A stretch of 64,000 nucleotides of DNA from assembly GCA_016125385.1 (NCBI GenBank), contig WGLV01000007.1, positions 44,241 through 108,240 on the forward strand, given 5' to 3'. The DNA comes from a bacterium (GTDB lineage: Bacteria > Hinthialibacterota > Hinthialibacteria > Hinthialibacterales > Hinthialibacteraceae). The number at the start of each line of letters is the position of its first letter. Position 1 is the first letter of the stretch. The notes below the pieces were generated by a model. The model was not told where the DNA came from and did not search any database. It was given only the letters and a program-made list of their open reading frames with translations. The translations under genes were made by a program, and so were the position numbers. Shown in pieces: positions 1-64,000 of the stretch.

Positions 1-487
1 CGGCCCCGGCGTTGCGCTCAAAGTCGCGCACCGCGCTCTTCCCCACATCGGTGGTGATGAGATCGCGCGCCGATTGATCGGCTGAAAACTGATCGCTGGT
101 CAATCGCGACCGGGTGGGCAGGCTTTCATCGCCGAACTGGGGACCCGCCAGCGCGATTTCGTCCGCGACGGATCGCTGTTGCGCCCGCGATTGCTCTTCC
201 ACTTCACGCTCAAGGGCGCGTTCGCGTTCGTTCCGAAGTTGTTGCTGGGTTGGCCGTGAAACGAAGTTGCGCGACTCAAGCCGGTCGAGCCTGACTTTGA
301 ACAGCGTTTCGAGTTTATCTTCCGTGTGGCTGGCGTCGTTGACGATGGTATTGAGCGAAACCGCCATGAACAAGGCGTGCAGAATCAGCGACACGCCCAG
401 CGCGATCCCCCACCGGCGGTCGAAGCCTCCGGATGATTTGCGCTGAAGCGCGGGGGCGGTCCGGGTTGCGTGTACGGCTGCGTTCAT
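1..487 (-). CDS. TonB/TolA-like energy-transducer protein, partial (3' end outside window)
   Basis: Reading frame open from an ATG at 487 to the window edge, so only about 162 N-terminal residues are present. A short basic N-terminus precedes one transmembrane helix at about residues 26-46. The helix contains Ser33 and His37 in the S-x3-H spacing of the TonB anchor (Ser16/His20 in E. coli TonB). After it comes a charged Glu/Arg/Gln-rich stretch, as expected for the periplasm-spanning part of TonB or TolA. It starts 7 bases after the stop of the TPR gene and is the last visible gene of the exbB-exbD-TPR operon. I infer that it transmits proton-motive energy from ExbB/ExbD to the outer membrane. 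The C-terminal domain that would separate TonB from TolA is not visible. Confidence 0.72.
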   Translation of the reverse strand, partial: MNAAVHATRTAPALQRKSSGGFDRRWGIALGVSLILHALFMAVSLNTIVNDASHTEDKLETLFKVRLDRLESRNFVSRPTQQQLRNERERALEREVEEQSRAQQRSVADEIALAGPQFGDESLPTRSRLTSDQFSADQSARDLITTDVGKSAVRDFERNAGA

Positions 488-494
488 ATCGCGT

Positions 495-2972
495 CTAATT
501 CGTTTTGGCGGCGGGCGCGGCGATGTCTTTGTACTCCTCGCGCGCTTTCGCCGTCCAGGTCGAGTCGGGATACTTCTCCGCCAGTTCATCCATCAGCGTG
601 GCGGCTTCGCCGGGTTGATCGAGTTTCAGGTGAGCGCCCACGGCGCGATACATGGCTTCCGGCGTCAGGCGGGGATGATCGAATAGAATCGCCACCCGCA
701 AAAAGGCGTCGAGCGCCTCCTTGGTTTTGTTATGCCTGTCCAGCGAGCGGCCCAGGTCGAGGTATATTTTCGCTTCGAATTCCGGATCGGGGTTCGCCAT
801 GTCCTGCAGGCCGAGAAGGCTTTTTTCGAACAATTCAGCCGCTTTGGCGAAATCGCCCTTGCCTTCCAGCGCCTTGGCCAGCACCCAGTCGATTTCGGGC
901 GTAAACAGGCTTTGGGGATATTTTTCGATGAAGGTCCGCGCGGTCTTCTCCGCGTCGTCCCAGCGTTTCAGGGCGATCAACTGGTTGCCTTGCGCGATGC
1001 GTGCGCGCTCGGTCACGGCGGGTTCGTCGTGCAGTTTCAGAATGGTTTCCGCCGTGTTGAGCGCGTCTTCATGGCGATCGTTCTCATCGGCGAACACCAC
1101 CATCCAGAAGAGAATCTCCACCGGCACGTCGTTCTGCTTCGGGCCGGTCAGCACCGCCTGAAACTGGTCGTAGGCGTTCTGGTAATCCTCAGTCTGGTAA
1201 TCGCAGAAGGCTCTGCGCAGTTTGACCTCTTCCGCCTGCTTGAAATCGGGATAGCGGTTCAATAACTCGCCATAGATTTCAGACGCTTTGGAGGGCAGTT
1301 CCTTCATCTCGTAGATGTACGCCGTCCAGTACAGCGCCTCCGGTTTGCGCTCATCGCCGCGTTCGGAATGAAGCAGCGCGGTCAGCGTGACGAGGGCGTC
1401 GTCGTATTGTTTCAGGTGATACTGCGCCAGCGCCTTGCGGTAGAGCGTGTCGTGCATCGAGGGCAGTTCGGGGTAGGCAGCGATCAGTTTATCGGCCAGT
1501 TCGATGGCCTGGGGATACTCCTTGGCGGCGAAGCGGGCGTTCGCCGCCCAGATCAGCGCCTGCTGGGCCCGGTCCGACCTGGAGTAATCGTTGTAATATC
1601 GCTCGAACGCCTGACTGGCTTCGGAATACTGCTCGTTGCGGTAAAGAAGATCGGCGCGCAGATACAGCGCGTCTTCATTGTACTGGCATTGTGGATCGGT
1701 CAGCTCGACCTGCTTGAGCTCTTCGATGGCGTCGCGGTAATTTTCTCGTTGCGCGTAGGTCTGCCCCAGCAGAAAATGCAGCTTTGCGGCGATGTCGGCG
1801 GCGATGCCGGTGCGCAGCAGGTTTCGGCACTCGACCTCGGCCTGATTGTAATCGCCGGAAAGGTAATACGACCACGCCAGTTGATACCAGGCCCGCGCGC
1901 GGTATTCACCCGCGTTGGGGTCGGCGATGGTCTCACGGAAAAAACCGACCGCGTCGGCGTATTGTTTTTGCTGGTACGAACACGCGCCCTGCAGAAAGAG
2001 GATGCCGGGCAGCATGTCGGCGGGCAGGAACTGGGTTTTGAGCGCTTTCGCCACGTCGAGCGCGGCGGCGTAGTTCTCCTGCTGATATTCAGCCCAGGCG
2101 GCTCCGTATTGCGCCCGCGCGGTCTGCGATCCATCGGGGTGAGTCTGGGCGAAGGCGCGATAGGCTTTGGCGGCGTCGGCGTACTGGTTCTGGCGGTAGA
2201 GAAGTTGCGCCGCCAGCAGCTGGGCGTCGCCCGGCAGCGAAGAGCCTTCTTCGATCTTGTAGTCGCCAGGTTTTTTCCATAATCCGTTCAACACTTCGAT
2301 CGCGTCGCCGAGTCGATCCTGCTTGGCCAGCAACTCGCCCAGCAGAAAGGTGGAATACGCCGCGAAATCGCCCTTCGGATAATCCTTTTTGATGCGACGG
2401 TAAAACGTTTCGGCTTTGTCAGGCTGACCGAGCCGGTCGTAACATCGCGCTCCGTAAAACAGAGCCGCTTCGATCAACGTCGGCGACTGGCTTTTTTCGA
2501 TCACCTCAAGCAACCGGTTTAGGCCGCCTTCGGTGTCGCCGATCTTGTAGCCGATCTCGCCCAGCCGCAGCTGCGCGTCGAGCCGTTTTTCGCCTTGCGG
2601 AAACGATTCCAGCAGCTGCAACAGCGCGCCCCGCGCCTCCACCATGATGACCTTGGCGGTGAGCGGGTCCTGCTCGTTCAGGCTGGAGGCGTGCTGGTAA
2701 AGCGATTCGGCCTTGCGGAACAGCGCCGTTTCGCGGTTAGGCGAGCCCGGGTGCTTCTGCAGAAAGTCGTCATACTGGCGCGCCGCCGATTCATACATGC
2801 CGCGCTGGTAGAGGCCGTCCGCGAAGTCGAGGTCCTGCTGTTCCTGATAACTGGCGGTGTTGGTGACCGCCGCCGCCGGATTGGCGGTGGTTTGGGCGAG
2901 CGGAGAACCGCCCCCCGCCAGTGCGGCGAGCGCGAGCGTCGCGATGAGTTTCGTACGAGAGATGTCGATCAT
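495..2972 (-). CDS. Large periplasmic tetratricopeptide-repeat protein of the Ton/Tol-like operon
   Basis: About 825 residues if translation begins at the ATG at 2972, which puts a signal peptide (basic start, then LIATLALAALAGG) at the N-terminus. A longer frame reaching 3098 would overlap exbD and is unlikely. From about residue 45 to the end the protein is a near-continuous run of TPR-type helix pairs, with recurrent A-x-Y-x-[FL]-x2-[FY]-x3-[YF]-P units. This resembles YbgF/CpoB and BamD-type proteins but is several times longer. It lies 19 bases after exbD and 7 bases before the TonB/TolA-like gene. I infer a periplasmic scaffold for the energised complex. No catalytic motif is seen, and there is no clear Shine-Dalgarno at the chosen start. 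Confidence 0.8.
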   Translation of the reverse strand: MIDISRTKLIATLALAALAGGGSPLAQTTANPAAAVTNTASYQEQQDLDFADGLYQRGMYESAARQYDDFLQKHPGSPNRETALFRKAESLYQHASSLNEQDPLTAKVIMVEARGALLQLLESFPQGEKRLDAQLRLGEIGYKIGDTEGGLNRLLEVIEKSQSPTLIEAALFYGARCYDRLGQPDKAETFYRRIKKDYPKGDFAAYSTFLLGELLAKQDRLGDAIEVLNGLWKKPGDYKIEEGSSLPGDAQLLAAQLLYRQNQYADAAKAYRAFAQTHPDGSQTARAQYGAAWAEYQQENYAAALDVAKALKTQFLPADMLPGILFLQGACSYQQKQYADAVGFFRETIADPNAGEYRARAWYQLAWSYYLSGDYNQAEVECRNLLRTGIAADIAAKLHFLLGQTYAQRENYRDAIEELKQVELTDPQCQYNEDALYLRADLLYRNEQYSEASQAFERYYNDYSRSDRAQQALIWAANARFAAKEYPQAIELADKLIAAYPELPSMHDTLYRKALAQYHLKQYDDALVTLTALLHSERGDERKPEALYWTAYIYEMKELPSKASEIYGELLNRYPDFKQAEEVKLRRAFCDYQTEDYQNAYDQFQAVLTGPKQNDVPVEILFWMVVFADENDRHEDALNTAETILKLHDEPAVTERARIAQGNQLIALKRWDDAEKTARTFIEKYPQSLFTPEIDWVLAKALEGKGDFAKAAELFEKSLLGLQDMANPDPEFEAKIYLDLGRSLDRHNKTKEALDAFLRVAILFDHPRLTPEAMYRAVGAHLKLDQPGEAATLMDELAEKYPDSTWTAKAREEYKDIAAPAAKTN

Positions 2973-2991
2973 GGTTGAATGGGAGGCGCGT

Positions 2992-3429
2992 TTATTTCGC
3001 GGCCGGCCTGGTTTTGTCTTCGGGCGGCAGCGCGGCGAACGAGACGTTCCATACGCCTGATTGCGCGCAGACGTCCAACAGGTTAATGGCGTTTTCAAAC
3101 GTGGTGGCGCGGTCGCCGCGAATAATGACCGATTGGTCGGGAAAACGTTCGGCGATGCGCGACAACAGCGATTTCAGTTGCGATTCGGTGATCTCTTTCT
3201 GATTGACCACCATCGTGCCGTCAGCCTTCAGGTTGACGATCAGTTCGCCCATGGCGCGCTTGGGCGTGGTGGCTGAATCGGCGGTGGGCACGGTGATCGA
3301 AAGTTCGTTCTCCAACCGCGCGAAGACCGAGGTGGTGATAAAAAAGATCAACAGCAGAAAGATGATGTCGATCATCGGCGCCATGGGGATGGCGGGTTCT
3401 TCACGGGCGGCGCGGGAGAGAAAATTCAT
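2992..3429 (-). CDS. exbD: ExbD/TolR-family biopolymer transport protein
   Basis: 145 residues, the usual length for ExbD/TolR. A short cytoplasmic N-terminus leads into one transmembrane helix (about residues 16-38, motif PMAPMIDIIFLLLIFF). Asp21 is the conserved membrane aspartate that carries protons in ExbD, TolR and MotB. The rest is a periplasmic domain ending in the typical VIIRGD...N...D pattern. It begins 16 bases after the exbB stop and forms the ion channel with that product. Sequence alone does not separate ExbD from TolR. The TPR and TonB/TolA-like partners downstream fit either. Confidence 0.92.
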   Translation of the reverse strand: MNFLSRAAREEPAIPMAPMIDIIFLLLIFFITTSVFARLENELSITVPTADSATTPKRAMGELIVNLKADGTMVVNQKEITESQLKSLLSRIAERFPDQSVIIRGDRATTFENAINLLDVCAQSGVWNVSFAALPPEDKTRPAAK

Positions 3430-3445
3430 GGCGAGTCGTCTCCCA

Positions 3446-4288
3446 TCAGGCTCGGGGGGCCGGTTTGGCCGCCGACGGCGCCTTGCGAACGGTCTTGCGC
3501 GTCGTGGTTTTCTGCGGCGAATGAGCGATCAGGTCGGCGGTTTCGACGGCGATCTCTTCCACGCGCGCCACCAGCCCCTCCAGCTTGCCCCGGAAAAAGA
3601 AGAACAAGCCCATACTGGGGATGGCGACGATCAGCCCGGCGGCGGTGGTCACCAGCGCCTGCGCCACCGCGCTGGCCAGCGCCACCGGTTTGACCGCGCT
3701 GATGTCGAACGCGATAAAATTGAACGCCTGAATCATGCCGAGCACCGTGCCGAGCAAGCCCAGCATGGGCGCGATGGTGGCGATGTCGGATAGATAGCGC
3801 GCCTTGCGCATCATTGACTCCGCTTCGCGGCGGCCCACGGTCTCCATCGCTTCGGAGGCGTGTTCGGGCGAGCTGGCGGCGTGAGCGGCTCCCGCCGCGA
3901 TCACCTTGGCCAGCATGGCGTTTGACCGTGAACACAACCGGGCGATCTCGTCGAGCTTTCGCTCGCGGGCGTAATTTCGGATCTGTGAAACCAGCGCGGG
4001 CGGCGCCAGCTGTTTTTCGGTAAAGATAAAGAGGTAATACACCGCCAGCGCCAGCGTCAGAATCGACAGCGCTCCAATAACCGCCATGACCCATCCACCC
4101 GCCTTGAGAAGGTCGAACAGCGTCATGCCGGAAGCTGCGTCCTCCGCCGCCGTCTCCACCGCGCCGCTGGCGGACGCGATGGTTCCGGGAGCCGCCTGGC
4201 CGAGCGCGTGCAGCGCCGGGGCGATGACCAGAAACAGAAACAGGCATGAGGCGGCGATCGTCAGATACGGGCGTCGGCGATGGTTCAT
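3446..4288 (-). CDS. exbB: MotA/TolQ/ExbB proton channel family protein with N-terminal signal segment
   Basis: About 280 residues from the ATG at 4288, which is preceded by AAAGGA at good spacing. The frame runs open to 4726, but the longer N-terminus looks non-coding. It has a cleavable-looking signal peptide (about 1-33) and a short linker. Three transmembrane helices follow at about 64-90, 168-192 and 205-235. The conserved core around IAPMLGLLGTVLGMI is the ExbB/TolQ signature. The C-terminal tail is Lys/Thr/Ala-rich. ExbB with a leading signal peptide and periplasmic extension is known in several diderm phyla. First gene of the operon exbB-exbD-TPR-tonB/tolA-like. Confidence 0.9.
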   Translation of the reverse strand: MNHRRRPYLTIAASCLFLFLVIAPALHALGQAAPGTIASASGAVETAAEDAASGMTLFDLLKAGGWVMAVIGALSILTLALAVYYLFIFTEKQLAPPALVSQIRNYARERKLDEIARLCSRSNAMLAKVIAAGAAHAASSPEHASEAMETVGRREAESMMRKARYLSDIATIAPMLGLLGTVLGMIQAFNFIAFDISAVKPVALASAVAQALVTTAAGLIVAIPSMGLFFFFRGKLEGLVARVEEIAVETADLIAHSPQKTTTRKTVRKAPSAAKPAPRA

Positions 4289-4753
4289 TCGTCGAAATCC
4301 TTTGCGAAGAGATAGGGCGTCGTTCGATTGTTGGGGTGGGCGAAGCGGCCGAATGGATGAGAAACGCGATTCGGGCTGAGCCGGCGAACGCGCCGCGCCC
4401 GCCCCGGAAAAATCATTGTACGCTAAATGACCCGCCGCCAAAGCATCGTTCGGATCGAACGGAAAACCTTGCCGCGCATACACGTACTCTAAACGAAAAA
4501 AACGGTCCAAACAACTTTCGGTAACGGGATGAAAAAGGCGATTCCCCGTTTTTAGTGGGCATTGCGAGGACGTATCATCTGAATACGATTCAGCCCATTT
4601 CTCAAGTGAGCGCGAATTCTCTCCAACTGAATACGTAAAAACCGGGCTGTGAGTTGCGAAAAAAAGGATACAATGAGGCGATTCCATCCGTTTATTCCGT
4701 TGAACCCGCTGACATGGCGGCGCCATGACTGTGGTTGAGGGAGGGTGAACCGG
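4289..4753 (+). other. Divergent intergenic region between exbB and the mechanosensitive channel
   Basis: About 465 bases without a supportable gene. The region should carry the promoters for both the minus-strand exbB operon and the plus-strand channel. A -10-like TACAAT lies near 4670 with no convincing -35. The GAGGGAGGG at 4737-4745 is the ribosome binding site of the channel gene. I see no repeat, RNA gene or strong terminator here. Confidence 0.4.
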
Positions 4754-7240
4754 GTGAAGCCGGTCTATTTCAATCGATTCATGTATGTATCCGCGGTCAA
4801 TTCGCCCGCGTTGCGCCGTTTGGTTACGGTCTGCCTGTTCGCCGCATCGCTTGCCTGTACCCCTCTCCTGCCTGTGGGAGCTCAGGCGGTCAGCGGCGTA
4901 ACCCGCGAAGCCACCGTCTCGTCAGCCACCCCGCAGAATCGCGTTACCGCTGAACAGATCGAACAGCGGCGTCAGGATATTCAGGCGCAAGCCGGCAATA
5001 TTCAAAAAAACCTTGAAGCCATCCAGCAGCGCCTGATCGAAGCCCAGCAGAACGTGGAAGCCGCGCGAAAAAAAGCGGAATCCGCCCAGAACGCAACGGC
5101 GGACGCCGTCGCCGAGTTTGATGCCGCCCAGCGGGCGCTCGACCGCCTGAATGAAGTTCAGCCTCCCGCGTTGACCGATCTTTATAAGCAACAATTACAG
5201 GTGATGCAGCGTATCGGTCTGCTTTACGACCGTCAGATCGCCGATCTCAACCAGGCGCAGACCCTGCGCCAGACGCGCGCGCAACTGGATGAAAGTCTTG
5301 AAACGCTGCGCCGCGATGGACCGCCCGAAAAGCCGCCATACACCTTTCTTCAACTCGACGCCCTTCGCGATGAGGCCGCCATTCAGGCTGAAAAAAGCAG
5401 GGCGGCGGCCGATGCGCTGAAAACGGCGGAAGATCAGCTCCTGCAGGCGCGCAAACAGGCGGATGAAAACGACGCCGCGCTCAGCCTGCTCAAGGAAAGT
5501 TTTGAAAACGTCGCCGGACCTCCCAGCCCGCTTGATTCGGCCCGGCTGAGCCTCGCGCTGCTTGAAAAACGCCGGGCGCAGGAAGCCGTTCTGCTGGGAG
5601 AACTCGACCGCGATAACCAGCGCCTCAATCGTGAAATCGCAGAAAAGCAGCAGGCGTTGCTCGATCGGCGCGTAGAGCTCATTCAGAAAGAGACGCTGTT
5701 CCGCGAGGCGGAACTGAACGAGCAGCTTGATCGCTTGCAGGCGGAAGGCGACGCGCTTGAAGATCAGGTCGCCAAGGTGGTCGACGCGCAGAATAAAGCC
5801 GTCATTCAACTCGACGCCGCCCGCCGCAAAAGCGCCGCCGAACCGAGCCCCGTCAATCAGGAAACCGAACTCGCCTGTCAGCTTGAACGCGACGGTCTGC
5901 AGAAGCAGATCGAGTTTCTCAATGAGCGCCGCGGCTGGGTCAATGAGCGCATCGAACTCTGGAAGCGGCGATACGCCGTGTTTAACAACACCGCCACGCC
6001 CAAAGAACTGCGCGACTGGCTTGAGCATTCAAAAGACGCCGCCGCCGAAATCGAAAAACGCATTCCCGTGTTGCGCGACGCCGTGTTCGCCGAGGGCAAA
6101 AACCGCAACACCATTCAGGCGAAACTCGAAAACGTAAAAGACGACGCCGCGCTGCAGAAAATTATTCAGCGTCAGATCGACGCTGAGGCCAAACTCATCC
6201 AATACTATTCCGAATACATCTCCGCGTATGACAACCTGCGCCGGCTTCACGTCAAACTGAGCAACGAAATTCAGAAAGCGACTGAAACCTGGTCGCTGAG
6301 CGAGGCGATCGAGGTCGCGGGCGAGAAGATCGGCGCCGTGCTCGATTACTCGCTGATGAATTCACGTAACGAAGACGACGAGATCGTGGCGGTGCTGACC
6401 GTCCGCAAGGTGGTCTACGCGGTCATCTATCTTGTGATCGGCTTGTGGTTGGCGCGCTGGATCAGCGTATGGCTGTTTCATCACCTGCTCCAGCGCTTCG
6501 GCGTCCACGAGGGCGCGGCGGTTGCGCTGCAGAAGCTGGCGTATTATCTGTTGCTGGTCATCGTGATCAGTTACACCCTCAAGGCGGTTAACATCCCGCT
6601 CACCGCGTTCGCCTTTCTGGGCGGCGCGCTCGCCATCGGCATCGGGTTCGGCTCTCAGAATATCCTGAACAATTTTATCAGCGGGCTGATTCTGCTGATG
6701 GAGCGTCAGGTACGCGTAGGCGATCTGATCCAGATCGAAGGCACGTCTGGCCGCGTGTTAAGCATTGGCGCGCGTTGCACCAAGGTGTTGACGTTCGACA
6801 ACATCGATCTGCTCATCCCCAACAGCACCCTGCTTGAGACGCGCGTGATCAACATGACGCTGAGCGACAACGTGATCCGCGCGTCGGTCAGCGTCGGCGT
6901 GGCGTATGGAACCAACACCCGCGACGCCGCCAAACTGATTCTCAAGGCGGTTGAAGAACACGGCCTGATACTCAAACACCCTGAACCCTATGTCCTGTTT
7001 GAGTCGTTTGGCGACAACTCGCTTAATTTCCTCGTTTATTTCTGGGTGCAGATGATCGAGCGCAACAACAGACTGGTTATTCAGAGCGACATTCGCCATC
7101 GCATCAACCGCCTCTTTGAAGACGCGGGCATCGTCATTGCATTCCCGCAGCGCGACGTTCATCTCGACGCCGGCCATCCCATCCCGATCCGCATGGTGCG
7201 GGATGATGATTCATCCGGCTCGGGCGGCGCTTCCGCATAA
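4754..7240 (+). CDS. Large MscS/MscK-type mechanosensitive channel with periplasmic coiled-coil domain
   Basis: About 828 residues. I prefer the GTG at 4754 because GGAGG at 4740-4744 lies 9 bases upstream. GTG 4745 and ATG 4781 are in-frame alternatives. A signal peptide ends near the Ala-Gln-Ala at the start of the mature protein. About 450 residues of Ala/Gln/Glu-rich coiled coil follow. Three membrane helices begin near residue 550. The pore helix and beta domain then carry the MscS signature (FLGGALAIGIGFGSQNILNN, then GDLI...G.V..I..R.T). This is the layout of MscK/KefA-like channels that release solutes under membrane tension. It is probably monocistronic; dnaB follows 191 bases later. 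Confidence 0.9.
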   Translation: MKPVYFNRFMYVSAVNSPALRRLVTVCLFAASLACTPLLPVGAQAVSGVTREATVSSATPQNRVTAEQIEQRRQDIQAQAGNIQKNLEAIQQRLIEAQQNVEAARKKAESAQNATADAVAEFDAAQRALDRLNEVQPPALTDLYKQQLQVMQRIGLLYDRQIADLNQAQTLRQTRAQLDESLETLRRDGPPEKPPYTFLQLDALRDEAAIQAEKSRAAADALKTAEDQLLQARKQADENDAALSLLKESFENVAGPPSPLDSARLSLALLEKRRAQEAVLLGELDRDNQRLNREIAEKQQALLDRRVELIQKETLFREAELNEQLDRLQAEGDALEDQVAKVVDAQNKAVIQLDAARRKSAAEPSPVNQETELACQLERDGLQKQIEFLNERRGWVNERIELWKRRYAVFNNTATPKELRDWLEHSKDAAAEIEKRIPVLRDAVFAEGKNRNTIQAKLENVKDDAALQKIIQRQIDAEAKLIQYYSEYISAYDNLRRLHVKLSNEIQKATETWSLSEAIEVAGEKIGAVLDYSLMNSRNEDDEIVAVLTVRKVVYAVIYLVIGLWLARWISVWLFHHLLQRFGVHEGAAVALQKLAYYLLLVIVISYTLKAVNIPLTAFAFLGGALAIGIGFGSQNILNNFISGLILLMERQVRVGDLIQIEGTSGRVLSIGARCTKVLTFDNIDLLIPNSTLLETRVINMTLSDNVIRASVSVGVAYGTNTRDAAKLILKAVEEHGLILKHPEPYVLFESFGDNSLNFLVYFWVQMIERNNRLVIQSDIRHRINRLFEDAGIVIAFPQRDVHLDAGHPIPIRMVRDDDSSGSGGASA

Positions 7241-7262
7241 ATTTTTTTCGGGTGTGAATAAG

Positions 7263-7316
7263 TTATCCACAGGGGAGGCTAAGCGCGCCGCGAACGCCGC
7301 TTTCGCTTGTGGATAT
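7263..7316. promoter_or_regulatory. Pair of DnaA-box-like sites upstream of dnaB
   Basis: TTATCCACA at 7263-7271 is a perfect match to the strict DnaA box. TGTGGATAT at 7308-7316 is the same box on the opposite strand with one mismatch. The two are inverted, about 36 bases apart, and lie 116-169 bases upstream of dnaB. A short A/T run (ATTTTTTT) flanks them at about 7241. They could be DnaA regulation of dnaB or a minor origin element. Two boxes are too few to call an origin. Confidence 0.45.
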
Positions 7317-7431
7317 CTTGTGAAATGCCGTCTGACGGACGATGAGAAGGCTGATATATCCGCGAATTTAGTATTTCCACGCGCGGCGATCGGCGGTATG
7401 ATGCCCCACTGACATGTTGGGTTGAGATCTC

Positions 7432-8832
7432 ATGGTAAAAACTCCGTCCTTACCGACGACCGATCGTACTCTGCCTCATAATCTCGACGCGGAGCGCAAA
7501 ACCCTCGGCGCGATGATTCGCGACCGCGAGGCGTTGCATCGCGCCCACGAGATTCTGGGGCGCGACGCGTTTTACCAGCCCAGCCACCAGATCATCTACG
7601 ACGCCCTGATCGATCTCGATGCGCAAAGCATCGCCATCGACCTCACCACCCTCGCCGACGCCCTCGATCGCGGCGGGCGGCTCGAAACCATCGGCGGGCC
7701 TTTTTACATCGCCGAACTGGCGCAGAGCGTGGCCACCTCGGCCAACGTCGCCTTTCACGCCCGCATTGTGCGCCAGCACGCCATGCGGCGCATGCTGATC
7801 CGCCAGTGTTCGGAGATCATCCAGACCGCGTATGAAGGCGCCGATGAGGCGGAGATCATTCTCTCCGACGCCGAGGCCTCCATCTTCCGTCTGGCCGAGC
7901 AGCGCGGCGGGCGGTCATTCAACCCGGTGGGCAAGTTTCTCGACGCCGCGCTCGAGAAGATTCAGATGGCGCAGGAACAGCAGGGCTCGCTCACCGGCCT
8001 GACCAGCGGGTTTCGCGACCTCGACGCCATGACCAGCGGGTTTCAGGCCTCCGACCTGATCGTTCTGGCGGCGCGGCCCTCGGTGGGTAAAACCAGCCTG
8101 GTGCTCAATTTCGCCGAAGCGGCGGCGATGACGGGCGCGGGGGTGGGCGTGTTTTCGCTCGAAATGTCGTCCGAGCAGATCGCCGAGCGCGTGCTCTGTT
8201 CGCAGGCGCGCGTCAACCTGAAACACATGCGCTCCGGCTTTTTCACCCGGCGCGACGCCAACCAGCTGCTCAAGACCGCCGCCGAGATTCACGACATGCC
8301 GCTGTATATCGACGACACGCCCAACTTGACGCCCACCGAGGTCATGAGCCGGGCGCGCCGTCTCAAGGCCGAGGTCCCCAGCCTGGGCATGATCATCATC
8401 GATTATCTTCAGTTGATGAGCTCGTCGCGCCGCAGCGACAACCGCCAGCAGGAGGTCGCCGAAATCTCGCGCGCCCTCAAGATTCTCGCCCGCGACATCA
8501 ACGTGCCGATCATCGCCTGTTCGCAGCTCTCCCGTGCGGTTGAAAAGCGCGACGACCATCTGCCGCGCCTCTCCGACCTGCGCGAGTCGGGCGCCATCGA
8601 GCAGGACGCCGACCTGGTCGTCTTCATCCACCGCGAGCCGCTCAAGGGCGCGTACGAGGGCGACGAGGAAGACGTCGAGGCGGGCCAGCAGCATCACTTC
8701 ACCTACAAACTGATCATCGCCAAACACCGCAACGGTCCGGTGGGCGAGGTCGACATCTATTTCGCCAAGGAATACACCCGCTTCTTCGACGCCGCACGCG
8801 ACGACCGCGACGACGAAGAAGTGCCCTTCTAA
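7432..8832 (+). CDS. dnaB: Replicative DNA helicase DnaB
   Basis: 466 residues, full length for DnaB. The N-terminal helical domain begins with PHNLDAERKTLGAM. The RecA-like helicase domain has the Walker A loop ARPSVGKTS at residues 214-222, Walker B around IIIDYLQLM, and the arginine and SGAIEQDAD motifs near the end. It unwinds DNA ahead of the replisome and loads primase. The acidic C-terminus (DDRDDEE) is unremarkable. It stands apart from its neighbours. Two DnaA-box-like sites in its upstream region hint at replication-coupled control. No intein is present, although DnaB is a common intein host. Confidence 0.97.
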   Translation: MVKTPSLPTTDRTLPHNLDAERKTLGAMIRDREALHRAHEILGRDAFYQPSHQIIYDALIDLDAQSIAIDLTTLADALDRGGRLETIGGPFYIAELAQSVATSANVAFHARIVRQHAMRRMLIRQCSEIIQTAYEGADEAEIILSDAEASIFRLAEQRGGRSFNPVGKFLDAALEKIQMAQEQQGSLTGLTSGFRDLDAMTSGFQASDLIVLAARPSVGKTSLVLNFAEAAAMTGAGVGVFSLEMSSEQIAERVLCSQARVNLKHMRSGFFTRRDANQLLKTAAEIHDMPLYIDDTPNLTPTEVMSRARRLKAEVPSLGMIIIDYLQLMSSSRRSDNRQQEVAEISRALKILARDINVPIIACSQLSRAVEKRDDHLPRLSDLRESGAIEQDADLVVFIHREPLKGAYEGDEEDVEAGQQHHFTYKLIIAKHRNGPVGEVDIYFAKEYTRFFDAARDDRDDEEVPF

Positions 8833-8945
8833 GCGCCCCGCCGCGCTGGTTGGTCGCCATCGTCCGGCGCCATCCCGGCGTATGGTCTACAAGGAATTCC
8901 CGCTAACAATCTTTCTCCGTTTCGGTATAGAGGGTTGCTTTTTTA

Positions 8946-8961
8946 ATTAACCCAGGTTAAT
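8946..8961. promoter_or_regulatory. Palindromic operator, probable MntR/DtxR box
   Basis: ATTAACC-CA-GGTTAAT is a perfect inverted repeat with 7-base arms, centred 38 bases before the regulator start. DtxR/MntR family boxes are AT-rich palindromes of this kind. It sits between a -35-like TTGCTT (8935-8940) and the expected -10 position, so bound protein would block transcription. I infer autoregulation by the adjacent DtxR-family protein. Confidence 0.55.
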
Positions 8962-8991
8962 GTAAATCATAAACCAAACGAGAGAACCGGG

Positions 8992-9666
8992 ATGATTGGA
9001 AGCGCGGGTGAAGACTATCTGAAGGCGATTTACCGGCTGAGCCAGCAGGGCGAGAGCGTCAGCCTGGCCTCCGTGGCCCAGCAGATGGAGGTCTCGCCGG
9101 CGGCGGCGACGAAGATGATGAAGCGTTTGTGCTCGCTGCGGCTGGCCGAGTACTCCCGCTCGGGCGGCGCGAAGCTGACCGGCGCGGGCCGCCGCGTCGC
9201 GCTTGAACTGATCCGCCATCACCGTCTAATCGAGATGTACCTGATGAAGGCGCTCGGCTACCGCTGGGATGAAGTCCACGACGAGGCCGAACGGCTCGAA
9301 CACGTCATTTCGGAAGAATTTGAAGAACGCATCGACGCCATGCTGGGCCGACCCACCCACGATCCCCACGGTCAACCCATCCCCGCGAAGGATTTATCGC
9401 TGGTGGAAGATGAATGCGCGCCGCTTGACGCGCTGGCGCCGGGCGAGCGCCGCCGCGTCGCGTGGGTTAACGATCTCGACGCCGTGATGCTGCGCTACAT
9501 GGGCGAGCTGGGCCTGTACCCCGGCGCCCGGGTGGAGTTGATTGAAGCCGAGCCGTACGGCGGCTCGCTGCGGATACGGGTCGACGGTGTGGAGCGGCCG
9601 GTGGGCCGTGAGCTCGCGGCCAATGTATTTGTTCATTGCGTGCGGAAGAAGGGGAGAAAATCATGA
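8992..9666 (+). CDS. mntR: DtxR/MntR-family metal-dependent transcriptional regulator
   Basis: 224 residues with three parts. A winged helix-turn-helix lies at about 1-62. A metal-binding/dimerisation domain lies at about 63-140, with the HHRLIEMYL, EVHDEAERLEH and HDPHG elements typical of the family. A C-terminal FeoA/SH3-like domain lies at about 150-220. Glu7-Asp8 matches the position of the MntR metal ligand Asp8. The family represses uptake genes when Mn(II) or Fe(II) is sufficient. A palindromic operator lies in its promoter, and an NRAMP metal transporter is two genes downstream. The SH3-like domain is absent from B. subtilis MntR and present in DtxR/SirR types. The TGA overlaps the next start codon (ATGA). 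Confidence 0.9.
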   Translation: MIGSAGEDYLKAIYRLSQQGESVSLASVAQQMEVSPAAATKMMKRLCSLRLAEYSRSGGAKLTGAGRRVALELIRHHRLIEMYLMKALGYRWDEVHDEAERLEHVISEEFEERIDAMLGRPTHDPHGQPIPAKDLSLVEDECAPLDALAPGERRRVAWVNDLDAVMLRYMGELGLYPGARVELIEAEPYGGSLRIRVDGVERPVGRELAANVFVHCVRKKGRKS

Positions 9667-10970
9667 AATACGCTCAACTTCTGATCGGCGCCGCCGCGTG
9701 GTTGGTTTTGTGCGGCGGCGGCGCGGCGATTAACTTCGCTTACGGCGGAGACCTCATCCACCGCTTTGATTTCGGCTCGGGACCGGTCTCATCGGGAGCC
9801 GCCCGCGTTTCGCCGGATGACGTATACACGCCGCAACGCGGTTATGGCTTTTTGCCCGGCTATCAGCCCAAGGCGTCCGGCGCCGCCTGCGTGGGCGATC
9901 CCGTTTTTTATTTCACGATGGACGTCCCTGAAGGAAATTACACGGTCAGGCTGACGCTCGGCGGAGACGATGACGCCGTCGCCGTCGTCAAAGCCGAGTC
10001 GCGCCGCCTGATGCTGGCGCCAGTAGAGACCCGCGCCAGAGAGACCGCTGAGCGCGCGTTCACAGTAAACGTACGGAACAGCCACATCGGCCCCGATGAA
10101 GACGTCCGGCTTAAAAGCCGTGAGATCGGCGCGTTTCACTGGGACGATCGGCTGACGCTGGAGTTCAACGGAACCCGCCCCGCGTTGCGTTCGATGGAAG
10201 TTGAAAAAAACGATGACGCCGTCACGGTGTTTCTGGCGGGCGATTCGACCGTCACCGATCAGACGCAAGAACCGTGGTGCGCGTGGGGGCAGATGCTGCC
10301 GCGCTTTTTTGACGAGAACGCCGCCATCGCCAATCACGCCGAATCGGGCGAGACCTTGCGCGCCTTCGTGGGCGAGCGGCGGCTGAAAAAACTGCTGAGC
10401 CTCATCCGTTCCGGCGATTACCTGTTCATTCAATTCGCCCATAACGACATGAAGCGCGGAACGCCCGAGCAGATCGGATACCGCGACTCGCTCGTCCAGT
10501 TTATTCATGAGGCGCGGGTGCGCGGCGCTACGCCCGTGCTGGTTACGCCGATGCACCGCCGCGCCTTCGATGAAAACGGGCTCATTCGCAACACCTTCGG
10601 CGACTATCCGGAGGTGATGCGCCAGACCGCCCGCGGCGAGGGCGTCGCGCTGATCGACCTCAACGCAATGAGCCGCGTATTATTTGAGGCGCTCGGCCCT
10701 GAAGGAACCCTCAAGGCGTTCGTTCATTACCCCGCTGGAACCTTTCCCGGTCAGGATGAAGCGCTGAAAGATAACACGCACTTCAATTCGTATGGCGCGT
10801 ATGAGCTGGCCCGTTGCGTCGTCGAAGGGATTCGCGAGCGAGTCCCGCAACTGGCGAAGCATCTGCGCGGCGGGGTGGAACGATTCGATCCCGCGCGGCC
10901 CGATCCCCCCGAGTCGTGGACCCTGCCGCCGAGCCCGATGAGTTCCATCGCCCGGCCCCCGGGCGGCTGA
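9663..10970 (+). CDS. Secreted SGNH/GDSL hydrolase, rhamnogalacturonan acetylesterase-like (CE12)
   Basis: About 435 residues from the ATG at 9663, which overlaps the regulator stop by four bases and has GGGGAG just upstream. A signal peptide is followed by a beta-sandwich-like domain (about 30-180) as seen in front of CE12 esterases. The catalytic domain has block I GDST with nucleophile Ser195, HND with Asn261, and the terminal Asp370-x2-His373 pair in DNTHFNSYGAY. Such enzymes remove acetyl groups from pectic or other polysaccharides outside the cytoplasm. Translational coupling to an MntR-type regulator is unusual and has no obvious metabolic reason. Substrate is not determinable from sequence. 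Confidence 0.85.
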   Translation: MKYAQLLIGAAAWLVLCGGGAAINFAYGGDLIHRFDFGSGPVSSGAARVSPDDVYTPQRGYGFLPGYQPKASGAACVGDPVFYFTMDVPEGNYTVRLTLGGDDDAVAVVKAESRRLMLAPVETRARETAERAFTVNVRNSHIGPDEDVRLKSREIGAFHWDDRLTLEFNGTRPALRSMEVEKNDDAVTVFLAGDSTVTDQTQEPWCAWGQMLPRFFDENAAIANHAESGETLRAFVGERRLKKLLSLIRSGDYLFIQFAHNDMKRGTPEQIGYRDSLVQFIHEARVRGATPVLVTPMHRRAFDENGLIRNTFGDYPEVMRQTARGEGVALIDLNAMSRVLFEALGPEGTLKAFVHYPAGTFPGQDEALKDNTHFNSYGAYELARCVVEGIRERVPQLAKHLRGGVERFDPARPDPPESWTLPPSPMSSIARPPGG

Positions 10971-11050
10971 TCCGCGAAGATATCATTTCACGCTCTGATT
11001 GTTACACTGATGAAGCACCGGTATATACGCATCGCCTGGAGATTCACGCC

Positions 11051-12949
11051 ATGAGTACGCGTCAACGCGCCTCGCTTGAAGAAGTCCACCATTCCGTATC
11101 GGTAAAACACAAAAGCTGGCTGCGCCGGCTGTTCGCCTTCGTTGGACCCGCGTACCTGGTCAGCGTCGGCTATATGGACCCCGGCAACTGGGCCACTGAC
11201 ATCGAAGGCGGCGCCCGCTTCGGCTATACGCTGATCTGGGTGCTGTTGATGTCGAACTGGATGGCGATTCTGTTGCAGACGCTCAGCGCCCGGCTGGGCA
11301 TCGTCACCGGCCGCGATCTGGCTCAGGGCTGCCGCGCCGAGTATCCACCCGTCATCAATTTCATCCTCTGGATTCTGTGTGAAATCGCCATCGCGGCCTG
11401 CGACCTGGCCGAGGTGCTGGGTACGATCATCGGTCTGAAACTGCTGTTCGGCCTGCCGCTGATCTGGGGATGTCTGGTGACGGTGTTCGATACCTTTCTG
11501 TTGCTTTACATCCAGCGCTTTGGCATGCGCAAGATGGAAGCCTTTATCGTGATGCTGGTCGCCACCATCGGAAGCTGCTTCATCATCGAAATCTTTCTCG
11601 CCAAGCCCGACTGGGGCGGAATCGCAAGCGGGTTCATCCCCCATCTGGAACCCGGCGCACTGTACGTCGCCATCGGTATGCTGGGCGCGACGGTGATGCC
11701 TCACAATTTGTACCTTCATTCCGCGCTGGTTCAAACGCGGCGCGTCTCTCACCTCGGCGATGAAAAGGCCACCGCCTGCTGGTATAACTTCATCGATTCG
11801 GCGGTGGCGCTCAACGCGGCGTTTTTCGTCAACGCCGCCATCCTCATCATGGCGGCCGCCACCTTCTGGACGCAGGGAATCGTTGTCAATGAAATCGAAC
11901 AGGCGCACGGTATGCTCGAAACCCTGCTGGGATCGTCTATCGCGCCCACCGCGTTCGGTCTGGCGCTGCTCTGCGCCGGCCAGAGCTCGACGCTGACCGG
12001 AACCCTCGCCGGTCAGATCGTGATGGAGGGCTTCGTCCATATCCGGCTTTCGCCGTGGCTGCGGCGGCTTATCACGCGTTCGCTGGCGCTGATTCCCGCC
12101 GCGTCGGCGATTCTGATCTTCGGCGAGCAGGCGAGCTATCAGTTGCTCATCCTCAGCCAGGTGATTCTCAGCCTTCAGTTGCCGTTCGCCATCATCCCGC
12201 TGATTCATTTCACCAGCGAAAAATCGAAGATGGGGGGCTTCGCCAGCCCCGGCTGGGTCAAGGCGGTTTCGTGGGGGGTGGCCGCGATCATCGTCGCTTT
12301 GAACGGCAAACTGGTGTTTGACGCCGTGCTGGAATGGGCGTCGGCGGGCGGTTGGCTGTCGGTGCTTACGATTGGCGTTATCGTCCCCATCGTTGTGTTC
12401 TGTTTGGCGATTTTGTTCTGGATTACGGTCATGCCCTGGATCCGCGGCGGCCGCGCCTGGATCCGTGAAGACCATAACATCGCCGAACAGGTTCTGGGCG
12501 AAATCAAGCATGAAACCTATAACCATATCGGCGTTGCGCTTGAGCGGGAGCCGCATGACTCGCAGGTGTTGAGCCGCGCGGTAACGATGGCGCGCCGGGA
12601 ATCGGCGCGTTTGACGCTGATCCACGTCGTCGATACGCCTCAGACCCAGGTCTATGGCGAACAGGCTTACGGCCATCACGCCGAAGACGACCAGACCTAC
12701 CTCGATGAACTCGCCAGAGAACTCGAAGCCAGCGGTCTGTCCGTTGGCGCGATCCTCCGGTACGGAAACCCCGTCGACGAGATCGTCAAAGCCGCGAAAG
12801 AAGAAGAACTCGACATGCTGATTCTGGGGTCGCACGGCCACCGCTGGATGGGCGACCTGCTTTGGGGGCAGACGGTCGATCCGGTCCGTCACGCGTTGAC
12901 GATTCCGGTCATGGTGGTCCGCGCACAGGAAACGGCATTAACGACATAA
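11051..12949 (+). CDS. mntH: NRAMP divalent metal (Mn/Fe) transporter fused to a C-terminal universal stress protein domain
   Basis: About 632 residues from ATG 11051, with GGAG upstream. The frame is open further upstream but lacks a good start. Residues about 25-455 form an 11-12 helix NRAMP transporter carrying both diagnostic motifs, DPGN at 43-46 and MPHN at 216-219, which bind the metal ion. From about residue 490 the protein becomes soluble and has a UspA fold ending in GSHGHRWMGDLLWG, the ATP-binding G-x2-G-x9-G-type loop. NRAMP imports Mn(II) or Fe(II) with protons. The fused USP domain could make transport respond to ATP or stress, which is inference. It lies downstream of the mntR-like gene and probably belongs to its regulon. 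Confidence 0.93.
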   Translation: MSTRQRASLEEVHHSVSVKHKSWLRRLFAFVGPAYLVSVGYMDPGNWATDIEGGARFGYTLIWVLLMSNWMAILLQTLSARLGIVTGRDLAQGCRAEYPPVINFILWILCEIAIAACDLAEVLGTIIGLKLLFGLPLIWGCLVTVFDTFLLLYIQRFGMRKMEAFIVMLVATIGSCFIIEIFLAKPDWGGIASGFIPHLEPGALYVAIGMLGATVMPHNLYLHSALVQTRRVSHLGDEKATACWYNFIDSAVALNAAFFVNAAILIMAAATFWTQGIVVNEIEQAHGMLETLLGSSIAPTAFGLALLCAGQSSTLTGTLAGQIVMEGFVHIRLSPWLRRLITRSLALIPAASAILIFGEQASYQLLILSQVILSLQLPFAIIPLIHFTSEKSKMGGFASPGWVKAVSWGVAAIIVALNGKLVFDAVLEWASAGGWLSVLTIGVIVPIVVFCLAILFWITVMPWIRGGRAWIREDHNIAEQVLGEIKHETYNHIGVALEREPHDSQVLSRAVTMARRESARLTLIHVVDTPQTQVYGEQAYGHHAEDDQTYLDELARELEASGLSVGAILRYGNPVDEIVKAAKEEELDMLILGSHGHRWMGDLLWGQTVDPVRHALTIPVMVVRAQETALTT

Positions 12950-12958
12950 GGGGTGTCC

Positions 12959-14143
12959 ATGAAATTCAGGTTGTCTCCATCAATCCAGACCGTCGCCGCA
13001 TCCGTGTTGATTCAACTCTGCCTTGGTGGAATCTACGCCTGGAGCGTCTATACCCCGTTATTAAAAGATGAATATGGACTGACGGGCTGGCAAACCGCCT
13101 CGGTGTTCGGCGGCGCCATCGCCGTCTTCGCCCTGTCGATGGTGGCGGGCGGGCGTCTGCTGCAACGCTGGACTCCCCGGCGATGCGCCGCGCTGGGCGC
13201 GCTGTTGTTTGGCGCGGGCTATGCGCTGGCGGGCGCGTCGGGCGGCTCGTACGCCGTGTTGCTGCTGGGCGTAAGCGGGCTTTCCGGCGCGGGAACCGGC
13301 TTTGGTTACCTCAGCGCGATCGCCAGTTGCGTGGGGTGGTATCCCGAACGGAAAGGGTTAATCACCGGCGTCGCGGTCGCGGGGTTCGGCGGCGGTTCGA
13401 TCCTGGTCGCCGCCGCGGCGGAACAAATGCTGACCTCGGGGGCGGGCGTTTTGTTCGTGATTCCGGCTGTTGGGGTCGTGTCGGCGTTATTGATGGGGCT
13501 GGGCGCGTGGCGTCTTCATCCGCCCCCCCGGCGCGCACATTCCAGCGGCGCAACAGTCTCAGACAGCGTGATACGGACGTCCGCGTTCTGGGGCATGTCG
13601 CTGGGGATGTTCGCGGGGACCTTCGGCGGTCTGTTGATTATCTCAAACCTCAAGCCGATCGGACTGGCGGCGGGCCTCACTTCATCTCAGGCGAGTCATG
13701 GAATCGCCTGCTTCGCGGTGGGCAACGTCGGCGGGCGCATTCTCTGGGGAGCCATCTACGACCGTATCGGCTGGCTGGCGCCGCCCGTCTCACTGTTAAC
13801 GCTCGGCGCCGGGGCCTGGGTGATGCACGCGGCTCCCTCCTTGTGGATCTTTTACGCCGCCGTGATCTGCGCCGGGTTTTCGTTTGGAGGATGCTTTGTG
13901 CTATACGCCGCCCATGTCGCCGCGCTGTATGGCGTGGATCGCGTATCGGGCGTGTATCCCAAAGTGTTTCTGTCATACGCCGCTTCGGGAATCATCGGAC
14001 CCGCCGCCGGCGGGCTGATCTTCGATCTCACCGCCTCGTACGCTCTCGCGCTCGAAATCAGCATGGCCATCGCCATTGTCAGCGGACTGGCGTGCTGGGG
14101 CCTGCTTCGCCCTCAATGCGCACTCGCCTCATCGCTGGAATAA
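12959..14143 (+). CDS. MFS transporter, oxalate/formate antiporter (OFA) family
   Basis: About 394 residues from ATG 12959, with AAGGGG six bases upstream. A GTG at 12953 is an alternative. There are twelve predicted membrane helices. The first carries the OFA-type signature GGIYAWSVYTPLLKDEYG, followed by W-x-T-A-S-V-F and the long run of Gly/Ala-rich helices. OFA carriers move small carboxylates such as oxalate, formate or lactate; specificity cannot be read here. It begins 9 bases after the NRAMP gene, so the two are likely co-transcribed. A strong hairpin terminator follows at 14199-14224. Confidence 0.88.
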   Translation: MKFRLSPSIQTVAASVLIQLCLGGIYAWSVYTPLLKDEYGLTGWQTASVFGGAIAVFALSMVAGGRLLQRWTPRRCAALGALLFGAGYALAGASGGSYAVLLLGVSGLSGAGTGFGYLSAIASCVGWYPERKGLITGVAVAGFGGGSILVAAAAEQMLTSGAGVLFVIPAVGVVSALLMGLGAWRLHPPPRRAHSSGATVSDSVIRTSAFWGMSLGMFAGTFGGLLIISNLKPIGLAAGLTSSQASHGIACFAVGNVGGRILWGAIYDRIGWLAPPVSLLTLGAGAWVMHAAPSLWIFYAAVICAGFSFGGCFVLYAAHVAALYGVDRVSGVYPKVFLSYAASGIIGPAAGGLIFDLTASYALALEISMAIAIVSGLACWGLLRPQCALASSLE

Positions 14144-14198
14144 GCCGTCAGAATAAATTCAAGTTGAAATTGTCCGGCGATATTCATTTCAACAAAAA

Positions 14199-14224
14199 AA
14201 CGCACCGGGTTTCGCCGGTGCGTT
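14199..14224. terminator. Bidirectional terminator between the MFS gene and the chemotaxis receptor
   Basis: AACGCACCGG and CCGGTGCGTT form a perfect 10-bp stem around GTTTCG. Seven As precede it, which serves the minus strand, and a T-rich stretch follows for the plus strand. It lies between two convergent genes. Confidence 0.88.
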
Positions 14225-14253
14225 CATTTTGATCGCTGTTTCCATCGGATGAA

Positions 14254-15978
14254 TCAGAATCGCGTGCTTGCCGCGGGCTCCGTCCAGTCTTCTATTCCGG
14301 TTTCTTCATGACTGTGGCCGTTGCCATTCCCATTCCCATTCCCATTTCCGAGATGAGACGGTCTGGTGGGTTGCATCGGCTTGAATTCGTTCACTCGAGA
14401 GTGGCCGAATGAGCCGGTCGAATGCGTTGAGATCGCCGATCTGGCCGGCGCGGGGGACCGATGAGCGAAGCGGTCGTCAATCATGAAACGGGCGATCATC
14501 TCCTGAATGGTCTGTGCCTGTGACGCCAGCTCCTCACTGAACGACGCCAGCTGTTCGCTTGACGAGGAATTCTGCTGGGTGACCTGGTCGAGTTCGGAAA
14601 CGGCGGTGCGGATCTGCCCGGCCCCGCGAGACTGCTCGTTGCATGAAGCGGCGATTTCTTCGACCAGGCGCGCCGATTCCTGAATGGCGGGCACCGCGCC
14701 CTGAATCAGCGAACCCGCGCGTTCCGCCTGGCTGACGCTGTCGCGCGCCAGTTCGCTGATCTCTTTGGCGGCCGCCTGGCTGCGTTCGGCCAGTTTTCTG
14801 ACCTCGACCGCCACCACGGCGAAGCCCTTGCCCATGTCGCCCGCGCGGGCGGCTTCGATGGCGGCGTTGAGCGCCAGCAGGTTGGTCTGGTCGGCGATTT
14901 CGTCGATGATGCCGATCTGGTTGGCGATGCGTTTCATGGCGTCGACGGTTCCGGCCACTGCGCGGCCCCCGTCTTCGGCTTCGCTCGCGGCTTTAACCGA
15001 GACGTTGTTGGTCTTGCTGGCGTTGCCGGCGTTCTGATCGATGGCGCAGGCCAGTTCTTCAATGGCCGCCGAGGTTTCTTCAAGGTTTGAAGCTTGTTCC
15101 GTGGCGCCGTTGGCCAGCGATTGGGCCGACGACGAAAGCTCTTCCGAGCTCGAAGCCACCTGTTCGACCGCCGACTGCAGGCCGGAGATCACCTCGGTCA
15201 GGCTTTCCGACATATGGTTCAGGGCCTTGGCCAGTTGACCGACTTCGTCTTTCTGATCGATGTTGAGACGCTGGCGCAGATCGCCGTTCGCCACCGCTTC
15301 CGCGAAGCGCACGCCCCTGGCCAGCGGAGGCGCGATGCCCCGGATGATAAAGGTGACCAGGGCGGCGCCCAGAAGCACGCCGGTGACAATCACCGCGATG
15401 ATCCAGAACAGCGCGCTGGCGTAAATCCCCTGCGCGCGAGTGGTTGCATCCACGCTACCGTCGACGTTCAATTTCGCCAGACCATCGAGAGTTGTGTTGA
15501 TATTGTCGAAGATGGCTTTCGATTCGCCGCGACTCACCGTCTGGGCTTCGACTTGTTTGCCTGACTCTGACAGTTTGATAATTTCTTTGTTAATCGCCAG
15601 GTAAGACGCCCATTGCTGGTTGAATTGATCGTAGAGAGTTTTTTCTTCCGGCGAGTTGACAAACGGTTCGTACATACTTTTATTCTTGCTGACTTCCCCC
15701 GCTACTTCGTTCATCCGCGCTTCATATTTCCCCATATCGTCCTGACTGGTGGAGAGGATATGTTGCAGTTCAGCGACGCGGAAATCTGAAATATTGGTGT
15801 TCATCGCGGAGGTATAGCGCACGCTGGGCAGCCAGCTTCCGGCAATCTCGTCGGAAATCGTGTTTAGATTGCGCAACTCATAAACGCCAAATCCTCCAAT
15901 CAGCATCATAAGCAGCATCATCAGGGAAAACGTGGTGAACAACTTGGTTGAAATGCGGAGGTCTTTGAAGCGGATCAT
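14254..15978 (-). CDS. Methyl-accepting chemotaxis protein
   Basis: 574 residues. AGAGGAG lies before the ATG. A transmembrane helix (about 11-31) leads to a periplasmic four-helix-bundle sensor (about 32-188). A second helix (about 190-212), HAMP domain (about 213-265) and cytoplasmic signalling domain follow. The hairpin tip is the invariant [18 protein letters not shown] followed by [14 protein letters not shown]. The protein should feed CheA/CheW; none is in this window. The C-terminus has an odd GNGNGNGNGNG run encoded by a hexanucleotide repeat and ends in STRF, which could be a degenerate CheR/CheB tether. It is monogenic, facing the MFS gene. Confidence 0.95.
14318..14350 (-). repeat. 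Hexanucleotide tandem repeat inside the chemotaxis receptor gene
   Basis: Four tandem CCATTC-type units (GGGAAT on the coding strand) encode alternating Gly-Asn near the C-terminus of the receptor. The repeat length keeps frame, so slippage would change only the linker length. Confidence 0.7.
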
Positions 15979-16414
15979 CGGGTGAACTCCTCTGAATTTG
16001 GTCTATGCAAATTCAATTTGAATTGCGCGAAGCCTCATCCGCAAACATGAGGCCATTTTTGGATTTTTTTTTCAGAGGGGTTTAATATGGCCTTTGTGAA
16101 ATGTCAGATCGGTTCATAACGTGTTGTAATTGTTTGATGTTTTAAAAAGTCCAGCGAAATGGAGGTCCAAAAAAAATGCTATCTGTCTCTAGATCGTCTC
16201 ATGCAGCCTCTTGATCGAACCTCTATGAATTACTCCAGGAGTGGTGGTATTCATTATTCCAGTTACATTTTGGTAGCCCTGTAATCCTGTACGATACAGC
16301 AAGGCGGTTTGGCTGGCTTGAGATGGAATCTCACCAGGAGCATCTAGCCTGTCTACCACGGGGAGCGCGTTGTGTTCTGCTGTGGCGATCAGGGTGTTAC
16401 TGATGTTTTGCGTC
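15979..16414 (-). other. Intergenic region upstream of the chemotaxis receptor
   Basis: About 435 bases without a supportable gene. It should hold the receptor promoter. Two short inverted repeats are visible: AATTCAA-T-TTGAATT at 16010-16024, and GCCTCAT/ATGAGGC (7-bp stem, 8-base loop) at 16032-16053 followed by a long T run. The latter resembles a plus-strand terminator but no plus-strand gene feeds it. A 89-codon frame on the minus strand overlaps the fucosidase terminator and is not convincing. Confidence 0.4.
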
Positions 16415-16446
16415 AAAAACAACGCACCGGCCAGAAGACCGGTGCG
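16415..16446 (-). terminator. Rho-independent terminator of the alpha-L-fucosidase gene
   Basis: On the minus strand CGCACCGG and CCGGTGCG form an 8-bp GC-rich stem with an 8-base loop. It is followed by GTTGTTTTTG, the U tract. It lies 29 bases after the fucosidase stop. Confidence 0.87.
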
Positions 16447-16474
16447 CCTGGACCCCAATTCAATCGATCTCTCG

Positions 16475-17860
16475 TTACTTCAAAAACAGCTCCACGACAG
16501 GAATCTCGGTGTGCGGTTTCAGCACCGGAAAATCGAGCGTCAGGATGTCTTTCGCGACGCCTTCATAATCGGACTGCCAGTCAGGGCGGGAGGTGAAGCG
16601 TACTTCGGAAGCGTCGTTCAACAGTTGTGCATATTTGACCTTGCCCGCGAAGCCGGGCAAATGCAGCTCGCCCATCGGCCATTCAAGAATATGAACATAT
16701 AGCCGGTTCGTCGCGGGGTTGTAGGTCAACATCGTGTTATTGGGCGCTTTGAAATCCGCGGGCGCCTGCGTACAGCCATAGATGGAGCGGCTGTTGTACT
16801 TCATCCACTCGCCCATGCCCTGCAGCCGTTCCGTCGCGCGATAATCGAACGTGCCTCTCGCGGTGGGGCCGACGTTCAACAGCAGGTTGCCGCCCTTGCT
16901 GACCGTTTCAATCAACAGTGAAAGCAACTGGCGGGTGCTCTTCCAGCTGGTTTCGTCGCGGTAATACCCCCACGAGCCTGAAAACGTCTGGCAGGTCTCC
17001 CACGGAACTTTCTTGCCATCCACCTTCACCCAATCGAGCGGGATGAATTGTTCGGGGGTGCGGAAATCCCACCCGCCGGGGACGTCGAGCAGATCGAGAC
17101 GGTCGTTGACGATGATATTGGGCTGCAGGCGGCGGATCATATCGAGCAGCTTTTCTGAATGCCAGTCGTTGTGACCTTTGCCGTCGTCGCCCGGGTAAGA
17201 GAAATCGAGAAACAGGCAGTCGATCGTCCCGTAATTCGTCATCAGTTCCTGAACCTGGTTGTACAGATACTCCGCATACTTTTCCATATCGCGGTCTTTG
17301 TTCTTGGCGCGTTCTTCCTGATTGTCACGCAGCGGATGAACCCGGTCGATGGTGAAGTCGGGGTGATGCCAGTCGATCAGCGAGTAATAAAAGCCGACCT
17401 TCAACCCTTCGGCGCGAAACGCCTCGACCATCGGTTTGATCAGATCTTTTCCGTAGGGCGTATTGGCGGCTTTATAGTCGGTGTATTGTGAATCGAACAG
17501 ACAGAAGCCTTCATGGTGTTTCGTCGTGATGACGAAGTATTTCATTCCGGCTTCTTTGGCGGCGTGGGCCCATTCTTTCGGGTTATACAAGTCGGGGTTG
17601 AACAGGTCGAAGTATTTCTGATACTCCTCGTTGGTCATCCGTTCATGATTTTTGACCCATTCATGCCGGGCGGCTTCCGCGTACAGGCCCCAGTGGATGA
17701 ACATGCCGAAGCGGGCTTCGGTCCACCATTTCATGCGTTGCTCTTTTTGTTCGGGCGTTTCCTTCCAGTCGAGCGCCCTCGACGGGACGGCGGAGATCAG
17801 AGAAAGCAGGATCGCCAGGGCGATCAATCCAGTTTTTCGCAATAGATAGTGGAGCGGCAT
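16475..17860 (-). CDS. Secreted alpha-L-fucosidase, glycoside hydrolase family 29
   Basis: 461 residues, with a signal peptide of about 29 residues and AAAGGA before the ATG. The (beta/alpha)8 domain starts with WWTEARFGMFIHWGLY. It contains TTKHHEGFCLFDS (His115-His116-Glu117) and the nucleophile region YGTIDCLFLDF with probable nucleophile Asp219, followed by a short beta-sandwich. GH29 enzymes release terminal fucose from glycans with retention. The acid/base Glu varies in this family and I cannot assign it with certainty. The gene stands alone with its own terminator. Together with the SGNH esterase and lyase-like protein it points to polysaccharide scavenging. Confidence 0.93.
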   Translation of the reverse strand: MPLHYLLRKTGLIALAILLSLISAVPSRALDWKETPEQKEQRMKWWTEARFGMFIHWGLYAEAARHEWVKNHERMTNEEYQKYFDLFNPDLYNPKEWAHAAKEAGMKYFVITTKHHEGFCLFDSQYTDYKAANTPYGKDLIKPMVEAFRAEGLKVGFYYSLIDWHHPDFTIDRVHPLRDNQEERAKNKDRDMEKYAEYLYNQVQELMTNYGTIDCLFLDFSYPGDDGKGHNDWHSEKLLDMIRRLQPNIIVNDRLDLLDVPGGWDFRTPEQFIPLDWVKVDGKKVPWETCQTFSGSWGYYRDETSWKSTRQLLSLLIETVSKGGNLLLNVGPTARGTFDYRATERLQGMGEWMKYNSRSIYGCTQAPADFKAPNNTMLTYNPATNRLYVHILEWPMGELHLPGFAGKVKYAQLLNDASEVRFTSRPDWQSDYEGVAKDILTLDFPVLKPHTEIPVVELFLK

Positions 17861-18023
17861 GAGAGAATCCTTTCTTGATGAATTGAACGCCGCTCCTCTT
17901 GCGAACGGAGCGGCGGTGAACGCGTATCATACCAAAGGCGCGCCGTAAAGAATATGCGCGTTCCGGCGCGCCGCTTCGTTCGGCTTGGCCCGCGCCATCG
18001 GGAACGACTAGAATGGTCTCGCT

Positions 18024-19655
18024 ATGGAGCGCGTGGAGATACTCGGCGTAGAGATCGATAACATTGACAACCGCGAGGCGCTGGAGCGCGTCCGCGCCAT
18101 GTTGCGTGAGGGCGGCCCTCACCAGATCGTCACGCCCGCCGTCGAACAGATTGTGTTGACCCGCCGCGACGCCGAGTTTCGCGAGATCGTGCGTCAGGCC
18201 GCGCTGGCCGTGCCCGACGGCATGCCGGTGGTTTTCGCCTCGCGATGGAACCGAACTCCCCTCAAAGAACGCGTCACCGGAGTCGATCTCGTACCCGGCA
18301 TCTGCCGCGTCGCCGCTGAAGAAGGCGCGTCCGTCTTCTTTCTCGGCGGTGAAGAAGGCGTCGCCGAAGCCGCCGCGCGCGTATTGAGTGAACGCGTCCC
18401 CGGCCTGAAGGTGGCGGGGACGTATTGCCCGCCCTTCGGATTCGAGCGCGATGAAGAGGAAAACCGCCGCGCCATCGAGGCGGTCCGCGCCGCGCGGCCC
18501 GGCGTGCTGTTCGTCGCGCTGGGGTGCCCCAGGCAGGAAAAATGGATTCACCGCCATCGCGATGAACTGGGCGCCACCGTCGCGATTGGAATCGGCGGGG
18601 CGTTTAATTTCATCACCGGGCGTGAAAAACGCGCGCCGGTCTGGCTGCAGAATCTCGGGCTGGAGGGCGTATACCGGCTCTGTCAGCGCCCGGGCCAGAT
18701 ATGGAAGCGCCTTATCATCAACGCGCCCTGTTTTCTCCTGCTGTATTTCGACCTGCTTACCTACCGCGCGCAGAAGCGCCTCACCCGCTCCATCCGGCCG
18801 ATGATTCTGGGGGCGGTCGACGCCCTGCTGGCCACGGCGGGGTTCGTCTTTTCGTACTGGCTCTACTTTCGCAGCGGCGCGTTTCAGACCAACGCCGATC
18901 CGTTCCCCGATCAACCGCTGCTGACCATGCCCGCGTACAGCGACCTGCTCGGCTTCGTCGCGCTGCTGGGCGTGGCGGCGCCTTTCATAAACCGGATGTA
19001 TGAGCGCGACAAATACATCGCGCCATCCGGCCTGGCCTGGCGGTCGTTTCTTTCCGCCTCGCTGGCGGTCTTCATGCTGATCGGAGTCCAGTTTCTATTC
19101 AAAGGCGTATTTCACGCCTATCAGTTTCTCGGCTTTTCGCGCGTGGTGTTCGCGCTGTTCGGCGCATCGTTTTTCGCTCTGCTGCTCGGCTGGCGTTTCG
19201 CGTTTCGCGCCTTTGAACACGCGCTTCATCAGCGCGGCCTCAGTCTCGACCGCATCCTTATCGTAGGCGTGACGCCTCTCGCGCTTCAACTGGCCGACGA
19301 CATGCGCCAGCGGCCTGAATGGGGAAACCGCCCGCTGGGTTTTGTCGCTGAGCCTTCCACCGCGCCGTCTGATGCTGAGACGCTGGGGCGCGTGGCCGAC
19401 CTGCATCGCCTGTTGCCCGCGCGCAAGGTCGATGAAGTGCTGGTGGCTGATTCCGCGCTGCCCATCGCCGACCTGATTGAAGTGATTCGCGTCTGCCGCG
19501 AACACCGCGTCAAACTCAGCATCATTCCCACCCTGCACGAATTGCTGGGCGTTTCTTCCGAGGTGAAGCGGCTGGGCGGCGTGCGCGTCATCACCGTTGC
19601 GCTCGACGGCGCGTGGAACGCCCTGCAATCGCGCGAACGGGAGACGGAGCCGTGA
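18024..19655 (+). CDS. TagA/WecG-type glycosyltransferase fused to the membrane half of a polyprenyl glycosylphosphotransferase
   Basis: 543 residues. The first 240 are a complete WecG/TagA/CpsF (GT26) domain. Thr37 and the PDGMPVV motif with Asp65 correspond to catalytic residues of TagA enzymes, followed by GxPRQEKWI and IGGAFNF. About residues 255-395 contain four membrane helices and 405-535 a Rossmann-like CoA_binding_3 domain (LIVGVTPLALQLADDM). These are the N-terminal parts of WbaP/WcaJ-type enzymes. The frame stops where the catalytic sugar-phosphate transferase domain would begin, so that activity is missing. I infer a membrane-anchored enzyme adding a sugar to an undecaprenyl-linked intermediate. 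The GTGA overlap couples it to the next gene. Confidence 0.88.
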   Translation: MERVEILGVEIDNIDNREALERVRAMLREGGPHQIVTPAVEQIVLTRRDAEFREIVRQAALAVPDGMPVVFASRWNRTPLKERVTGVDLVPGICRVAAEEGASVFFLGGEEGVAEAAARVLSERVPGLKVAGTYCPPFGFERDEEENRRAIEAVRAARPGVLFVALGCPRQEKWIHRHRDELGATVAIGIGGAFNFITGREKRAPVWLQNLGLEGVYRLCQRPGQIWKRLIINAPCFLLLYFDLLTYRAQKRLTRSIRPMILGAVDALLATAGFVFSYWLYFRSGAFQTNADPFPDQPLLTMPAYSDLLGFVALLGVAAPFINRMYERDKYIAPSGLAWRSFLSASLAVFMLIGVQFLFKGVFHAYQFLGFSRVVFALFGASFFALLLGWRFAFRAFEHALHQRGLSLDRILIVGVTPLALQLADDMRQRPEWGNRPLGFVAEPSTAPSDAETLGRVADLHRLLPARKVDEVLVADSALPIADLIEVIRVCREHRVKLSIIPTLHELLGVSSEVKRLGGVRVITVALDGAWNALQSRERETEP

Positions 19656-20635
19656 GCGGCGTGCGCCGCGTCGAACGCGCGCCGGAGGCCGTGCTCGACG
19701 CATGGCGGGAGGTTCTCGCCGGGCAGGCGCGCTATTCGTATTACCAGACGCCGCCGTGGGCCGATCTGCTTTTGAGAACGCTGCCCGGCGCGCGCGCGGA
19801 ACATCGTCTGATCGAATTTGACGATGGACTCCGCGCGGTCTGGCCGCTGATTTCCACCCCGAAACGTTTTGGTTTGCGCAAACTCGAATCGCTGCCGTGG
19901 GGCGCGTACGGCGGGCTGCTCTCCACCACGCCGTTGACGCGCGCTCATCGTGATGCGGCCGCCCGCGCCGTGCTCGGCTGGAAGACGCCCGTGCTGGAAT
20001 GCGCCGGCAATCCCCTCGATTCGGCTTCGATCCGCGCCGCGATGAAAGAGACGCGCATTCTTTCGATGAATGGCGATCCCGCCGCGTTATGGGAGGGGTT
20101 TCAACCACGCAACCGTACCGCCATCCGGCGCGCTCGTGAAAACGGCGCCGCCGTTCGCATGGGGAACAGCCGTGAGTTCGTCGAAGCTTTCGCCCGTCTA
20201 TACAACCGGGCGAGCGCTGAATACTGGTCGGGGGTGGATACCATGCCCGATGCGTTTTTCAGCGCAATGGCGGAAAGGCCGGATGAAAACCTGCAACTCT
20301 GGATCGCGGAGATGGATGGACGCCCCGCCTGCGCCGACCTGATCGCGTATGGACGGGGCGAGGCGCAATACATCGCGGGCGCCGCCGACCGCTCTTTGAC
20401 GAAGACCCACGCCGCGCGAGCGCTCATGGCGGCCATTCTGGAAGACGCATGCCAGCGAGGATTCGAAATCTTCAATTTCGGCGGCAGCGCCGGGTTGGAG
20501 GGAGTCGAACAGTTTAAACGCCTCTTTGGTGCGCGCCCGGCCGCGTACCCGGTCTATCGCTATCAGTGGAGACCACTGGGGATGGTACAATCGAACGAGA
20601 TCGAATCCATCCGTGAGGACGCCGAATGTCGTTGA
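19652..20635 (+). CDS. GNAT/FemAB-like acetyltransferase-fold protein
   Basis: About 327 residues from GTG 19652, which overlaps the previous TGA (GTGA) and has GGAG upstream. N-terminal lines such as YYQTPPWADLLLRTLPGA, and the C-terminal half with WIAEMDGRPACADLIAYG and FEIFNFGGSAGLEGVEQFKR, match the double-GNAT (FemAB/BioF2-like, Acetyltransf_6) family. These proteins transfer an acyl or aminoacyl group and are common in exopolysaccharide and cell-wall gene clusters. Coupling to the TagA fusion supports a role in modifying a surface glycan. The actual acyl donor is unknown. The final codons overlap crcB by 10 bases. Confidence 0.82.
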   Translation: MSGVRRVERAPEAVLDAWREVLAGQARYSYYQTPPWADLLLRTLPGARAEHRLIEFDDGLRAVWPLISTPKRFGLRKLESLPWGAYGGLLSTTPLTRAHRDAAARAVLGWKTPVLECAGNPLDSASIRAAMKETRILSMNGDPAALWEGFQPRNRTAIRRARENGAAVRMGNSREFVEAFARLYNRASAEYWSGVDTMPDAFFSAMAERPDENLQLWIAEMDGRPACADLIAYGRGEAQYIAGAADRSLTKTHAARALMAAILEDACQRGFEIFNFGGSAGLEGVEQFKRLFGARPAAYPVYRYQWRPLGMVQSNEIESIREDAECR

Positions 20636-21006
20636 AAAATTGCCTGCTTGCCTTCGCCGGCGGCGGACTGGGCGCGATGACGCGCTATCTGACCGCGCTC
20701 GCCAGCGCGCGACTGTGGGGAACCGGATTCCCTTACGGAACGCTGATCGTCAATCTGGCGGGATGTTTTCTGATTGGAATCTGTTTTTCGCTGACCGAAC
20801 AGAACCGCCTGCTGTCGCCTTCGGCGCGTCTGTTTCTCATGACGGGTTTCATGGGCGGGTTGACCACCTTCTCCAGTTATGGATTGGAGACGATGCGCCT
20901 CGTGCAGGATGGAAGCGCTTCGCTGGCGCTTTGGAATCTGTTCATTAATAACGCCGGGGGAATGGCGTGCGTTCTGCTGGGCTGGTGGATCGCCCGCGCA
21001 GCCTGA
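20626..21006 (+). CDS. crcB: Fluoride ion channel CrcB/Fluc
   Basis: 126 residues and four membrane helices, the usual size. It shows the Fluc signatures GGGLGAMTRYL near the start, YGTLIVNLAGCFLIG in helix 2, and GFMGGLTTFSSYGLET in the break of helix 3 where Na+ and the Phe box lie. Fluc works as a dual-topology dimer that exports fluoride. GAGG precedes the ATG, which overlaps the preceding gene by 10 bases. I see no fluoride riboswitch upstream, so control is probably from the operon promoter. Confidence 0.95.
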   Translation: MSLKNCLLAFAGGGLGAMTRYLTALASARLWGTGFPYGTLIVNLAGCFLIGICFSLTEQNRLLSPSARLFLMTGFMGGLTTFSSYGLETMRLVQDGSASLALWNLFINNAGGMACVLLGWWIARAA

Positions 21007-21042
21007 CTGGCGCGCGGCGGGGATGAAAGGCGGTATTCTCTC

Positions 21043-22323
21043 ATGATGCGATACGCGATCATCACGATCTATACCAATGAAGACGCCCACTGGCGCGGCA
21101 AGCCGCTCTCTCGCGCGGTGGTCGACCGCGTCGCGGGGCTGGGCCTGGCGGCTCGCTGTATGGTGACGCGCGGACAGGCGGGCTGTTATGAGAACGGCGA
21201 GATCGCCTCAACCGCCATCGAGGCGCTGGCGTACAACCTGCCCGTCAAGATCGAGATCGCCGCGCCCGCCGCCGAACTGGATCAGTTGCTGCCGCTGGCC
21301 GATGAAATGGTCGGGCACGGCCTGGTGACCGTCGATGAAGTAGACGCCCGATTTCACCGCACCCGCTCGCTCCTGCTGCCGCGTCATCTCAAGGTGCGCG
21401 ATATCATGACCTCCAGCCCGCGATGCGTCTCGCCCGGCGATACGCTGGCCGACGCGGCGCGGCTCATGCTTGACGGCGGCTTCAACGGCGCGCCGGTGGT
21501 GGATGATGAACGCAGGCCGATCGGCATGATCACTCAGGGCGACCTGCTCTCACGGGGCGGTTTCCCGATTCGTCTGGGTTTACTGGCCGAGCTCGCCAGC
21601 GGGCGCGTCGATGAATTACTGGGCGAAATCGCCATCCGCCCCGCGTCTGAAATCATGAGCGCGCCGGTGATCTCCACCCGCCTGGACGCCGATGTCAGCG
21701 GCGCGGTCGACCTGATGCTCACTCACTCTCTCAAGCGTCTGCCCGTGGTCGATGAAGAAGGCCGCCTGTGCGGAATGCTTTCACGCGTCGACGTCTTCAA
21801 AGCAGTGATGGTCGCCTCGCCCGACTGGAAGGCGCTTTCGAATCAGAACGTCGAGGTCGGCGGGCTTCGTTACGTCCGCGACGTGATGCGGCGCGACATG
21901 CTGACCGTCTCGCCGGACGATTCGATCGAGTCGATTCTGAAGATCATCGATGAAAACGAGCTGCGGCGCGCGGCGGTTGTCGACGCCGAGGGCAAACTGG
22001 CGGGGCTGATCTCCGATCGCGATCTGTTCGCGCTGCTCTCTGAACAGCAGGCGCGGTTGTGGCCCATGCTGATCAGTAAGATTCCTTTGCTTAAGTCGGC
22101 GGCGTTTTATGACGAGATCGTCAGGGCGGCGTCGCTGCATTCCGCGGCCGACGTGATGAAAACCGATCTGGTTGTGATCGATGAAAACGCGCCGATTCAG
22201 GACGCGATCGCGCTGATGACGGCGAAAAAACTCAAACGGCTGCCGGTGGTGGATGAAAACGGGCGGTTTCGGGGGATGATCGGGCGCGACTCCGTATTAC
22301 GCGCGGGCGCCGGAGCGGAATGA
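21043..22323 (+). CDS. DUF190 domain fused to four CBS domains
   Basis: 426 residues. The first 100 (YAIITIYTNEDAHWRGKPL, then VTRGQAGCYENGEIAS) are a DUF190 ferredoxin-like, PII-like domain. Four CBS domains follow, at about 118-175, 200-260, 280-335 and 365-424, each with the [VIL]-x2-IM...V.P and G-x-[IL]-x2-D elements. Two Bateman modules of this type normally bind adenine nucleotides. DUF190 proteins are frequently encoded next to crcB, as here (36-base gap). I infer a cytoplasmic sensor tied to fluoride or ion export. No enzymatic domain is attached. The final residues AGAGAE are simple. Confidence 0.88.
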   Translation: MMRYAIITIYTNEDAHWRGKPLSRAVVDRVAGLGLAARCMVTRGQAGCYENGEIASTAIEALAYNLPVKIEIAAPAAELDQLLPLADEMVGHGLVTVDEVDARFHRTRSLLLPRHLKVRDIMTSSPRCVSPGDTLADAARLMLDGGFNGAPVVDDERRPIGMITQGDLLSRGGFPIRLGLLAELASGRVDELLGEIAIRPASEIMSAPVISTRLDADVSGAVDLMLTHSLKRLPVVDEEGRLCGMLSRVDVFKAVMVASPDWKALSNQNVEVGGLRYVRDVMRRDMLTVSPDDSIESILKIIDENELRRAAVVDAEGKLAGLISDRDLFALLSEQQARLWPMLISKIPLLKSAAFYDEIVRAASLHSAADVMKTDLVVIDENAPIQDAIALMTAKKLKRLPVVDENGRFRGMIGRDSVLRAGAGAE

Positions 22324-22351
22324 GCGCGTCCGGCGCCGGAGAAGGTTTCAA

Positions 22352-22864
22352 TCAGTTGAGGCTTCCTGCTTCGGCTTTCTTTTCAGCCATTTCACCGTGC
22401 CAGTCGGGATGATAAGTCTTGATGCGGATCTTATAGACGGTGTCGATGAATTCCTGCTTCGCTTTAACCGAGCCCGCGCTGCCCAGCACGCGGACCATCT
22501 CGGTTGAGGCCATCTCGTCGAATAGACGCGGTGAGTAAAGGATGTTGACCGGCTCATCCATCGAATAACGCCTGACCATCTCCGCAAAGGTTCCCTCCAT
22601 TTGCGTCCCGAGGTCAAGCGACTTCATCTCGGTTTCAAACTCTTTGTATCGCTTCCACTTCTGAAAACGATACGCGCCGAAAATCACCAGAAAAATCAGC
22701 GTAACGATGCCCGCCAGAAAGGCGAGCAGCGTCGTGGGGTCTGTGGGAGCCGAGGTGGTGAAGAACTTGGCGTTAAAGCCGGCGGAACCATCGCCACCCT
22801 GAGCCCACAACCGCAGAGGGTCATTCAAATGAAGCGGTATGAATCGCAAAATATCATTGTACAT
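22352..22864 (-). CDS. Uncharacterised single-pass membrane protein
   Basis: About 170 residues from ATG 22864. A TTG at 22918 in frame would add 18 residues, and neither start has a clear Shine-Dalgarno. A short N-terminal segment is followed by one membrane helix at about 45-66 (LLAFLAGIVTLIFLVIFGAY). A basic patch and a roughly 100-residue charged cytoplasmic domain come next (VNILYSPRLFDEMAS, IDTVYKIRIKTYHPDW). I do not recognise the family. It lies 78 bases after rph in the uvrA-rph direction and could be the last gene of that transcript. It is short of any catalytic signature. Confidence 0.62.
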   Translation of the reverse strand: MYNDILRFIPLHLNDPLRLWAQGGDGSAGFNAKFFTTSAPTDPTTLLAFLAGIVTLIFLVIFGAYRFQKWKRYKEFETEMKSLDLGTQMEGTFAEMVRRYSMDEPVNILYSPRLFDEMASTEMVRVLGSAGSVKAKQEFIDTVYKIRIKTYHPDWHGEMAEKKAEAGSLN

Positions 22865-22942
22865 TGGTATGTATGTATTCAATTCGCAAGATTTTGTTCT
22901 TGTATTATTGTAGAACAAATCGCATTACACAGCAAGCGAATA

Positions 22943-23680
22943 TTAGCAGGATTCTTCCAGCCCCAGTACGGCTCGTTGTGAGCGTATGATCTCGCCGATG
23001 CCGATGTCCGCGATTTCGAGCAGCGATTGCAGCTGTCCGGCGTCGAAGGCGGCGTGTTCGGCGGTTCCCTGAACCTCCACGTATTTGCCGCCTTCGGTTT
23101 TGACGACGTTAAAATCGACGTCCGCGCCTGAATCCTCCCGGTAATCGAGATCGAGGCAGGGCTGACCGTCGACCAGACCCACGCTGACGGCGGCCACCAT
23201 CTCGATCAGCGGCCATTCTTTGATCAGCTCATGGGTTTTCATGAAGGTCAGCGCATCGTGAAGTGCGACCGCCGCGCCCGAGATGGCGGCGGTGCGGGTT
23301 CCGCCGTCGGCCTGAATCACGTCGCAGTCGATGAAGATGGTGTGTTCGCCCAGCTTTTTCATGTCGACCACGCAGCGCAACGAGCGTCCGATCAGCCGCT
23401 GAATTTCCTGCGCCCGGCCGCCCTTGTTGCGCTCACGGTGAATGCGCTCGCGGGTCGATTTGGGCAGCATGGCGTATTCCGCCGTCAGCCAGCCCTGTCC
23501 CGAGCCGGAAATAAAGGGCGGAACGCGATCTTCCACGCTGGCGGTGCAGAGCACGCGCGTACGGCCGAACGATGTCAGGCATGAACCTTCGGCGAAATCG
23601 AGATAGTTGCGTTCGAATGTCACCGGCCTGAGTTCACGCGTCGAGCGTCCCTGCGAACGGTTGAGAGTTGATTCGGTCAT
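22943..23680 (-). CDS. rph: Ribonuclease PH
   Basis: 245 residues, standard length. It begins with the conserved [20 protein letters not shown]. It continues with [28 protein letters not shown] and [15 protein letters not shown], the phosphate-binding and active-site segments. The enzyme trims tRNA 3' ends phosphorolytically. It begins 25 bases after uvrA, with AAAGGA before the start. The full C-terminal helix is present, so this is not one of the truncated E. coli-type alleles. Confidence 0.96.
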
Positions 23681-23705
23681 GTAGGGGAGAAGATCCTTTC
23701 AAAAA

Positions 23706-26531
23706 TCAAGCGGTTTTCTTTTTGGTTTTCGTCTGGCCGTCCATCAGCCATTTTCGCAAAAATTCGCCGGTAAAAGAACCCGGATGCTCGGCCACTTCTT
23801 CCGGCGTGCCTTCCGCGACCACCAGCCCGCCTCCGTCGCCGCCCTCCGGCCCGAGGTCGATGATGTAGTCGGCTGACTTGATGACGTCGAGATTGTGTTC
23901 GATGACCAGCACGGTGTTGCCGCGCTCGACGAGCTGATTCAACACCGCCAGCAATTTCTGGATGTCGGCGAAGTGCAGCCCGGTGGTGGGTTCGTCGAGA
24001 ATGTAAAGCGTGTTGCCGGTGTCGCGCCGCGAAAGCTCTTTCGCCAGTTTGACGCGCTGGGCTTCACCGCCCGAGAGGGTGGGCGCGGGTTGGCCGAGAT
24101 GAAGATACTCAAGCCCCACCTGCATCAGCGTGTCGAGAATGCGCGAAATGCGAGGCACGTTTTCAAATACCGACATGGCCTCTTTTACGCTCAGGTCGAG
24201 AATGTCGGCGATGGAGCGCCCCTTGTATTTGACCTGCAGCGTTTCGCGGTTGAAGCGCTTGCCTTTGCACACTTCGCAGGTGACGTATACGTCGGGCAGA
24301 AAGTGCATCTCGATCGTCTTGCAGCCGTCGCCGTCGCAGGCCTCACAGCGTCCGCCGCGCACGTTGAACGAAAAGCGCCCCGCCTTGTAGCCCCGCATCT
24401 TCGCTTCGGGCATCTGGGTGAACAGATTACGAATCGGATCGAAGGCTTTCACGTACGTGGCGGGGTTTGAGCGCGGCGTGCGGCCGATGGGCTTCTGATC
24501 GATCTCGATTACCTTGTCGATGTGTTCGATGCCTTTGATGTCTTTATGAGCGCCCGGGATGCTGTGCGCGTTGTGCAGTTTGCGGCACAACGCCTTGAAC
24601 AGAATCTCCGTGATCAGCGTGCTCTTTCCCGACCCCGAGACGCCGGTGACGCAGGTGAAGCGGCCCAGCGGAAACTTGACGTTGATGTTCCGCAGATTGT
24701 TTTCCGTCGCCCCCAGCACTTCGATGAATTTGCCGTTGCCGGGGCGGCGTTCGGGTGGAACCTCGATCGATTCTCGGCCCGACAGGTAAGCCCCAGTGAG
24801 TGAATCCTTGTTTTTTTTGATCGCGGCGAGTGGGCCTTCCGCCACGATGTTACCGCCGTCGAGACCCGCGCCGGGGCCGAAGTCGAAGATGTAGTCGGCC
24901 GATTCCATCATCTCCTGATCGTGTTCGACCACCAGCACCGAGTTGCCCAGGTCGCGCAGATGAAGCAGGGTGTCGATCAGCTTGCGGTTGTCGCGCTGAT
25001 GAAGGCCGATGCTGGGCTCGTCGAGCACGTACAAAACGCCCACCAGCGCGCTGCCGATCTGGCTGGCGAGACGGATGCGCTGGGCCTCGCCGCCCGACAG
25101 CGTCGGCGCGGAGCGGCTCAGCGTCAGGTAGCCAAGGCCCACGTCGTCGAGAAAGCGAAGCCGGTTGACGATCTCTTTCAACACCGCGCCCGCGATCTGC
25201 TCCTGCTGGCCGGTCAGCTTGACGCCTTCAAAAAACGCGCGGCTTTTCGAGACGCTCAAGTCGGTGACCGTCTGGATGGTCAGGTCTTCAAACCGCGCGG
25301 CGGCGGGATAGGGCGCCAGCCGTGCGCCGTCGCACGCCTCGCACGCGACGCGCGTCATGAAGTTTTCCAGCACGTAGCTGCGAAAACCTTCCGACGAAGT
25401 GCGCTCGTACCAGCGCTCGATTTCAGGAATGATGCCCCGGTAGCCTTTGCCGGTTTTCTTGTCGCCGTGCAGCATCAGGTTTTGCGCTTTTTTGCTCAGC
25501 TTTTTCCAGGGCGCGGTCAGCGAGATGCCGTGCTTTTCAGAAAACGCTTCGATCTTGCGCCGCACCGCCTGCGCTGAGTAAGAATCGTTGTCGTCCTGAA
25601 AAACGTTTTTCCACGGGATGATGGCGCCGTCGACGATCGAGCGGTCCTGATCGGGAATGATCAGGTTGGGGTCAAGCTCCATCTTGCGGCCCAGGCCGTT
25701 GCACGCCGGGCACATGCCGAGGGGATGGTTGAACGAAAAGTGCTGAGGCGTCAGCTCATCGTAAGAGATGCCGCTTTCAAGGCTGACGTTGCGGGTGCTG
25801 AACAGCCGGTCGCTCTCGCCCGGAATGGTAAGGTAAAGCATGTCGTCGCCCTGTTCGAGCGCGAGCTCGACCGAGTCAGTCAGCCGCGAGGCGACGTCTT
25901 CGCGCATCACCAGCCGGTCGACGACGATCTCAACGGTGTGCGCCAGTTTTTTATCGAGTTTGATCTCCTGTTCGAGTTCCATCACGTGGCCGTCGACCCG
26001 GACGCGCACAAAGCCGTCCTTGCGGGCCTGATCGAAGAGGTCTTTATATTCGCCTTTGCGTTCGCGCGCTTTTGGCGCCAGAATCATGAAACGGGTTCCT
26101 TCTTTGAGTTTCATAATCTGGTCGACGATCTGATCGACCGTCTGCGATGAGACCGGTTTGCCGCTCACCGGACAATATGGAGTGGCGCAACGGGCGAACA
26201 ACACGCGCAGATAATCATAGACCTCGGTTACCGTGCCCACGGTGGAGCGGGGGTTTTTGCTGGTGCTTTTCTGTTCGATCGAAATCGCCGGCGAAAGCCC
26301 CTCGATGTAATCGACCTTGGGTTTTTCCATCTGGCCGAGAAACTGGCGGGCGTAGGCCGAGAGCGACTCGACATAGCGCCGCTGGCCTTCGGCGTAGATG
26401 GTGTCGAACGCCAGCGACGACTTGCCCGAGCCGCTGACCCCGGTAAACACCACCAGCTTGTCGCGGGGGATGGTCAAATCGATATTTTTGAGATTATGTT
26501 CTTTTGCGCCGCGGACGAGTATCTCGTTCAT
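23706..26531 (-). CDS. uvrA: Excinuclease ABC subunit A
   Basis: 941 residues, full length for UvrA. It has two ABC ATPase modules: Walker [10 protein letters not shown] at 31-39, and a second near 640 ([10 protein letters not shown]). Two Cys4 zinc modules (CPACNGLG with [17 protein letters not shown] with CEVCKG) and two LSGGEAQR signatures are present. UvrA dimers find helix-distorting lesions and load UvrB. No SOS box of the E. coli type is evident in the upstream 190 bases. A -10-like TATAAT lies at 26602-26607. It starts the transcript that continues into rph. Confidence 0.98.
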
Positions 26532-26601
26532 AAATATTGGTTTCGCTGGTAGTTAGGATTGAGGTAAACGCAAGAGGGCTTCATCTCAAGGTGATTTTTC
26601 C

Positions 26602-26607
26602 ATTATA
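26602..26607 (-). promoter_or_regulatory. Possible -10 element of the uvrA promoter
   Basis: TATAAT on the minus strand, 71-76 bases upstream of the uvrA start. The best -35 candidate 16 bases further (TTAATT) is weak, so this call rests on the -10 box only. Confidence 0.4.
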
Positions 26608-26721
26608 GTATGCCCTGCGTCCGAATTAAGACGAACTCGCCATTTTATTGACTTGCGTTGACTGGAAGCGGCCGCGCCTCGCGCGCCAGAATGTCCTGAT
26701 GGGAGGATCCAAACGGACCTC

Positions 26722-27684
26722 GTGTTGTTACTGGCGATCGACCAACCCATAAACTTGATTTTCCCGCTCATCGGCGTGGCGCTGGCCTTGTTGATTTCAC
26801 GGGTTGAAGACCGTTCGCCCGCCGCGATTACGCTGTTTGCTCTGGCCCCCGCGTTGCTCTTCCGCGTGGCTATGGGTCAGCGCGCTGAAGAATACCACTT
26901 CATGTTCATCCTGTTTTTCACCCTGTTTCACACCAGCGCGCTATATTTTATCACTCACCAGGTCATGCGGCTGTTGAACGTTCCGCTCCCCATGCGCCGT
27001 ATCTACCTGTTAAACGTGGTGTTGATCGGGTTTTATGGATTGCGGCGGCTTCAGCCGATGTGGCCCGATCCGCAACAGGGCGTGCCGATCGTCAACTCGA
27101 TATTCTTCTTTCACCTGATCGTTTTCGCCTTGCTGGGGGTTTATCTGGCTTCAGGGCGCGAGTATTGGACCGAGCGCTTCGGCGATGTTCTGCGGTCGCC
27201 ACTGGTCTATGTGGTGATCGCGGGGCTGGCGATGGGGCTGATGGCGGTTGAAGTGCCCTACAATTTGCTTGAAACCGTCGACTCGCTCTATGACATGACG
27301 ATTCCGATGGCGTTGATTGTGGCGGGAATCACCCTGGGGCGCGGAATGAACCTGCTTGAACTCGATCAGACGGCTAGCCATCTGGGTGGGGTCGGGATCT
27401 GCGCGCTGATCCGCCTGGTCGTTTCTCCCGCGCTGGCGTTGTGCATTGTACCGATGATGGGAATTGAGGACGTGTATCTCAAACAGGCGCTGGTTTACTC
27501 GGCGGCCGCGCCCACCGGCGTGTTTGCGGTGGTGCTGGCGGCGTTTTACGGGCGCACGGCTGAAAAGCGGTTTACGGTTTTATGCGTCCTGCTGACGGCG
27601 GTGTTGTCGCTCGCCACGGCTCCGCTGGTGGGCGTGGCGGTCAATTATTACCTTCCCATCGTCACCGAAGCCGTTACTCCTTAG
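26722..27684 (+). CDS. AEC-family (auxin efflux carrier-like) permease
   Basis: 320 residues with nine to ten membrane helices arranged as two five-helix halves, as in the AEC/bile-acid symporter fold. The C-terminal half carries the typical GITLGRGMNLLEL loop, and the ending has APTGVFAVVLAAFYG as in bacterial AEC permeases. These carriers export malate or other organic anions. Substrate cannot be read from sequence. The start is a GTG at 26722; GGGAGG lies 15 bases upstream, rather distant, so a start a few codons later is possible. It is divergent from uvrA and convergent with frr. Confidence 0.78.
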   Translation: MLLLAIDQPINLIFPLIGVALALLISRVEDRSPAAITLFALAPALLFRVAMGQRAEEYHFMFILFFTLFHTSALYFITHQVMRLLNVPLPMRRIYLLNVVLIGFYGLRRLQPMWPDPQQGVPIVNSIFFFHLIVFALLGVYLASGREYWTERFGDVLRSPLVYVVIAGLAMGLMAVEVPYNLLETVDSLYDMTIPMALIVAGITLGRGMNLLELDQTASHLGGVGICALIRLVVSPALALCIVPMMGIEDVYLKQALVYSAAAPTGVFAVVLAAFYGRTAEKRFTVLCVLLTAVLSLATAPLVGVAVNYYLPIVTEAVTP

Positions 27685-27810
27685 CGGACGGCGCCGCCCG
27701 TCAATGGCATTCCGCGAATCGTTCGCGCCCATTGGCCTCTGACGCGAGTCTTTTTCTGAATCCCGATAAATGAAGAACGCGAGCGTTGATGTGATATATC
27801 TCTGGCCGTA

Positions 27811-27841
27811 AAACAAAAGGGCGGGTGTCACTCCCGCCCTT
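27811..27841 (-). terminator. Terminator of the rpsB-tsf-pyrH-frr operon
   Basis: AAGGGCGGG and CCCGCCCTT form a 9-bp stem with a 7-base loop. On the minus strand it is followed by TTTTGTTT, a good U tract. It lies 30 bases after the frr stop. Confidence 0.86.
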
Positions 27842-27870
27842 CTCTATTTGGATACAGTTGACGCCAATCC

Positions 27871-28428
27871 TTAGAAATTCATGATCTCGTCTTCTTTGTC
27901 TTTCAGGATGGAGTCGATCGAACTGACGTATTTGTCGGTCAGTTTCTGCACTTCATCTTCCATCTTCTTGGCGTCGTCTTCGGGGATGGTCCCTTCCTTG
28001 GCGGCTTTTTTCAGTGATTCGATGCTCTCGCGGCGATGGTTTCGAATGCGGATCTTACCGTCTTCGCCGAATTTCTTCGCCATTTTCACCAACTCGCGCC
28101 GGCGTTCTTCGTTGAGCGGCGGAATGGGCAGACGGATCAGTTTGCCGTCGTTATTGGGAGTGATGCCGATGTCGGCTTTGAGGATGGCTTTTTCGATGTC
28201 GCCCATCAGGCTTTTGTCCCAGGGCTGAATGACGATCAGGCGCGCTTCGGGCACGCTGATGTTGGCCATCTGTTTGAGCGGGGTTTTGGCGCCATAGGCT
28301 TCGACGGTCACGCCGTCGAGCAAAGCGGGGGTGGCGCGTCCGGTACGGAGGTGGGCCAGCTCCCGCTTGGTCCAGTCGACCGCTTCTTCCATCTCGAGAG
28401 TACATTCTTCGATAAATTCATTGTTCAT
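27871..28428 (-). CDS. frr: Ribosome recycling factor
   Basis: 185 residues, exactly the RRF size. It shows the conserved [14 protein letters not shown] segment, the central VTVEAYG...[12 protein letters not shown] region, and the C-terminal [18 protein letters not shown] with EF-G splits ribosomes after termination. The ATG overlaps the pyrH stop (ATGA), giving translational coupling. Last gene of the operon. Confidence 0.97.
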
Positions 28429-29165
28429 GGTTTTTTCACCGTTTCGTTCCCGTCCACCCTCACCTTCGTCCCGACGTTTTCACCGCGCAGCGCGCGGGTT
28501 ATTTCACCGGGGCGCGTCATGTTAAAGACGACGATGGGCAGACTGTTCTCCATACAGAGCGAGATTGCGGTCGAATCCATCACCCGCAATCCCTGTTGCA
28601 ATACGTCGCGGTACGTCAGTTCATCATAGCGCACCGCGCTTTTATCGACGAAGGGATCGGCCGAGTAGACGCCGTCGACCTTGGTGGCCTTGTACAGCAC
28701 GTCGGCCTCGATCTCGATGGCGCGCAACGCGGCGGCGGTGTCGGTGGTGAAATACGGGTTGCCGGTTCCGCCGGCGAAGATCACCACGCGCCCTTTTTCG
28801 ATGTGCCTGACGGCGCGCCGCCGAATGTAGGGCTCGCAGAGTTCTTCCATGCGGATCGCCGATTGAACCCGGGTGAAAACGCCCTCGTGTTCGAGGCTGG
28901 CCTGAAAGGCGAGCGCGTTGATGACGGTGGCCAGCATGCCCATGTAATGGGCCGAGGCTTCTTCGATGTAGTTGACGGTGTTGTCGGCGCCGCGCCAGAT
29001 GTTGCCGCCGCCGACGACGAGGGTGAGTTCGAGGCCGCCGTCGCGGTGAGCGGCGGCGATTTCACGGGAGACGGATTGCAGGGTGGGGAAGTTGACGCCG
29101 TAACCTTGGTCTCCGGCGAGCGCTTCCCCGCTGATTTTCAGCAGAACTCTGCGGGGTTTTGACAT
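28425..29165 (-). CDS. pyrH: Uridylate kinase
   Basis: 246 residues. N-terminal [13 protein letters not shown] is the UMP-kinase phosphate-binding segment, with [11 protein letters not shown], the [18 protein letters not shown] loop and DPF.DKSA also present. It phosphorylates UMP to UDP and is often feedback-inhibited by UTP. It lies 65 bases after tsf. A perfect hairpin sits in that gap immediately before its ribosome binding region. Gene order rpsB-tsf-pyrH-frr is conserved across bacteria. Confidence 0.97.
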
Positions 29166-29179
29166 TAGGCTGAACCCCC

Positions 29180-29203
29180 GCGGGGAGGCCTGAGCCTCCC
29201 CGC
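29180..29203 (-). other. Perfect hairpin in the tsf-pyrH gap
   Basis: GCGGGGAGGC and GCCTCCCCGC pair over 10 bp around a four-base loop. On the minus strand it lacks a U tract and its base abuts the GGGGG that serves pyrH. It may be an attenuator, RNA-processing site or expression tuner rather than a full terminator. Confidence 0.6.
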
Positions 29204-29230
29204 GCAGTTGGTTTTGTTTTGCAAGCCGTC

Positions 29231-29830
29231 TTATTCTTCGCCCAGCTGATAGCGGACGAAGCGGCGAACCTGAATGTTTTCGCCCAATTTGCCTATGACG
29301 GATTTCAACAGGTCTTCAACCGTCTGGTTCATGTCTTTGATGAAAGGCTGTTCCAGGAGGCAGATCTGCTCGTAAAACTTGTTGATCCGGCCTTCGATCA
29401 TCTTTTCGATGACGGCTTCGGGCTTGCCCGATTCCTTCGCCTGGCCGCGGAGCACGTCGCGTTCGGCTTCGACCACATCGGCCGGAACCTCGTCGCGGGT
29501 CACGTAACCGGGGTTCGACGCCGCGATGTGCATCGCGATGTCTTTGGCGAGGGCCAGAAAATCGTCGGTGCGCGCCACGAAATCGGTTTCGCAGTTGACC
29601 TCGACCATCACGCCGATCTTGTTGCCGGGGTGAATGTACGAGAACACCACGCCTTCTTTGGTCTGGCGGCCGCTGCGTTTGGCGGCGGAGGCGATGCCTT
29701 TTTCGCGGAGGTATTTCGCCGCTTTTTCAAAATCGCCGTCGCATTCTTTCAGCGCCTTTTTGCAGTCCATCATGCCGGCGCCGGTTTTTTCACGGAGGTC
29801 TTTCACTAATGTAGCGGGAATGTCGGCCAT
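29231..29830 (-). CDS. tsf: Elongation factor Ts
   Basis: About 199 residues from ATG 29830, with AAGGAAAG upstream. The frame runs further but the extra residues are low-complexity and overlap rpsB. The N-terminal UBA-like segment [20 protein letters not shown], and the EF-Tu-contacting [20 protein letters not shown], identify EF-Ts. Length fits the short class with one dimerisation unit, as in Thermus, rather than the 280-residue E. coli form. It recycles EF-Tu-GDP. It starts 25 bases after rpsB. Confidence 0.96.
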
Positions 29831-29855
29831 TGCTCTTTCCTTATTCGAATGGGTC

Positions 29856-30731
29856 TTATTCGTTGTCGTCGTCGCTGTCGCTGTCGCTTGAATCATCGGA
29901 CGCGCTCGCCGCCAGAGGCGCGGCTTTCGCCGGTTCGCTGACCGCCGGGGCGTCATCGCCGTCGTCGTCGTCGCTGGAATCGTCGGAGTCGTCGTTTGAC
30001 ATGGCCGATTCCATATCGTCGTCGTCATTGCTGGAGCCTTCGCTGGCGGCCATGCGGCCCTCGTTGATCGAATCGGCGATGCGCGACGAGATCAACCGCA
30101 CCGCGCGGATGGCGTCGTCATTGCCGGGAATCACGTAATCGATCAGGTCGGGGTCGCAGTTGGTGTCGACGATGGCCACCACGGGAATCCCGAGGCGGCG
30201 CGCTTCCAGCACCGCGATGTGGTCTTTGCGCGTGTCGGTGACGAAGATCGCGTCGGGCAGGCCCTTCATGTCCTTGATGCCCGCCAGATACTTGTCCATG
30301 CGGTCTTTCTCGCGTGACATCTGGAGGCGCTCGCGCTTTTTAATATGTTGAATCTTCGTCTCGTCGCCCAGTTGATCTTCAAGCGTCTTCAGCTTGTCGA
30401 TGCTCTTGCGGATGGTCTGGTAGTTGGTCAACATGCCGCCCAGCCAGCGCTGATTGACGTAATACATGTCGCAGCGTTTCGCTTCTTCGCGGACGGTGTC
30501 CTGCGCCTGCTTTTTGGTGCCGACGAAGATCACGTTCCCGCCATCCTGCGCCACGTCGCGGACGAAGCGGCAGGCTTCTTTCAACAAACGCACGGTCTTC
30601 TTCAGGTCAATAATGTAGATGCCGTTGCGCTGGCCAAAAATGTATTTGGCCATTTTCGGGTTCCACCGGCGGGTCTGATGACCAAAGTGGACCCCGGATT
30701 CCAGGAGCTGTTTCATGCTAACAGTCGTCAT
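29856..30731 (-). CDS. rpsB: 30S ribosomal protein S2 with a long acidic C-terminal tail
   Basis: 291 residues. Residues 1-226 are a normal uS2 ([54 protein letters not shown]). About 64 extra residues follow. The tail is rich in Asp and Ser with clusters such as [10 protein letters not shown] and [10 protein letters not shown], split by an Ala/Pro segment. Many bacteria have short acidic S2 extensions, but this one is long and serine-rich. Promoter boxes lie upstream. First gene of the operon. Confidence 0.96.
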
Positions 30732-30810
30732 GGAAGACTCCTTAAATGCCGATAATTCGGCAGGATATGGGGCTTTGCCCCCGGCGCGTTCGGAGTGCGC
30801 GCCGTTGGAA

Positions 30811-30838
30811 ATTATGGCCGCGCGAGTCGTCTTTTCAA
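30811..30838 (-). promoter_or_regulatory. Promoter and leader of the rpsB operon
   Basis: On the minus strand TTGAAA (30833-30838), 16 bases, then CATAAT (30811-30816): five of six matches at each box. The leader downstream contains a GGGGC-AAA-GCCCC hairpin (about 30771-30783) and a TGCCGA-ATTA-TCGGCA hairpin (about 30755-30770), followed by AAGGAG and the rpsB ATG. Leader hairpins could mediate S2 autoregulation. Confidence 0.65.
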
Positions 30839-30889
30839 GGACAACGGCTCAACGCGGCCGGTTTTTCGAATGTTTTAAACAGCCTGGCT

Positions 30890-32719
30890 TTACAATCTTG
30901 GCACGTAGGCGATCAGGTTTTCCTCCCGATTGGCGAGGTTCAGCTGCTCGGGCGCGCGGATGCAGGCGGTGCGGATCGCGTGATCGAGCGGCGCCACGCC
31001 GAAAAAGGGATGACGGCTGTTTACCAATAGAAGGCGAACGTCGCCGTTCAAAATCTGCTGGCGTAACGATAAAAACAGCGAGATCGCGGGGTACTGGGCG
31101 TTCAGTTGAGGCTCCCGGGCGAACAGCGCATCCAGATTCAGCACGGCGTCGACCGTGTAGTTCGGTCTGAACAGATCGCCCTGCGCCGTCGCGTCGCGTC
31201 CCGGCAATCCATCGGCGAATGGCAGGTCCCGGTTTTTCTTCAACCGTTCGAGGTCGGTGTGATAGGCGTGAAACAAAATAAAAAGCGACGACATGTCGTT
31301 CGCGATGCGCCGCCGCGCGGTATAGGCGTAATAGGGCGGGGCGAGAATGGCGTCGTCTTGACTGGTGTGCCGTTCAACATAGTCGTTCACCTTGTCCATC
31401 TCGCTGCTTGATAATTCATACACGACGCGCGAATTGGTGAACGTGTAATAGAGCAGTTGCATCGGCTTCATCGCCACCCCCGGCGCCACCAGACAGATCA
31501 ACAGCGTCGCCTTGGCGAACGAGAGTGGATCTTTCAGGGCGCCGCGAAGATTGAGCGGAGAGCCCGATGCGATAAAAATCGAGATGAAGAAGAACGCCGC
31601 GAATACCGCCACCGCGGGCTCGCCCAGCGTGAAGATGTATTCCACCGTCCCGCCCTTGGTGACGAAGATGATGGAACCGAGCGAAAAGATTCCCCACCAG
31701 GCGACGTATTCGCGCGCCAGCCGGGGCTTGGTTTCGTCGCCGGCGTAGAGCAGAATGCCCGCCATCGAAGCGAATACGAACCCGCCCTCCCAGAAGAGAA
31801 TGTCGCCGCCCTCGCTCATTAACTTGCTGATGCAATAGCCGATCAGCGCCGACACGCTTTCAGACGGAAAGGTGCCGACCTGCCTGAAAAATACGTGCTC
31901 CATATATTGTCCGCCGCTGTAGACGTACATCAGAAGCCATACCACCAGCGCGGGAACACACAGCCATGTGCTCCATGAACGCAGTAAAGGCTTGAAGCGA
32001 TACCAGATAAAAAACCATTGCAGCATGATGTAGGGCAGGGCGGTCATGTTGATGAAAAGGCACATGGCCGAGACGAATCCCGAGGCGTACAGGGCTGAAG
32101 AAGGCTTGTTGCTCTGAATCGCGGTCAGAAACAGGAGCAGATTGAATGACTGGAGCAGGATCAGCGGCGGTTCGGAGGTGAAACCCGACGCCCACCACAC
32201 CCCTTCGGGCAAAAATAAATAGATGATCCCCGCCGCGAGGCTCATGGAGCCCTGAGGAAACAGCCGCCGTGTAATGCCGAGCACGCAACAGGCGGTCAGC
32301 GCGTGCTGAACCACTTGCCAGAGCCGGATCAGGATCGGGTCGCCTCCCCCGAGCCCCATCAATGCCGCCCCCCAGAACAGAAGAAACGGCGGCTGCGGGC
32401 TGGGCAGGTCCTGATACAAAACCGCGCCATGCAGCAGTCTCCATGAGAGATAGAGGTAGTTTCCGTCGCTGAAATCGACGTATTTCCCATCGATGCACGA
32501 TATCGCCAACATAAAATAAATAAATATCGCGGCGATAAACAGAATGCCTCCCCAGCCGCTTAGCGGCGCGAGGATCGCGATCTCCGGTTTTGGTTCCGCG
32601 GGGGGCGCGGGTTCTTCGCTTTCAGGCGCTTCGTCGTCAATCAGGGCGCGCCGGGGATGTTCATCTTTTTCTGACCCGGGCGCGTGATCCGGACGTTCAT
32701 CTTGTTTGTCGATTTTCAC
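30890..32719 (-). CDS. GT-C type membrane glycosyltransferase-like protein (PMT/ArnT-like)
   Basis: 609 residues. A GTG start with GGAG eight bases upstream leads into a 50-residue hydrophilic, Pro/Glu-rich cytoplasmic N-terminus. About 11-12 membrane helices and a C-terminal soluble domain (about 430-609) follow. The first periplasmic loop has DFSDGNYLYLSWRLLHGAVL then a PSPQPP motif, the layout of GT-C enzymes where an acidic residue coordinates the lipid-linked donor. Such proteins glycosylate proteins or lipids in the periplasm. Donor and acceptor are unknown. It lies upstream of rpsB on the same strand but rpsB has its own promoter. Confidence 0.78.
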   Translation of the reverse strand: MKIDKQDERPDHAPGSEKDEHPRRALIDDEAPESEEPAPPAEPKPEIAILAPLSGWGGILFIAAIFIYFMLAISCIDGKYVDFSDGNYLYLSWRLLHGAVLYQDLPSPQPPFLLFWGAALMGLGGGDPILIRLWQVVQHALTACCVLGITRRLFPQGSMSLAAGIIYLFLPEGVWWASGFTSEPPLILLQSFNLLLFLTAIQSNKPSSALYASGFVSAMCLFINMTALPYIMLQWFFIWYRFKPLLRSWSTWLCVPALVVWLLMYVYSGGQYMEHVFFRQVGTFPSESVSALIGYCISKLMSEGGDILFWEGGFVFASMAGILLYAGDETKPRLAREYVAWWGIFSLGSIIFVTKGGTVEYIFTLGEPAVAVFAAFFFISIFIASGSPLNLRGALKDPLSFAKATLLICLVAPGVAMKPMQLLYYTFTNSRVVYELSSSEMDKVNDYVERHTSQDDAILAPPYYAYTARRRIANDMSSLFILFHAYHTDLERLKKNRDLPFADGLPGRDATAQGDLFRPNYTVDAVLNLDALFAREPQLNAQYPAISLFLSLRQQILNGDVRLLLVNSRHPFFGVAPLDHAIRTACIRAPEQLNLANREENLIAYVPRL

Positions 32720-33373
32720 TGGGATCTCCGTGTGAATGGCTGGCTGTCAGCCGAATTGCTAACAATATTTCTGTAAATACCCGCCCTCAATCGCTGCGAT
32801 TCTTGTCAAATGGCGGTCCTTGTTGATGAGTGAAACGTAAGCGGATATGAGGCTCAATAATCCGATTCAGGCAAGCCCATTCCACTCCGATCCGCTTTTC
32901 GTTTGGACAATTTTGCCCGATCATGCAAAAAAGTCCAGCGTTTTTGCGAGCCGGTTCATTCAGTGATGCGCCGAACCCGCGCTGAAAAATCGCCGGTATG
33001 CGTGAAAACAATAACATTTCATCCCGATTCGCCGAAAATATCGGTGAGCGGGGGAATCGGTCCTCGAAGGGAATAGTACTTGCATCGCAAGAATTTGGGT
33101 TTAAGATACTTGCGATAGTTTCGCCAAGAATCCGTCTAGTTTTTTTGTGTGGTTTGGAAGCCAATATCGTTTTCTTTAAAAAACGTCCGGGCCGCGAATG
33201 AGGTCTGAGACGGTGAATCTTTGTGTGGAATTCTGGAATAAAGACTCTGAAAACGCCTGAATTATTGTGTTTTCGCGGTCGGCAGGCTTGAATGGATGGA
33301 AAAACAAGAGATCGCCCGGCGTGAAAAAATCACGGTGAAAATTGGCGATAAGTCCCTTTTTTTCTTGACATTG
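32720..33373. other. Long intergenic region before the giant secreted protein
   Basis: About 650 bases with lower GC than neighbouring genes. A 125-codon frame on the minus strand (32787-33164) has no recognisable features and no good start, so I do not call it. A weak minus-strand promoter candidate for the GT-C gene (TTGAGG, 17 bases, TATTGT near 32765-32793) is visible. A small inverted repeat CTTGC-ATC-GCAAG lies near 33080. No RNA gene recognised. Confidence 0.4.
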
Positions 33374-33403
33374 TTGCCAAATTCCTTAATCTAGTATTAT
33401 AAT
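33374..33403 (+). promoter_or_regulatory. Strong sigma-70-type promoter for the giant secreted protein
   Basis: TTGCCA (33374-33379), an 18-base spacer, then a perfect TATAAT (33398-33403). A perfect TTGACA also lies at 33365-33370 but is too far from the -10 box. The transcript start would be near 33410, giving a leader of about 160 bases before ATG 33571. Confidence 0.72.
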
Positions 33404-33570
33404 TGTCCGGCTTTTGTCTGAATTTCGTGCCCCGCTCATTATGGCGAGGTGATGGCTGCTTGATCAGAGGGGGCCAAATGAACGGAATTTATAAGGCTCT
33501 AAGACGGTTCGACTCCTCGGGACTGTGTGTCTTTCGAATGGACGACTTCAAAAGAGGTGAAAATAGCCCC

Positions 33571-36500
33571 ATGAAGAAATGGATCGTAGCGTGTGCACTT
33601 CCGTTGCTGTTTGTGTGCGGTTTAGCCGTCCCGGTTCAATCGCAGAGTTGGGACGCGTCCGTTGACGCTCCGCCGGAGAGCGATCTGGTTCTCCCCTACA
33701 GCGGACCCGACGCCTGGTCGGGCAACATGACCGTCGTGATGCAGGCCACTGACCTCGGCGTAAGCGAGGCCACCGCGCCCTTGACGATTAATTTTATGGT
33801 GGGCGATCAGGTCGTCCCGTGGGTTCTGGGGCAGAACCCCGAAGGGTGGACGTTCTCGTCGAACGATTCGTCTGAATCTGGTTACTCCAGCGCCGTGGGC
33901 GCCGTCTCAACCGGCGGCATCCATGAATCGGCGATCCTTCGCGTTGTTGTGGTAGATGCGAATCCCGCCGATTCCGCGCTCCGCGTTCAGGGCTATCGCG
34001 ATGGCTCCAAGGTGTACGACAGCGCGGTGAACTTCACCAAGAGTGGAGTCAAACCCGTTTCGGTTTCCATTCAGGCGGCCACGCCGGTTAAAAATTACCA
34101 GTTCTCCTGGGCGCGCGCCGCGTTTAACTCCGCGTACGCACCGGGTAAAGGCCCTCAGACGCCGAACGGCCTCTCTGACACCGCGGGCTGGGGCTTCGTC
34201 TATAACGGCGACGTGCTCCCCACCACCCTGATTTCCAACGGCCGCACCGATTGGGAAGTACAGGAAGCGGGCAACCTTGCTTATGAATCCATCAGCTTTT
34301 CGATGGATGCGCAGGTTGGCGGTATCTGGTCGCGGCTCGACGATAACTCAGGGTCGCCCAATTCGGCTCAGGGTTACGTCGTCGCTAAAAACATCTATGA
34401 CAAGTGGACCGGCCGCATGACGCTGGTTATGCGCATCAAAGACCTCGGTACCAACAGCGAAAAATCCGTGGTCGATATCCGCACCAACGGAACCGATCCT
34501 AATGGCGTTCCTTACTGGACGCTGGGTCACGTGGCTGAGGGAACCGCCGGACCCGCCGGCTGGGAATTCGGCCAGACCAACGATGGCCGTAACGGAAACG
34601 GAACCAATAACGACACCCGCACGGGTGGTTTTGAAAAGTGGGTGATCCTCCGTATCGTTGTGATTGATGACGATCCCAACGATGGCATGTCGCTCGTTCA
34701 GGGGTGGCAGAACGGCGTAAAGGTCTACGAATCGGTCCGCACCGATGACATCGGCGTCGGCCAGTTCCATGAAATCGCTTTCCGCCGTACCTCGGGCGGC
34801 AGCCCGCAGAAACTCGCCTATGACTGGGTCGCGATGGACTTCGGTCACGCTTGGCCTCCAGGATACGGCCCCGAAACCCCGGCCGGTCGCTTCGACGCGG
34901 GTGGAAGCCAGTCCGCGACGCTCGATTCGAACCTGATTGACGGCGTCATCGGTCTCGACCGCATGGGCCTGATGAAAACCGTCAGTGATCCGTCGCTTCC
35001 GGTGGGCTTGAACAAGTTGTTTGAAGTCGACCGCAACGGCATGCCCGTCACGCTCAGCATGTTCTACCTGGGCTTCGACGCGATGCGCGATATCGAACCC
35101 GTCGGTAACAGCAAGCGTGAACTGACCGGTTTGATGGCTCTCGATAAATACGCGGGCTATCACACCGTTGACGTTCAGGGCCCCGGCGATATCGTTACCG
35201 GCCCGAGCGCGGGCGATCAGGACCGCGTCGCTCCCGGCATCGGCGTTAAAAACCCGGCGAACGGCCCCAAATTCGATTACTTCAACTCGATTGTGAAATA
35301 CAACGCGGCTCACCCCGGCAGTCAGGTCGGCATGGTTTACTTCCCGTTCTCCTTGGCCGATATCGCCCCTGCGGGAGTGAACTATGTGAAACTGGGCGGA
35401 AACGATGACGGTCTCGCCCGCGATATCGAGCCCGCGGTCGACTGGCGTCAGGCCACCAACGCCTTCCAGGGCGCCTATGTTCTCGACGTGTTCGGCGGCG
35501 TTCATTACCTTAACAATGGTGAACTGCTGAACGTCTTCCAGAACAATACGACCCCCAGCCATGTTGAAACCGTCGACCTGTACAACGGCGACCCCAGCGG
35601 CATCGTCTCCCGCGCGCTGAGCACGCAGGGTATCGACCTCTTCCAGCAGATCGTCGGCTTCAAGCCGGTTTATCTCGAAGATTACGCAGGGACGGATTCG
35701 CAGTACAAACACGCCGCCCCTTACTTCTCTTCGCTCCCCATCGCGCGCGACCTCGAAGTCATCAGCGATTTCGTCGATATGACGCCTGAGCTGGTCAACG
35801 ATTCGAAGACGCGTGAACAGTTGGCGGTCGCCAACGGCGTGACCGACAATGGAACCGATACGTCGGTTCTGTATGAACCCATCGCTATTCCTGACAGCCG
35901 CCTCGACGTCTCTTCACCGAACTACACCAAGCGCGTTCTGGTGACGAAGGGCTACGCCATTCTCGATGGCTATGGCGCCGTTCACTCGATGGTTGAAGAC
36001 AACGGCGTTCCGGTTCCCGCTCCGTGGGAAAACGCCGCGACGGGCCGTATGGATCCGTCCGTGAACGCTCCGTACTTCGGTTATGACCTGGCGGTTGATT
36101 TTGAAGTCTTCCCCAATGGCGCCGGCTACGCGCTGTTGACCCGCCTTGGCGATATCTATGTCGTCAACGCGGTTGGTACCACGATGGCTGATAACTTCGC
36201 CGACGTGAATATGTTCAAGAACATTCCGTTCTACGGCTTCGATCTGGCGCGCGACCTGACGCTGGTCGCGGGTTCGGACGGGAAGATTGTGGGTGCGTAC
36301 GTGCTTGACCGCTTCGGCTCCGTTACCAAGTACGGTTCGGTTCCCGCGATTCCGGGTGATTCGCTCTTCCTGCCCAATCCTCAGTCTTCATTGGCGAAGT
36401 GGGAGGCGATTGACCTCGAATTTTCACCTTATCAGTCCCATATCGACGTAACCCCCACGCCGACCCCGACGTTCACTCCGACACCGGTTCCGACCAACAC

Positions 36501-37269
36501 CCCGGTTCCGACGGTGACGGAAACGCCGACACCCGAACCCACCGCGACCCCTGAACCGGCCGCGACGGCGACCCCGGTTGTTGACGTAACGCCGACCGCG
36601 ACCCCGGTTCCGGCGGAAGCCACTCCGACTCCCGCCACGCCGGAAGCGACGGCGACGCCGGTGAGCGGTGATGCGACACCTACTCCGGCTCCGGCTGATG
36701 CGACCGCGACCCCGGTTCCTGCGGACAGCACCGCAACTCCAGTTCCGGCCGAAGGTACCCCCACCCCGGTCCCTGGAGGCGAAGCAACCGCCACTCCGAC
36801 TCCGGCTAGCGTCTCGCCGACGTCGACTCCAGTACCCGCCAGCACGGCGACTCCGGCTCCGACGGCTCAGCCTGTTCAGAATCTGACGATTGGCGTCACG
36901 GGCGGCCCGTACGCGGTGAACGACTCGTTTGATGCGGTTGTCGCCGTTGATAAAAACGCGTCCGGTCTTGCTGATTACAGCGTGACGGTTTCATACAACC
37001 CAGCGATTCTTCGCGCTGAATCGGTTTCTTCCGGTCCGTCATTTGGCTCCAACAACGCGGATATAATCAACTCGCAGGGCCAGGTGACCGCTCGCGCCAC
37101 ACAAATGACCGACACCACGGGTAACATTGTCCTCTTTTCGATTCGCTTTACGGTTTTGAATACGGGTGGAGGCAGCAGCACTCCCTTGAACACGACCATC
37201 AACTCGTTCCGTATCATCGGTGAAGTTGAAGTCGGAGGATCGGGAAGCGCGACGGTTCCGCTCCAGTAA
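33571..37269 (+). CDS. Giant secreted protein: duplicated lectin-like modules, propeller-like repeats, Pro/Thr stalk and cohesin-like domain
   Basis: About 1232 residues from ATG 33571 with a classic signal peptide (MKKWIVACALPLLFVCG). ATG 33478, in frame with its own GAGGGGG, would add 31 residues. Two homologous modules of about 200 residues come first; compare ESAILRVVVVDANP with KWVILRIVVIDDDP, and YAPGKGPQTPNG with WPPGYGPETPAG. Residues about 490-955 hold five or more degenerate repeats of the form LARDLE...GAYVLDVFGGVHYL, probably propeller blades. A stalk of TPTP/ATPVPA units (about 960-1102) leads to a cohesin-like C-terminal domain (VAVDKNASGLADYSVTVSYN). It has a strong promoter and its own terminator, and is probably abundant and surface-exposed. 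I know of no assigned function. Confidence 0.85.
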   Translation: MKKWIVACALPLLFVCGLAVPVQSQSWDASVDAPPESDLVLPYSGPDAWSGNMTVVMQATDLGVSEATAPLTINFMVGDQVVPWVLGQNPEGWTFSSNDSSESGYSSAVGAVSTGGIHESAILRVVVVDANPADSALRVQGYRDGSKVYDSAVNFTKSGVKPVSVSIQAATPVKNYQFSWARAAFNSAYAPGKGPQTPNGLSDTAGWGFVYNGDVLPTTLISNGRTDWEVQEAGNLAYESISFSMDAQVGGIWSRLDDNSGSPNSAQGYVVAKNIYDKWTGRMTLVMRIKDLGTNSEKSVVDIRTNGTDPNGVPYWTLGHVAEGTAGPAGWEFGQTNDGRNGNGTNNDTRTGGFEKWVILRIVVIDDDPNDGMSLVQGWQNGVKVYESVRTDDIGVGQFHEIAFRRTSGGSPQKLAYDWVAMDFGHAWPPGYGPETPAGRFDAGGSQSATLDSNLIDGVIGLDRMGLMKTVSDPSLPVGLNKLFEVDRNGMPVTLSMFYLGFDAMRDIEPVGNSKRELTGLMALDKYAGYHTVDVQGPGDIVTGPSAGDQDRVAPGIGVKNPANGPKFDYFNSIVKYNAAHPGSQVGMVYFPFSLADIAPAGVNYVKLGGNDDGLARDIEPAVDWRQATNAFQGAYVLDVFGGVHYLNNGELLNVFQNNTTPSHVETVDLYNGDPSGIVSRALSTQGIDLFQQIVGFKPVYLEDYAGTDSQYKHAAPYFSSLPIARDLEVISDFVDMTPELVNDSKTREQLAVANGVTDNGTDTSVLYEPIAIPDSRLDVSSPNYTKRVLVTKGYAILDGYGAVHSMVEDNGVPVPAPWENAATGRMDPSVNAPYFGYDLAVDFEVFPNGAGYALLTRLGDIYVVNAVGTTMADNFADVNMFKNIPFYGFDLARDLTLVAGSDGKIVGAYVLDRFGSVTKYGSVPAIPGDSLFLPNPQSSLAKWEAIDLEFSPYQSHIDVTPTPTPTFTPTPVPTNTPVPTVTETPTPEPTATPEPAATATPVVDVTPTATPVPAEATPTPATPEATATPVSGDATPTPAPADATATPVPADSTATPVPAEGTPTPVPGGEATATPTPASVSPTSTPVPASTATPAPTAQPVQNLTIGVTGGPYAVNDSFDAVVAVDKNASGLADYSVTVSYNPAILRAESVSSGPSFGSNNADIINSQGQVTARATQMTDTTGNIVLFSIRFTVLNTGGGSSTPLNTTINSFRIIGEVEVGGSGSATVPLQ
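36448..36876 (+). repeat. Pro/Thr-rich degenerate repeat encoding a stalk
   Basis: About 143 codons of Thr-Pro-x-Pro type repeats. In the middle the unit is about 10 residues (ATATPVPADS-like). Codons vary at third positions between units, so the repeat is kept at protein level rather than being freshly expanded. Confidence 0.8.
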
Positions 37270-37325
37270 AGAGACGATTCGCTCTGTTACGGCGATTCGT
37301 TTTACAAAAGTTTGGTTACTCAATT

Positions 37326-37357
37326 CAGGCCGGCGTTTTCGCCGGCCTGTTTGTTTT
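37326..37357 (+). terminator. Terminator of the giant secreted protein gene
   Basis: CAGGCCGGCG and CGCCGGCCTG form a perfect 10-bp stem with a TTTT loop, followed by TTTGTTTT. It lies 57 bases after the stop codon. The remaining bases to guaB (37358-37611) hold nothing I can name. Confidence 0.92.
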
Positions 37358-37611
37358 ATCCCGCAGGATAATCTACGATTGAATCGCGGTTGAATGGCGG
37401 ATTGACTCGTCGAATCGAGACGATGCGGCTCCTTGGGATTCTCGGCGGAAAATAGAGCGGTACAATGCAGGAGAGGCATCCATCGGCAATCGCATGCTAA
37501 AAGCGAACGATCGCGATGAAACAAGATCCGGAACGGCGGCGGGGTGATCGCCAGACGATATCTGGCTTGTATTCCGCCTGATGAACCATCCGATAGAGGA
37601 TAGATCGACCC

Positions 37612-39099
37612 ATGATGAAACGCGAAGAAAAATTCGTCTCCGTCTCGCTCACCTTTGATGATGTGCTGCTGCTGCCCGGCTATTCTGAAATCCTGCCCAA
37701 CACAGTTGACGTTTCAACCTTCTTCGCGAAAGACATCAACCTTTCCATTCCCCTGTGTTCATCCGCCATGGATACCGTCACTGAATCGCGCCTCGCCATC
37801 GCGATTGCGCAAGAGGGCGGCATGGGCGTCATCCACCGCAACATGACGATCAAGCACCAGGCGGCGGAGGTCGATCACGTCAAGCGTTCTGAAAGCGGAA
37901 TGATCGTCGATCCCTTCACTCTCGGGCCGGACGAGAGCATCGACCGCGCGCTGGAACTGATGGCGCGCTTCCGTATTTCTGGAATCCCGATCACCGAAAA
38001 AGGCCGGCTGGTGGGTATTCTCACCAATCGCGATCTGCGCTTTCTGAAAACCGACGAAGCGCATGAGATTCCGATCCGCGAGTTCATGACCAAAGATGAC
38101 CTGGTCACGGCGGCGGTCGGCACCACGCTGGAAGAAGCGCAGAAAATACTCCACCAGCATCGCATTGAAAAACTCCCCGTGGTCGATAGCGATGGCAATC
38201 TGAAGGGCTTGATTACCATTAAAGACATCGAAAAGAAACGCAAATTTCCCTACGCGGCCAAAGATTCGCTGGGGCGGTTGCGCGTCGCGGCGGCGATCGG
38301 CGTTAGTGAAGAAGACGCGGTCGAGCGCTCTGGAGCGCTGCTTCAGGCGGGCGTCGATGCGTTGGTGATCGATACGGCTCATGGCTATACCAAACGCGTG
38401 GGCGACGCCGTGGTCCGCGTGAAAAAAGAATATCCCAACGCGGTGGTGGTGGCGGGTAACGTCGCCACCTCCGACGGCGCCAAGTTCTTGTGTGACAAGG
38501 GAGTCGACGCGGTTAAGGTCGGCATGGGGCCGGGCTCGATCTGCACCACGCGCGTCATCAGCGGCGCGGGCGTGCCGCAGATTTCGGCGGTGTTCGACTG
38601 CGCTAACGCGATGGACGGCTACGACGCCAAACTCATCGCCGACGGCGGCGTCAAATATTCAGGCGATATCGTCAAGGCGCTGGGCGCGGGAGCCGACTCG
38701 GTCATGATCGGCAGCCTGTTCGCCGGAGCGGAAGAGTCGCCGGGTGAGACCATCATTTACGGCGGGCGCACCTTTAAGGTTTATCGAGGCATGGGTTCGG
38801 TCAGCGCCATGAAAGAAGGCAGCAAAGACCGCTACGGTCAGGGCGAGGTGATGGAAGAACAGAAACTCGTCCCTGAAGGAATCGAAGGCCGCGTGCCGTA
38901 TAAAGGCAATCTGTCCGGAATCGTGTTTCAACTGGTGGGCGGGCTGCGCGCCGGTATGGGCTATTGCGGATCGCGCACCATCCCCGATCTCCATAAAGAA
39001 GCCCGTTTCACTCAGATTACTCAAGCCAGCCTGCAAGAGAGCCACCCGCATGACGTCTTCATCACCAAAGAAGCGCCCAACTATCGTCTGGGGCAATAA
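37612..39099 (+). CDS. guaB: Inosine-5'-monophosphate dehydrogenase
   Basis: 495 residues, complete. It begins with [16 protein letters not shown] domains lie at about 95-215 ([18 protein letters not shown] and [20 protein letters not shown]). The catalytic loop GPGSICTTR contains the nucleophile Cys311. The flap carries [10 protein letters not shown], and EGRVPYKG lies near the end. It oxidises IMP to XMP, the committed step to GTP. ATGATG gives two possible starts one codon apart; GAGG lies about 12 bases upstream. Monocistronic with a strong terminator directly downstream. Confidence 0.98.
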
Positions 39100-39127
39100 A
39101 GGTTTCAACCACGAATGACGCAAACAA

Positions 39128-39155
39128 AAAAAGCCGGTCAAACGACCGGCTTTTT
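39128..39155. terminator. Bidirectional terminator between guaB and the lyase-like gene
   Basis: AAAAAGCCGGTC and GACCGGCTTTTT form a perfect 12-bp stem around AAAC. The stem itself contains A and U tracts, so it can serve both guaB and the convergent minus-strand operon. Confidence 0.92.
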
Positions 39156-39177
39156 GTTTTAAGAAGATGATTCAATG

Positions 39178-41019
39178 CTACGCGGTCTCAAGCGTGTCCC
39201 ATAACCGCCCCAGTTCGGAGGGCGTCGCCAGCGTCGAAACGCACAGCGTCTTGCCGGGAAGCGCCCAGGTTGATGTGATCCGCCCCGTGGCGTCGTCAAT
39301 AACGCATTTTGCGCTTTTGATGGGCGGTTTGTCTTCTCCCTTGGCGCCGATCTGAAGCGCGAATGCCAGCCAGGCGGCTTTCATCCTGCTGAAATCGACG
39401 GAGCGCGGCTCATTCTCGTTCAGCGCGACCGCGTCGACCCATGCCTGCCCGCCGCCCTGCCCGCCAAGCCATCGCCAGTCAGCGCCGCCGAAAACGCCTC
39501 CGAGGGGCGTGATGACGATATAGACGCCGTCTTCTTCGATGTGGATCGGGCCGTCCGGGGTCGAGTCGACTTTCGGCAGACTGATGTTTTGTATGCCGCC
39601 AAATTCAAATCGAAGCCGCAGATCTTTCGCCTCGATTGTCGCGTTCTTCACTTTATCGAGGCTGACATGCGTATCGCCGTAGTTGGTGGCGAATGCGACG
39701 TGACACAGCAAGTTGCCTTCATGCTGCTGAGATAGAGGAATCGCCGAGCAGTAGTCGTATCCATCATGCAGAAAGCGAACTTGCAGATATCGCGGCGCCG
39801 AGCGTTCGCCCCAATACGCCAGCAGAGGACGCCGCTGAACCCAGAAGTCGCCCAGGTTCACCGCGCCCAGGTTGTATTTGGGGTGGAGATACGTCGAGCC
39901 GGTTACGTTGTTATTTTTTCGCTTGCTGAAGGTCTCTACAACCGAGCGCGGCTGTTTGAATTCAATAAAGTACGAAATCAGCTCATCCGGAATGCTGAAA
40001 TCTAAACGGTACCGGTCGAGTCCCAGATCGATGGGGCGTGATAAATAAAATTTCCCCTGCAGCCCGGTCGCCGTTTCGAGCACCCTGAATATCTCGCTGT
40101 CATCGTCGATGAGGGTTCGATAACAGCGGCTGTGCGGTCCGGCCCATTGTCCGGTGGGGGGGTGAAAGCGGACGGCGGTGTGCTTCCAGTCCGTCGCGTT
40201 TAACTCATCCGCCAGTTTCACCGCTTCGGGATCGGTGAAGTGCATGCGCATGCGGGTGATTTCAGTCAGGGCGACCAGCGTATACGTGGGGCTGTTATAT
40301 TCGGTGAACGACCCTGTCTCCATGGTGGCGTCGTAAAAGGCGCGCAGCCGTTTTTTCGCGTATTGCAGCAGTTCGTCATCGCCGAGCAGCTGGCCCGCCA
40401 TCATGGTGACATAGGTCCCCATCACCGCGATGTTGGTATAACCCGGCCCCACGTTACGTTTTTTGATCGATCGCGCCGCGTTGAGCAGGGCGCCGCGCGT
40501 TTGTTCGCGCAGATCATCACCCAGCCGATCGGCGTGGTTCAGCAGACACGAAACCAGTTGAACGCCGCAGAAGTCGGCCCAGTTCCAGTCGGGCGGCGAC
40601 ATGACGTCGAGCGGTTCTTCCAGATACCACGACCAGATTCCATACGTTTTGTTGTCCGGGTTCTGATCTTGCAGGCTGATAATCTTGCGCAGAATGTCCT
40701 GAGCCCGTTCCAGATCGTCTTTCTTGCCCGAATCAAGCAGCGCGGCGGCGTAGGTGACTGATGAGCGCGTGTCATGGATGGGCGTTCCCGCTTTCAGCGT
40801 AGTGTGATATCCCACGCTGGATGAATGGCTCCGCAGCATGTGTTCTGCGGGGTCGTAGTTTCGTTCCGCCGCTTTCAGCGCGGCTTCGAGCGCTTCGCGG
40901 CGCCAGTCTTCCATCGGTTCGGCGGCGCGTGCGGTCAAGCCGGGGCTCATCGCGGCGCCGCATCCCAGCGCCAGCGAGGCGTTAAACGCGCGCCGGGTCA
41001 GCCCGTTCGTCATTTCCAT
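39178..41019 (-). CDS. Tat-exported polysaccharide lyase-like protein (alpha/alpha-toroid plus beta-sandwich)
   Basis: 613 residues. GGAGGT lies nine bases before the ATG. The N-terminus has a twin-arginine signal (LTRRAFNASLALGCGA), indicating export in folded form. The N-terminal 330 residues are helical, with YTNIAVMGTYVTMMAG and the catalytic-looking GSFTEYNSPTYT segment (Asn and Tyr as in heparinase/alginate-lyase-like toroids). The C-terminal half is beta-rich. I infer a lyase acting on uronate-containing polysaccharide, but the exact family cannot be fixed. It is the last gene of a three-gene operon, six bases after a GT-C membrane protein. Confidence 0.72.
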   Translation of the reverse strand: MEMTNGLTRRAFNASLALGCGAAMSPGLTARAAEPMEDWRREALEAALKAAERNYDPAEHMLRSHSSSVGYHTTLKAGTPIHDTRSSVTYAAALLDSGKKDDLERAQDILRKIISLQDQNPDNKTYGIWSWYLEEPLDVMSPPDWNWADFCGVQLVSCLLNHADRLGDDLREQTRGALLNAARSIKKRNVGPGYTNIAVMGTYVTMMAGQLLGDDELLQYAKKRLRAFYDATMETGSFTEYNSPTYTLVALTEITRMRMHFTDPEAVKLADELNATDWKHTAVRFHPPTGQWAGPHSRCYRTLIDDDSEIFRVLETATGLQGKFYLSRPIDLGLDRYRLDFSIPDELISYFIEFKQPRSVVETFSKRKNNNVTGSTYLHPKYNLGAVNLGDFWVQRRPLLAYWGERSAPRYLQVRFLHDGYDYCSAIPLSQQHEGNLLCHVAFATNYGDTHVSLDKVKNATIEAKDLRLRFEFGGIQNISLPKVDSTPDGPIHIEEDGVYIVITPLGGVFGGADWRWLGGQGGGQAWVDAVALNENEPRSVDFSRMKAAWLAFALQIGAKGEDKPPIKSAKCVIDDATGRITSTWALPGKTLCVSTLATPSELGRLWDTLETA

Positions 41020-41025
41020 CGGCTC

Positions 41026-42372
41026 TTACCTCCACCATTCACGATTGGGATTCAATACAATGTCGAGCCAGTTCGCCTTCAGCAGGCAGACGACGGTGAT
41101 GACGGCCAGCGCGATCCACTGAAAACGCTCGACGTTACGGACGCCGCGTCTCTTCGCGATCTGCTCGGCGGCGTACCACCAGACCGAGGCGCATCCAAAA
41201 AACAGCGCGGGCCAGATGATGCAGAAATTTCTCGACCAGAAGGTCGATTGTTTCGACATCAAAACGAGAAACGCGGCGCATGACGCCATCGTCAGCCCCA
41301 GCGTAACGAATGTTCCACGCCGTTCAAATTCTTTGAAAAAGCCCGTCCAGCCAAGGTACCCCAGGCCCAGCAGAGTCAGCCCGATCCCCGTCCACGCCAT
41401 CTGGTCGGCTACGCACCGGATAACGATGTAACCCATCTGAAGCCCCGGCGTGAACGAGTTGTAATCGGCGTGGCCCACCTGCATGTGCCAGATGCTCTGC
41501 AGCACGTCGCGCGAAAAGATGGCGAAATCATCGAGCCAGTAGGGCGTCAAGGTCCAGAATCCCGCGATCAGAAACGCGAACGATAACGCGGTTCCGCCCA
41601 GCCAGACTTCAAAGCGCGATTTCACCGAGCCGATCCCGCGCATCGCGTACCAGGCGTAACCCATCGGAACCAGAAAGATCACGCCCGCGTTGTATTTGAA
41701 ACCCACCGCGAAACCGCACAACAACCCCAGCGCCGCCAGTTGGGCGTACCACGCCCACAACGCGCGCGGCGCCGGGCGGGTGACGAACCACGCGGCCGCG
41801 GCGATAACCAGCAGATAAAACGTGCCGCAGGGCGTGTTCACCGCCGCGTAGGTCGATTCCAGACGGCTCGCGGATGAAAAGGCGAGAAAAAGCGAGGCCG
41901 CCAGCGCGGGCGCCAGCAGGTTTAACTTGCGGCCCAGATACGCGAGGATGAGAATCTGAACCGGAACCATCAGCATAAAATAAAAACGCACCTGGCGCAG
42001 AAAGGCTTTAAAAAAATCGGACTGCGGTCCGTCAAACAGAAACGTCTTGATCGGCGCGGGGGCGTCCTGCTTCAGTTTGTCGAGCGGAGAGATGTCTTGA
42101 AGTTGATTGCCCTGCGTGACTTCGCGGCTGATCTTCGCCAGCGCGAGAATATCGGCGCCGAGGCAATAATACAGCCCGCCTGTGGGGTATTGATAAAAAT
42201 GGGGGCTGAAGTCGCCGGTATAAAGCATCTGCAGCGAGCGCCCCACCGTGTGGACTTCATCCACATGCCCGTCTTCGAGCCGGGGCAGTCGCAACAGAAC
42301 GGCTAGAGCGATCGCCGCCGCGAACGCCAGCGGCCAGCGGGCTTTCCATAGTAGAGACGCGATCGCGTTCAT
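41026..42372 (-). CDS. GT-C type membrane glycosyltransferase (GT39/ArnT-like)
   Basis: About 448 residues from ATG 42372, preceded by GGGGAGAG. An ATG at 42396 is an in-frame alternative without as good a site. There are ten to twelve membrane helices. The first periplasmic loop has the GT-C signature EDGHVDEVHTVGRSLQML, then GDFSPHFYQYPTGG, as in Pmt/ArnT-type enzymes using polyprenyl-phosphate sugars. It lies between a second GT-C-like gene upstream and a Tat-exported lyase-like gene six bases downstream, so a joint role in a periplasmic or surface glycan is likely. Confidence 0.82.
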   Translation of the reverse strand: MNAIASLLWKARWPLAFAAAIALAVLLRLPRLEDGHVDEVHTVGRSLQMLYTGDFSPHFYQYPTGGLYYCLGADILALAKISREVTQGNQLQDISPLDKLKQDAPAPIKTFLFDGPQSDFFKAFLRQVRFYFMLMVPVQILILAYLGRKLNLLAPALAASLFLAFSSASRLESTYAAVNTPCGTFYLLVIAAAAWFVTRPAPRALWAWYAQLAALGLLCGFAVGFKYNAGVIFLVPMGYAWYAMRGIGSVKSRFEVWLGGTALSFAFLIAGFWTLTPYWLDDFAIFSRDVLQSIWHMQVGHADYNSFTPGLQMGYIVIRCVADQMAWTGIGLTLLGLGYLGWTGFFKEFERRGTFVTLGLTMASCAAFLVLMSKQSTFWSRNFCIIWPALFFGCASVWWYAAEQIAKRRGVRNVERFQWIALAVITVVCLLKANWLDIVLNPNREWWR

Positions 42373-42412
42373 AAACAGTCTCTCCCCATTTACCATTCAG
42401 TTGAAAAGAAGA

Positions 42413-43987
42413 TTACCCGGCGTCTTCTTCGCCGGAGTCCGCCTCGCGATCGTCTTCACCCGGAATCGGAGGCAGATCGACCTTGGGCAGCACCGGGGCG
42501 AAATGATACGATTCCCCGTTTTTCAGGTGAATTTCCTCTTTCCATGAGCCATACCCCAGCACGGGCGAGAGGACGCGGACGTCAGCCATTCCCGTGCGGA
42601 TGTTCGGCTGACTGACCGGCGTATCGCCCAGCCTGAGACCGCGCAGGTACGCGCGCCCGCCGGTCGGCGTCGATTCAAACGAAACGGTGGCGTATCCCCG
42701 GTCGACGCCGATGCTCGAATTACGGTAAATCACGGGCAGCGAAATGCACAGATGCACCGCGATCCCCAGCGGGACCGCCCATCGAATCAGTCCGCGCGGC
42801 GCCAGTTTCAATACGGCGAAAAGCGCGAACAGGTTCAGCGCGATGCCCATGCTGGCGAAGAGGTCCCAGTCGCGCGTGCGCAATTGAGGGTAAAAAATAA
42901 TCGTCCACACCATCGTCCACGCGCACAGGTGAACGAGATAGTGCAGCCATCGGTCGCTCAAAACGCGCCTGGGCGCCCTCCATAAAAACAGAATCAACAG
43001 TGCGAGGCCGAAGGGCGCGATCCACAGGTGAAACATCGTCTTGTCGTACAGGTGATCCCACGAAAAAAACTCGTACAGATACGCGCCGTGGTCGTAGGGT
43101 TCGCCCAGCGGCGCGATGTGTTCCAATAGAGGCTCCGATCGCAGATTGAGCGTGGCGCGCAGCGTATACAGACCAAGCCAGGGCAGATAAACGTTCCACC
43201 AGGGCGCGAGGTAGTCTTTCACCGCTTGCGGCGTCAACGCCAGATACGCCGCCGCCGCGAGAACCACCGCGACGGGAAAATTGGTGACCGGAGAAAACAG
43301 TTCGGGCAGCCACAGGCCGGGTTTTCGATGCAGTACGGCGGTGATGAGGTACAACCCCATGAAGATCGCGATGCGCGCCCAGTCTTGCCGCGTGAAGCGG
43401 GCGTCTTTGCGGCGCAATACCGGCAGCGTGAGCAGGGCGGGAAAATAAAACACCCCGCTTGAATGAAATCCGCCCGCCAGCGCCATCGCCGCCGAAGCCG
43501 CCAGCGGCGATTCGCCGTATTCGATGCAGCGCCAGGCGAAATACGCGCTCGCCATCAGCGCGGCGCAAAGCCATGAGTAAAACTCGATATGGCCGCAGCA
43601 CACCTGCAAGAGCAGCGAGGAGGCCGGAAACAGCAGAATCGCGAACCATTCAAACCGGTCGCGCGCCGCGTGCCGGGCGAGTTGATACAGCATCCAGAAA
43701 AACACAACGCCCGCCGCGCATGACGACAGCGCGATGATGTCTTCCACCCACCAGTGCAGCGCCGGATGCAACGTCTGAAACATCGCGCGATGCAGCGCGT
43801 AAGTCAGAAACGAGCGCGACAGGGTTATAGGAAAAGCCACCGCGCCGATCGTCTGCTTGCAACAGAACTCCCCGTCGCCGATTCCCGTATTCCATGAACG
43901 GAAATGCCATAACAACAACGCTAAAATTATGAAAGCGGCGGCTTCGGTGAGCCGGCGCGCGAGTGTGGAGGTTTGGCTTTGAGTCAT
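42413..43987 (-). CDS. Polytopic membrane protein (GT-C-like) with C-terminal PEGA domain
   Basis: 524 residues. Eleven or so membrane helices occupy about 15-420. The first loop contains GIGDGEFCCKQT, in the place where GT-C enzymes keep their acidic metal site, but the family is divergent. Residues about 430-500 (ATVSFESTPTGGRAYLRG, then LGDTPV) match a PEGA domain, a small surface beta-domain found near sensor kinases and S-layer-like proteins. The tail is acidic (EDDREADSGEEDAG). It heads the operon with the next GT-C gene after a 40-base gap. Fusion of PEGA to a membrane glycosyltransferase scaffold is uncommon. Confidence 0.72.
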   Translation of the reverse strand: MTQSQTSTLARRLTEAAAFIILALLLWHFRSWNTGIGDGEFCCKQTIGAVAFPITLSRSFLTYALHRAMFQTLHPALHWWVEDIIALSSCAAGVVFFWMLYQLARHAARDRFEWFAILLFPASSLLLQVCCGHIEFYSWLCAALMASAYFAWRCIEYGESPLAASAAMALAGGFHSSGVFYFPALLTLPVLRRKDARFTRQDWARIAIFMGLYLITAVLHRKPGLWLPELFSPVTNFPVAVVLAAAAYLALTPQAVKDYLAPWWNVYLPWLGLYTLRATLNLRSEPLLEHIAPLGEPYDHGAYLYEFFSWDHLYDKTMFHLWIAPFGLALLILFLWRAPRRVLSDRWLHYLVHLCAWTMVWTIIFYPQLRTRDWDLFASMGIALNLFALFAVLKLAPRGLIRWAVPLGIAVHLCISLPVIYRNSSIGVDRGYATVSFESTPTGGRAYLRGLRLGDTPVSQPNIRTGMADVRVLSPVLGYGSWKEEIHLKNGESYHFAPVLPKVDLPPIPGEDDREADSGEEDAG

Positions 43988-44279
43988 GGAACCGCGTGAT
44001 AATCCGTCTTCGGTCAGGTTGTGGCGCGATCGGGGTTTCTGAAGCGGTTCAGTCCGTCGCGCATCGGCTTCATCTTACCGAAAAAACCTGAAAACCTTGA
44101 GGAGAACGGGCGAGAATTTTTGCGGTTTGCGTTTTGCCCCATTCTCTCATACTATCTCTTACAGGCAGGGTATGCCGCCGCCCGTGCGCGTCTTTCGCAA
44201 TCCCTCGGGCGCGTATATCGGGAATTCGTGTTTTTTTACCGGCGGGGCTATCGGCCGCTGAGGCTGAGCCGTTATATGG

Positions 44280-46424
44280 ATGACGATGTATATGATTCGA
44301 TTCAACTCCCATACGCGTATTTTGTTCTTTCTGATCGCGGCGCTCGGCCTCGCGGCGGCGGGGTGTTCGCAAAACCGCCCCGGTGCGGTGACGGGTACGG
44401 TTACGCTGCCGGGCCGCGCCGATTCGGAAGGCGTGGAGATCACCCTGCCCGGAACGCAGTTTCGCGCGTCGACCAACGCGGCGGGAGGTTTTCGCATCGT
44501 CGGCGTTGAGCCGGGCACGTATACCCTGGTCGCGGCGATGGAAGGGTATGAGGAACGGCGCGATGAGGTCGAGGTCCCCCCGGGCGGGGAGGTCGACGTC
44601 GGCTCGATCTCGTTGAAAGAGATACACATCCCCGCCGGCGTCATCAGCGGCTTTGTGACGGCGGAGGGGGAGTCGACCCACGAGGGCATCGTCGTCAGCG
44701 TGGTGGGTAAAAACCTGAGCGCTGAAACGAATACCACCGGCTATTACAAGATCGAAAACGCGCCGCCCGGCGAATACAAATTGCTCTATTTTCAAGAAGG
44801 CTACCTCCCCGCGACGCGAGACGGCGTCGAGGTTCGCGATGGCCGTGAAACCTCGGTTGAGGAGGTTGTTCTGCACAGTGAGACGCCGAAGGAAGACGAA
44901 TCCCCTGACGCGTCCAACGGCGGCCCCTCGCTGGGCGACCGCATGGTGAGGGGGGGAGCCTTTCTCGAAGGCGAGACCGATCATTCAGGCATCCGCGTTT
45001 CGCTGAGCGAACATCCTGACAAGTTCACCGTCACTTCGGCGACGGGTGCGTACATTCTTCACGGGCTTGACGCGGGGCCCTACACCCTGATCTTCTCACG
45101 TTCCGGTTACGTCGACCGGCAGCTCCCCGATGTTATGTCGTCTGAAGAGGGTTCAACTCAGAGCGTGGGGTATATCACGCTTGAAAAAGAAGCCAGCGCC
45201 GATCGCGTCGGTATATTGCAGGGCCGGGTTTATCTCGAAAACCAGACCAATCACGCAAACACCCTGGTCCGCCTGCTGGGCGTGTCGCAGTCGGTGGTTA
45301 CGGGTGAAGACGGGCGATATATGTTTATCGCGATCCCTGAAGGCGAATACACGTTGTCCGCCGAACACCCCGGCTACGCCACCGAAGAGGTTGAAAAAGT
45401 GCGCATCTCGGCCGATCAGGTTTTGCAGGCGCCCGATATCACCCTCAGCGCGACCAATACCGCCCAGTCCGATCAGACCGGAACCATTCGCGGCGTCGCC
45501 CTGCTGGAGGGCGAAGTCGATCACGGCGGAATCACCGTCGCCATTGAAGGAACCTCGTTCACCGCCGTCACTAACATCAACGGCGAATTCGTGCTTGAGA
45601 AAGTTCCCGTCGGCGCGTATCAGCTGATCTATTCTAAGGGCGGATACACCACCGAGTATCTCGGCGGCGTACCGGTGATGCCCGGCCAGACCGCGCAGCT
45701 CGACGTGATGGTATTGCGCAAAGACGTCGAGCCGCCTTATGTGCTTGAGACCTTTCCGCGCGACGGTACGCGCAAGGTTCCCATCACCCGCTGGGTCGAT
45801 GTGCTGGTCCGGTTCAGCGAGCGCATGCTGGGCGACAGCGTCAAACGATCGATCCGCATTGATCCGCCCGTCGATTTTCAGGCGTTCTTCGACCGCGAGA
45901 GCGAGCTCTCCAACTTTGACGTGCTGCATATCCGCCTGCCTCAGGAAACGCAGAACCCGGTGCAGTTCAACACGCGATACGCCGTCACCATTCTGCCCGA
46001 AGCGCGCACGCCCAAAGGCGTCCCCATGCTGGAGCCCTTCACTTTCTCTTTCACCACCGATGGTCCGCTGATTCTGCGCACTGTGCCCGATTCAGGCGAC
46101 CGCGACTTTTTCCCCGCGCCCAGCAACCCGTTCATCATTGAAACCAACGCCCCGGTCGACCCGGTCTCTTTTGAACGAGCGGTGCGGTTCAGGCCCAATC
46201 CCGACTCGATTCCGATTTATGAATACCGTCCCAACGGCGCGGGCATGACCATCATTGTGAACGTGCTGTTGCGGCCCGACGCGCAATACCGCTTTCAGAT
46301 CGATAACATGATGCGCGCGGCCAACGGCATGCGCTTCAGCAACACGCCCTACAGCCTGACCTTTCGAACCTATAGCCTGTCCGATCGCCGCAAGCCGTCG
46401 GGTGGATACCTGCGCCGATATTAA
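44280..46424 (+). CDS. Lipoprotein with five carboxypeptidase-regulatory-like repeats and SbsA-type Ig domains
   Basis: 714 residues; several ATG codons at 44280, 44286 and 44292 are all possible starts. A hydrophobic leader ends at a lipobox-like AAGC. Five repeats of about 80 residues follow, each of the form G-x-V.L.G...H.GI.V...G......T...G.Y.....P.G.Y.L....GY (CarboxypepD_reg, a transthyretin-like beta fold). The C-terminal 230 residues hold two Ig-like SbsA/Big_5 domains (PPYVLETFPRDGTRKVPI, then VRFSERML). The architecture suits a cell-surface glycan-binding or structural lipoprotein. It is monocistronic, with no recognised partner gene adjacent. Confidence 0.85.
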   Translation: MTMYMIRFNSHTRILFFLIAALGLAAAGCSQNRPGAVTGTVTLPGRADSEGVEITLPGTQFRASTNAAGGFRIVGVEPGTYTLVAAMEGYEERRDEVEVPPGGEVDVGSISLKEIHIPAGVISGFVTAEGESTHEGIVVSVVGKNLSAETNTTGYYKIENAPPGEYKLLYFQEGYLPATRDGVEVRDGRETSVEEVVLHSETPKEDESPDASNGGPSLGDRMVRGGAFLEGETDHSGIRVSLSEHPDKFTVTSATGAYILHGLDAGPYTLIFSRSGYVDRQLPDVMSSEEGSTQSVGYITLEKEASADRVGILQGRVYLENQTNHANTLVRLLGVSQSVVTGEDGRYMFIAIPEGEYTLSAEHPGYATEEVEKVRISADQVLQAPDITLSATNTAQSDQTGTIRGVALLEGEVDHGGITVAIEGTSFTAVTNINGEFVLEKVPVGAYQLIYSKGGYTTEYLGGVPVMPGQTAQLDVMVLRKDVEPPYVLETFPRDGTRKVPITRWVDVLVRFSERMLGDSVKRSIRIDPPVDFQAFFDRESELSNFDVLHIRLPQETQNPVQFNTRYAVTILPEARTPKGVPMLEPFTFSFTTDGPLILRTVPDSGDRDFFPAPSNPFIIETNAPVDPVSFERAVRFRPNPDSIPIYEYRPNGAGMTIIVNVLLRPDAQYRFQIDNMMRAANGMRFSNTPYSLTFRTYSLSDRRKPSGGYLRRY

Positions 46425-46443
46425 GCGGGCGTCCGCGTTTCTC

Positions 46444-46498
46444 ATTTCTGAAGATTTCGAAAACGCTGCTTGATCTCTCTATTCTCAGCGCCTAACGG
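46444..46498 (+). repeat. Intergenic direct repeat, copy 1
   Basis: About 55 bases nearly repeated at 46689-46743. The most conserved part is the 20-base core TTGATCTCTCTATTCTCAGC. No coding potential. It starts about 20 bases after the lipoprotein stop. Confidence 0.75.
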
Positions 46499-46516
46499 AA
46501 TCGCTTTGTTCGTCTT

Positions 46517-46604
46517 TGAATCACGAAAACACAAAAAATCAGAATGACACGAAAAAAGGCTGGTTTGTCGTGAAATTCGCGGATGTTCGTTAGCTCGTGA
46601 TTGA
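46517..46604. repeat. 88-bp imperfect palindromic element
   Basis: TGAATCACGA at the left end and TCGTGATTGA at the right end are inverted copies with one mismatch. Partial internal symmetry surrounds CACGAAAA and TTTGTCGTG. It resembles non-coding, MITE-like or REP-like intergenic units and lies between the two 55-base repeats. Confidence 0.5.
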
Positions 46605-46688
46605 ATAAGAGAGCATAGGCGCGTGCTACGCACCCCTGCGACCCACCAACTTTTTCCATGAGTCGTCTGGGCTTTTCCCGCGTCCCTT

Positions 46689-46743
46689 ATTTCGGAAGAT
46701 TCCGAAAATGTTGCTTGATCTCTCTATTCTCAGCAACCGACGG
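46689..46743 (+). repeat. Intergenic direct repeat, copy 2
   Basis: Second copy of the element at 46444-46498, about 245 bases away in the same orientation. The two differ at roughly nine of 55 positions, mostly outside the central TTGATCTCTCTATTCTCAGC. It lies upstream of the rpsU promoter. Confidence 0.75.
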
Positions 46744-46800
46744 GCGCGCTAGGTTTGTACAACCCAAAGACCCGCCCCGGCCGCTGGCTGCGGTTGTGGA

Positions 46801-46828
46801 TTGATTCTCGTGAGGGGGCGTTTATACT
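46801..46828 (+). promoter_or_regulatory. rpsU promoter
   Basis: TTGATT (46801-46806), 16 bases, then TATACT (46823-46828). The leader to the GTG start is about 95 bases and contains a short GC-rich hairpin (CGCCG...CGGCG near 46865-46881). Confidence 0.55.
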
Positions 46829-46929
46829 ATGTTCTTGCGCGAGTTTCCTTTTTTCTATGCAGGACGCCGCGTCCGGCGGCGATAGAAATCACGGAAACCA
46901 TCCCCAAACAGAAAGGCGCGTGATATAAC

Positions 46930-47127
46930 GTGGTAGAAGTCGAAGTCCGCGACGACGAGGATATTCAGACTGCGCTAAAACGCTTTAAGCGGAAATGCAT
47001 TAAGGAAGCGATTCCTCAAGACATCCGCAAAAACGCTTTTTATGAAAAACCCAGCGTGAAAAAGCGTAAAAAGCACCTTAAAGCGGTTAAACGTCTTAAG
47101 AAAAACCGCATGAAACAGAGAGGATAA
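46930..47127 (+). CDS. rpsU: 30S ribosomal protein S21
   Basis: 65 residues, typical of S21. It has the conserved VRDDEDIQTALKRFKRKC followed by a basic Lys/Arg-rich tail (KPSVKKRKKHLKAVKRLKK). S21 helps mRNA recognition near the anti-Shine-Dalgarno region of 16S rRNA. It starts with GTG, with AGAAAGG about 14 bases upstream. Monocistronic, with its own promoter and terminator. Confidence 0.95.
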   Translation: MVEVEVRDDEDIQTALKRFKRKCIKEAIPQDIRKNAFYEKPSVKKRKKHLKAVKRLKKNRMKQRG

Positions 47128-47199
47128 AACTCGATGGAGCGGCGTTCATGCCAGATCGCGTGAACGGCGTCGCTCAATCGGGTACTCGCGCACCATCGG

Positions 47200-47228
47200 C
47201 CGGGAAGGTTTTCACCTTCCCGGTTTTT
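47200..47228 (+). terminator. rpsU terminator
   Basis: CCGGGAAGG and CCTTCCCGG form a perfect 9-bp stem with a TTTTCA loop, followed directly by five Ts. It lies 72 bases after the rpsU stop. Confidence 0.93.
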
Positions 47229-47256
47229 GTTTGGGTGCAATCAAATGTTGCAGTAT

Positions 47257-48987
47257 TCAGGCATTCAGAACAGCCTGCTGTTTGAATGATGTGAAGGCGT
47301 CCTTGAGGGTGGAGTGAAACTCCAGCTGACCGTCGCGTGCGTGGATGCCCGCCCGCTTCAACGCTTTGGAGGGTTGCGGCGCGACGCCCACCAGAGCCAC
47401 GTGGATATGATCCTGATGCAGCGTGCGGATGACGGAATCGAGCGCCACCAGCCCGGTCATGTCGATGACCGGAACATCTTCCATATCGATTAACACCGCG
47501 CGCGGCTTGGGGTCGTAAAGCCGAAGCGTGCTGATGGCTTTTTCCGCCGCGCCGAAAAACAACGGCCCGTCGATCTCATACACCATCACTTCGCCCGGCG
47601 GCGTCTCGCTCAAGGCGATGTGCGTCCCCTCGTCGAGCCAGCGCCCGCCGGTGATCGCCGCCATGCGCTGCATAAACAGCAGCGCCGCCAGCACGACCCC
47701 CACGCCCACCGCGATCACCATGTCGAACACCACGGTCAATGTGATGCAGGTCGCCAGCACGGTGACGTCGCTGCGCGGCCCCATGCGCGCCACCCGCGCG
47801 ATATGAGGCGCGTCGCTCATGTTCCACGCGGTGACGAGCAACAGCGCCGCCAGCGCCGACATGGGCAGGTACGCCAGCATCGGCGCCAGGCATAACACCG
47901 ACAGCAGCACGAACACGCCGTGTACCACCGCCGCGACCGGGCTGCGGCCTCCCGCGCGAATGTTGGCGGCGGTGCGGGCGATGGCGCCGGTCGCGGTCAA
48001 TCCGCCGAAAAAGGGCAGCGTCAGGTTGGATATCCCCAGGCCGATGAGTTCCGAATTGGGGTTATGGCGCGCGCCGCCCATCCCGTCGGCCACGACGGCG
48101 CAGAGCAGCGATTCGATCGCGCCCAGCAACGCGATGGCGGTGGCGGGGCCGATCAGGCCCTCGATCAGATCGAGTGAAAGCGTCAGCGGCTGGCCGCCGG
48201 GGCCGCTGAAGTTCCACGGCAGGTGAAACGCGGGCGCCCAGGGCGGAATGCCGGGATGCAATACGCCGTTCCATTCATACTGAAAGCGCGAGCCGATGGT
48301 TTCGATCTGAACCCCCGGCCAGATCGCTGGAATCGCCAGCGCCGCCAGTCCGCCAATCGTCACCGCGATCAGGTGGGGCGGAACGGGCGTCTTCAGCCGA
48401 GGCCATAACAGCATCGCGGCCAGCGTCAACAGACCGATGGCGAACTCGGCGGGATGAACGGTCGGCGCGGCGGCGTACAGAACGTACAGCCGTTCGAAGA
48501 ATTGCTCGCCCGCGTGCTCGGGATGCAGGCCGAAGAAATCCTTCAACTGAAGGCTGGCGATGACGATGGCGATGCCCGCGGTGAAGCCGGTGGTGACGGG
48601 GTAGGGGATGAACTGAATCAGCCGCCCCATGCGCGACAGCCCCATGATGACGAGAATCGCCCCGGCCATGCCGGTGGCGATCATCAATCCGCTCAGGCCG
48701 TGTTCAACGACGATGGGGTTAAGAATCAACACGAAGGCCGCCGTGGGGCCGGTGACGTTAAAGCGCGAGCCTCCCATCAGCGCGGCCATCGGGCCCGCGA
48801 TCATCGCCGAATACAATCCGTATTGAGGCGGTACGCCCGTTGTGATGGCCAGCGCCATCGACAGCGGTACGGCGATGACGCCCACCGCCAGCCCGGCGAG
48901 AACGTCGGCGCGCAGATCGCCGAGCGTATAGCCTTGTCGAAACGTTTCACGAAAAGCGGCGAAAAGGGTCAGTTTTTGATGAGGCAT
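47257..48987 (-). CDS. SulP-family anion permease with STAS domain
   Basis: 576 residues. The membrane domain begins with DVLAGLAVGVIAVPLSMALA and continues with GLYSAMIAGPMAALMGGSRF and NVTGPTAAF, the SLC26/SulP signatures. The C-terminal 110 residues form a STAS domain (VMVYEIDGPLFFGAA, then VLIDMEDVPVIDMTGL). Members transport sulfate, bicarbonate (BicA) or dicarboxylates (DauA). No neighbour narrows the substrate. AAAGG lies before the ATG. It is convergent with rpsU and has no carbonic anhydrase fusion. Confidence 0.92.
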   Translation of the reverse strand: MPHQKLTLFAAFRETFRQGYTLGDLRADVLAGLAVGVIAVPLSMALAITTGVPPQYGLYSAMIAGPMAALMGGSRFNVTGPTAAFVLILNPIVVEHGLSGLMIATGMAGAILVIMGLSRMGRLIQFIPYPVTTGFTAGIAIVIASLQLKDFFGLHPEHAGEQFFERLYVLYAAAPTVHPAEFAIGLLTLAAMLLWPRLKTPVPPHLIAVTIGGLAALAIPAIWPGVQIETIGSRFQYEWNGVLHPGIPPWAPAFHLPWNFSGPGGQPLTLSLDLIEGLIGPATAIALLGAIESLLCAVVADGMGGARHNPNSELIGLGISNLTLPFFGGLTATGAIARTAANIRAGGRSPVAAVVHGVFVLLSVLCLAPMLAYLPMSALAALLLVTAWNMSDAPHIARVARMGPRSDVTVLATCITLTVVFDMVIAVGVGVVLAALLFMQRMAAITGGRWLDEGTHIALSETPPGEVMVYEIDGPLFFGAAEKAISTLRLYDPKPRAVLIDMEDVPVIDMTGLVALDSVIRTLHQDHIHVALVGVAPQPSKALKRAGIHARDGQLEFHSTLKDAFTSFKQQAVLNA

Positions 48988-49168
48988 CCGAAGAACCTTT
49001 GAGTAAGGGGATAGGGAGTCAGCGTGATGGGTGACGAGAAAAAGATGATATCCACCCTTTCAAGGGATGGAAGCAGCCGGAATTGATTATTTACTTTTTT
49101 AAACAAAAATTGTGGTTGAAGAACCGCGTGGAAAGACGATTTCGGCGGAAAAGTAACGCTCCTGTCAT

Positions 49169-49200
49169 AAAAACGGGGCGAAGAAAATTCTTCGCCCCGT
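49169..49200 (-). terminator. Terminator of the C45 acyltransferase gene
   Basis: ACGGGGCGAAGAA and TTCTTCGCCCCGT form a 13-bp inverted repeat with a minimal loop. On the minus strand it is followed by TTTTATG. It lies 38 bases after the stop codon. Confidence 0.88.
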
Positions 49201-49237
49201 GTGAAACCGGATCGATTCGCTGACTTGTGAGAAGTGA

Positions 49238-50512
49238 CTACTTCGCCAGGCTGGTTTGTACTGGCGCGTCCTGTTTAACCAGTTTGACGTGGCGGTACGG
49301 CATGTTGCAGGCCGGTTCGCCGTCCGCGCCCGCCACCGCGACCCACACGTCTAACGTGGAGGGGTGCATGATGGCGTTATGCAGGTTGCCCTTCATTGAA
49401 ACCGGGCGCTTGATCAGTTCCATCAGGCGCTTTTCATCGACCTTGCCATACTCGTCTCCGCCGGTCAGCCGTTCTGTGAAGGACTTGTAGCGGTCGGGGC
49501 CCGAGATAATCACGGCGTCGTCCGGAGGGGTGTTGATCATCGCCACCGGCTTGCCATCTTCACCCACCAGGGTGGTCTGTACGTCGCATTTCTCGATGCT
49601 GAATCCCTTTACCAGCGACTTGTTTCCACCGCTGTCATCCGCCGGGGCGGGCGGTACGTCGAACATGGCGTACGGTTCACCCGGCTTCATGAAGTGAATC
49701 TGTTTGGGCGTGGCGTACACTCCGCGCGCGTCGGGAATCTTGGCGTCGGAGATCACGTAATAATATTCGCAGGTGCGCGGCGTATCGCGAAAGATCTTCA
49801 TCGCGTCGTCGAGCGTGCCGGCGCGCTCCAGCGCGTCCCGGATCAGAAACGCCATGGGTTCGCCGTCCCAGTGGCCCTGGCCGCCGCCGCCCATCTCGCC
49901 GATGCCGATCTGTTTTTCATTCATGCCGGTGACGCTGCCCATAAAGCCCGCAAAGCCCACGTTGAGATACGCGTTATATCCATCGGGTTCGACGATCATC
50001 ACCACCGCGTGCTCCTGCAGACCCGCGTCGGTCATGTAATCGAGAATCCGCACGTGATAGAGCGATCCGTCGTGCGTCGCCTGTTTCATCAGGGCGATGC
50101 CGCTGCAATGAAACGCCTCGGGAAACAGGTTGCCGGTCAGAATCTGCTCGTACTCCAGGCCCGATCCTTCCGCGAGGCCGCGCATTTCTTCAAGGTAGCG
50201 TTCGGGAATATGCGGCATCAGGCGTTTTTGCATGCCGCCGCGCAGCATTTTGTACATCTGGTATTCAGGCGACTTGCCTTTGTCGGTCTGATTGTCGACG
50301 ATGCTGAGCAGGTTGGCCCTGACGTGGTCTTTCAGCAGCACGCCATGCTGATAGCCCATTTCGTATGGGGTCCCCTTCAGGTGAAGTACCATTTGACCGT
50401 CGAGATTTTCGAGGTATCCCTTGCCCTCGCGGGCGATGATTTCCGCCTGACCGGCCGCGCAGAACAGCGCGAAAACCGTCAGCAGGGCGAGTGAATGCAG
50501 AAATCGTTTCAT
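49238..50512 (-). CDS. Secreted C45-family (acyl-CoA:6-APA acyltransferase-like) hydrolase
   Basis: 424 residues with a signal peptide of about 23 residues. It contains the family motif G-x3-E-x-G-x2-HG (GTPYEMGYQHG) and the probable N-terminal nucleophile Cys136 in FHCSG, exposed by autocatalytic cleavage in this Ntn-hydrolase family. It continues with GFMGSVTGMNEKQIGIG and ends with an HNAIMHPSTLDVWVAVA strand. Bacterial homologues hydrolyse acylated amines or lipids. Substrate is unknown. It follows the beta-helix gene on the same strand but terminators separate them. Confidence 0.87.
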   Translation of the reverse strand: MKRFLHSLALLTVFALFCAAGQAEIIAREGKGYLENLDGQMVLHLKGTPYEMGYQHGVLLKDHVRANLLSIVDNQTDKGKSPEYQMYKMLRGGMQKRLMPHIPERYLEEMRGLAEGSGLEYEQILTGNLFPEAFHCSGIALMKQATHDGSLYHVRILDYMTDAGLQEHAVVMIVEPDGYNAYLNVGFAGFMGSVTGMNEKQIGIGEMGGGGQGHWDGEPMAFLIRDALERAGTLDDAMKIFRDTPRTCEYYYVISDAKIPDARGVYATPKQIHFMKPGEPYAMFDVPPAPADDSGGNKSLVKGFSIEKCDVQTTLVGEDGKPVAMINTPPDDAVIISGPDRYKSFTERLTGGDEYGKVDEKRLMELIKRPVSMKGNLHNAIMHPSTLDVWVAVAGADGEPACNMPYRHVKLVKQDAPVQTSLAK

Positions 50513-50561
50513 GATCTTGTTCTCCCGAATGTGACTTGAATCGCGATGAGATTCAGAACGA

Positions 50562-50588
50562 TAAAGGGGTCAGGCGAACCTGACCCCT
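50562..50588 (-). terminator. Terminator of the beta-helix protein gene
   Basis: AGGGGTCAGG and CCTGACCCCT form a perfect 10-bp stem with a CGAA/TTCG tetraloop, followed by TTTAT on the minus strand. It lies 32 bases after the stop codon. Confidence 0.85.
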
Positions 50589-50619
50589 CGATTGTACGCT
50601 TGCTTTGGCGCTCTCTCAA

Positions 50620-52080
50620 TCAAAAAGAAAACAAAGACCAGTCTTCCACGCCGGTCCCCTGCAGGCCCAGCGCGCCGATGTAGGTTCCGCCCACGCCCGC
50701 CGTGGCCACCGGCGAACCCACTTTCAGGTGAAAGTCGCCGCCGACGGCGTCGACGTACATCGGGTCGACGTTGAGTACGTTCGTTTTGGTCAGCACCCCG
50801 TCATCGCCGAGGTATTGGGCGTCGGAGGCGAACAGGTTGCAGTTCGTCGCGTTGATCTCCGCGACGACGCTCGCCATGTTGTCGATGCAGTCGTAATCGA
50901 CGACGTTGGTGTTGGTGAGATTGAGCGTGATGACGGCGACCGGGTTTTGGGTGAGTTGAATGCCCACGCTTTCCTGCGCGTTCACCAGGTCGCAGTGGTC
51001 GAAGGTGGCGGTGACTTCACGCTGGTCGTCAGGGTTGAGATACAGGTTCGCCGAGACGTTATTGCTCAGAATGCAGCGGGTGACCGTGGTGGTTCCGCCG
51101 CGCAGCATGATGCCGTAAGAACCGGTATTCAGCCCGTTATTGGTGAAGATGCTGTCGACGATGGTGACGGCGGGCGCTCCAGCGGGTTCGTCCGGCTCAA
51201 TGCTGCCGGTTTCCAGTTCAAAACCGTATTCGGTATTGGCGTCGAAGGTGCATGCGTTAATGGTGAGGTTGTCGTCCGAACAACTGATTCCTGTGCCGTT
51301 CGCCCTGAACGTGCATTCGATGGCGCCGACTTCGCCGTCGTCCATTTCGATGCCGGTTCCGTTGCTCTGGAAGGTGCATCCAATCAGACGAGCGTCGGGG
51401 TTGGGGGCGGGTAAGCCCAGCGCCAGCAGAAAATTGTTGATGGCGAAGCCGAATGGCGAGTTGGTGAAGGTCGTGTTCGTGACAGTCAGATTGGTGCCAA
51501 GGTTCGGGACGCCCATCTGGAGCGAAATCGGATCGAGGTTCGCCAGCAGAATACCCAGCAGATCGCCGCCGGTTTCGCCGCCGGGGCCGATAATGGTGCA
51601 ATCGCTGATCGTGACGTCGGGCGAGATGATCGTCATCGCCGAGTTGATTGGCGCGGCTTCAAGGCCGTTCGGCTCGGTATCGTTCTGTTGAAAGGTGATG
51701 CCTTCGATCGTCACGCCGCTGCCATTGATGAAACAGCCGAGTTTGTCGTTGACGCCGAAGCTCGCGCCCAGCGCCTGCACGCGGTTTTTATTGTTGGCGG
51801 CTACGACTTTCACGTCCGCGCCCTCCGCCGCTTTCAGCGTCACGTGGTTTTTAAACGTGGGAGGCTGTGAGTTGAGCGCGCCGAAGTTGATGTCTTCGTT
51901 ATAAGTTCCCGACGAGACGACGATGATGTCAAAATCGGTCGAGGCGTCGATGGCCGCCTGAATGGTGGTGAAATCGCCGCCGCCGCCCTGCTTGACGGTG
52001 AGCGTCGCTGAAAACGCAAAAGGAGTGATGAGTGAAACCATCAGAAAACTACGAAAGACCATACGTTTGAAGGAAATCAT
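50620..52080 (-). CDS. Secreted right-handed parallel beta-helix protein
   Basis: 486 residues. GGAGGT lies six bases before the ATG. A signal peptide is followed by DFTTIQAAIDAS, the usual entry motif of pectate-lyase-like helices. Repeated rungs follow (GVTIEGITFQ, DVTISDCTII, GAIECTFRANGTGI, NLTINACTFDAN). Near the end PMYVDAVGGDFHLKVGSPV is typical of choice-of-anchor or polysaccharide-binding right-handed-helix proteins. It has no recognisable lyase active site, so binding is as likely as catalysis. Monocistronic. Confidence 0.87.
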   Translation of the reverse strand: MISFKRMVFRSFLMVSLITPFAFSATLTVKQGGGGDFTTIQAAIDASTDFDIIVVSSGTYNEDINFGALNSQPPTFKNHVTLKAAEGADVKVVAANNKNRVQALGASFGVNDKLGCFINGSGVTIEGITFQQNDTEPNGLEAAPINSAMTIISPDVTISDCTIIGPGGETGGDLLGILLANLDPISLQMGVPNLGTNLTVTNTTFTNSPFGFAINNFLLALGLPAPNPDARLIGCTFQSNGTGIEMDDGEVGAIECTFRANGTGISCSDDNLTINACTFDANTEYGFELETGSIEPDEPAGAPAVTIVDSIFTNNGLNTGSYGIMLRGGTTTVTRCILSNNVSANLYLNPDDQREVTATFDHCDLVNAQESVGIQLTQNPVAVITLNLTNTNVVDYDCIDNMASVVAEINATNCNLFASDAQYLGDDGVLTKTNVLNVDPMYVDAVGGDFHLKVGSPVATAGVGGTYIGALGLQGTGVEDWSLFSF

Positions 52081-52220
52081 ATCTACCTCCGAATCATGAA
52101 ATCAGAAAATTTATACACAGATGGTTTTACTATATCATGATTTTGAATTTATCCAGATTGGTTTTTAATGGAAATTCATATAAGCAGGCGACTTGCCTTC
52201 CCTGAGAATCCCCGCCGGGG

Positions 52221-52229
52221 TGATATACT
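52221..52229 (+). promoter_or_regulatory. Possible extended -10 element for mutS2
   Basis: TGATATACT matches the TGnTATAAT extended -10 with one mismatch, and no good -35 is needed for such promoters. It lies 142 bases upstream of the chosen mutS2 start. Confidence 0.4.
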
Positions 52230-52370
52230 GTCCGTTTGTAAACGTCGTTCTTGACTTAACCTGAAAACGGACGTTTCAAACTCCGTTCCCCGAAAACCGT
52301 CATTCGCCCCGCCGTGAAGCAATTCGGAGGTTCGGTTCAAAGAACGAGTACATTTCACCAGAACAAAAAC

Positions 52371-54806
52371 ATGATGGATCAGCACGCCTTACGGGTTTTG
52401 GAATTCGATAAAATCAGGGAGATGCTGCGGCATCTCACCTCGTCGTCTTTGGGGCGCGAGGCGGTGGAAGAATTGCATCCCATGACCTACCCGCAAGCGA
52501 TCCGCGACGCGCTCGACGAGGTCACCGAAATGACGCGCCTTTATCAGGCGCGGCAGGAGCCGCCCCTCAACGGCCTGTACGACGTGGCGGAACCCCTGAA
52601 ACGCTCGCGCATCGGCGGCGCCGTGCTTGATCCGGCTGAGATTCTTGTGATCGGCGAGACGGTCACGGCGGCGCGGCGCATTCAGGAAGCGATGCGGCGC
52701 GTCACCGTCGACGTTCCCCGCATGCGCGTGTACGCGGGGCGGCTGATTCCCCATCCCGAGATCGAACAGGCGCTGGATCGCGTCTTCGACGAACAGAAAA
52801 ACATCCGCGACGGCGCTTCGCCCGCGTTGAGCCGGGTGCGAAAGACCATCCGCCAGCATCGCGCCGACCTGACCCGTAAGCTGGAACGGCTGATGCGCTC
52901 GGCGTTCAAGGAATATCTCGCCGAGCCTTATTACACTCAGCGTGAAGAACGCTACGTGCTGCCCGTCGACGCGCGCTATCAGAGCAAGGTTCCGGGCATC
53001 ATTCACGACCGCTCGGCGACGGGAGCGACGGTGTTCATTGAGCCGCTCAGCATTATCGACGACGGCAACCGGCTGCTCGACCTGCACCGCGAAGAACAGA
53101 TGGAGATTCGCCGCATCCTGCGTGAACTGACCGCGCTGATCGCCGAACACTCTTTCGATCTCGAACAGAATCTCGAACTGTTCCGCCATCTCGATTTCGT
53201 TTCGGCCAAGGCGCGCCTGAGTGAAAAACTGGGGCTGCACCCGCCGGTGATTCTCGATGACGGCGTGATGATGCTGATCGAAGCGCGCCATCCTCTGCTG
53301 CTGGCCCGCGCGGGCCGCGACGGCGTGGTGCCGCTCGATTTGAAACTGCCTGAAGGCGTGCGCGGCGTGGTGGTGACCGGCCCCAACACCGGCGGCAAGA
53401 CGGTGGTTCTCAAAACCATCGGACTCATCGCCATGATGGCGCAATCGGGGCTGCACGTCTCCGCCGCGCCGGGGACGGAACTGCCGGTGTTTCAATCCAT
53501 CGGGGCCGACATCGGCGACGAACAGAGCCTCGAACAGAGCCTGTCGACTTTTTCTTCCCACATGGCCAACATCCGCCGCGTACTCGAGATGGCCAACGAG
53601 CGATCGCTGGTGCTGCTCGACGAACTCGGCTCGGGCACCGACCCTGAAGAAGGCGGCGCGCTGGCCTGTTCGATCATCGAACAGGTCTATCAGCAGGGCG
53701 CGTTCTGCGTGGTGACCACGCACCTTCAGGATGTGAAGGTCTTCGCCCATCAGACCGAGGGCCTGCGCAACGGCGCGATGGAATTCGACATGCAGCGCCT
53801 GCAACCGACCTTCCGCTTCATGCTGGGCTTGCCGGGGCGCAGCAACGCCATCGAAATCGCCGACCGGCTGGGCTTGCCGCCGCTGGTGATCGAACGCGCC
53901 CGTCTCGCCCAGGCCGCGCGCGGCGAGTCTCCCGAAGAACTGCTGGCGCGGCTCAGCGAAGAGGTACAGCACGCCCGCGAGCGAACCGAACTCGCCGAGC
54001 TGGAACGCGCCCGCGCCGAAGCGCTGCGTCAGGAAAGCGAAACCCGCATGGAAGGCGCCAAACGCGAGGCGCGCCACGTGGTTGAAAAAAGCGAGCGTAA
54101 GGCGCAAAACCTGCTTCAGGAACTCGAACGCCGCCTCAAAGATCTCGAGAAGCTCGAACGCGATTTCCAGAAACAGTGGAAGGACAAACTCGATTCGCTG
54201 CTGAAAGAATCCGAACAGACCGCTCCGCCCGAATCGACGTTACAGAACCTGCGCAAAAGCATCGCCCAGGCGCGCAGCCAGGTTTCATCGAAAAAGATGG
54301 TCGAACCCGCCCCGCGATATACGCGCAAGCCGTGGCGGTGGGAGCAGCTCGCGCCGGGAGTCCGCGTGCGTCTCGCGGGGTTGACCGAGATGGCGAAAGT
54401 GATCCGCGCCGACGCCGGGCGAAAACTGGTCGAGGTCAGCGTCAATTCAATGACGTTGCGGGTGAAATCAGACCAGATTCTCTCCGTGCATGGCGTGATT
54501 CCCGAACCCGCGCCCGAGTATTCCACCACAGTGCGGGTCGAGCGGCCCGATCAGATTTCAAACTCGATCGATATTCACGGCATGACGGTGGAAGAGATGA
54601 TCCCGGTGGTACAACAGTATATCGACCGCGCCTTTCGCGGCGGGCTCTCGACCGCCTTTATCGTACATGGCCACGGCACGGGGACATTACGCCGCGAGGT
54701 GCGCCGCCTGCTGACCGGGCATCCGGTGGTGCGCAATTTCAAAAACGGCGATCCCTTCGAGGGCGGCCAGGGCGTCACCGTCGTCAACCTCAATACGCGA
54801 ATGTAG
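52371..54806 (+). CDS. mutS2: Endonuclease MutS2
   Basis: About 811 residues from ATG 52371 (a second ATG follows directly), where family similarity begins (HALRVLEFDKIREMLRHL). No strong ribosome binding site is visible. The clamp/lever region is followed by the MutS ATPase with Walker A GPNTGGKT at 337-344 and LVLLDELGSGTDPEEGGAL. A coiled coil (about 520-640) and a C-terminal Smr nuclease domain (about 730-811) with IDIHGMT and HGHGTG follow. MutS2 restrains recombination and rescues collided ribosomes in some bacteria. Full length with no breaks. Confidence 0.96.
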   Translation: MMDQHALRVLEFDKIREMLRHLTSSSLGREAVEELHPMTYPQAIRDALDEVTEMTRLYQARQEPPLNGLYDVAEPLKRSRIGGAVLDPAEILVIGETVTAARRIQEAMRRVTVDVPRMRVYAGRLIPHPEIEQALDRVFDEQKNIRDGASPALSRVRKTIRQHRADLTRKLERLMRSAFKEYLAEPYYTQREERYVLPVDARYQSKVPGIIHDRSATGATVFIEPLSIIDDGNRLLDLHREEQMEIRRILRELTALIAEHSFDLEQNLELFRHLDFVSAKARLSEKLGLHPPVILDDGVMMLIEARHPLLLARAGRDGVVPLDLKLPEGVRGVVVTGPNTGGKTVVLKTIGLIAMMAQSGLHVSAAPGTELPVFQSIGADIGDEQSLEQSLSTFSSHMANIRRVLEMANERSLVLLDELGSGTDPEEGGALACSIIEQVYQQGAFCVVTTHLQDVKVFAHQTEGLRNGAMEFDMQRLQPTFRFMLGLPGRSNAIEIADRLGLPPLVIERARLAQAARGESPEELLARLSEEVQHARERTELAELERARAEALRQESETRMEGAKREARHVVEKSERKAQNLLQELERRLKDLEKLERDFQKQWKDKLDSLLKESEQTAPPESTLQNLRKSIAQARSQVSSKKMVEPAPRYTRKPWRWEQLAPGVRVRLAGLTEMAKVIRADAGRKLVEVSVNSMTLRVKSDQILSVHGVIPEPAPEYSTTVRVERPDQISNSIDIHGMTVEEMIPVVQQYIDRAFRGGLSTAFIVHGHGTGTLRREVRRLLTGHPVVRNFKNGDPFEGGQGVTVVNLNTRM

Positions 54807-54854
54807 TTGCGATTCGAATAAGCGAAAAAATTCCAACCCAACGCGGATTGTTTC

Positions 54855-55676
54855 TTATTCCGCTTCTCTGACCAGCCGCAGGCCGAGGATGGAGAGCTGA
54901 CCGGGCGGCGGCGACTGTACGTTGCGGCTCGCGCAGCGGCAATCCCAGCCGAAATTGTAGTAACTGCCGCCGCGACGGACGTGAACGCCGCCTTCAGCGG
55001 GGCCGGTGGGGCCGGTTTGCGCTTCGGCGGGGTAAGGCGCGTAGACGTCTGAACACCACTCGCTGACGTTGCCCGCCATATCATACAGGCCCCATGCGTT
55101 GGGCTTTTTCATTCCAGCGGGATGCGTGGACCAATCCGAGACGGTGTCGTACCACGCATAGGGCGCCATATCGGTGTAATACAGGTCATCGCCCCAGAAA
55201 TACCGCGTGCTGGTTCCCGCGCGGCAGGCGTATTCCCACTCCGCTTCCGTCGGCAGGCGATAGACGCCCGCGCCGAGTTGATTCATTTTTTCGATGAACG
55301 CCTGCGCGAGCTCCCAGGTCACCTGCTCGACCGGCAGGGCGGGGTCGCCCTGAAATTTGGATGGGTTGCTCTTGATCAGCGCGGTCCATTGACCCTGCGT
55401 CACTTCGGTCGCGCTCATATAAAAGGGGCGCGTCAGGGTGACCTTGTGTTGAGGGCCTTCGATATCATCGCGGTCTTTTTCCGACGGGGGGCTGCCCATC
55501 AGAAAAGTTCCCGGCTCGATGCGGATAAACTCCATCGTGACATCGCCAGGCAGGGTCAGCGTCAGGCGTCCATCGCTCTGGCTGACGCTCGCCTTGGGCG
55601 CGTCGCTGGACGAACACCCCTGAATCAACATCGCCGCTGCGATGGCGAGAATCGCTATGATGCGTTTGGCGGGCAT
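54855..55676 (-). CDS. SUMF1/FGE-sulfatase-domain lipoprotein
   Basis: 273 residues. A signal peptide ends in a lipobox (LIQGC). The SUMF1 fold follows: FIRIEPGTFLMGSPPSEKDR, then PFYMSATEVTQGQW, LPTEAEWEYACRAGT, WGLYDMAGNVSEWCSD and VHVRRGGSY. In formylglycine-generating enzyme the last motif contains a redox Cys pair. Here only CRC remains after a shortened loop, so true FGE activity is unlikely. Such lipoproteins often act in binding or are linked to serine/threonine kinases. It is convergent with mutS2, with the MBL gene upstream on the same strand. Confidence 0.88.
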   Translation of the reverse strand: MPAKRIIAILAIAAAMLIQGCSSSDAPKASVSQSDGRLTLTLPGDVTMEFIRIEPGTFLMGSPPSEKDRDDIEGPQHKVTLTRPFYMSATEVTQGQWTALIKSNPSKFQGDPALPVEQVTWELAQAFIEKMNQLGAGVYRLPTEAEWEYACRAGTSTRYFWGDDLYYTDMAPYAWYDTVSDWSTHPAGMKKPNAWGLYDMAGNVSEWCSDVYAPYPAEAQTGPTGPAEGGVHVRRGGSYYNFGWDCRCASRNVQSPPPGQLSILGLRLVREAE

Positions 55677-55714
55677 ACGCCCTCCCCCTCAATATGAATT
55701 GAATTTTGATGATT

Positions 55715-56338
55715 TCATATCACGAAGTAATTGTCATGCCCGGGAATCACTACGTCGCCGACCTTGGCGATCTGGTCTATCGCGCGGCGCGCGGCGTATT
55801 CGTCCTCCGCGCGGCCGTCCGGGTCGCGGGCGTCGAAATGGTCGAAGGTCAACACGGCGTCGCCCGCCACCACTACCATGCCGTCGCGCGTCTCAAACAG
55901 AAACGAGGCCGAACCGTGGGTATGCCCCGGCGTCTGGATCACTTCAACGCCTTCGGGAGAGTGCTCTTCGATTGGATCGATTGAATTGAGCCAGTGCGCG
56001 ATTGTTTCGAGCGAATGTGAATTTTTTTGCGCTCGATGGATTTCGGTTCTTGACATCAGGCGGGTTGCGTTTTCAAAATATCCCAGACCCCGCGCATGAC
56101 TGGCGTGAAAGTGGGTCAACAGCACCGTATCGATATCCTCAACCTGAAGCCCCGCGCGCCGGTCAAGCAGCGTCCGCGCAGACTCCAGCGATTCAAACCC
56201 CGGGTCGACCAGCATCCGCCGCCGATCGGTTTCGATCAGCGTGATCGTGCATAGCTGTGGCCTCTGGGGCGTTTCCTCACTCCAGAAACTGTTTTGACTC
56301 AGGCAGCCGATCTGAATGATTCGCCAGTGTGGAACCAT
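55715..56338 (-). CDS. Metallo-beta-lactamase-fold hydrolase (MBLAC1-like) with altered metal motif
   Basis: 207 residues, a minimal MBL fold. Motif II reads THFHASH (His76, His78, Ser80, His81) where H-x-H-x-D-H is usual. His139 in TPGHTHGS, Asp160 in GDAVL and His201 in PGHDNY fill the remaining metal-ligand positions. Loss of the aspartate would weaken the second metal site. These enzymes hydrolyse thioesters, RNA or lactones; function here is unknown. It lies 38 bases before the SUMF1-lipoprotein gene and could be co-transcribed. Confidence 0.82.
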   Translation of the reverse strand: MVPHWRIIQIGCLSQNSFWSEETPQRPQLCTITLIETDRRRMLVDPGFESLESARTLLDRRAGLQVEDIDTVLLTHFHASHARGLGYFENATRLMSRTEIHRAQKNSHSLETIAHWLNSIDPIEEHSPEGVEVIQTPGHTHGSASFLFETRDGMVVVAGDAVLTFDHFDARDPDGRAEDEYAARRAIDQIAKVGDVVIPGHDNYFVI

Positions 56339-56422
56339 GATGGCTCATTGTAGCCCGCCGTATGATTGAGGTGAATCACCACGATTTTTTACAGGGTTTT
56401 TTATTTTTAATCGGTTTATATA

Positions 56423-56452
56423 TTGACAAACAACCGTGCTTGATGACTTAAT
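56423..56452 (+). promoter_or_regulatory. Promoter of the second propeller/Pro-Thr protein
   Basis: A perfect TTGACA (56423-56428), an 18-base spacer, and CTTAAT (56447-56452). AT-rich DNA upstream (TTTTTTATTTTTAA) could act as an UP element. AGGAGG at 56473-56479 then serves ATG 56487. Confidence 0.68.
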
Positions 56453-56486
56453 GTTTATCCTTTTTATCAAAACAGGAGGCTTTTTT

Positions 56487-58064
56487 ATGAAAAAGGTTTG
56501 TAACGTTTTGTTGTTGCTTACCTTCGTTGGGTTTGGAGCCTTTTCGGTTAGCGCCCAGGGTGAAGGCGGTGATGCGAATCTGTCGCTGCTTTTGAACGAC
56601 GGAAGCGTCGTCTCCTCTGGCGGCGAAGTGACCGCTCCCGGCGAAACCGTCAAAGACGCATTGCGCGTTCTCCCCTTCAACGGCGGCAGCCTGATCGCCA
56701 CCGCGTACGGCGAGCTCTATGGCGAGGGCGTTGACGTCCCGTTTGAGGGCGTGAATTACTCGCTGCCCATTATGAAGGACTTCGTCATGACGCCGAGTGG
56801 AACCGGCGGGTATTTTCTCGACCTCTACGGCGGCGTCCACCCCGTCGGCGACGCGAATTACATGGGCGCTCAGTTTTACGGATCGCCCTTCAGCCCGGCC
56901 GCTATCGCGCGCGCTTTTGAGCCCGCTTTCGATGATAACGGCGGCGTTATCGGCTACTACGTTCTCAATAAACTGGGCCAGATCGATTCGTTCGGCGCCG
57001 CGCCCCAGTTGAAAGGCGTCAAAACCAAAGACGCGGTCTCGGTCAAAATTTCACCAAACGGCGACGGGTACGCCATCGTCACCGCTCAGGGCGAAATCTT
57101 CACCTATGGCAACCTGCCCGCTTTCCAGCTGGAAGCGAAACTCGATAAGAAAAACCGCATCGTCGACTTTTCATTCACCGCCTCCGGACTGGGGCTGTAT
57201 CTGGTGGATGTAAAGGGGACGGTTCACGTGACCGGCGACGCAACGCCGGTCGATTTCAATGTCACGCTCAGCAAGAATCAGCAGGTGGTGGGCGTGTTCA
57301 GCGGCGTAAGCGGCGGCAGCGTCTCGAACCTGCCGGAAGACCTCTTCCCGGTTCCGACCGCCACGCCGATGCCGACGACGACTCCCGCGCCGCCGACCCC
57401 GACCGCGGCGCCAGTGACGCCGACTCCGGCCCCGACGTCCACACCGGCTCCAACTTCGACGCCCGCTCCGACTTCGACTCCGGCCCCGACCGTAACCCCG
57501 GCGCCGCCGACCTCGACTCCGGTTCCGACCTCGACCCCCGCGCCGACTTCGACCCCGGATCCGAACGCGCCGCCGACTGAAACTCCGACCATGACGCCGG
57601 TTCCGCCGACGGCGACGCCCGTACCTCCAACCAGTACGCCGGTTCCTCCGACGAGTACGCCGGTTCCGCCGACCGTGACGCCGATCGTTCCGACCCCGAC
57701 CCCCGGCGTCAGCATCGTGCCTCCCGGCATCGACAGCCGCATGCTCGGCACGTGGAACGGCGTGGCGAACAAGATCAACGACGGCTCTCAGCGCAATATC
57801 CGCCTGCGCATCGCGGTGGAAAGCAACAAGGTCATCGTCGAAGACCTGAGCAGCCCGGCGTATCTGAAAACCAAAAAACTGACGATGGGCCTTGTCGGAA
57901 CCGATGGCATTACGTATACCCAGGCCGGTCTTCAGACCGAATCGTTAACGCTGACGCTTCTCACTCAGGGTATTGGGATCACGGGCGGCTACGTCACCAC
58001 CGATGGAACCTTCCCCCCGATTCCCACGTCATGGGGCATCACCATCGATTTCAGCAAGCAGTAA
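56487..58064 (+). CDS. Secreted protein with propeller-like repeats, Pro/Thr stalk and small C-terminal beta domain
   Basis: About 525 residues. AGGAGG lies seven bases before ATG 56487. A signal peptide (MKKVCNVLLLLTFVGFGAFS) leads to five repeats between about residues 60 and 275. Their shared core is G-x-G-Y-x-[LI]-[DTN]-x3-G-x-[IV]-x2-x-G, for example GTGGYFLDLYGGVHPVGD and GDGYAIVTAQGEIFTYG. The same repeat occurs in the protein at 33571-37269. A Pro/Thr stalk (about 287-406, APTSTP and VPPTSTP units) and a beta-rich domain of about 110 residues (MLGTWNGVANKI) follow. A gene for an outer-membrane barrel starts 55 bases later. It is probably displayed on the cell surface; no known function. 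Confidence 0.85.
   Translation: MKKVCNVLLLLTFVGFGAFSVSAQGEGGDANLSLLLNDGSVVSSGGEVTAPGETVKDALRVLPFNGGSLIATAYGELYGEGVDVPFEGVNYSLPIMKDFVMTPSGTGGYFLDLYGGVHPVGDANYMGAQFYGSPFSPAAIARAFEPAFDDNGGVIGYYVLNKLGQIDSFGAAPQLKGVKTKDAVSVKISPNGDGYAIVTAQGEIFTYGNLPAFQLEAKLDKKNRIVDFSFTASGLGLYLVDVKGTVHVTGDATPVDFNVTLSKNQQVVGVFSGVSGGSVSNLPEDLFPVPTATPMPTTTPAPPTPTAAPVTPTPAPTSTPAPTSTPAPTSTPAPTVTPAPPTSTPVPTSTPAPTSTPDPNAPPTETPTMTPVPPTATPVPPTSTPVPPTSTPVPPTVTPIVPTPTPGVSIVPPGIDSRMLGTWNGVANKINDGSQRNIRLRIAVESNKVIVEDLSSPAYLKTKKLTMGLVGTDGITYTQAGLQTESLTLTLLTQGIGITGGYVTTDGTFPPIPTSWGITIDFSKQ
57345..57710 (+). repeat. Second Pro/Thr-rich stalk repeat
   Basis: About 120 codons built from 18-base APTSTP and 21-base PVPPTST units. Synonymous codons differ between successive units (GCC CCG ACG, GCT CCA ACT, GCT CCG ACT), showing selection on the peptide. 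Confidence 0.8.
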
Positions 58065-58119
58065 GGGCCGATGGGCCCGAGCGGCCCGTATGCGATACCG
58101 ATAAGGAGATATTCAAGTC

Positions 58120-59211
58120 ATGAAACATACAGTTCGCTTGTTTTCCATTCTGGCGTTGACGGCCCTCTGCTGCGTCTCGACCGCGCGGGCGGGCGATGAC
58201 GTTGAAAGCCATTACATTCGCAACGCCTACAACCGCTACTTTCCGATGGAGTCCTCGGCGCGCAGCCGAGACATGGGCGGAGTCTTCACCGCGCTGAAGG
58301 GCGATTCAATCTCTGTATGGGGCAACCCGGCGGGGCTGGCGGCGGTCGACCGCGCGCTGGTGAGCCTGGGCTACCAGTACGAGCTGATCGATGGCGATAA
58401 CCTCTCCACCGGCTCGTCCGCCGATGAAAACATTTACGGCGGCCTGCTGTTGGGCGCCGTTCCGCTCTGCAACGAAGCCGTGCTGGGCGTCGGGTTCGTC
58501 CCCCGCTTCAGCGATTGGGACGACGTTGACAGCCGCGAGGCCGATCATTACTACGTTCCGGTCAGCCTTTCAGTGAAGATCAACGATCAACTCGCTGTGG
58601 GGTATGGCATCGGCTATATCAACGACAAAGTCGACGGAAAACTCTACGACGGTTCGATGGACGATGGTCTGCTTCATCGCTTCGGCGTAATGTATTCAGC
58701 CACCGAAAACCTCGATCTGGGCCTGATGGGTACATACGGTCATGGCACTTCAGATGGCGACACCGCCACCGGGTTTCACACCAGCGGCGACCGCGAGGCG
58801 TGGGGAATCCACGGCGGCGCCGCCCTGCAGTTGAACGATCAGTGGTTGTGGGCGCTCGATCTGTCGTACGAAAACCTTCAGACCGACGGTTCGGTTCGCT
58901 TCACCGCGATTCCGGGTTCGCCCGCGATGACGCTGGATGAAGAGATCGACGTGATTTCGGTGAACACCGGCGTCGAATTCGCGTACAGCGATCAACTGAC
59001 GTTGCGCGGCGGGGCTGGTTACGCCAACTACGACTACGACACCACCGACGCGGCGGTGTCATCCGTCGTCAACAGTCTGGATGAGTTCCACATTTCGGGC
59101 GGTTTGTCGTATGACTGGACCGACAACATCAATACCCAGACCGGTATTCAGGTCCGATTCACCGACGTGGTCGACATGATGGCCGGCGGTGAAATCACCT
59201 TCAAGTTTTAA
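58120..59211 (+). CDS. Outer-membrane beta-barrel protein, PorV/UPF0164 (FadL-superfamily)-like
   Basis: 363 residues. AAGGAGA lies ten bases before the ATG. After the signal peptide the SSARSRDMGGVFTAL segment, then SVWGNPAGLA, is the hallmark plug region of PorV/UPF0164 and FadL-type barrels. Amphipathic strands follow and the protein ends in Lys-Phe, the outer-membrane insertion signal. PorV-type proteins in Bacteroidota shuttle secreted proteins to the type IX machinery; FadL types pass hydrophobic molecules. It begins 55 bases after the propeller/stalk protein, so the two probably form a transcript and perhaps a cargo-barrel pair. A terminator follows. Confidence 0.85.
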   Translation: MKHTVRLFSILALTALCCVSTARAGDDVESHYIRNAYNRYFPMESSARSRDMGGVFTALKGDSISVWGNPAGLAAVDRALVSLGYQYELIDGDNLSTGSSADENIYGGLLLGAVPLCNEAVLGVGFVPRFSDWDDVDSREADHYYVPVSLSVKINDQLAVGYGIGYINDKVDGKLYDGSMDDGLLHRFGVMYSATENLDLGLMGTYGHGTSDGDTATGFHTSGDREAWGIHGGAALQLNDQWLWALDLSYENLQTDGSVRFTAIPGSPAMTLDEEIDVISVNTGVEFAYSDQLTLRGGAGYANYDYDTTDAAVSSVVNSLDEFHISGGLSYDWTDNINTQTGIQVRFTDVVDMMAGGEITFKF

Positions 59212-59238
59212 GCGGTCCGTACCAATCGTATAATGCGG

Positions 59239-59270
59239 GCGGGACGGCGAAGATTCGCCGTCCCGCTTTT
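59239..59270 (+). terminator. Terminator of the propeller protein-barrel operon
   Basis: GCGGGACGGCGA and TCGCCGTCCCGC form a perfect 12-bp stem around AGAT, followed by TTTT. It lies 27 bases after the barrel stop. Confidence 0.93.
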
Positions 59271-59351
59271 GTATGTTTATCAATATCATGTAGTCAGGTT
59301 TGTGGATTGGCGCTTGCCTGTTGGCAGTGAGAGGAAAAAGAAAATTTCTAT

Positions 59352-59378
59352 TCAAGTTTCAGCGGACGCCGCCGATAA
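59352..59378 (+). promoter_or_regulatory. Sigma-28 (FliA)-type promoter upstream of yjfB
   Basis: TCAAGTTT (59352-59359), exactly 11 bases, then GCCGATAA (59371-59378). The E. coli FliA consensus is TAAAGTTT-N11-GCCGATAA, so 15 of 16 positions match with the correct spacing. The ATG of the motility-type gene is 53 bases downstream. Confidence 0.8.
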
Positions 59379-59431
59379 CGATAGTGGCGGGTTCTATCTC
59401 GCCGCATTCGGTTTTTCAGGATTATTGAATC

Positions 59432-59635
59432 ATGGGTATGGATCTGGGCATTTCCGCGTTGGCGAGTTCGATGGCGTCCCAGTCGCTGATGGGGCAGCTG
59501 TTGGTCAAGACGCTCGATCAGACGCAACAGCTGGTCAAATCGTCGGCGGCGGTCGACCTGACTCAATCCGCCGAAGCCATCGCCGCGCAGATCGACATTT
59601 CCGGGCTGGGCGAGAATATCGATTTAACCGCCTGA
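59432..59635 (+). CDS. YjfB-family putative motility protein
   Basis: 67 residues. ATG 59432 or the in-frame ATG 59438. AGGATT lies about 11 bases upstream. The N-terminal part (MDLGISALASSMASQ) and the pattern of a long central helix followed by I-D-I-S match YjfB (PF14070), a small protein found in flagellated bacteria with no assigned mechanism. A near-perfect sigma-28 promoter lies upstream, which independently ties it to motility. Its last 12 bases overlap the end of tmk on the other strand. Confidence 0.8.
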   Translation: MGMDLGISALASSMASQSLMGQLLVKTLDQTQQLVKSSAAVDLTQSAEAIAAQIDISGLGENIDLTA

Positions 59636-60289
59636 GTCCGCTCTACCCGCCCCAAGCCGTTCTTCCAGCGTTTTTTTCACTTCACGCCAGACCTCATCCA
59701 TCGAAACGCCTGCGTCGATGACGCTGATGCGTCGCGGTTCCCGTTCGGCCAGCGTCAAGAAACCCCGCCTAACTCGCTCCAGAAACTCCAGCGTTTCGCG
59801 TTCAAACCGATCGGGGCGTTGCGCTTTTTCGGCGTCGCGCCGCGCGCGTTCCAGCCCCTCGCGCGCGGGCAGGTCGAGCAGCAGCGTCCAGTCAGGCGTC
59901 CGGCCGCGGCAGGCGAAGCGGTTGACGCGGCCGATGGCCTCCAGGTCGAGACCGCGCCCAAAGCCCTGATAGGCCAGCGTCGAGTCGCAATGCCGGTCGA
60001 GAATAACGGTATCGCCGCGTTGCAGCGCAGGCAGAATCGCTTCGTGCATGAGTTGCGCGCGAGCCGATTCAATCACCAGCATCTCCGTTTCCGGCGCTAG
60101 AGGCAGATCGTCGTGCAACAGCAGACCGCGCAGGCGTTCACCGGCGGCGGTTCCGCCCGGCTCGCGCGCGCGCAGGCAGGTCCGGCCCATTTCACGCAAC
60201 CGCGCTTCCATGCGCTCGGCCAGCGTGGTCTTGCCCGCGCCTTCGATCCCTTCGAGGGTGATGAAATATCCGGTGGAGTCCTGATTCAT
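59624..60289 (-). CDS. tmk: Thymidylate kinase
   Basis: 221 residues. P-loop EGIEGAGKTTLAERM sits near the start. The DRxxxS-type segment is DRHCDSTLAYQGFGRGL, and RARREA-like LID basic residues follow. It makes dTDP from dTMP. The length is normal. The frame ends within the last codons of yjfB (tail-to-tail overlap). moxR lies upstream on the same strand with a hairpin in the gap. Confidence 0.95.
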   Translation of the reverse strand: MNQDSTGYFITLEGIEGAGKTTLAERMEARLREMGRTCLRAREPGGTAAGERLRGLLLHDDLPLAPETEMLVIESARAQLMHEAILPALQRGDTVILDRHCDSTLAYQGFGRGLDLEAIGRVNRFACRGRTPDWTLLLDLPAREGLERARRDAEKAQRPDRFERETLEFLERVRRGFLTLAEREPRRISVIDAGVSMDEVWREVKKTLEERLGAGRADSGG

Positions 60290-60324
60290 GCCTGTTTTTT
60301 CAGAAGTTAATGGATCGTAATGCC

Positions 60325-60353
60325 ACAGGGGCGGGTTTGAAACCCGCCCCTGT
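60325..60353 (-). terminator. Strong hairpin between moxR and tmk
   Basis: ACAGGGGCGGGTTT and AAACCCGCCCCTGT are perfect inverted copies. There is no U tract on the minus strand, so it may end moxR transcription only partly or act as an RNA-processing element. Confidence 0.6.
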
Positions 60354-60386
60354 CATGTTTTCCGTCCGTGGATCGCCTCGATTTTT

Positions 60387-61388
<1,002 letters not shown>

Positions 61389-61521
61389 TGGGGGCGTCTC
61401 CCTCGCGCGTTTCCAAAATGCGCGGGTTTATGTAAACTCACCAGAATGTCGTCCGTACTTGCTGGAATGATAACGGATAATCTACCATGACTGTAATCAA
61501 AAACACGAAAGCCGTCAAACG

Positions 61522-63225
61522 ATGGTTGTAAACCGCAACAATTTGATTCCCCTCGAAACGCCCGTCATTGAGCTCGAAGCGGCTCCGCTTTCGGTTCGGT
61601 TCGCGCGGCTGCTGGGGCCGTTTCTCATCGCGTGGACGGGCCTGCTGACTCTCTGGCTCTATTGGTATTCAGTTCGCGGCGCCGGGCTGGCGGGGTGGGA
61701 CGACTACGACCGGGCAGCCTGGGGAGCGGCGATCTGGGCTTGTATCAGACAGGGAGATTGGGGGTTGGCCTGGTTATATACAAACAGTCAGACGGTTTGG
61801 CCGTTTTTGCACTCGTGGATCACTGCGGCCCTGTTTTTTCTGTTTGGCCCCTCTATGTCGACCGCCCGGTTAATCGCTTTGGGGGCGTGGTTTGGTACAG
61901 CGGCGTTGATCGTCCGGTGGTTTTATCGTAATGAAGGCGATAACTCGCCCGTGCTTGCTTTTATCGGCGCGGCGGCGGCCTGGCTGTTGTTCACGACTTG
62001 TCCCACAGCGCTTGAACATGCCGCCAGCGTGATGAGTGAGCTGCCCGGTTTATTTCTGGTGATGCTGGCGATCTCGGCGATGCCGAAACGGAACGATGCG
62101 GCGCCGCTTTCATATCTCTGGCCGGGATTTTGTCTTGGATTGTTGTTTTATTTTAAATATAACTACGCTGTTCTCACCTGCGTGGGGCTGGGGCTAGCCC
62201 GGCTGGCGCGGTCGAAATGGTCTTTCAAAAGCCTCTTCGATTTTCAGAACATCGTATTGTTCGGGGCTCCTGCTCTGTTGATGGGCGCGTGGCTGATCCC
62301 CAATCTCGACGGAAAACTGAAAGGTCTTTTTTATTTCGCGGTCAATAATCCCAACGCCCGCACCCCGTTTTCCTTTAAAAGTTTTTTGTTTTATCCGGTG
62401 GGTATCCCGCCGATTTATTTCGCCAGCGTCTGGTTGTTTCCCGCGACGCTGGTGTTAATCATACTCGCGGTTATGTTCAGCAAGCGGATCCGCCTTACGG
62501 ATCCGGTCGCCGCCTGTTTCGTGGTTCATTTTCTGGCGGCGGTTATTCATCCGATGAAAGACATCCGCTTTGTATTCATCCCGATGGGATTGTATTTCGT
62601 CCTGTTCGGGCAATCCATCGTTGAACTAACCCGGTTGCGTATAAGCGGAGGCGTAAGCGCGAGTTATTCACGTGTTTTCGCACTGATTCTGCTTGTCTGT
62701 ATGCTTGTGATGGGGTATCAGACTCATTTGCACCGGGTTCCTCACGCCTCGCTTTATCATGTCTACATGGCGCCGATTCGAACGGTGATCGACGAGATTT
62801 CGCCGGACGACCACATCGCGTTTCTCATCGCGCACGACCAGATGACCCCGCCTTCGATCAATTTTCATTTGACCTGTGCGCTTGAACAGCCTCAGAATCC
62901 GATTCGCGGCGAACCGTTCCGTTGGAACCATTACTGCCTGCTGATGCCCGGCGAGGAGGCGCGCGCCAAAAGCATCGACGAGCGCTACGCCTATCTGCGC
63001 CACGAAATGTATCTCGATAAGATCAACGTCGTGGTGACGCTGCAATCGACCGCGCCGTGGAAAATATCGCGCTGGGACGAGCTCTTTGGCGGCGCGCAGG
63101 AATACGCCAACCTGGTTCCCTACATGGATGAGTTTGAGATGGTGCTCGAACGCACGTTCTACAAAACCGACGCGCTGCTGCGCATCTACCGGCTCAAAAG
63201 CTCCATCAAAAAAGAGGGAGAATAA
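61522..63225 (+). CDS. GT-C type membrane glycosyltransferase-like protein
   Basis: 567 residues with eleven or so membrane helices and a C-terminal soluble part (about 420-567). The first external loop has GLAGWDDYDRAAWGAAIW, then the RQGDWGLAWLY region, where GT-C enzymes of the Pmt/ArnT group keep their catalytic acidic residue. Later helices contain IHPMKDIRFVFIPMG. Many Tyr/Trp-rich segments are typical. Donor and acceptor are unknown. It is divergent from moxR. It is the fourth GT-C-like gene of the window. Confidence 0.78.
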   Translation: MVVNRNNLIPLETPVIELEAAPLSVRFARLLGPFLIAWTGLLTLWLYWYSVRGAGLAGWDDYDRAAWGAAIWACIRQGDWGLAWLYTNSQTVWPFLHSWITAALFFLFGPSMSTARLIALGAWFGTAALIVRWFYRNEGDNSPVLAFIGAAAAWLLFTTCPTALEHAASVMSELPGLFLVMLAISAMPKRNDAAPLSYLWPGFCLGLLFYFKYNYAVLTCVGLGLARLARSKWSFKSLFDFQNIVLFGAPALLMGAWLIPNLDGKLKGLFYFAVNNPNARTPFSFKSFLFYPVGIPPIYFASVWLFPATLVLIILAVMFSKRIRLTDPVAACFVVHFLAAVIHPMKDIRFVFIPMGLYFVLFGQSIVELTRLRISGGVSASYSRVFALILLVCMLVMGYQTHLHRVPHASLYHVYMAPIRTVIDEISPDDHIAFLIAHDQMTPPSINFHLTCALEQPQNPIRGEPFRWNHYCLLMPGEEARAKSIDERYAYLRHEMYLDKINVVVTLQSTAPWKISRWDELFGGAQEYANLVPYMDEFEMVLERTFYKTDALLRIYRLKSSIKKEGE

Positions 63226-63427
63226 TCCGGCGGGGTTTGATAATGCCGCCTGTAGCTGGCGCGGGTGAGCCGCCGAAACGATTTTCTTCCCTTCAACACG
63301 CTGCTGAAATTTTCACTTGTCATTTCCCTGTGCGTATGATTATGTATTCCTGTCGATAATCGGCGTTGTTACAGGAATCTCAATGATTTGAGGACGCAAC
63401 CCCGCGTCCGCCAGGGAGAAGGATATC

Positions 63428-64000
63428 GTGTTTGTCAGAATTATGGTTTTCTGGTTCGCATCCATCGGGGCGGCGCTGCTCGCGCAGGCGGGCGACCCCC
63501 TGTTTTTCACCGCCGAGGATGGGCATAAACAATTCGGAACCGGCTACGTCTACGACGCAGCGTACTCGCCTACTGCGGATGAAATCGCCGTGCTGACCAA
63601 CCGTGGACTGTTTGTTCTTAGTGCGGAAACGCATGAACTCCTTCGACATCGGCTGTTAAGCGAGGATTTCCGGTTTCTGAAATATTCTCCCGATGGAACT
63701 CTTATCGTATTGGTTGGCTCCTTAATTCAAAATGATGCTGATGTGGCTTTGCGTAAAACTAAATATCCGATTGTCAACGCGACTCGAATGGGAATCGTCG
63801 ACGTAGATTCACTGTCATTTGTTAAAAAAGTGAACCAAAGCGTACGCTTGCCATTTTATGGCGACTCCTATGCTGATTTCGTGGGTGTTTGGTTTTCAAA
63901 CTTGAGTAAATCGAACTTGTATAATCTGTTAAAACACCCGAACTACTTGAATTTTTCCAGCGATTCCCGTTATTTTGCGGCGCAAAGCGATAACAATGTG
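63428..64000 (+). CDS. Secreted WD40/beta-propeller-like protein, partial (3' end outside window)
   Basis: Open from GTG 63428 to the window edge, 191 codons. GGGAGAAGGA lies just upstream. A signal peptide of about 21 residues is followed by blade-like segments (YVYDAAYSPTADEIAVLT, FRFLKYSPDGTLIVLVG, YLNFSSDSRYFAAQS). These S-P/D-x-x-x-[IYL] patterns are typical of WD40 or PD40-like propellers. The second half has lower GC than the surrounding genes. Bases 63226-63427 upstream hold nothing else I can support. Confidence 0.75.
   Translation, partial: MFVRIMVFWFASIGAALLAQAGDPLFFTAEDGHKQFGTGYVYDAAYSPTADEIAVLTNRGLFVLSAETHELLRHRLLSEDFRFLKYSPDGTLIVLVGSLIQNDADVALRKTKYPIVNATRMGIVDVDSLSFVKKVNQSVRLPFYGDSYADFVGVWFSNLSKSNLYNLLKHPNYLNFSSDSRYFAAQSDNNV

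Follow-up and report, generated by a model that had tools for sequence, protein, structure and literature searches.

A predicted six-bladed β-propeller repeat in Hinthialibacterota and its recurrent pairing with genes for FadL/PorV-like barrels

Results

Two open reading frames that a preliminary description of this DNA had singled out were confirmed in the window, by which we mean the whole 64,000-nucleotide stretch analysed; they lie 19.2 kb apart and encode the proteins P0001 and P0002 (Table 1). As had been proposed, both proteins have hydrophobic N-termini typical of signal peptides, as judged by eye and by hydropathy scan, and both carry a Pro/Thr stalk. In P0001 the signal peptide is followed by two ConA-like β-sandwiches, the propeller repeats, the stalk and a cohesin domain; the β-sandwiches, which precede the propeller, were absent from the earlier domain list. 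P0002 consists of a signal peptide, propeller repeats, a stalk and an eight-stranded β domain with no Pfam match. The C-terminus of P0001, previously called cohesin-like, scored 25.4 bits against PF00963 (curated cut-off, 24.1 bits; E = 1.8e-5), the sole match in a Pfam scan of the two proteins. Each gene had been credited with a strong promoter of its own. A sigma-70-like match lies before the P0001 gene (Table 1); before the P0002 gene no plus-strand match was found, and TTGACA alone is visible.

Table 1. Coordinates of the features described in the window
Feature	Position	Strand	Basis or remark
Sigma-70-like promoter TTGCCA-18-TATAAT before P0001 gene	33374..33403	+	11/12 matches; shuffles mean 0.7
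P0001, secreted multidomain protein, 1232 aa	33571..37269	+	ORF
P0001 ConA-like β-sandwich 1, residues 25-204	33643..34182	+	
P0001 ConA-like β-sandwich 2, residues 205-444	34183..34902	+	
P0001 propeller region, residues 445-945: six blades bearing long insertions, closed by an AIDLEF strand	34903..36405	+	Sequence; profile matches
P0001 Pro/Thr stalk	36412..36882	+	55% P+T threshold reached at residues 948-1030; P/T-rich to ~1100 by eye
P0001 cohesin domain, residues 1105-1206	36883..37188	+	Pfam PF00963
guaB (IMP dehydrogenase), conserved neighbour of P0001 orthologues	37612..39099	+	Outside proposed system
P0002, secreted propeller-stalk protein, 525 aa	56487..58064	+	ORF
P0002 six-bladed β-propeller, predicted, residues 29-277	56571..57317	+	
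P0002 Pro/Thr stalk, residues 278-419	57318..57743	+	55% P+T threshold reached at residues 277-419
P0002 C-terminal eight-stranded β domain, residues 420-525	57744..58061	+	Structure model
Predicted FadL/PorV-like outer-membrane β-barrel	58120..59211	+	Toluene_X, OMP_b-brl; PorV_fam below cut-off

The two genes differ in their surroundings. No barrel of the FadL/PorV-like family lies beside P0001, whose neighbour is guaB. In eight genomes, this one among them, guaB adjoins P0001 or a related propeller gene, with no barrel of that family behind the propeller gene. A PMT_2-type mannosyltransferase-like gene (30890-32719, minus strand) is located close to the gene of this Thr-rich stalk protein, and O-glycosylation of the stalk is conceivable. 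Near the P0002 gene, a lipoprotein-like protein with an FGE-sulfatase domain is encoded at 54855-55676 (minus strand).

The repeat shared by P0001 and P0002 was examined with an alignment of 26 blades taken from both window proteins and five further proteins encoded in the genome. A test profile of 20 blades, from which the six window blades were left out, scored 67.1 and 61.9 bits on the propeller regions of P0001 and P0002, compared with best scores of 9.0 and 12.3 bits among 2000 shuffles of each (1202 and 1465 of which gave any score). The shared repeat itself was upheld. The literal core motif first given for it is rare, a relaxed form having matched twice in P0002 and nowhere in P0001; AxDhEhxP...GYYVLDxxGxVHxxGDA is a better consensus. 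Counting from strands and hairpins, there are six repeat units in each protein.

The repeat, earlier likened to a β-propeller blade, is predicted in both proteins to fold into a six-bladed propeller. In the structure models, confidence (pLDDT) across the P0002 propeller was 63 to 88 by tens of residues, except at residues 121-140, where it fell to 54 and 37; for P0001 the propeller model was fair for the second half only and poor for the first. A Foldseek search with the P0002 model ranked WD40-type propellers first, with TM scores to the target of at most 0.48 among the best 50 matches, so the count of six blades for P0002 rests on its strands and on VIA-align. The label ConA-like is our own for the fold of the structures matched by the β-sandwiches of P0001, namely galectins, GH131, alginate lyases and sialidase lectin domains. 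Matches to the lectin domains of sialidases and of clostridial proteins we take as a sign of common fold only.

By sequence, the repeat was placed in no known propeller family of Pfam, NCBIfam or the PDB, and no Pfam or NCBIfam model covers it. Consistent with the earlier statement that it is not a WD40, NHL or Kelch motif, the Pfam models of those families had no match in P0001, P0002 or ten relatives, nor had Ldl_recept_b (YWTD) in P0001 or P0002, in searches up to E = 1 in which HMMER filters lose most matches above E ~0.1. The best PDB profile match, a Roadblock/LC7 protein (0.0072 over 20 positions), was judged to be due to chance. The predicted propeller shares the six-bladed fold of YWTD (LDL-receptor class B) propellers but differs from them in blade motif, with 9% identity and no Pfam match, and the repeat described here is bacterial. 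Among the papers searched, there was none printing the strings GYVLDGWGG, LDGWGGVH, LDGYGGVH or VLDGFGG, and nothing joining β-propellers with Acidimicrobiia, repeats and the cell wall; among papers on propellers with cohesin or YWTD, no title concerned this repeat.

Matches to the blade profile (E of 0.001 or less) were found in all 14 genomes searched of Candidatus Hinthialibacterota, a phylum in the NCBI taxonomy. The many paralogues sought as support were recovered as at least 89 distinct propeller open reading frames, at least 3 to 12 per genome, including two identical 702-aa frames in one genome that may be an assembly duplicate. One orthologue of P0002, P0005, is named Candidatus Hinthialibacter antarcticus, and other contigs with close relatives are labelled Candidatus Omnitrophota, so that the phylum name is a probable one for the window. 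The one paper found to link Omnitrophota with β-propellers concerns another superfamily, going by its title and the opening lines of its abstract. Eight propeller proteins (L101, L107, L124, L145, L146, L154, L164 and L177) have the propeller at the C-terminus and several membrane spans by hydropathy scan; some of these resemble PMT-type glycosyltransferases by eye. A compact propeller gene (412-435 aa) lies 3-24 nt after a frame of 187-277 aa at G000:C2:128270-130108 (L206) and in four other genomes; the G000 member of these frames, the sole one scanned, has a hydrophobic N-terminus and matches the Pfam tail-tube model Phage_T4_gp19 (E = 1.5e-11).

The repeat also extends beyond the phylum. 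Twenty repeat loci were retrieved from genome contigs, 5 labelled Omnitrophota and 15 labelled Actinomycetota or its classes, although two of the 15 are Bifidobacterium breve assemblies whose label is not trusted. Among 18 distant homologues (P0009-P0025 and P0047), 11 are marked by a domain or by their name as wall hydrolases, glycosidases or proteases (CHAP, M23, C39/papain-like, GH18 or amidase); we take the Pfam numbers listed for them to be CHAP, GH18 and Amidase_2. Repeats of the form DIARDLVLLPDGTGGYVLDGYGGLHPFG, which occur in Actinomycetota and in similar secreted proteins that often are wall hydrolases, represent the same blade, since the phylum-refined profile matches them with E values down to 5e-52. 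These proteins differ in being fused to CHAP, M23, GH18 and other enzyme domains, with no stalk in those examined and no barrel seen. P0002 had no match in phage records or viral contigs (seven pattern matches, none confirmed), and a piece of P0047 had none in plasmids; phage and plasmid origins were accordingly rejected.

Stalks, defined as stretches in which Pro and Thr make up 55% or more of 40 residues, had been expected to accompany the propeller always. This was contradicted by their presence in 26 of the 89 propeller frames (27 to 24 at thresholds of 45 to 60%), in only 2 of 21 P0001 orthologues and in none of 19 Actinomycetota-labelled frames, some of which are cut by contig ends. All six P0002 orthologues (P0003-P0008) have one. 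Thus, the stalk is an addition to the propeller and is ruled out as a defining mark of the family.

The gene that follows P0002 encodes a predicted outer-membrane barrel matching Toluene_X (E = 6.9e-10) and OMP_b-brl (E = 2.4e-7), both over the Pfam cut-offs. It scored 38.4 bits against OMPP1/FadL/TodX (PF03349; curated cut-off, 29.7), a cut-off passed, by 0.1 bit, by one of five barrel relatives scanned. Its best NCBIfam match was PorV_fam (PorV/PorQ, NF033709), whose cut-off of 90 bits was reached neither by this barrel (42.9 bits) nor by three relatives (56.0, 50.4 and 39.1 bits). A PDB sequence search with the barrel returned nothing useful. The start of the barrel gene lies 55 nt beyond the P0002 stop codon, with a Shine-Dalgarno-like AAGGAG and no match to a promoter or terminator between them.

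The barrel family was searched for in the 14 genomes with the window barrel alone and then with an 11-row profile. This yielded 14 strong members (E of 1.6e-89 or less) in 9 genomes, and 3 weak ones (8e-10 to 9e-9). When the neighbourhoods of all strong barrels were read, 12 of the 14 were found downstream of a propeller gene on the same strand; the two exceptions (G011:C2 and G013:C37) have no adjoining propeller gene. Eleven pairs are spaced by 3-74 nt and one by 391 nt, where a small open reading frame may intervene. The order of propeller then barrel recurs in 9 of the 14 genomes, the other 5 having propellers but no strong barrel, and for 77 of the 89 propellers no barrel of this family adjoins. 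Stalks are present in 10 of 12 barrel-paired propellers, compared with 16 of 77 unpaired ones.

Identity to the window barrel is 26-31% for barrels of other types. In a tree made by a quick method from 58 of 79 propeller regions (regions of at least 420 residues left out, one gene entered twice), the paired propellers form four groups, at least two of them by supported branches. A single origin of the barrel-linked propellers was rejected, as the tree needs four changes and its supported branches force two. The pair is therefore either ancient or was assembled on more than one occasion. No C-terminal tail shared by the 12 barrel-linked proteins was visible by eye.

Cohesin was matched twice in the whole genome, in P0001 and in a stalked propeller protein of contig C62 that also bears dockerins and is followed by a barrel gene. 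Since the second cohesin thus sits in a dockerin-bearing protein with a barrel gene behind it, P0001 may join the propeller-barrel pair through cohesin and dockerin. Elsewhere, a cohesin match and a stalked propeller occupy separate frames of 629 and 607 aa (G003:C47:41164-43319, L130), in what therefore looks like a split gene. Another stalked propeller gene (G000:C52:15383-18272, L192) lies 61 nt after a gene of 292 aa whose dockerin match, at the edge of the cut-off of 22.9 bits, scored 21.0 and 24.9 bits in two scans.

Discussion

The arrangement at P0002 recalls a feature of type IX secretion in Bacteroidota. In the pairs SprB/SprF and PG1035/PorP of that system, a secreted surface protein is bound and anchored, or shuttled, by a FadL-family barrel dedicated to it, for which the gene is often close by (PMC9143113; PMC12618676). 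The likeness lies in a gene for a secreted protein adjoining a FadL-type barrel gene, here for 12 of 14 barrels; the difference is that the partners here share a propeller and no common C-terminal tail was seen. SprA (TIGR04189) exceeded its cut-off in none of the 14 genomes, although no control genome matched either, and fell below it in 4 of them, this genome included, over ~50 residues or less. PF14349, used to search for SprA/Sov, matched nowhere, and Por_Secre_tail had no match in this genome, the control matching once below cut-off.

The P0002 gene lies immediately before that of a predicted outer-membrane barrel, and we consider the chances about even that this barrel serves to anchor the P0002 protein on the cell surface or to export it there. 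The propeller would be exported by Sec, engage its own FadL/PorV-like barrel and be held on the outer face of the cell, and the Pro/Thr stalk would act as a spacer between the binding propeller and the remainder of the protein. Because the propeller is what the 12 linked proteins share, we infer that the barrel would engage it; and because those proteins, unlike type IX substrates, show no shared C-terminal tail by eye, any recognition would be through the propeller. P0001 would carry this propeller alongside its two lectin-like ConA-fold domains and, in place of a neighbouring barrel, would use its cohesin to dock to a dockerin-bearing protein that the same genome encodes. Several observations weigh against this reading: the 77 propellers and 5 genomes that lack a strong barrel partner, the 2 barrels with no propeller adjoining, the PorV score below cut-off, and the stretches of low confidence in the propeller models. 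In addition, the Actinomycetota relatives, which should lack an outer membrane, use the same repeat without a stalk, so the barrel is not intrinsic to the function of the propeller. The surface display proposed in the preliminary description thereby gains independent but indirect support from the barrel gene that follows P0002 and 11 other propeller genes; P0001 has no such barrel next to it. In its full form, the proposal is a two-gene system for surface display that does not depend on type IX secretion. A FadL/PorV-like outer-membrane barrel would recognise the six-bladed propeller, and not a sorting tail at the C-terminus, and would bring stalked propeller proteins to the Hinthialibacterota surface or retain them there; this we regard as tentative and somewhat unlikely.

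The pair might instead serve uptake, with the propeller binding an outside ligand and passing it to the FadL-like barrel for import, and with no part in anchoring or export. SusD with SusC is the model for such a pair. The OMPP1/FadL/TodX match is to a transporter family, the propeller-barrel gene order is conserved, and the ConA-like domains of P0001 suggest glycan binding; however, the barrel has PorV/PorQ as its best NCBIfam match, albeit below cut-off, and a stalk could keep the propeller far from the pore. Import is, in our estimate, a doubtful explanation.

A broader possibility is that the propeller is a general extracellular binding domain, a widely shared module belonging to no single system, to which stalk, cohesin and barrel are lineage-specific additions. 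The enzyme domains or names of 11 of the 18 distant matches and the fusion of other propellers to multi-membrane-spanning proteins are consistent with this. Yet such a module leaves unexplained why 12 of 14 barrels follow a propeller gene in several divergent lineages, and we judge it improbable as a full account.

Most improbable is a cellulosome-like assembly of stalked propeller scaffolds joined by cohesin and dockerin, with the barrels as incidental neighbours: both cohesins of the genome belong to stalked propeller proteins, one of them with dockerins, and cohesin and dockerin matches occur in 14 of 14 genomes, but no protein here has more than one cohesin, P0002 has none, and barrels adjoin propellers too frequently for chance. 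P0001 resembles cellulosomal scaffoldins in bearing a cohesin on a Pro/Thr linker, but that cohesin stands beside a propeller and ConA-like domains and is not part of an array.

The propeller family thus occurs in two phyla, and in all 14 searched genomes of one of them, with no Pfam or NCBIfam model. If anchoring or export of the propeller is indeed the work of the barrel, type IX secretion would no longer be the sole setting of dedicated FadL-type shuttles. The pairing would then represent a novel mode of surface protein display, and would provide a handle on how the surface is built in a little-studied phylum.
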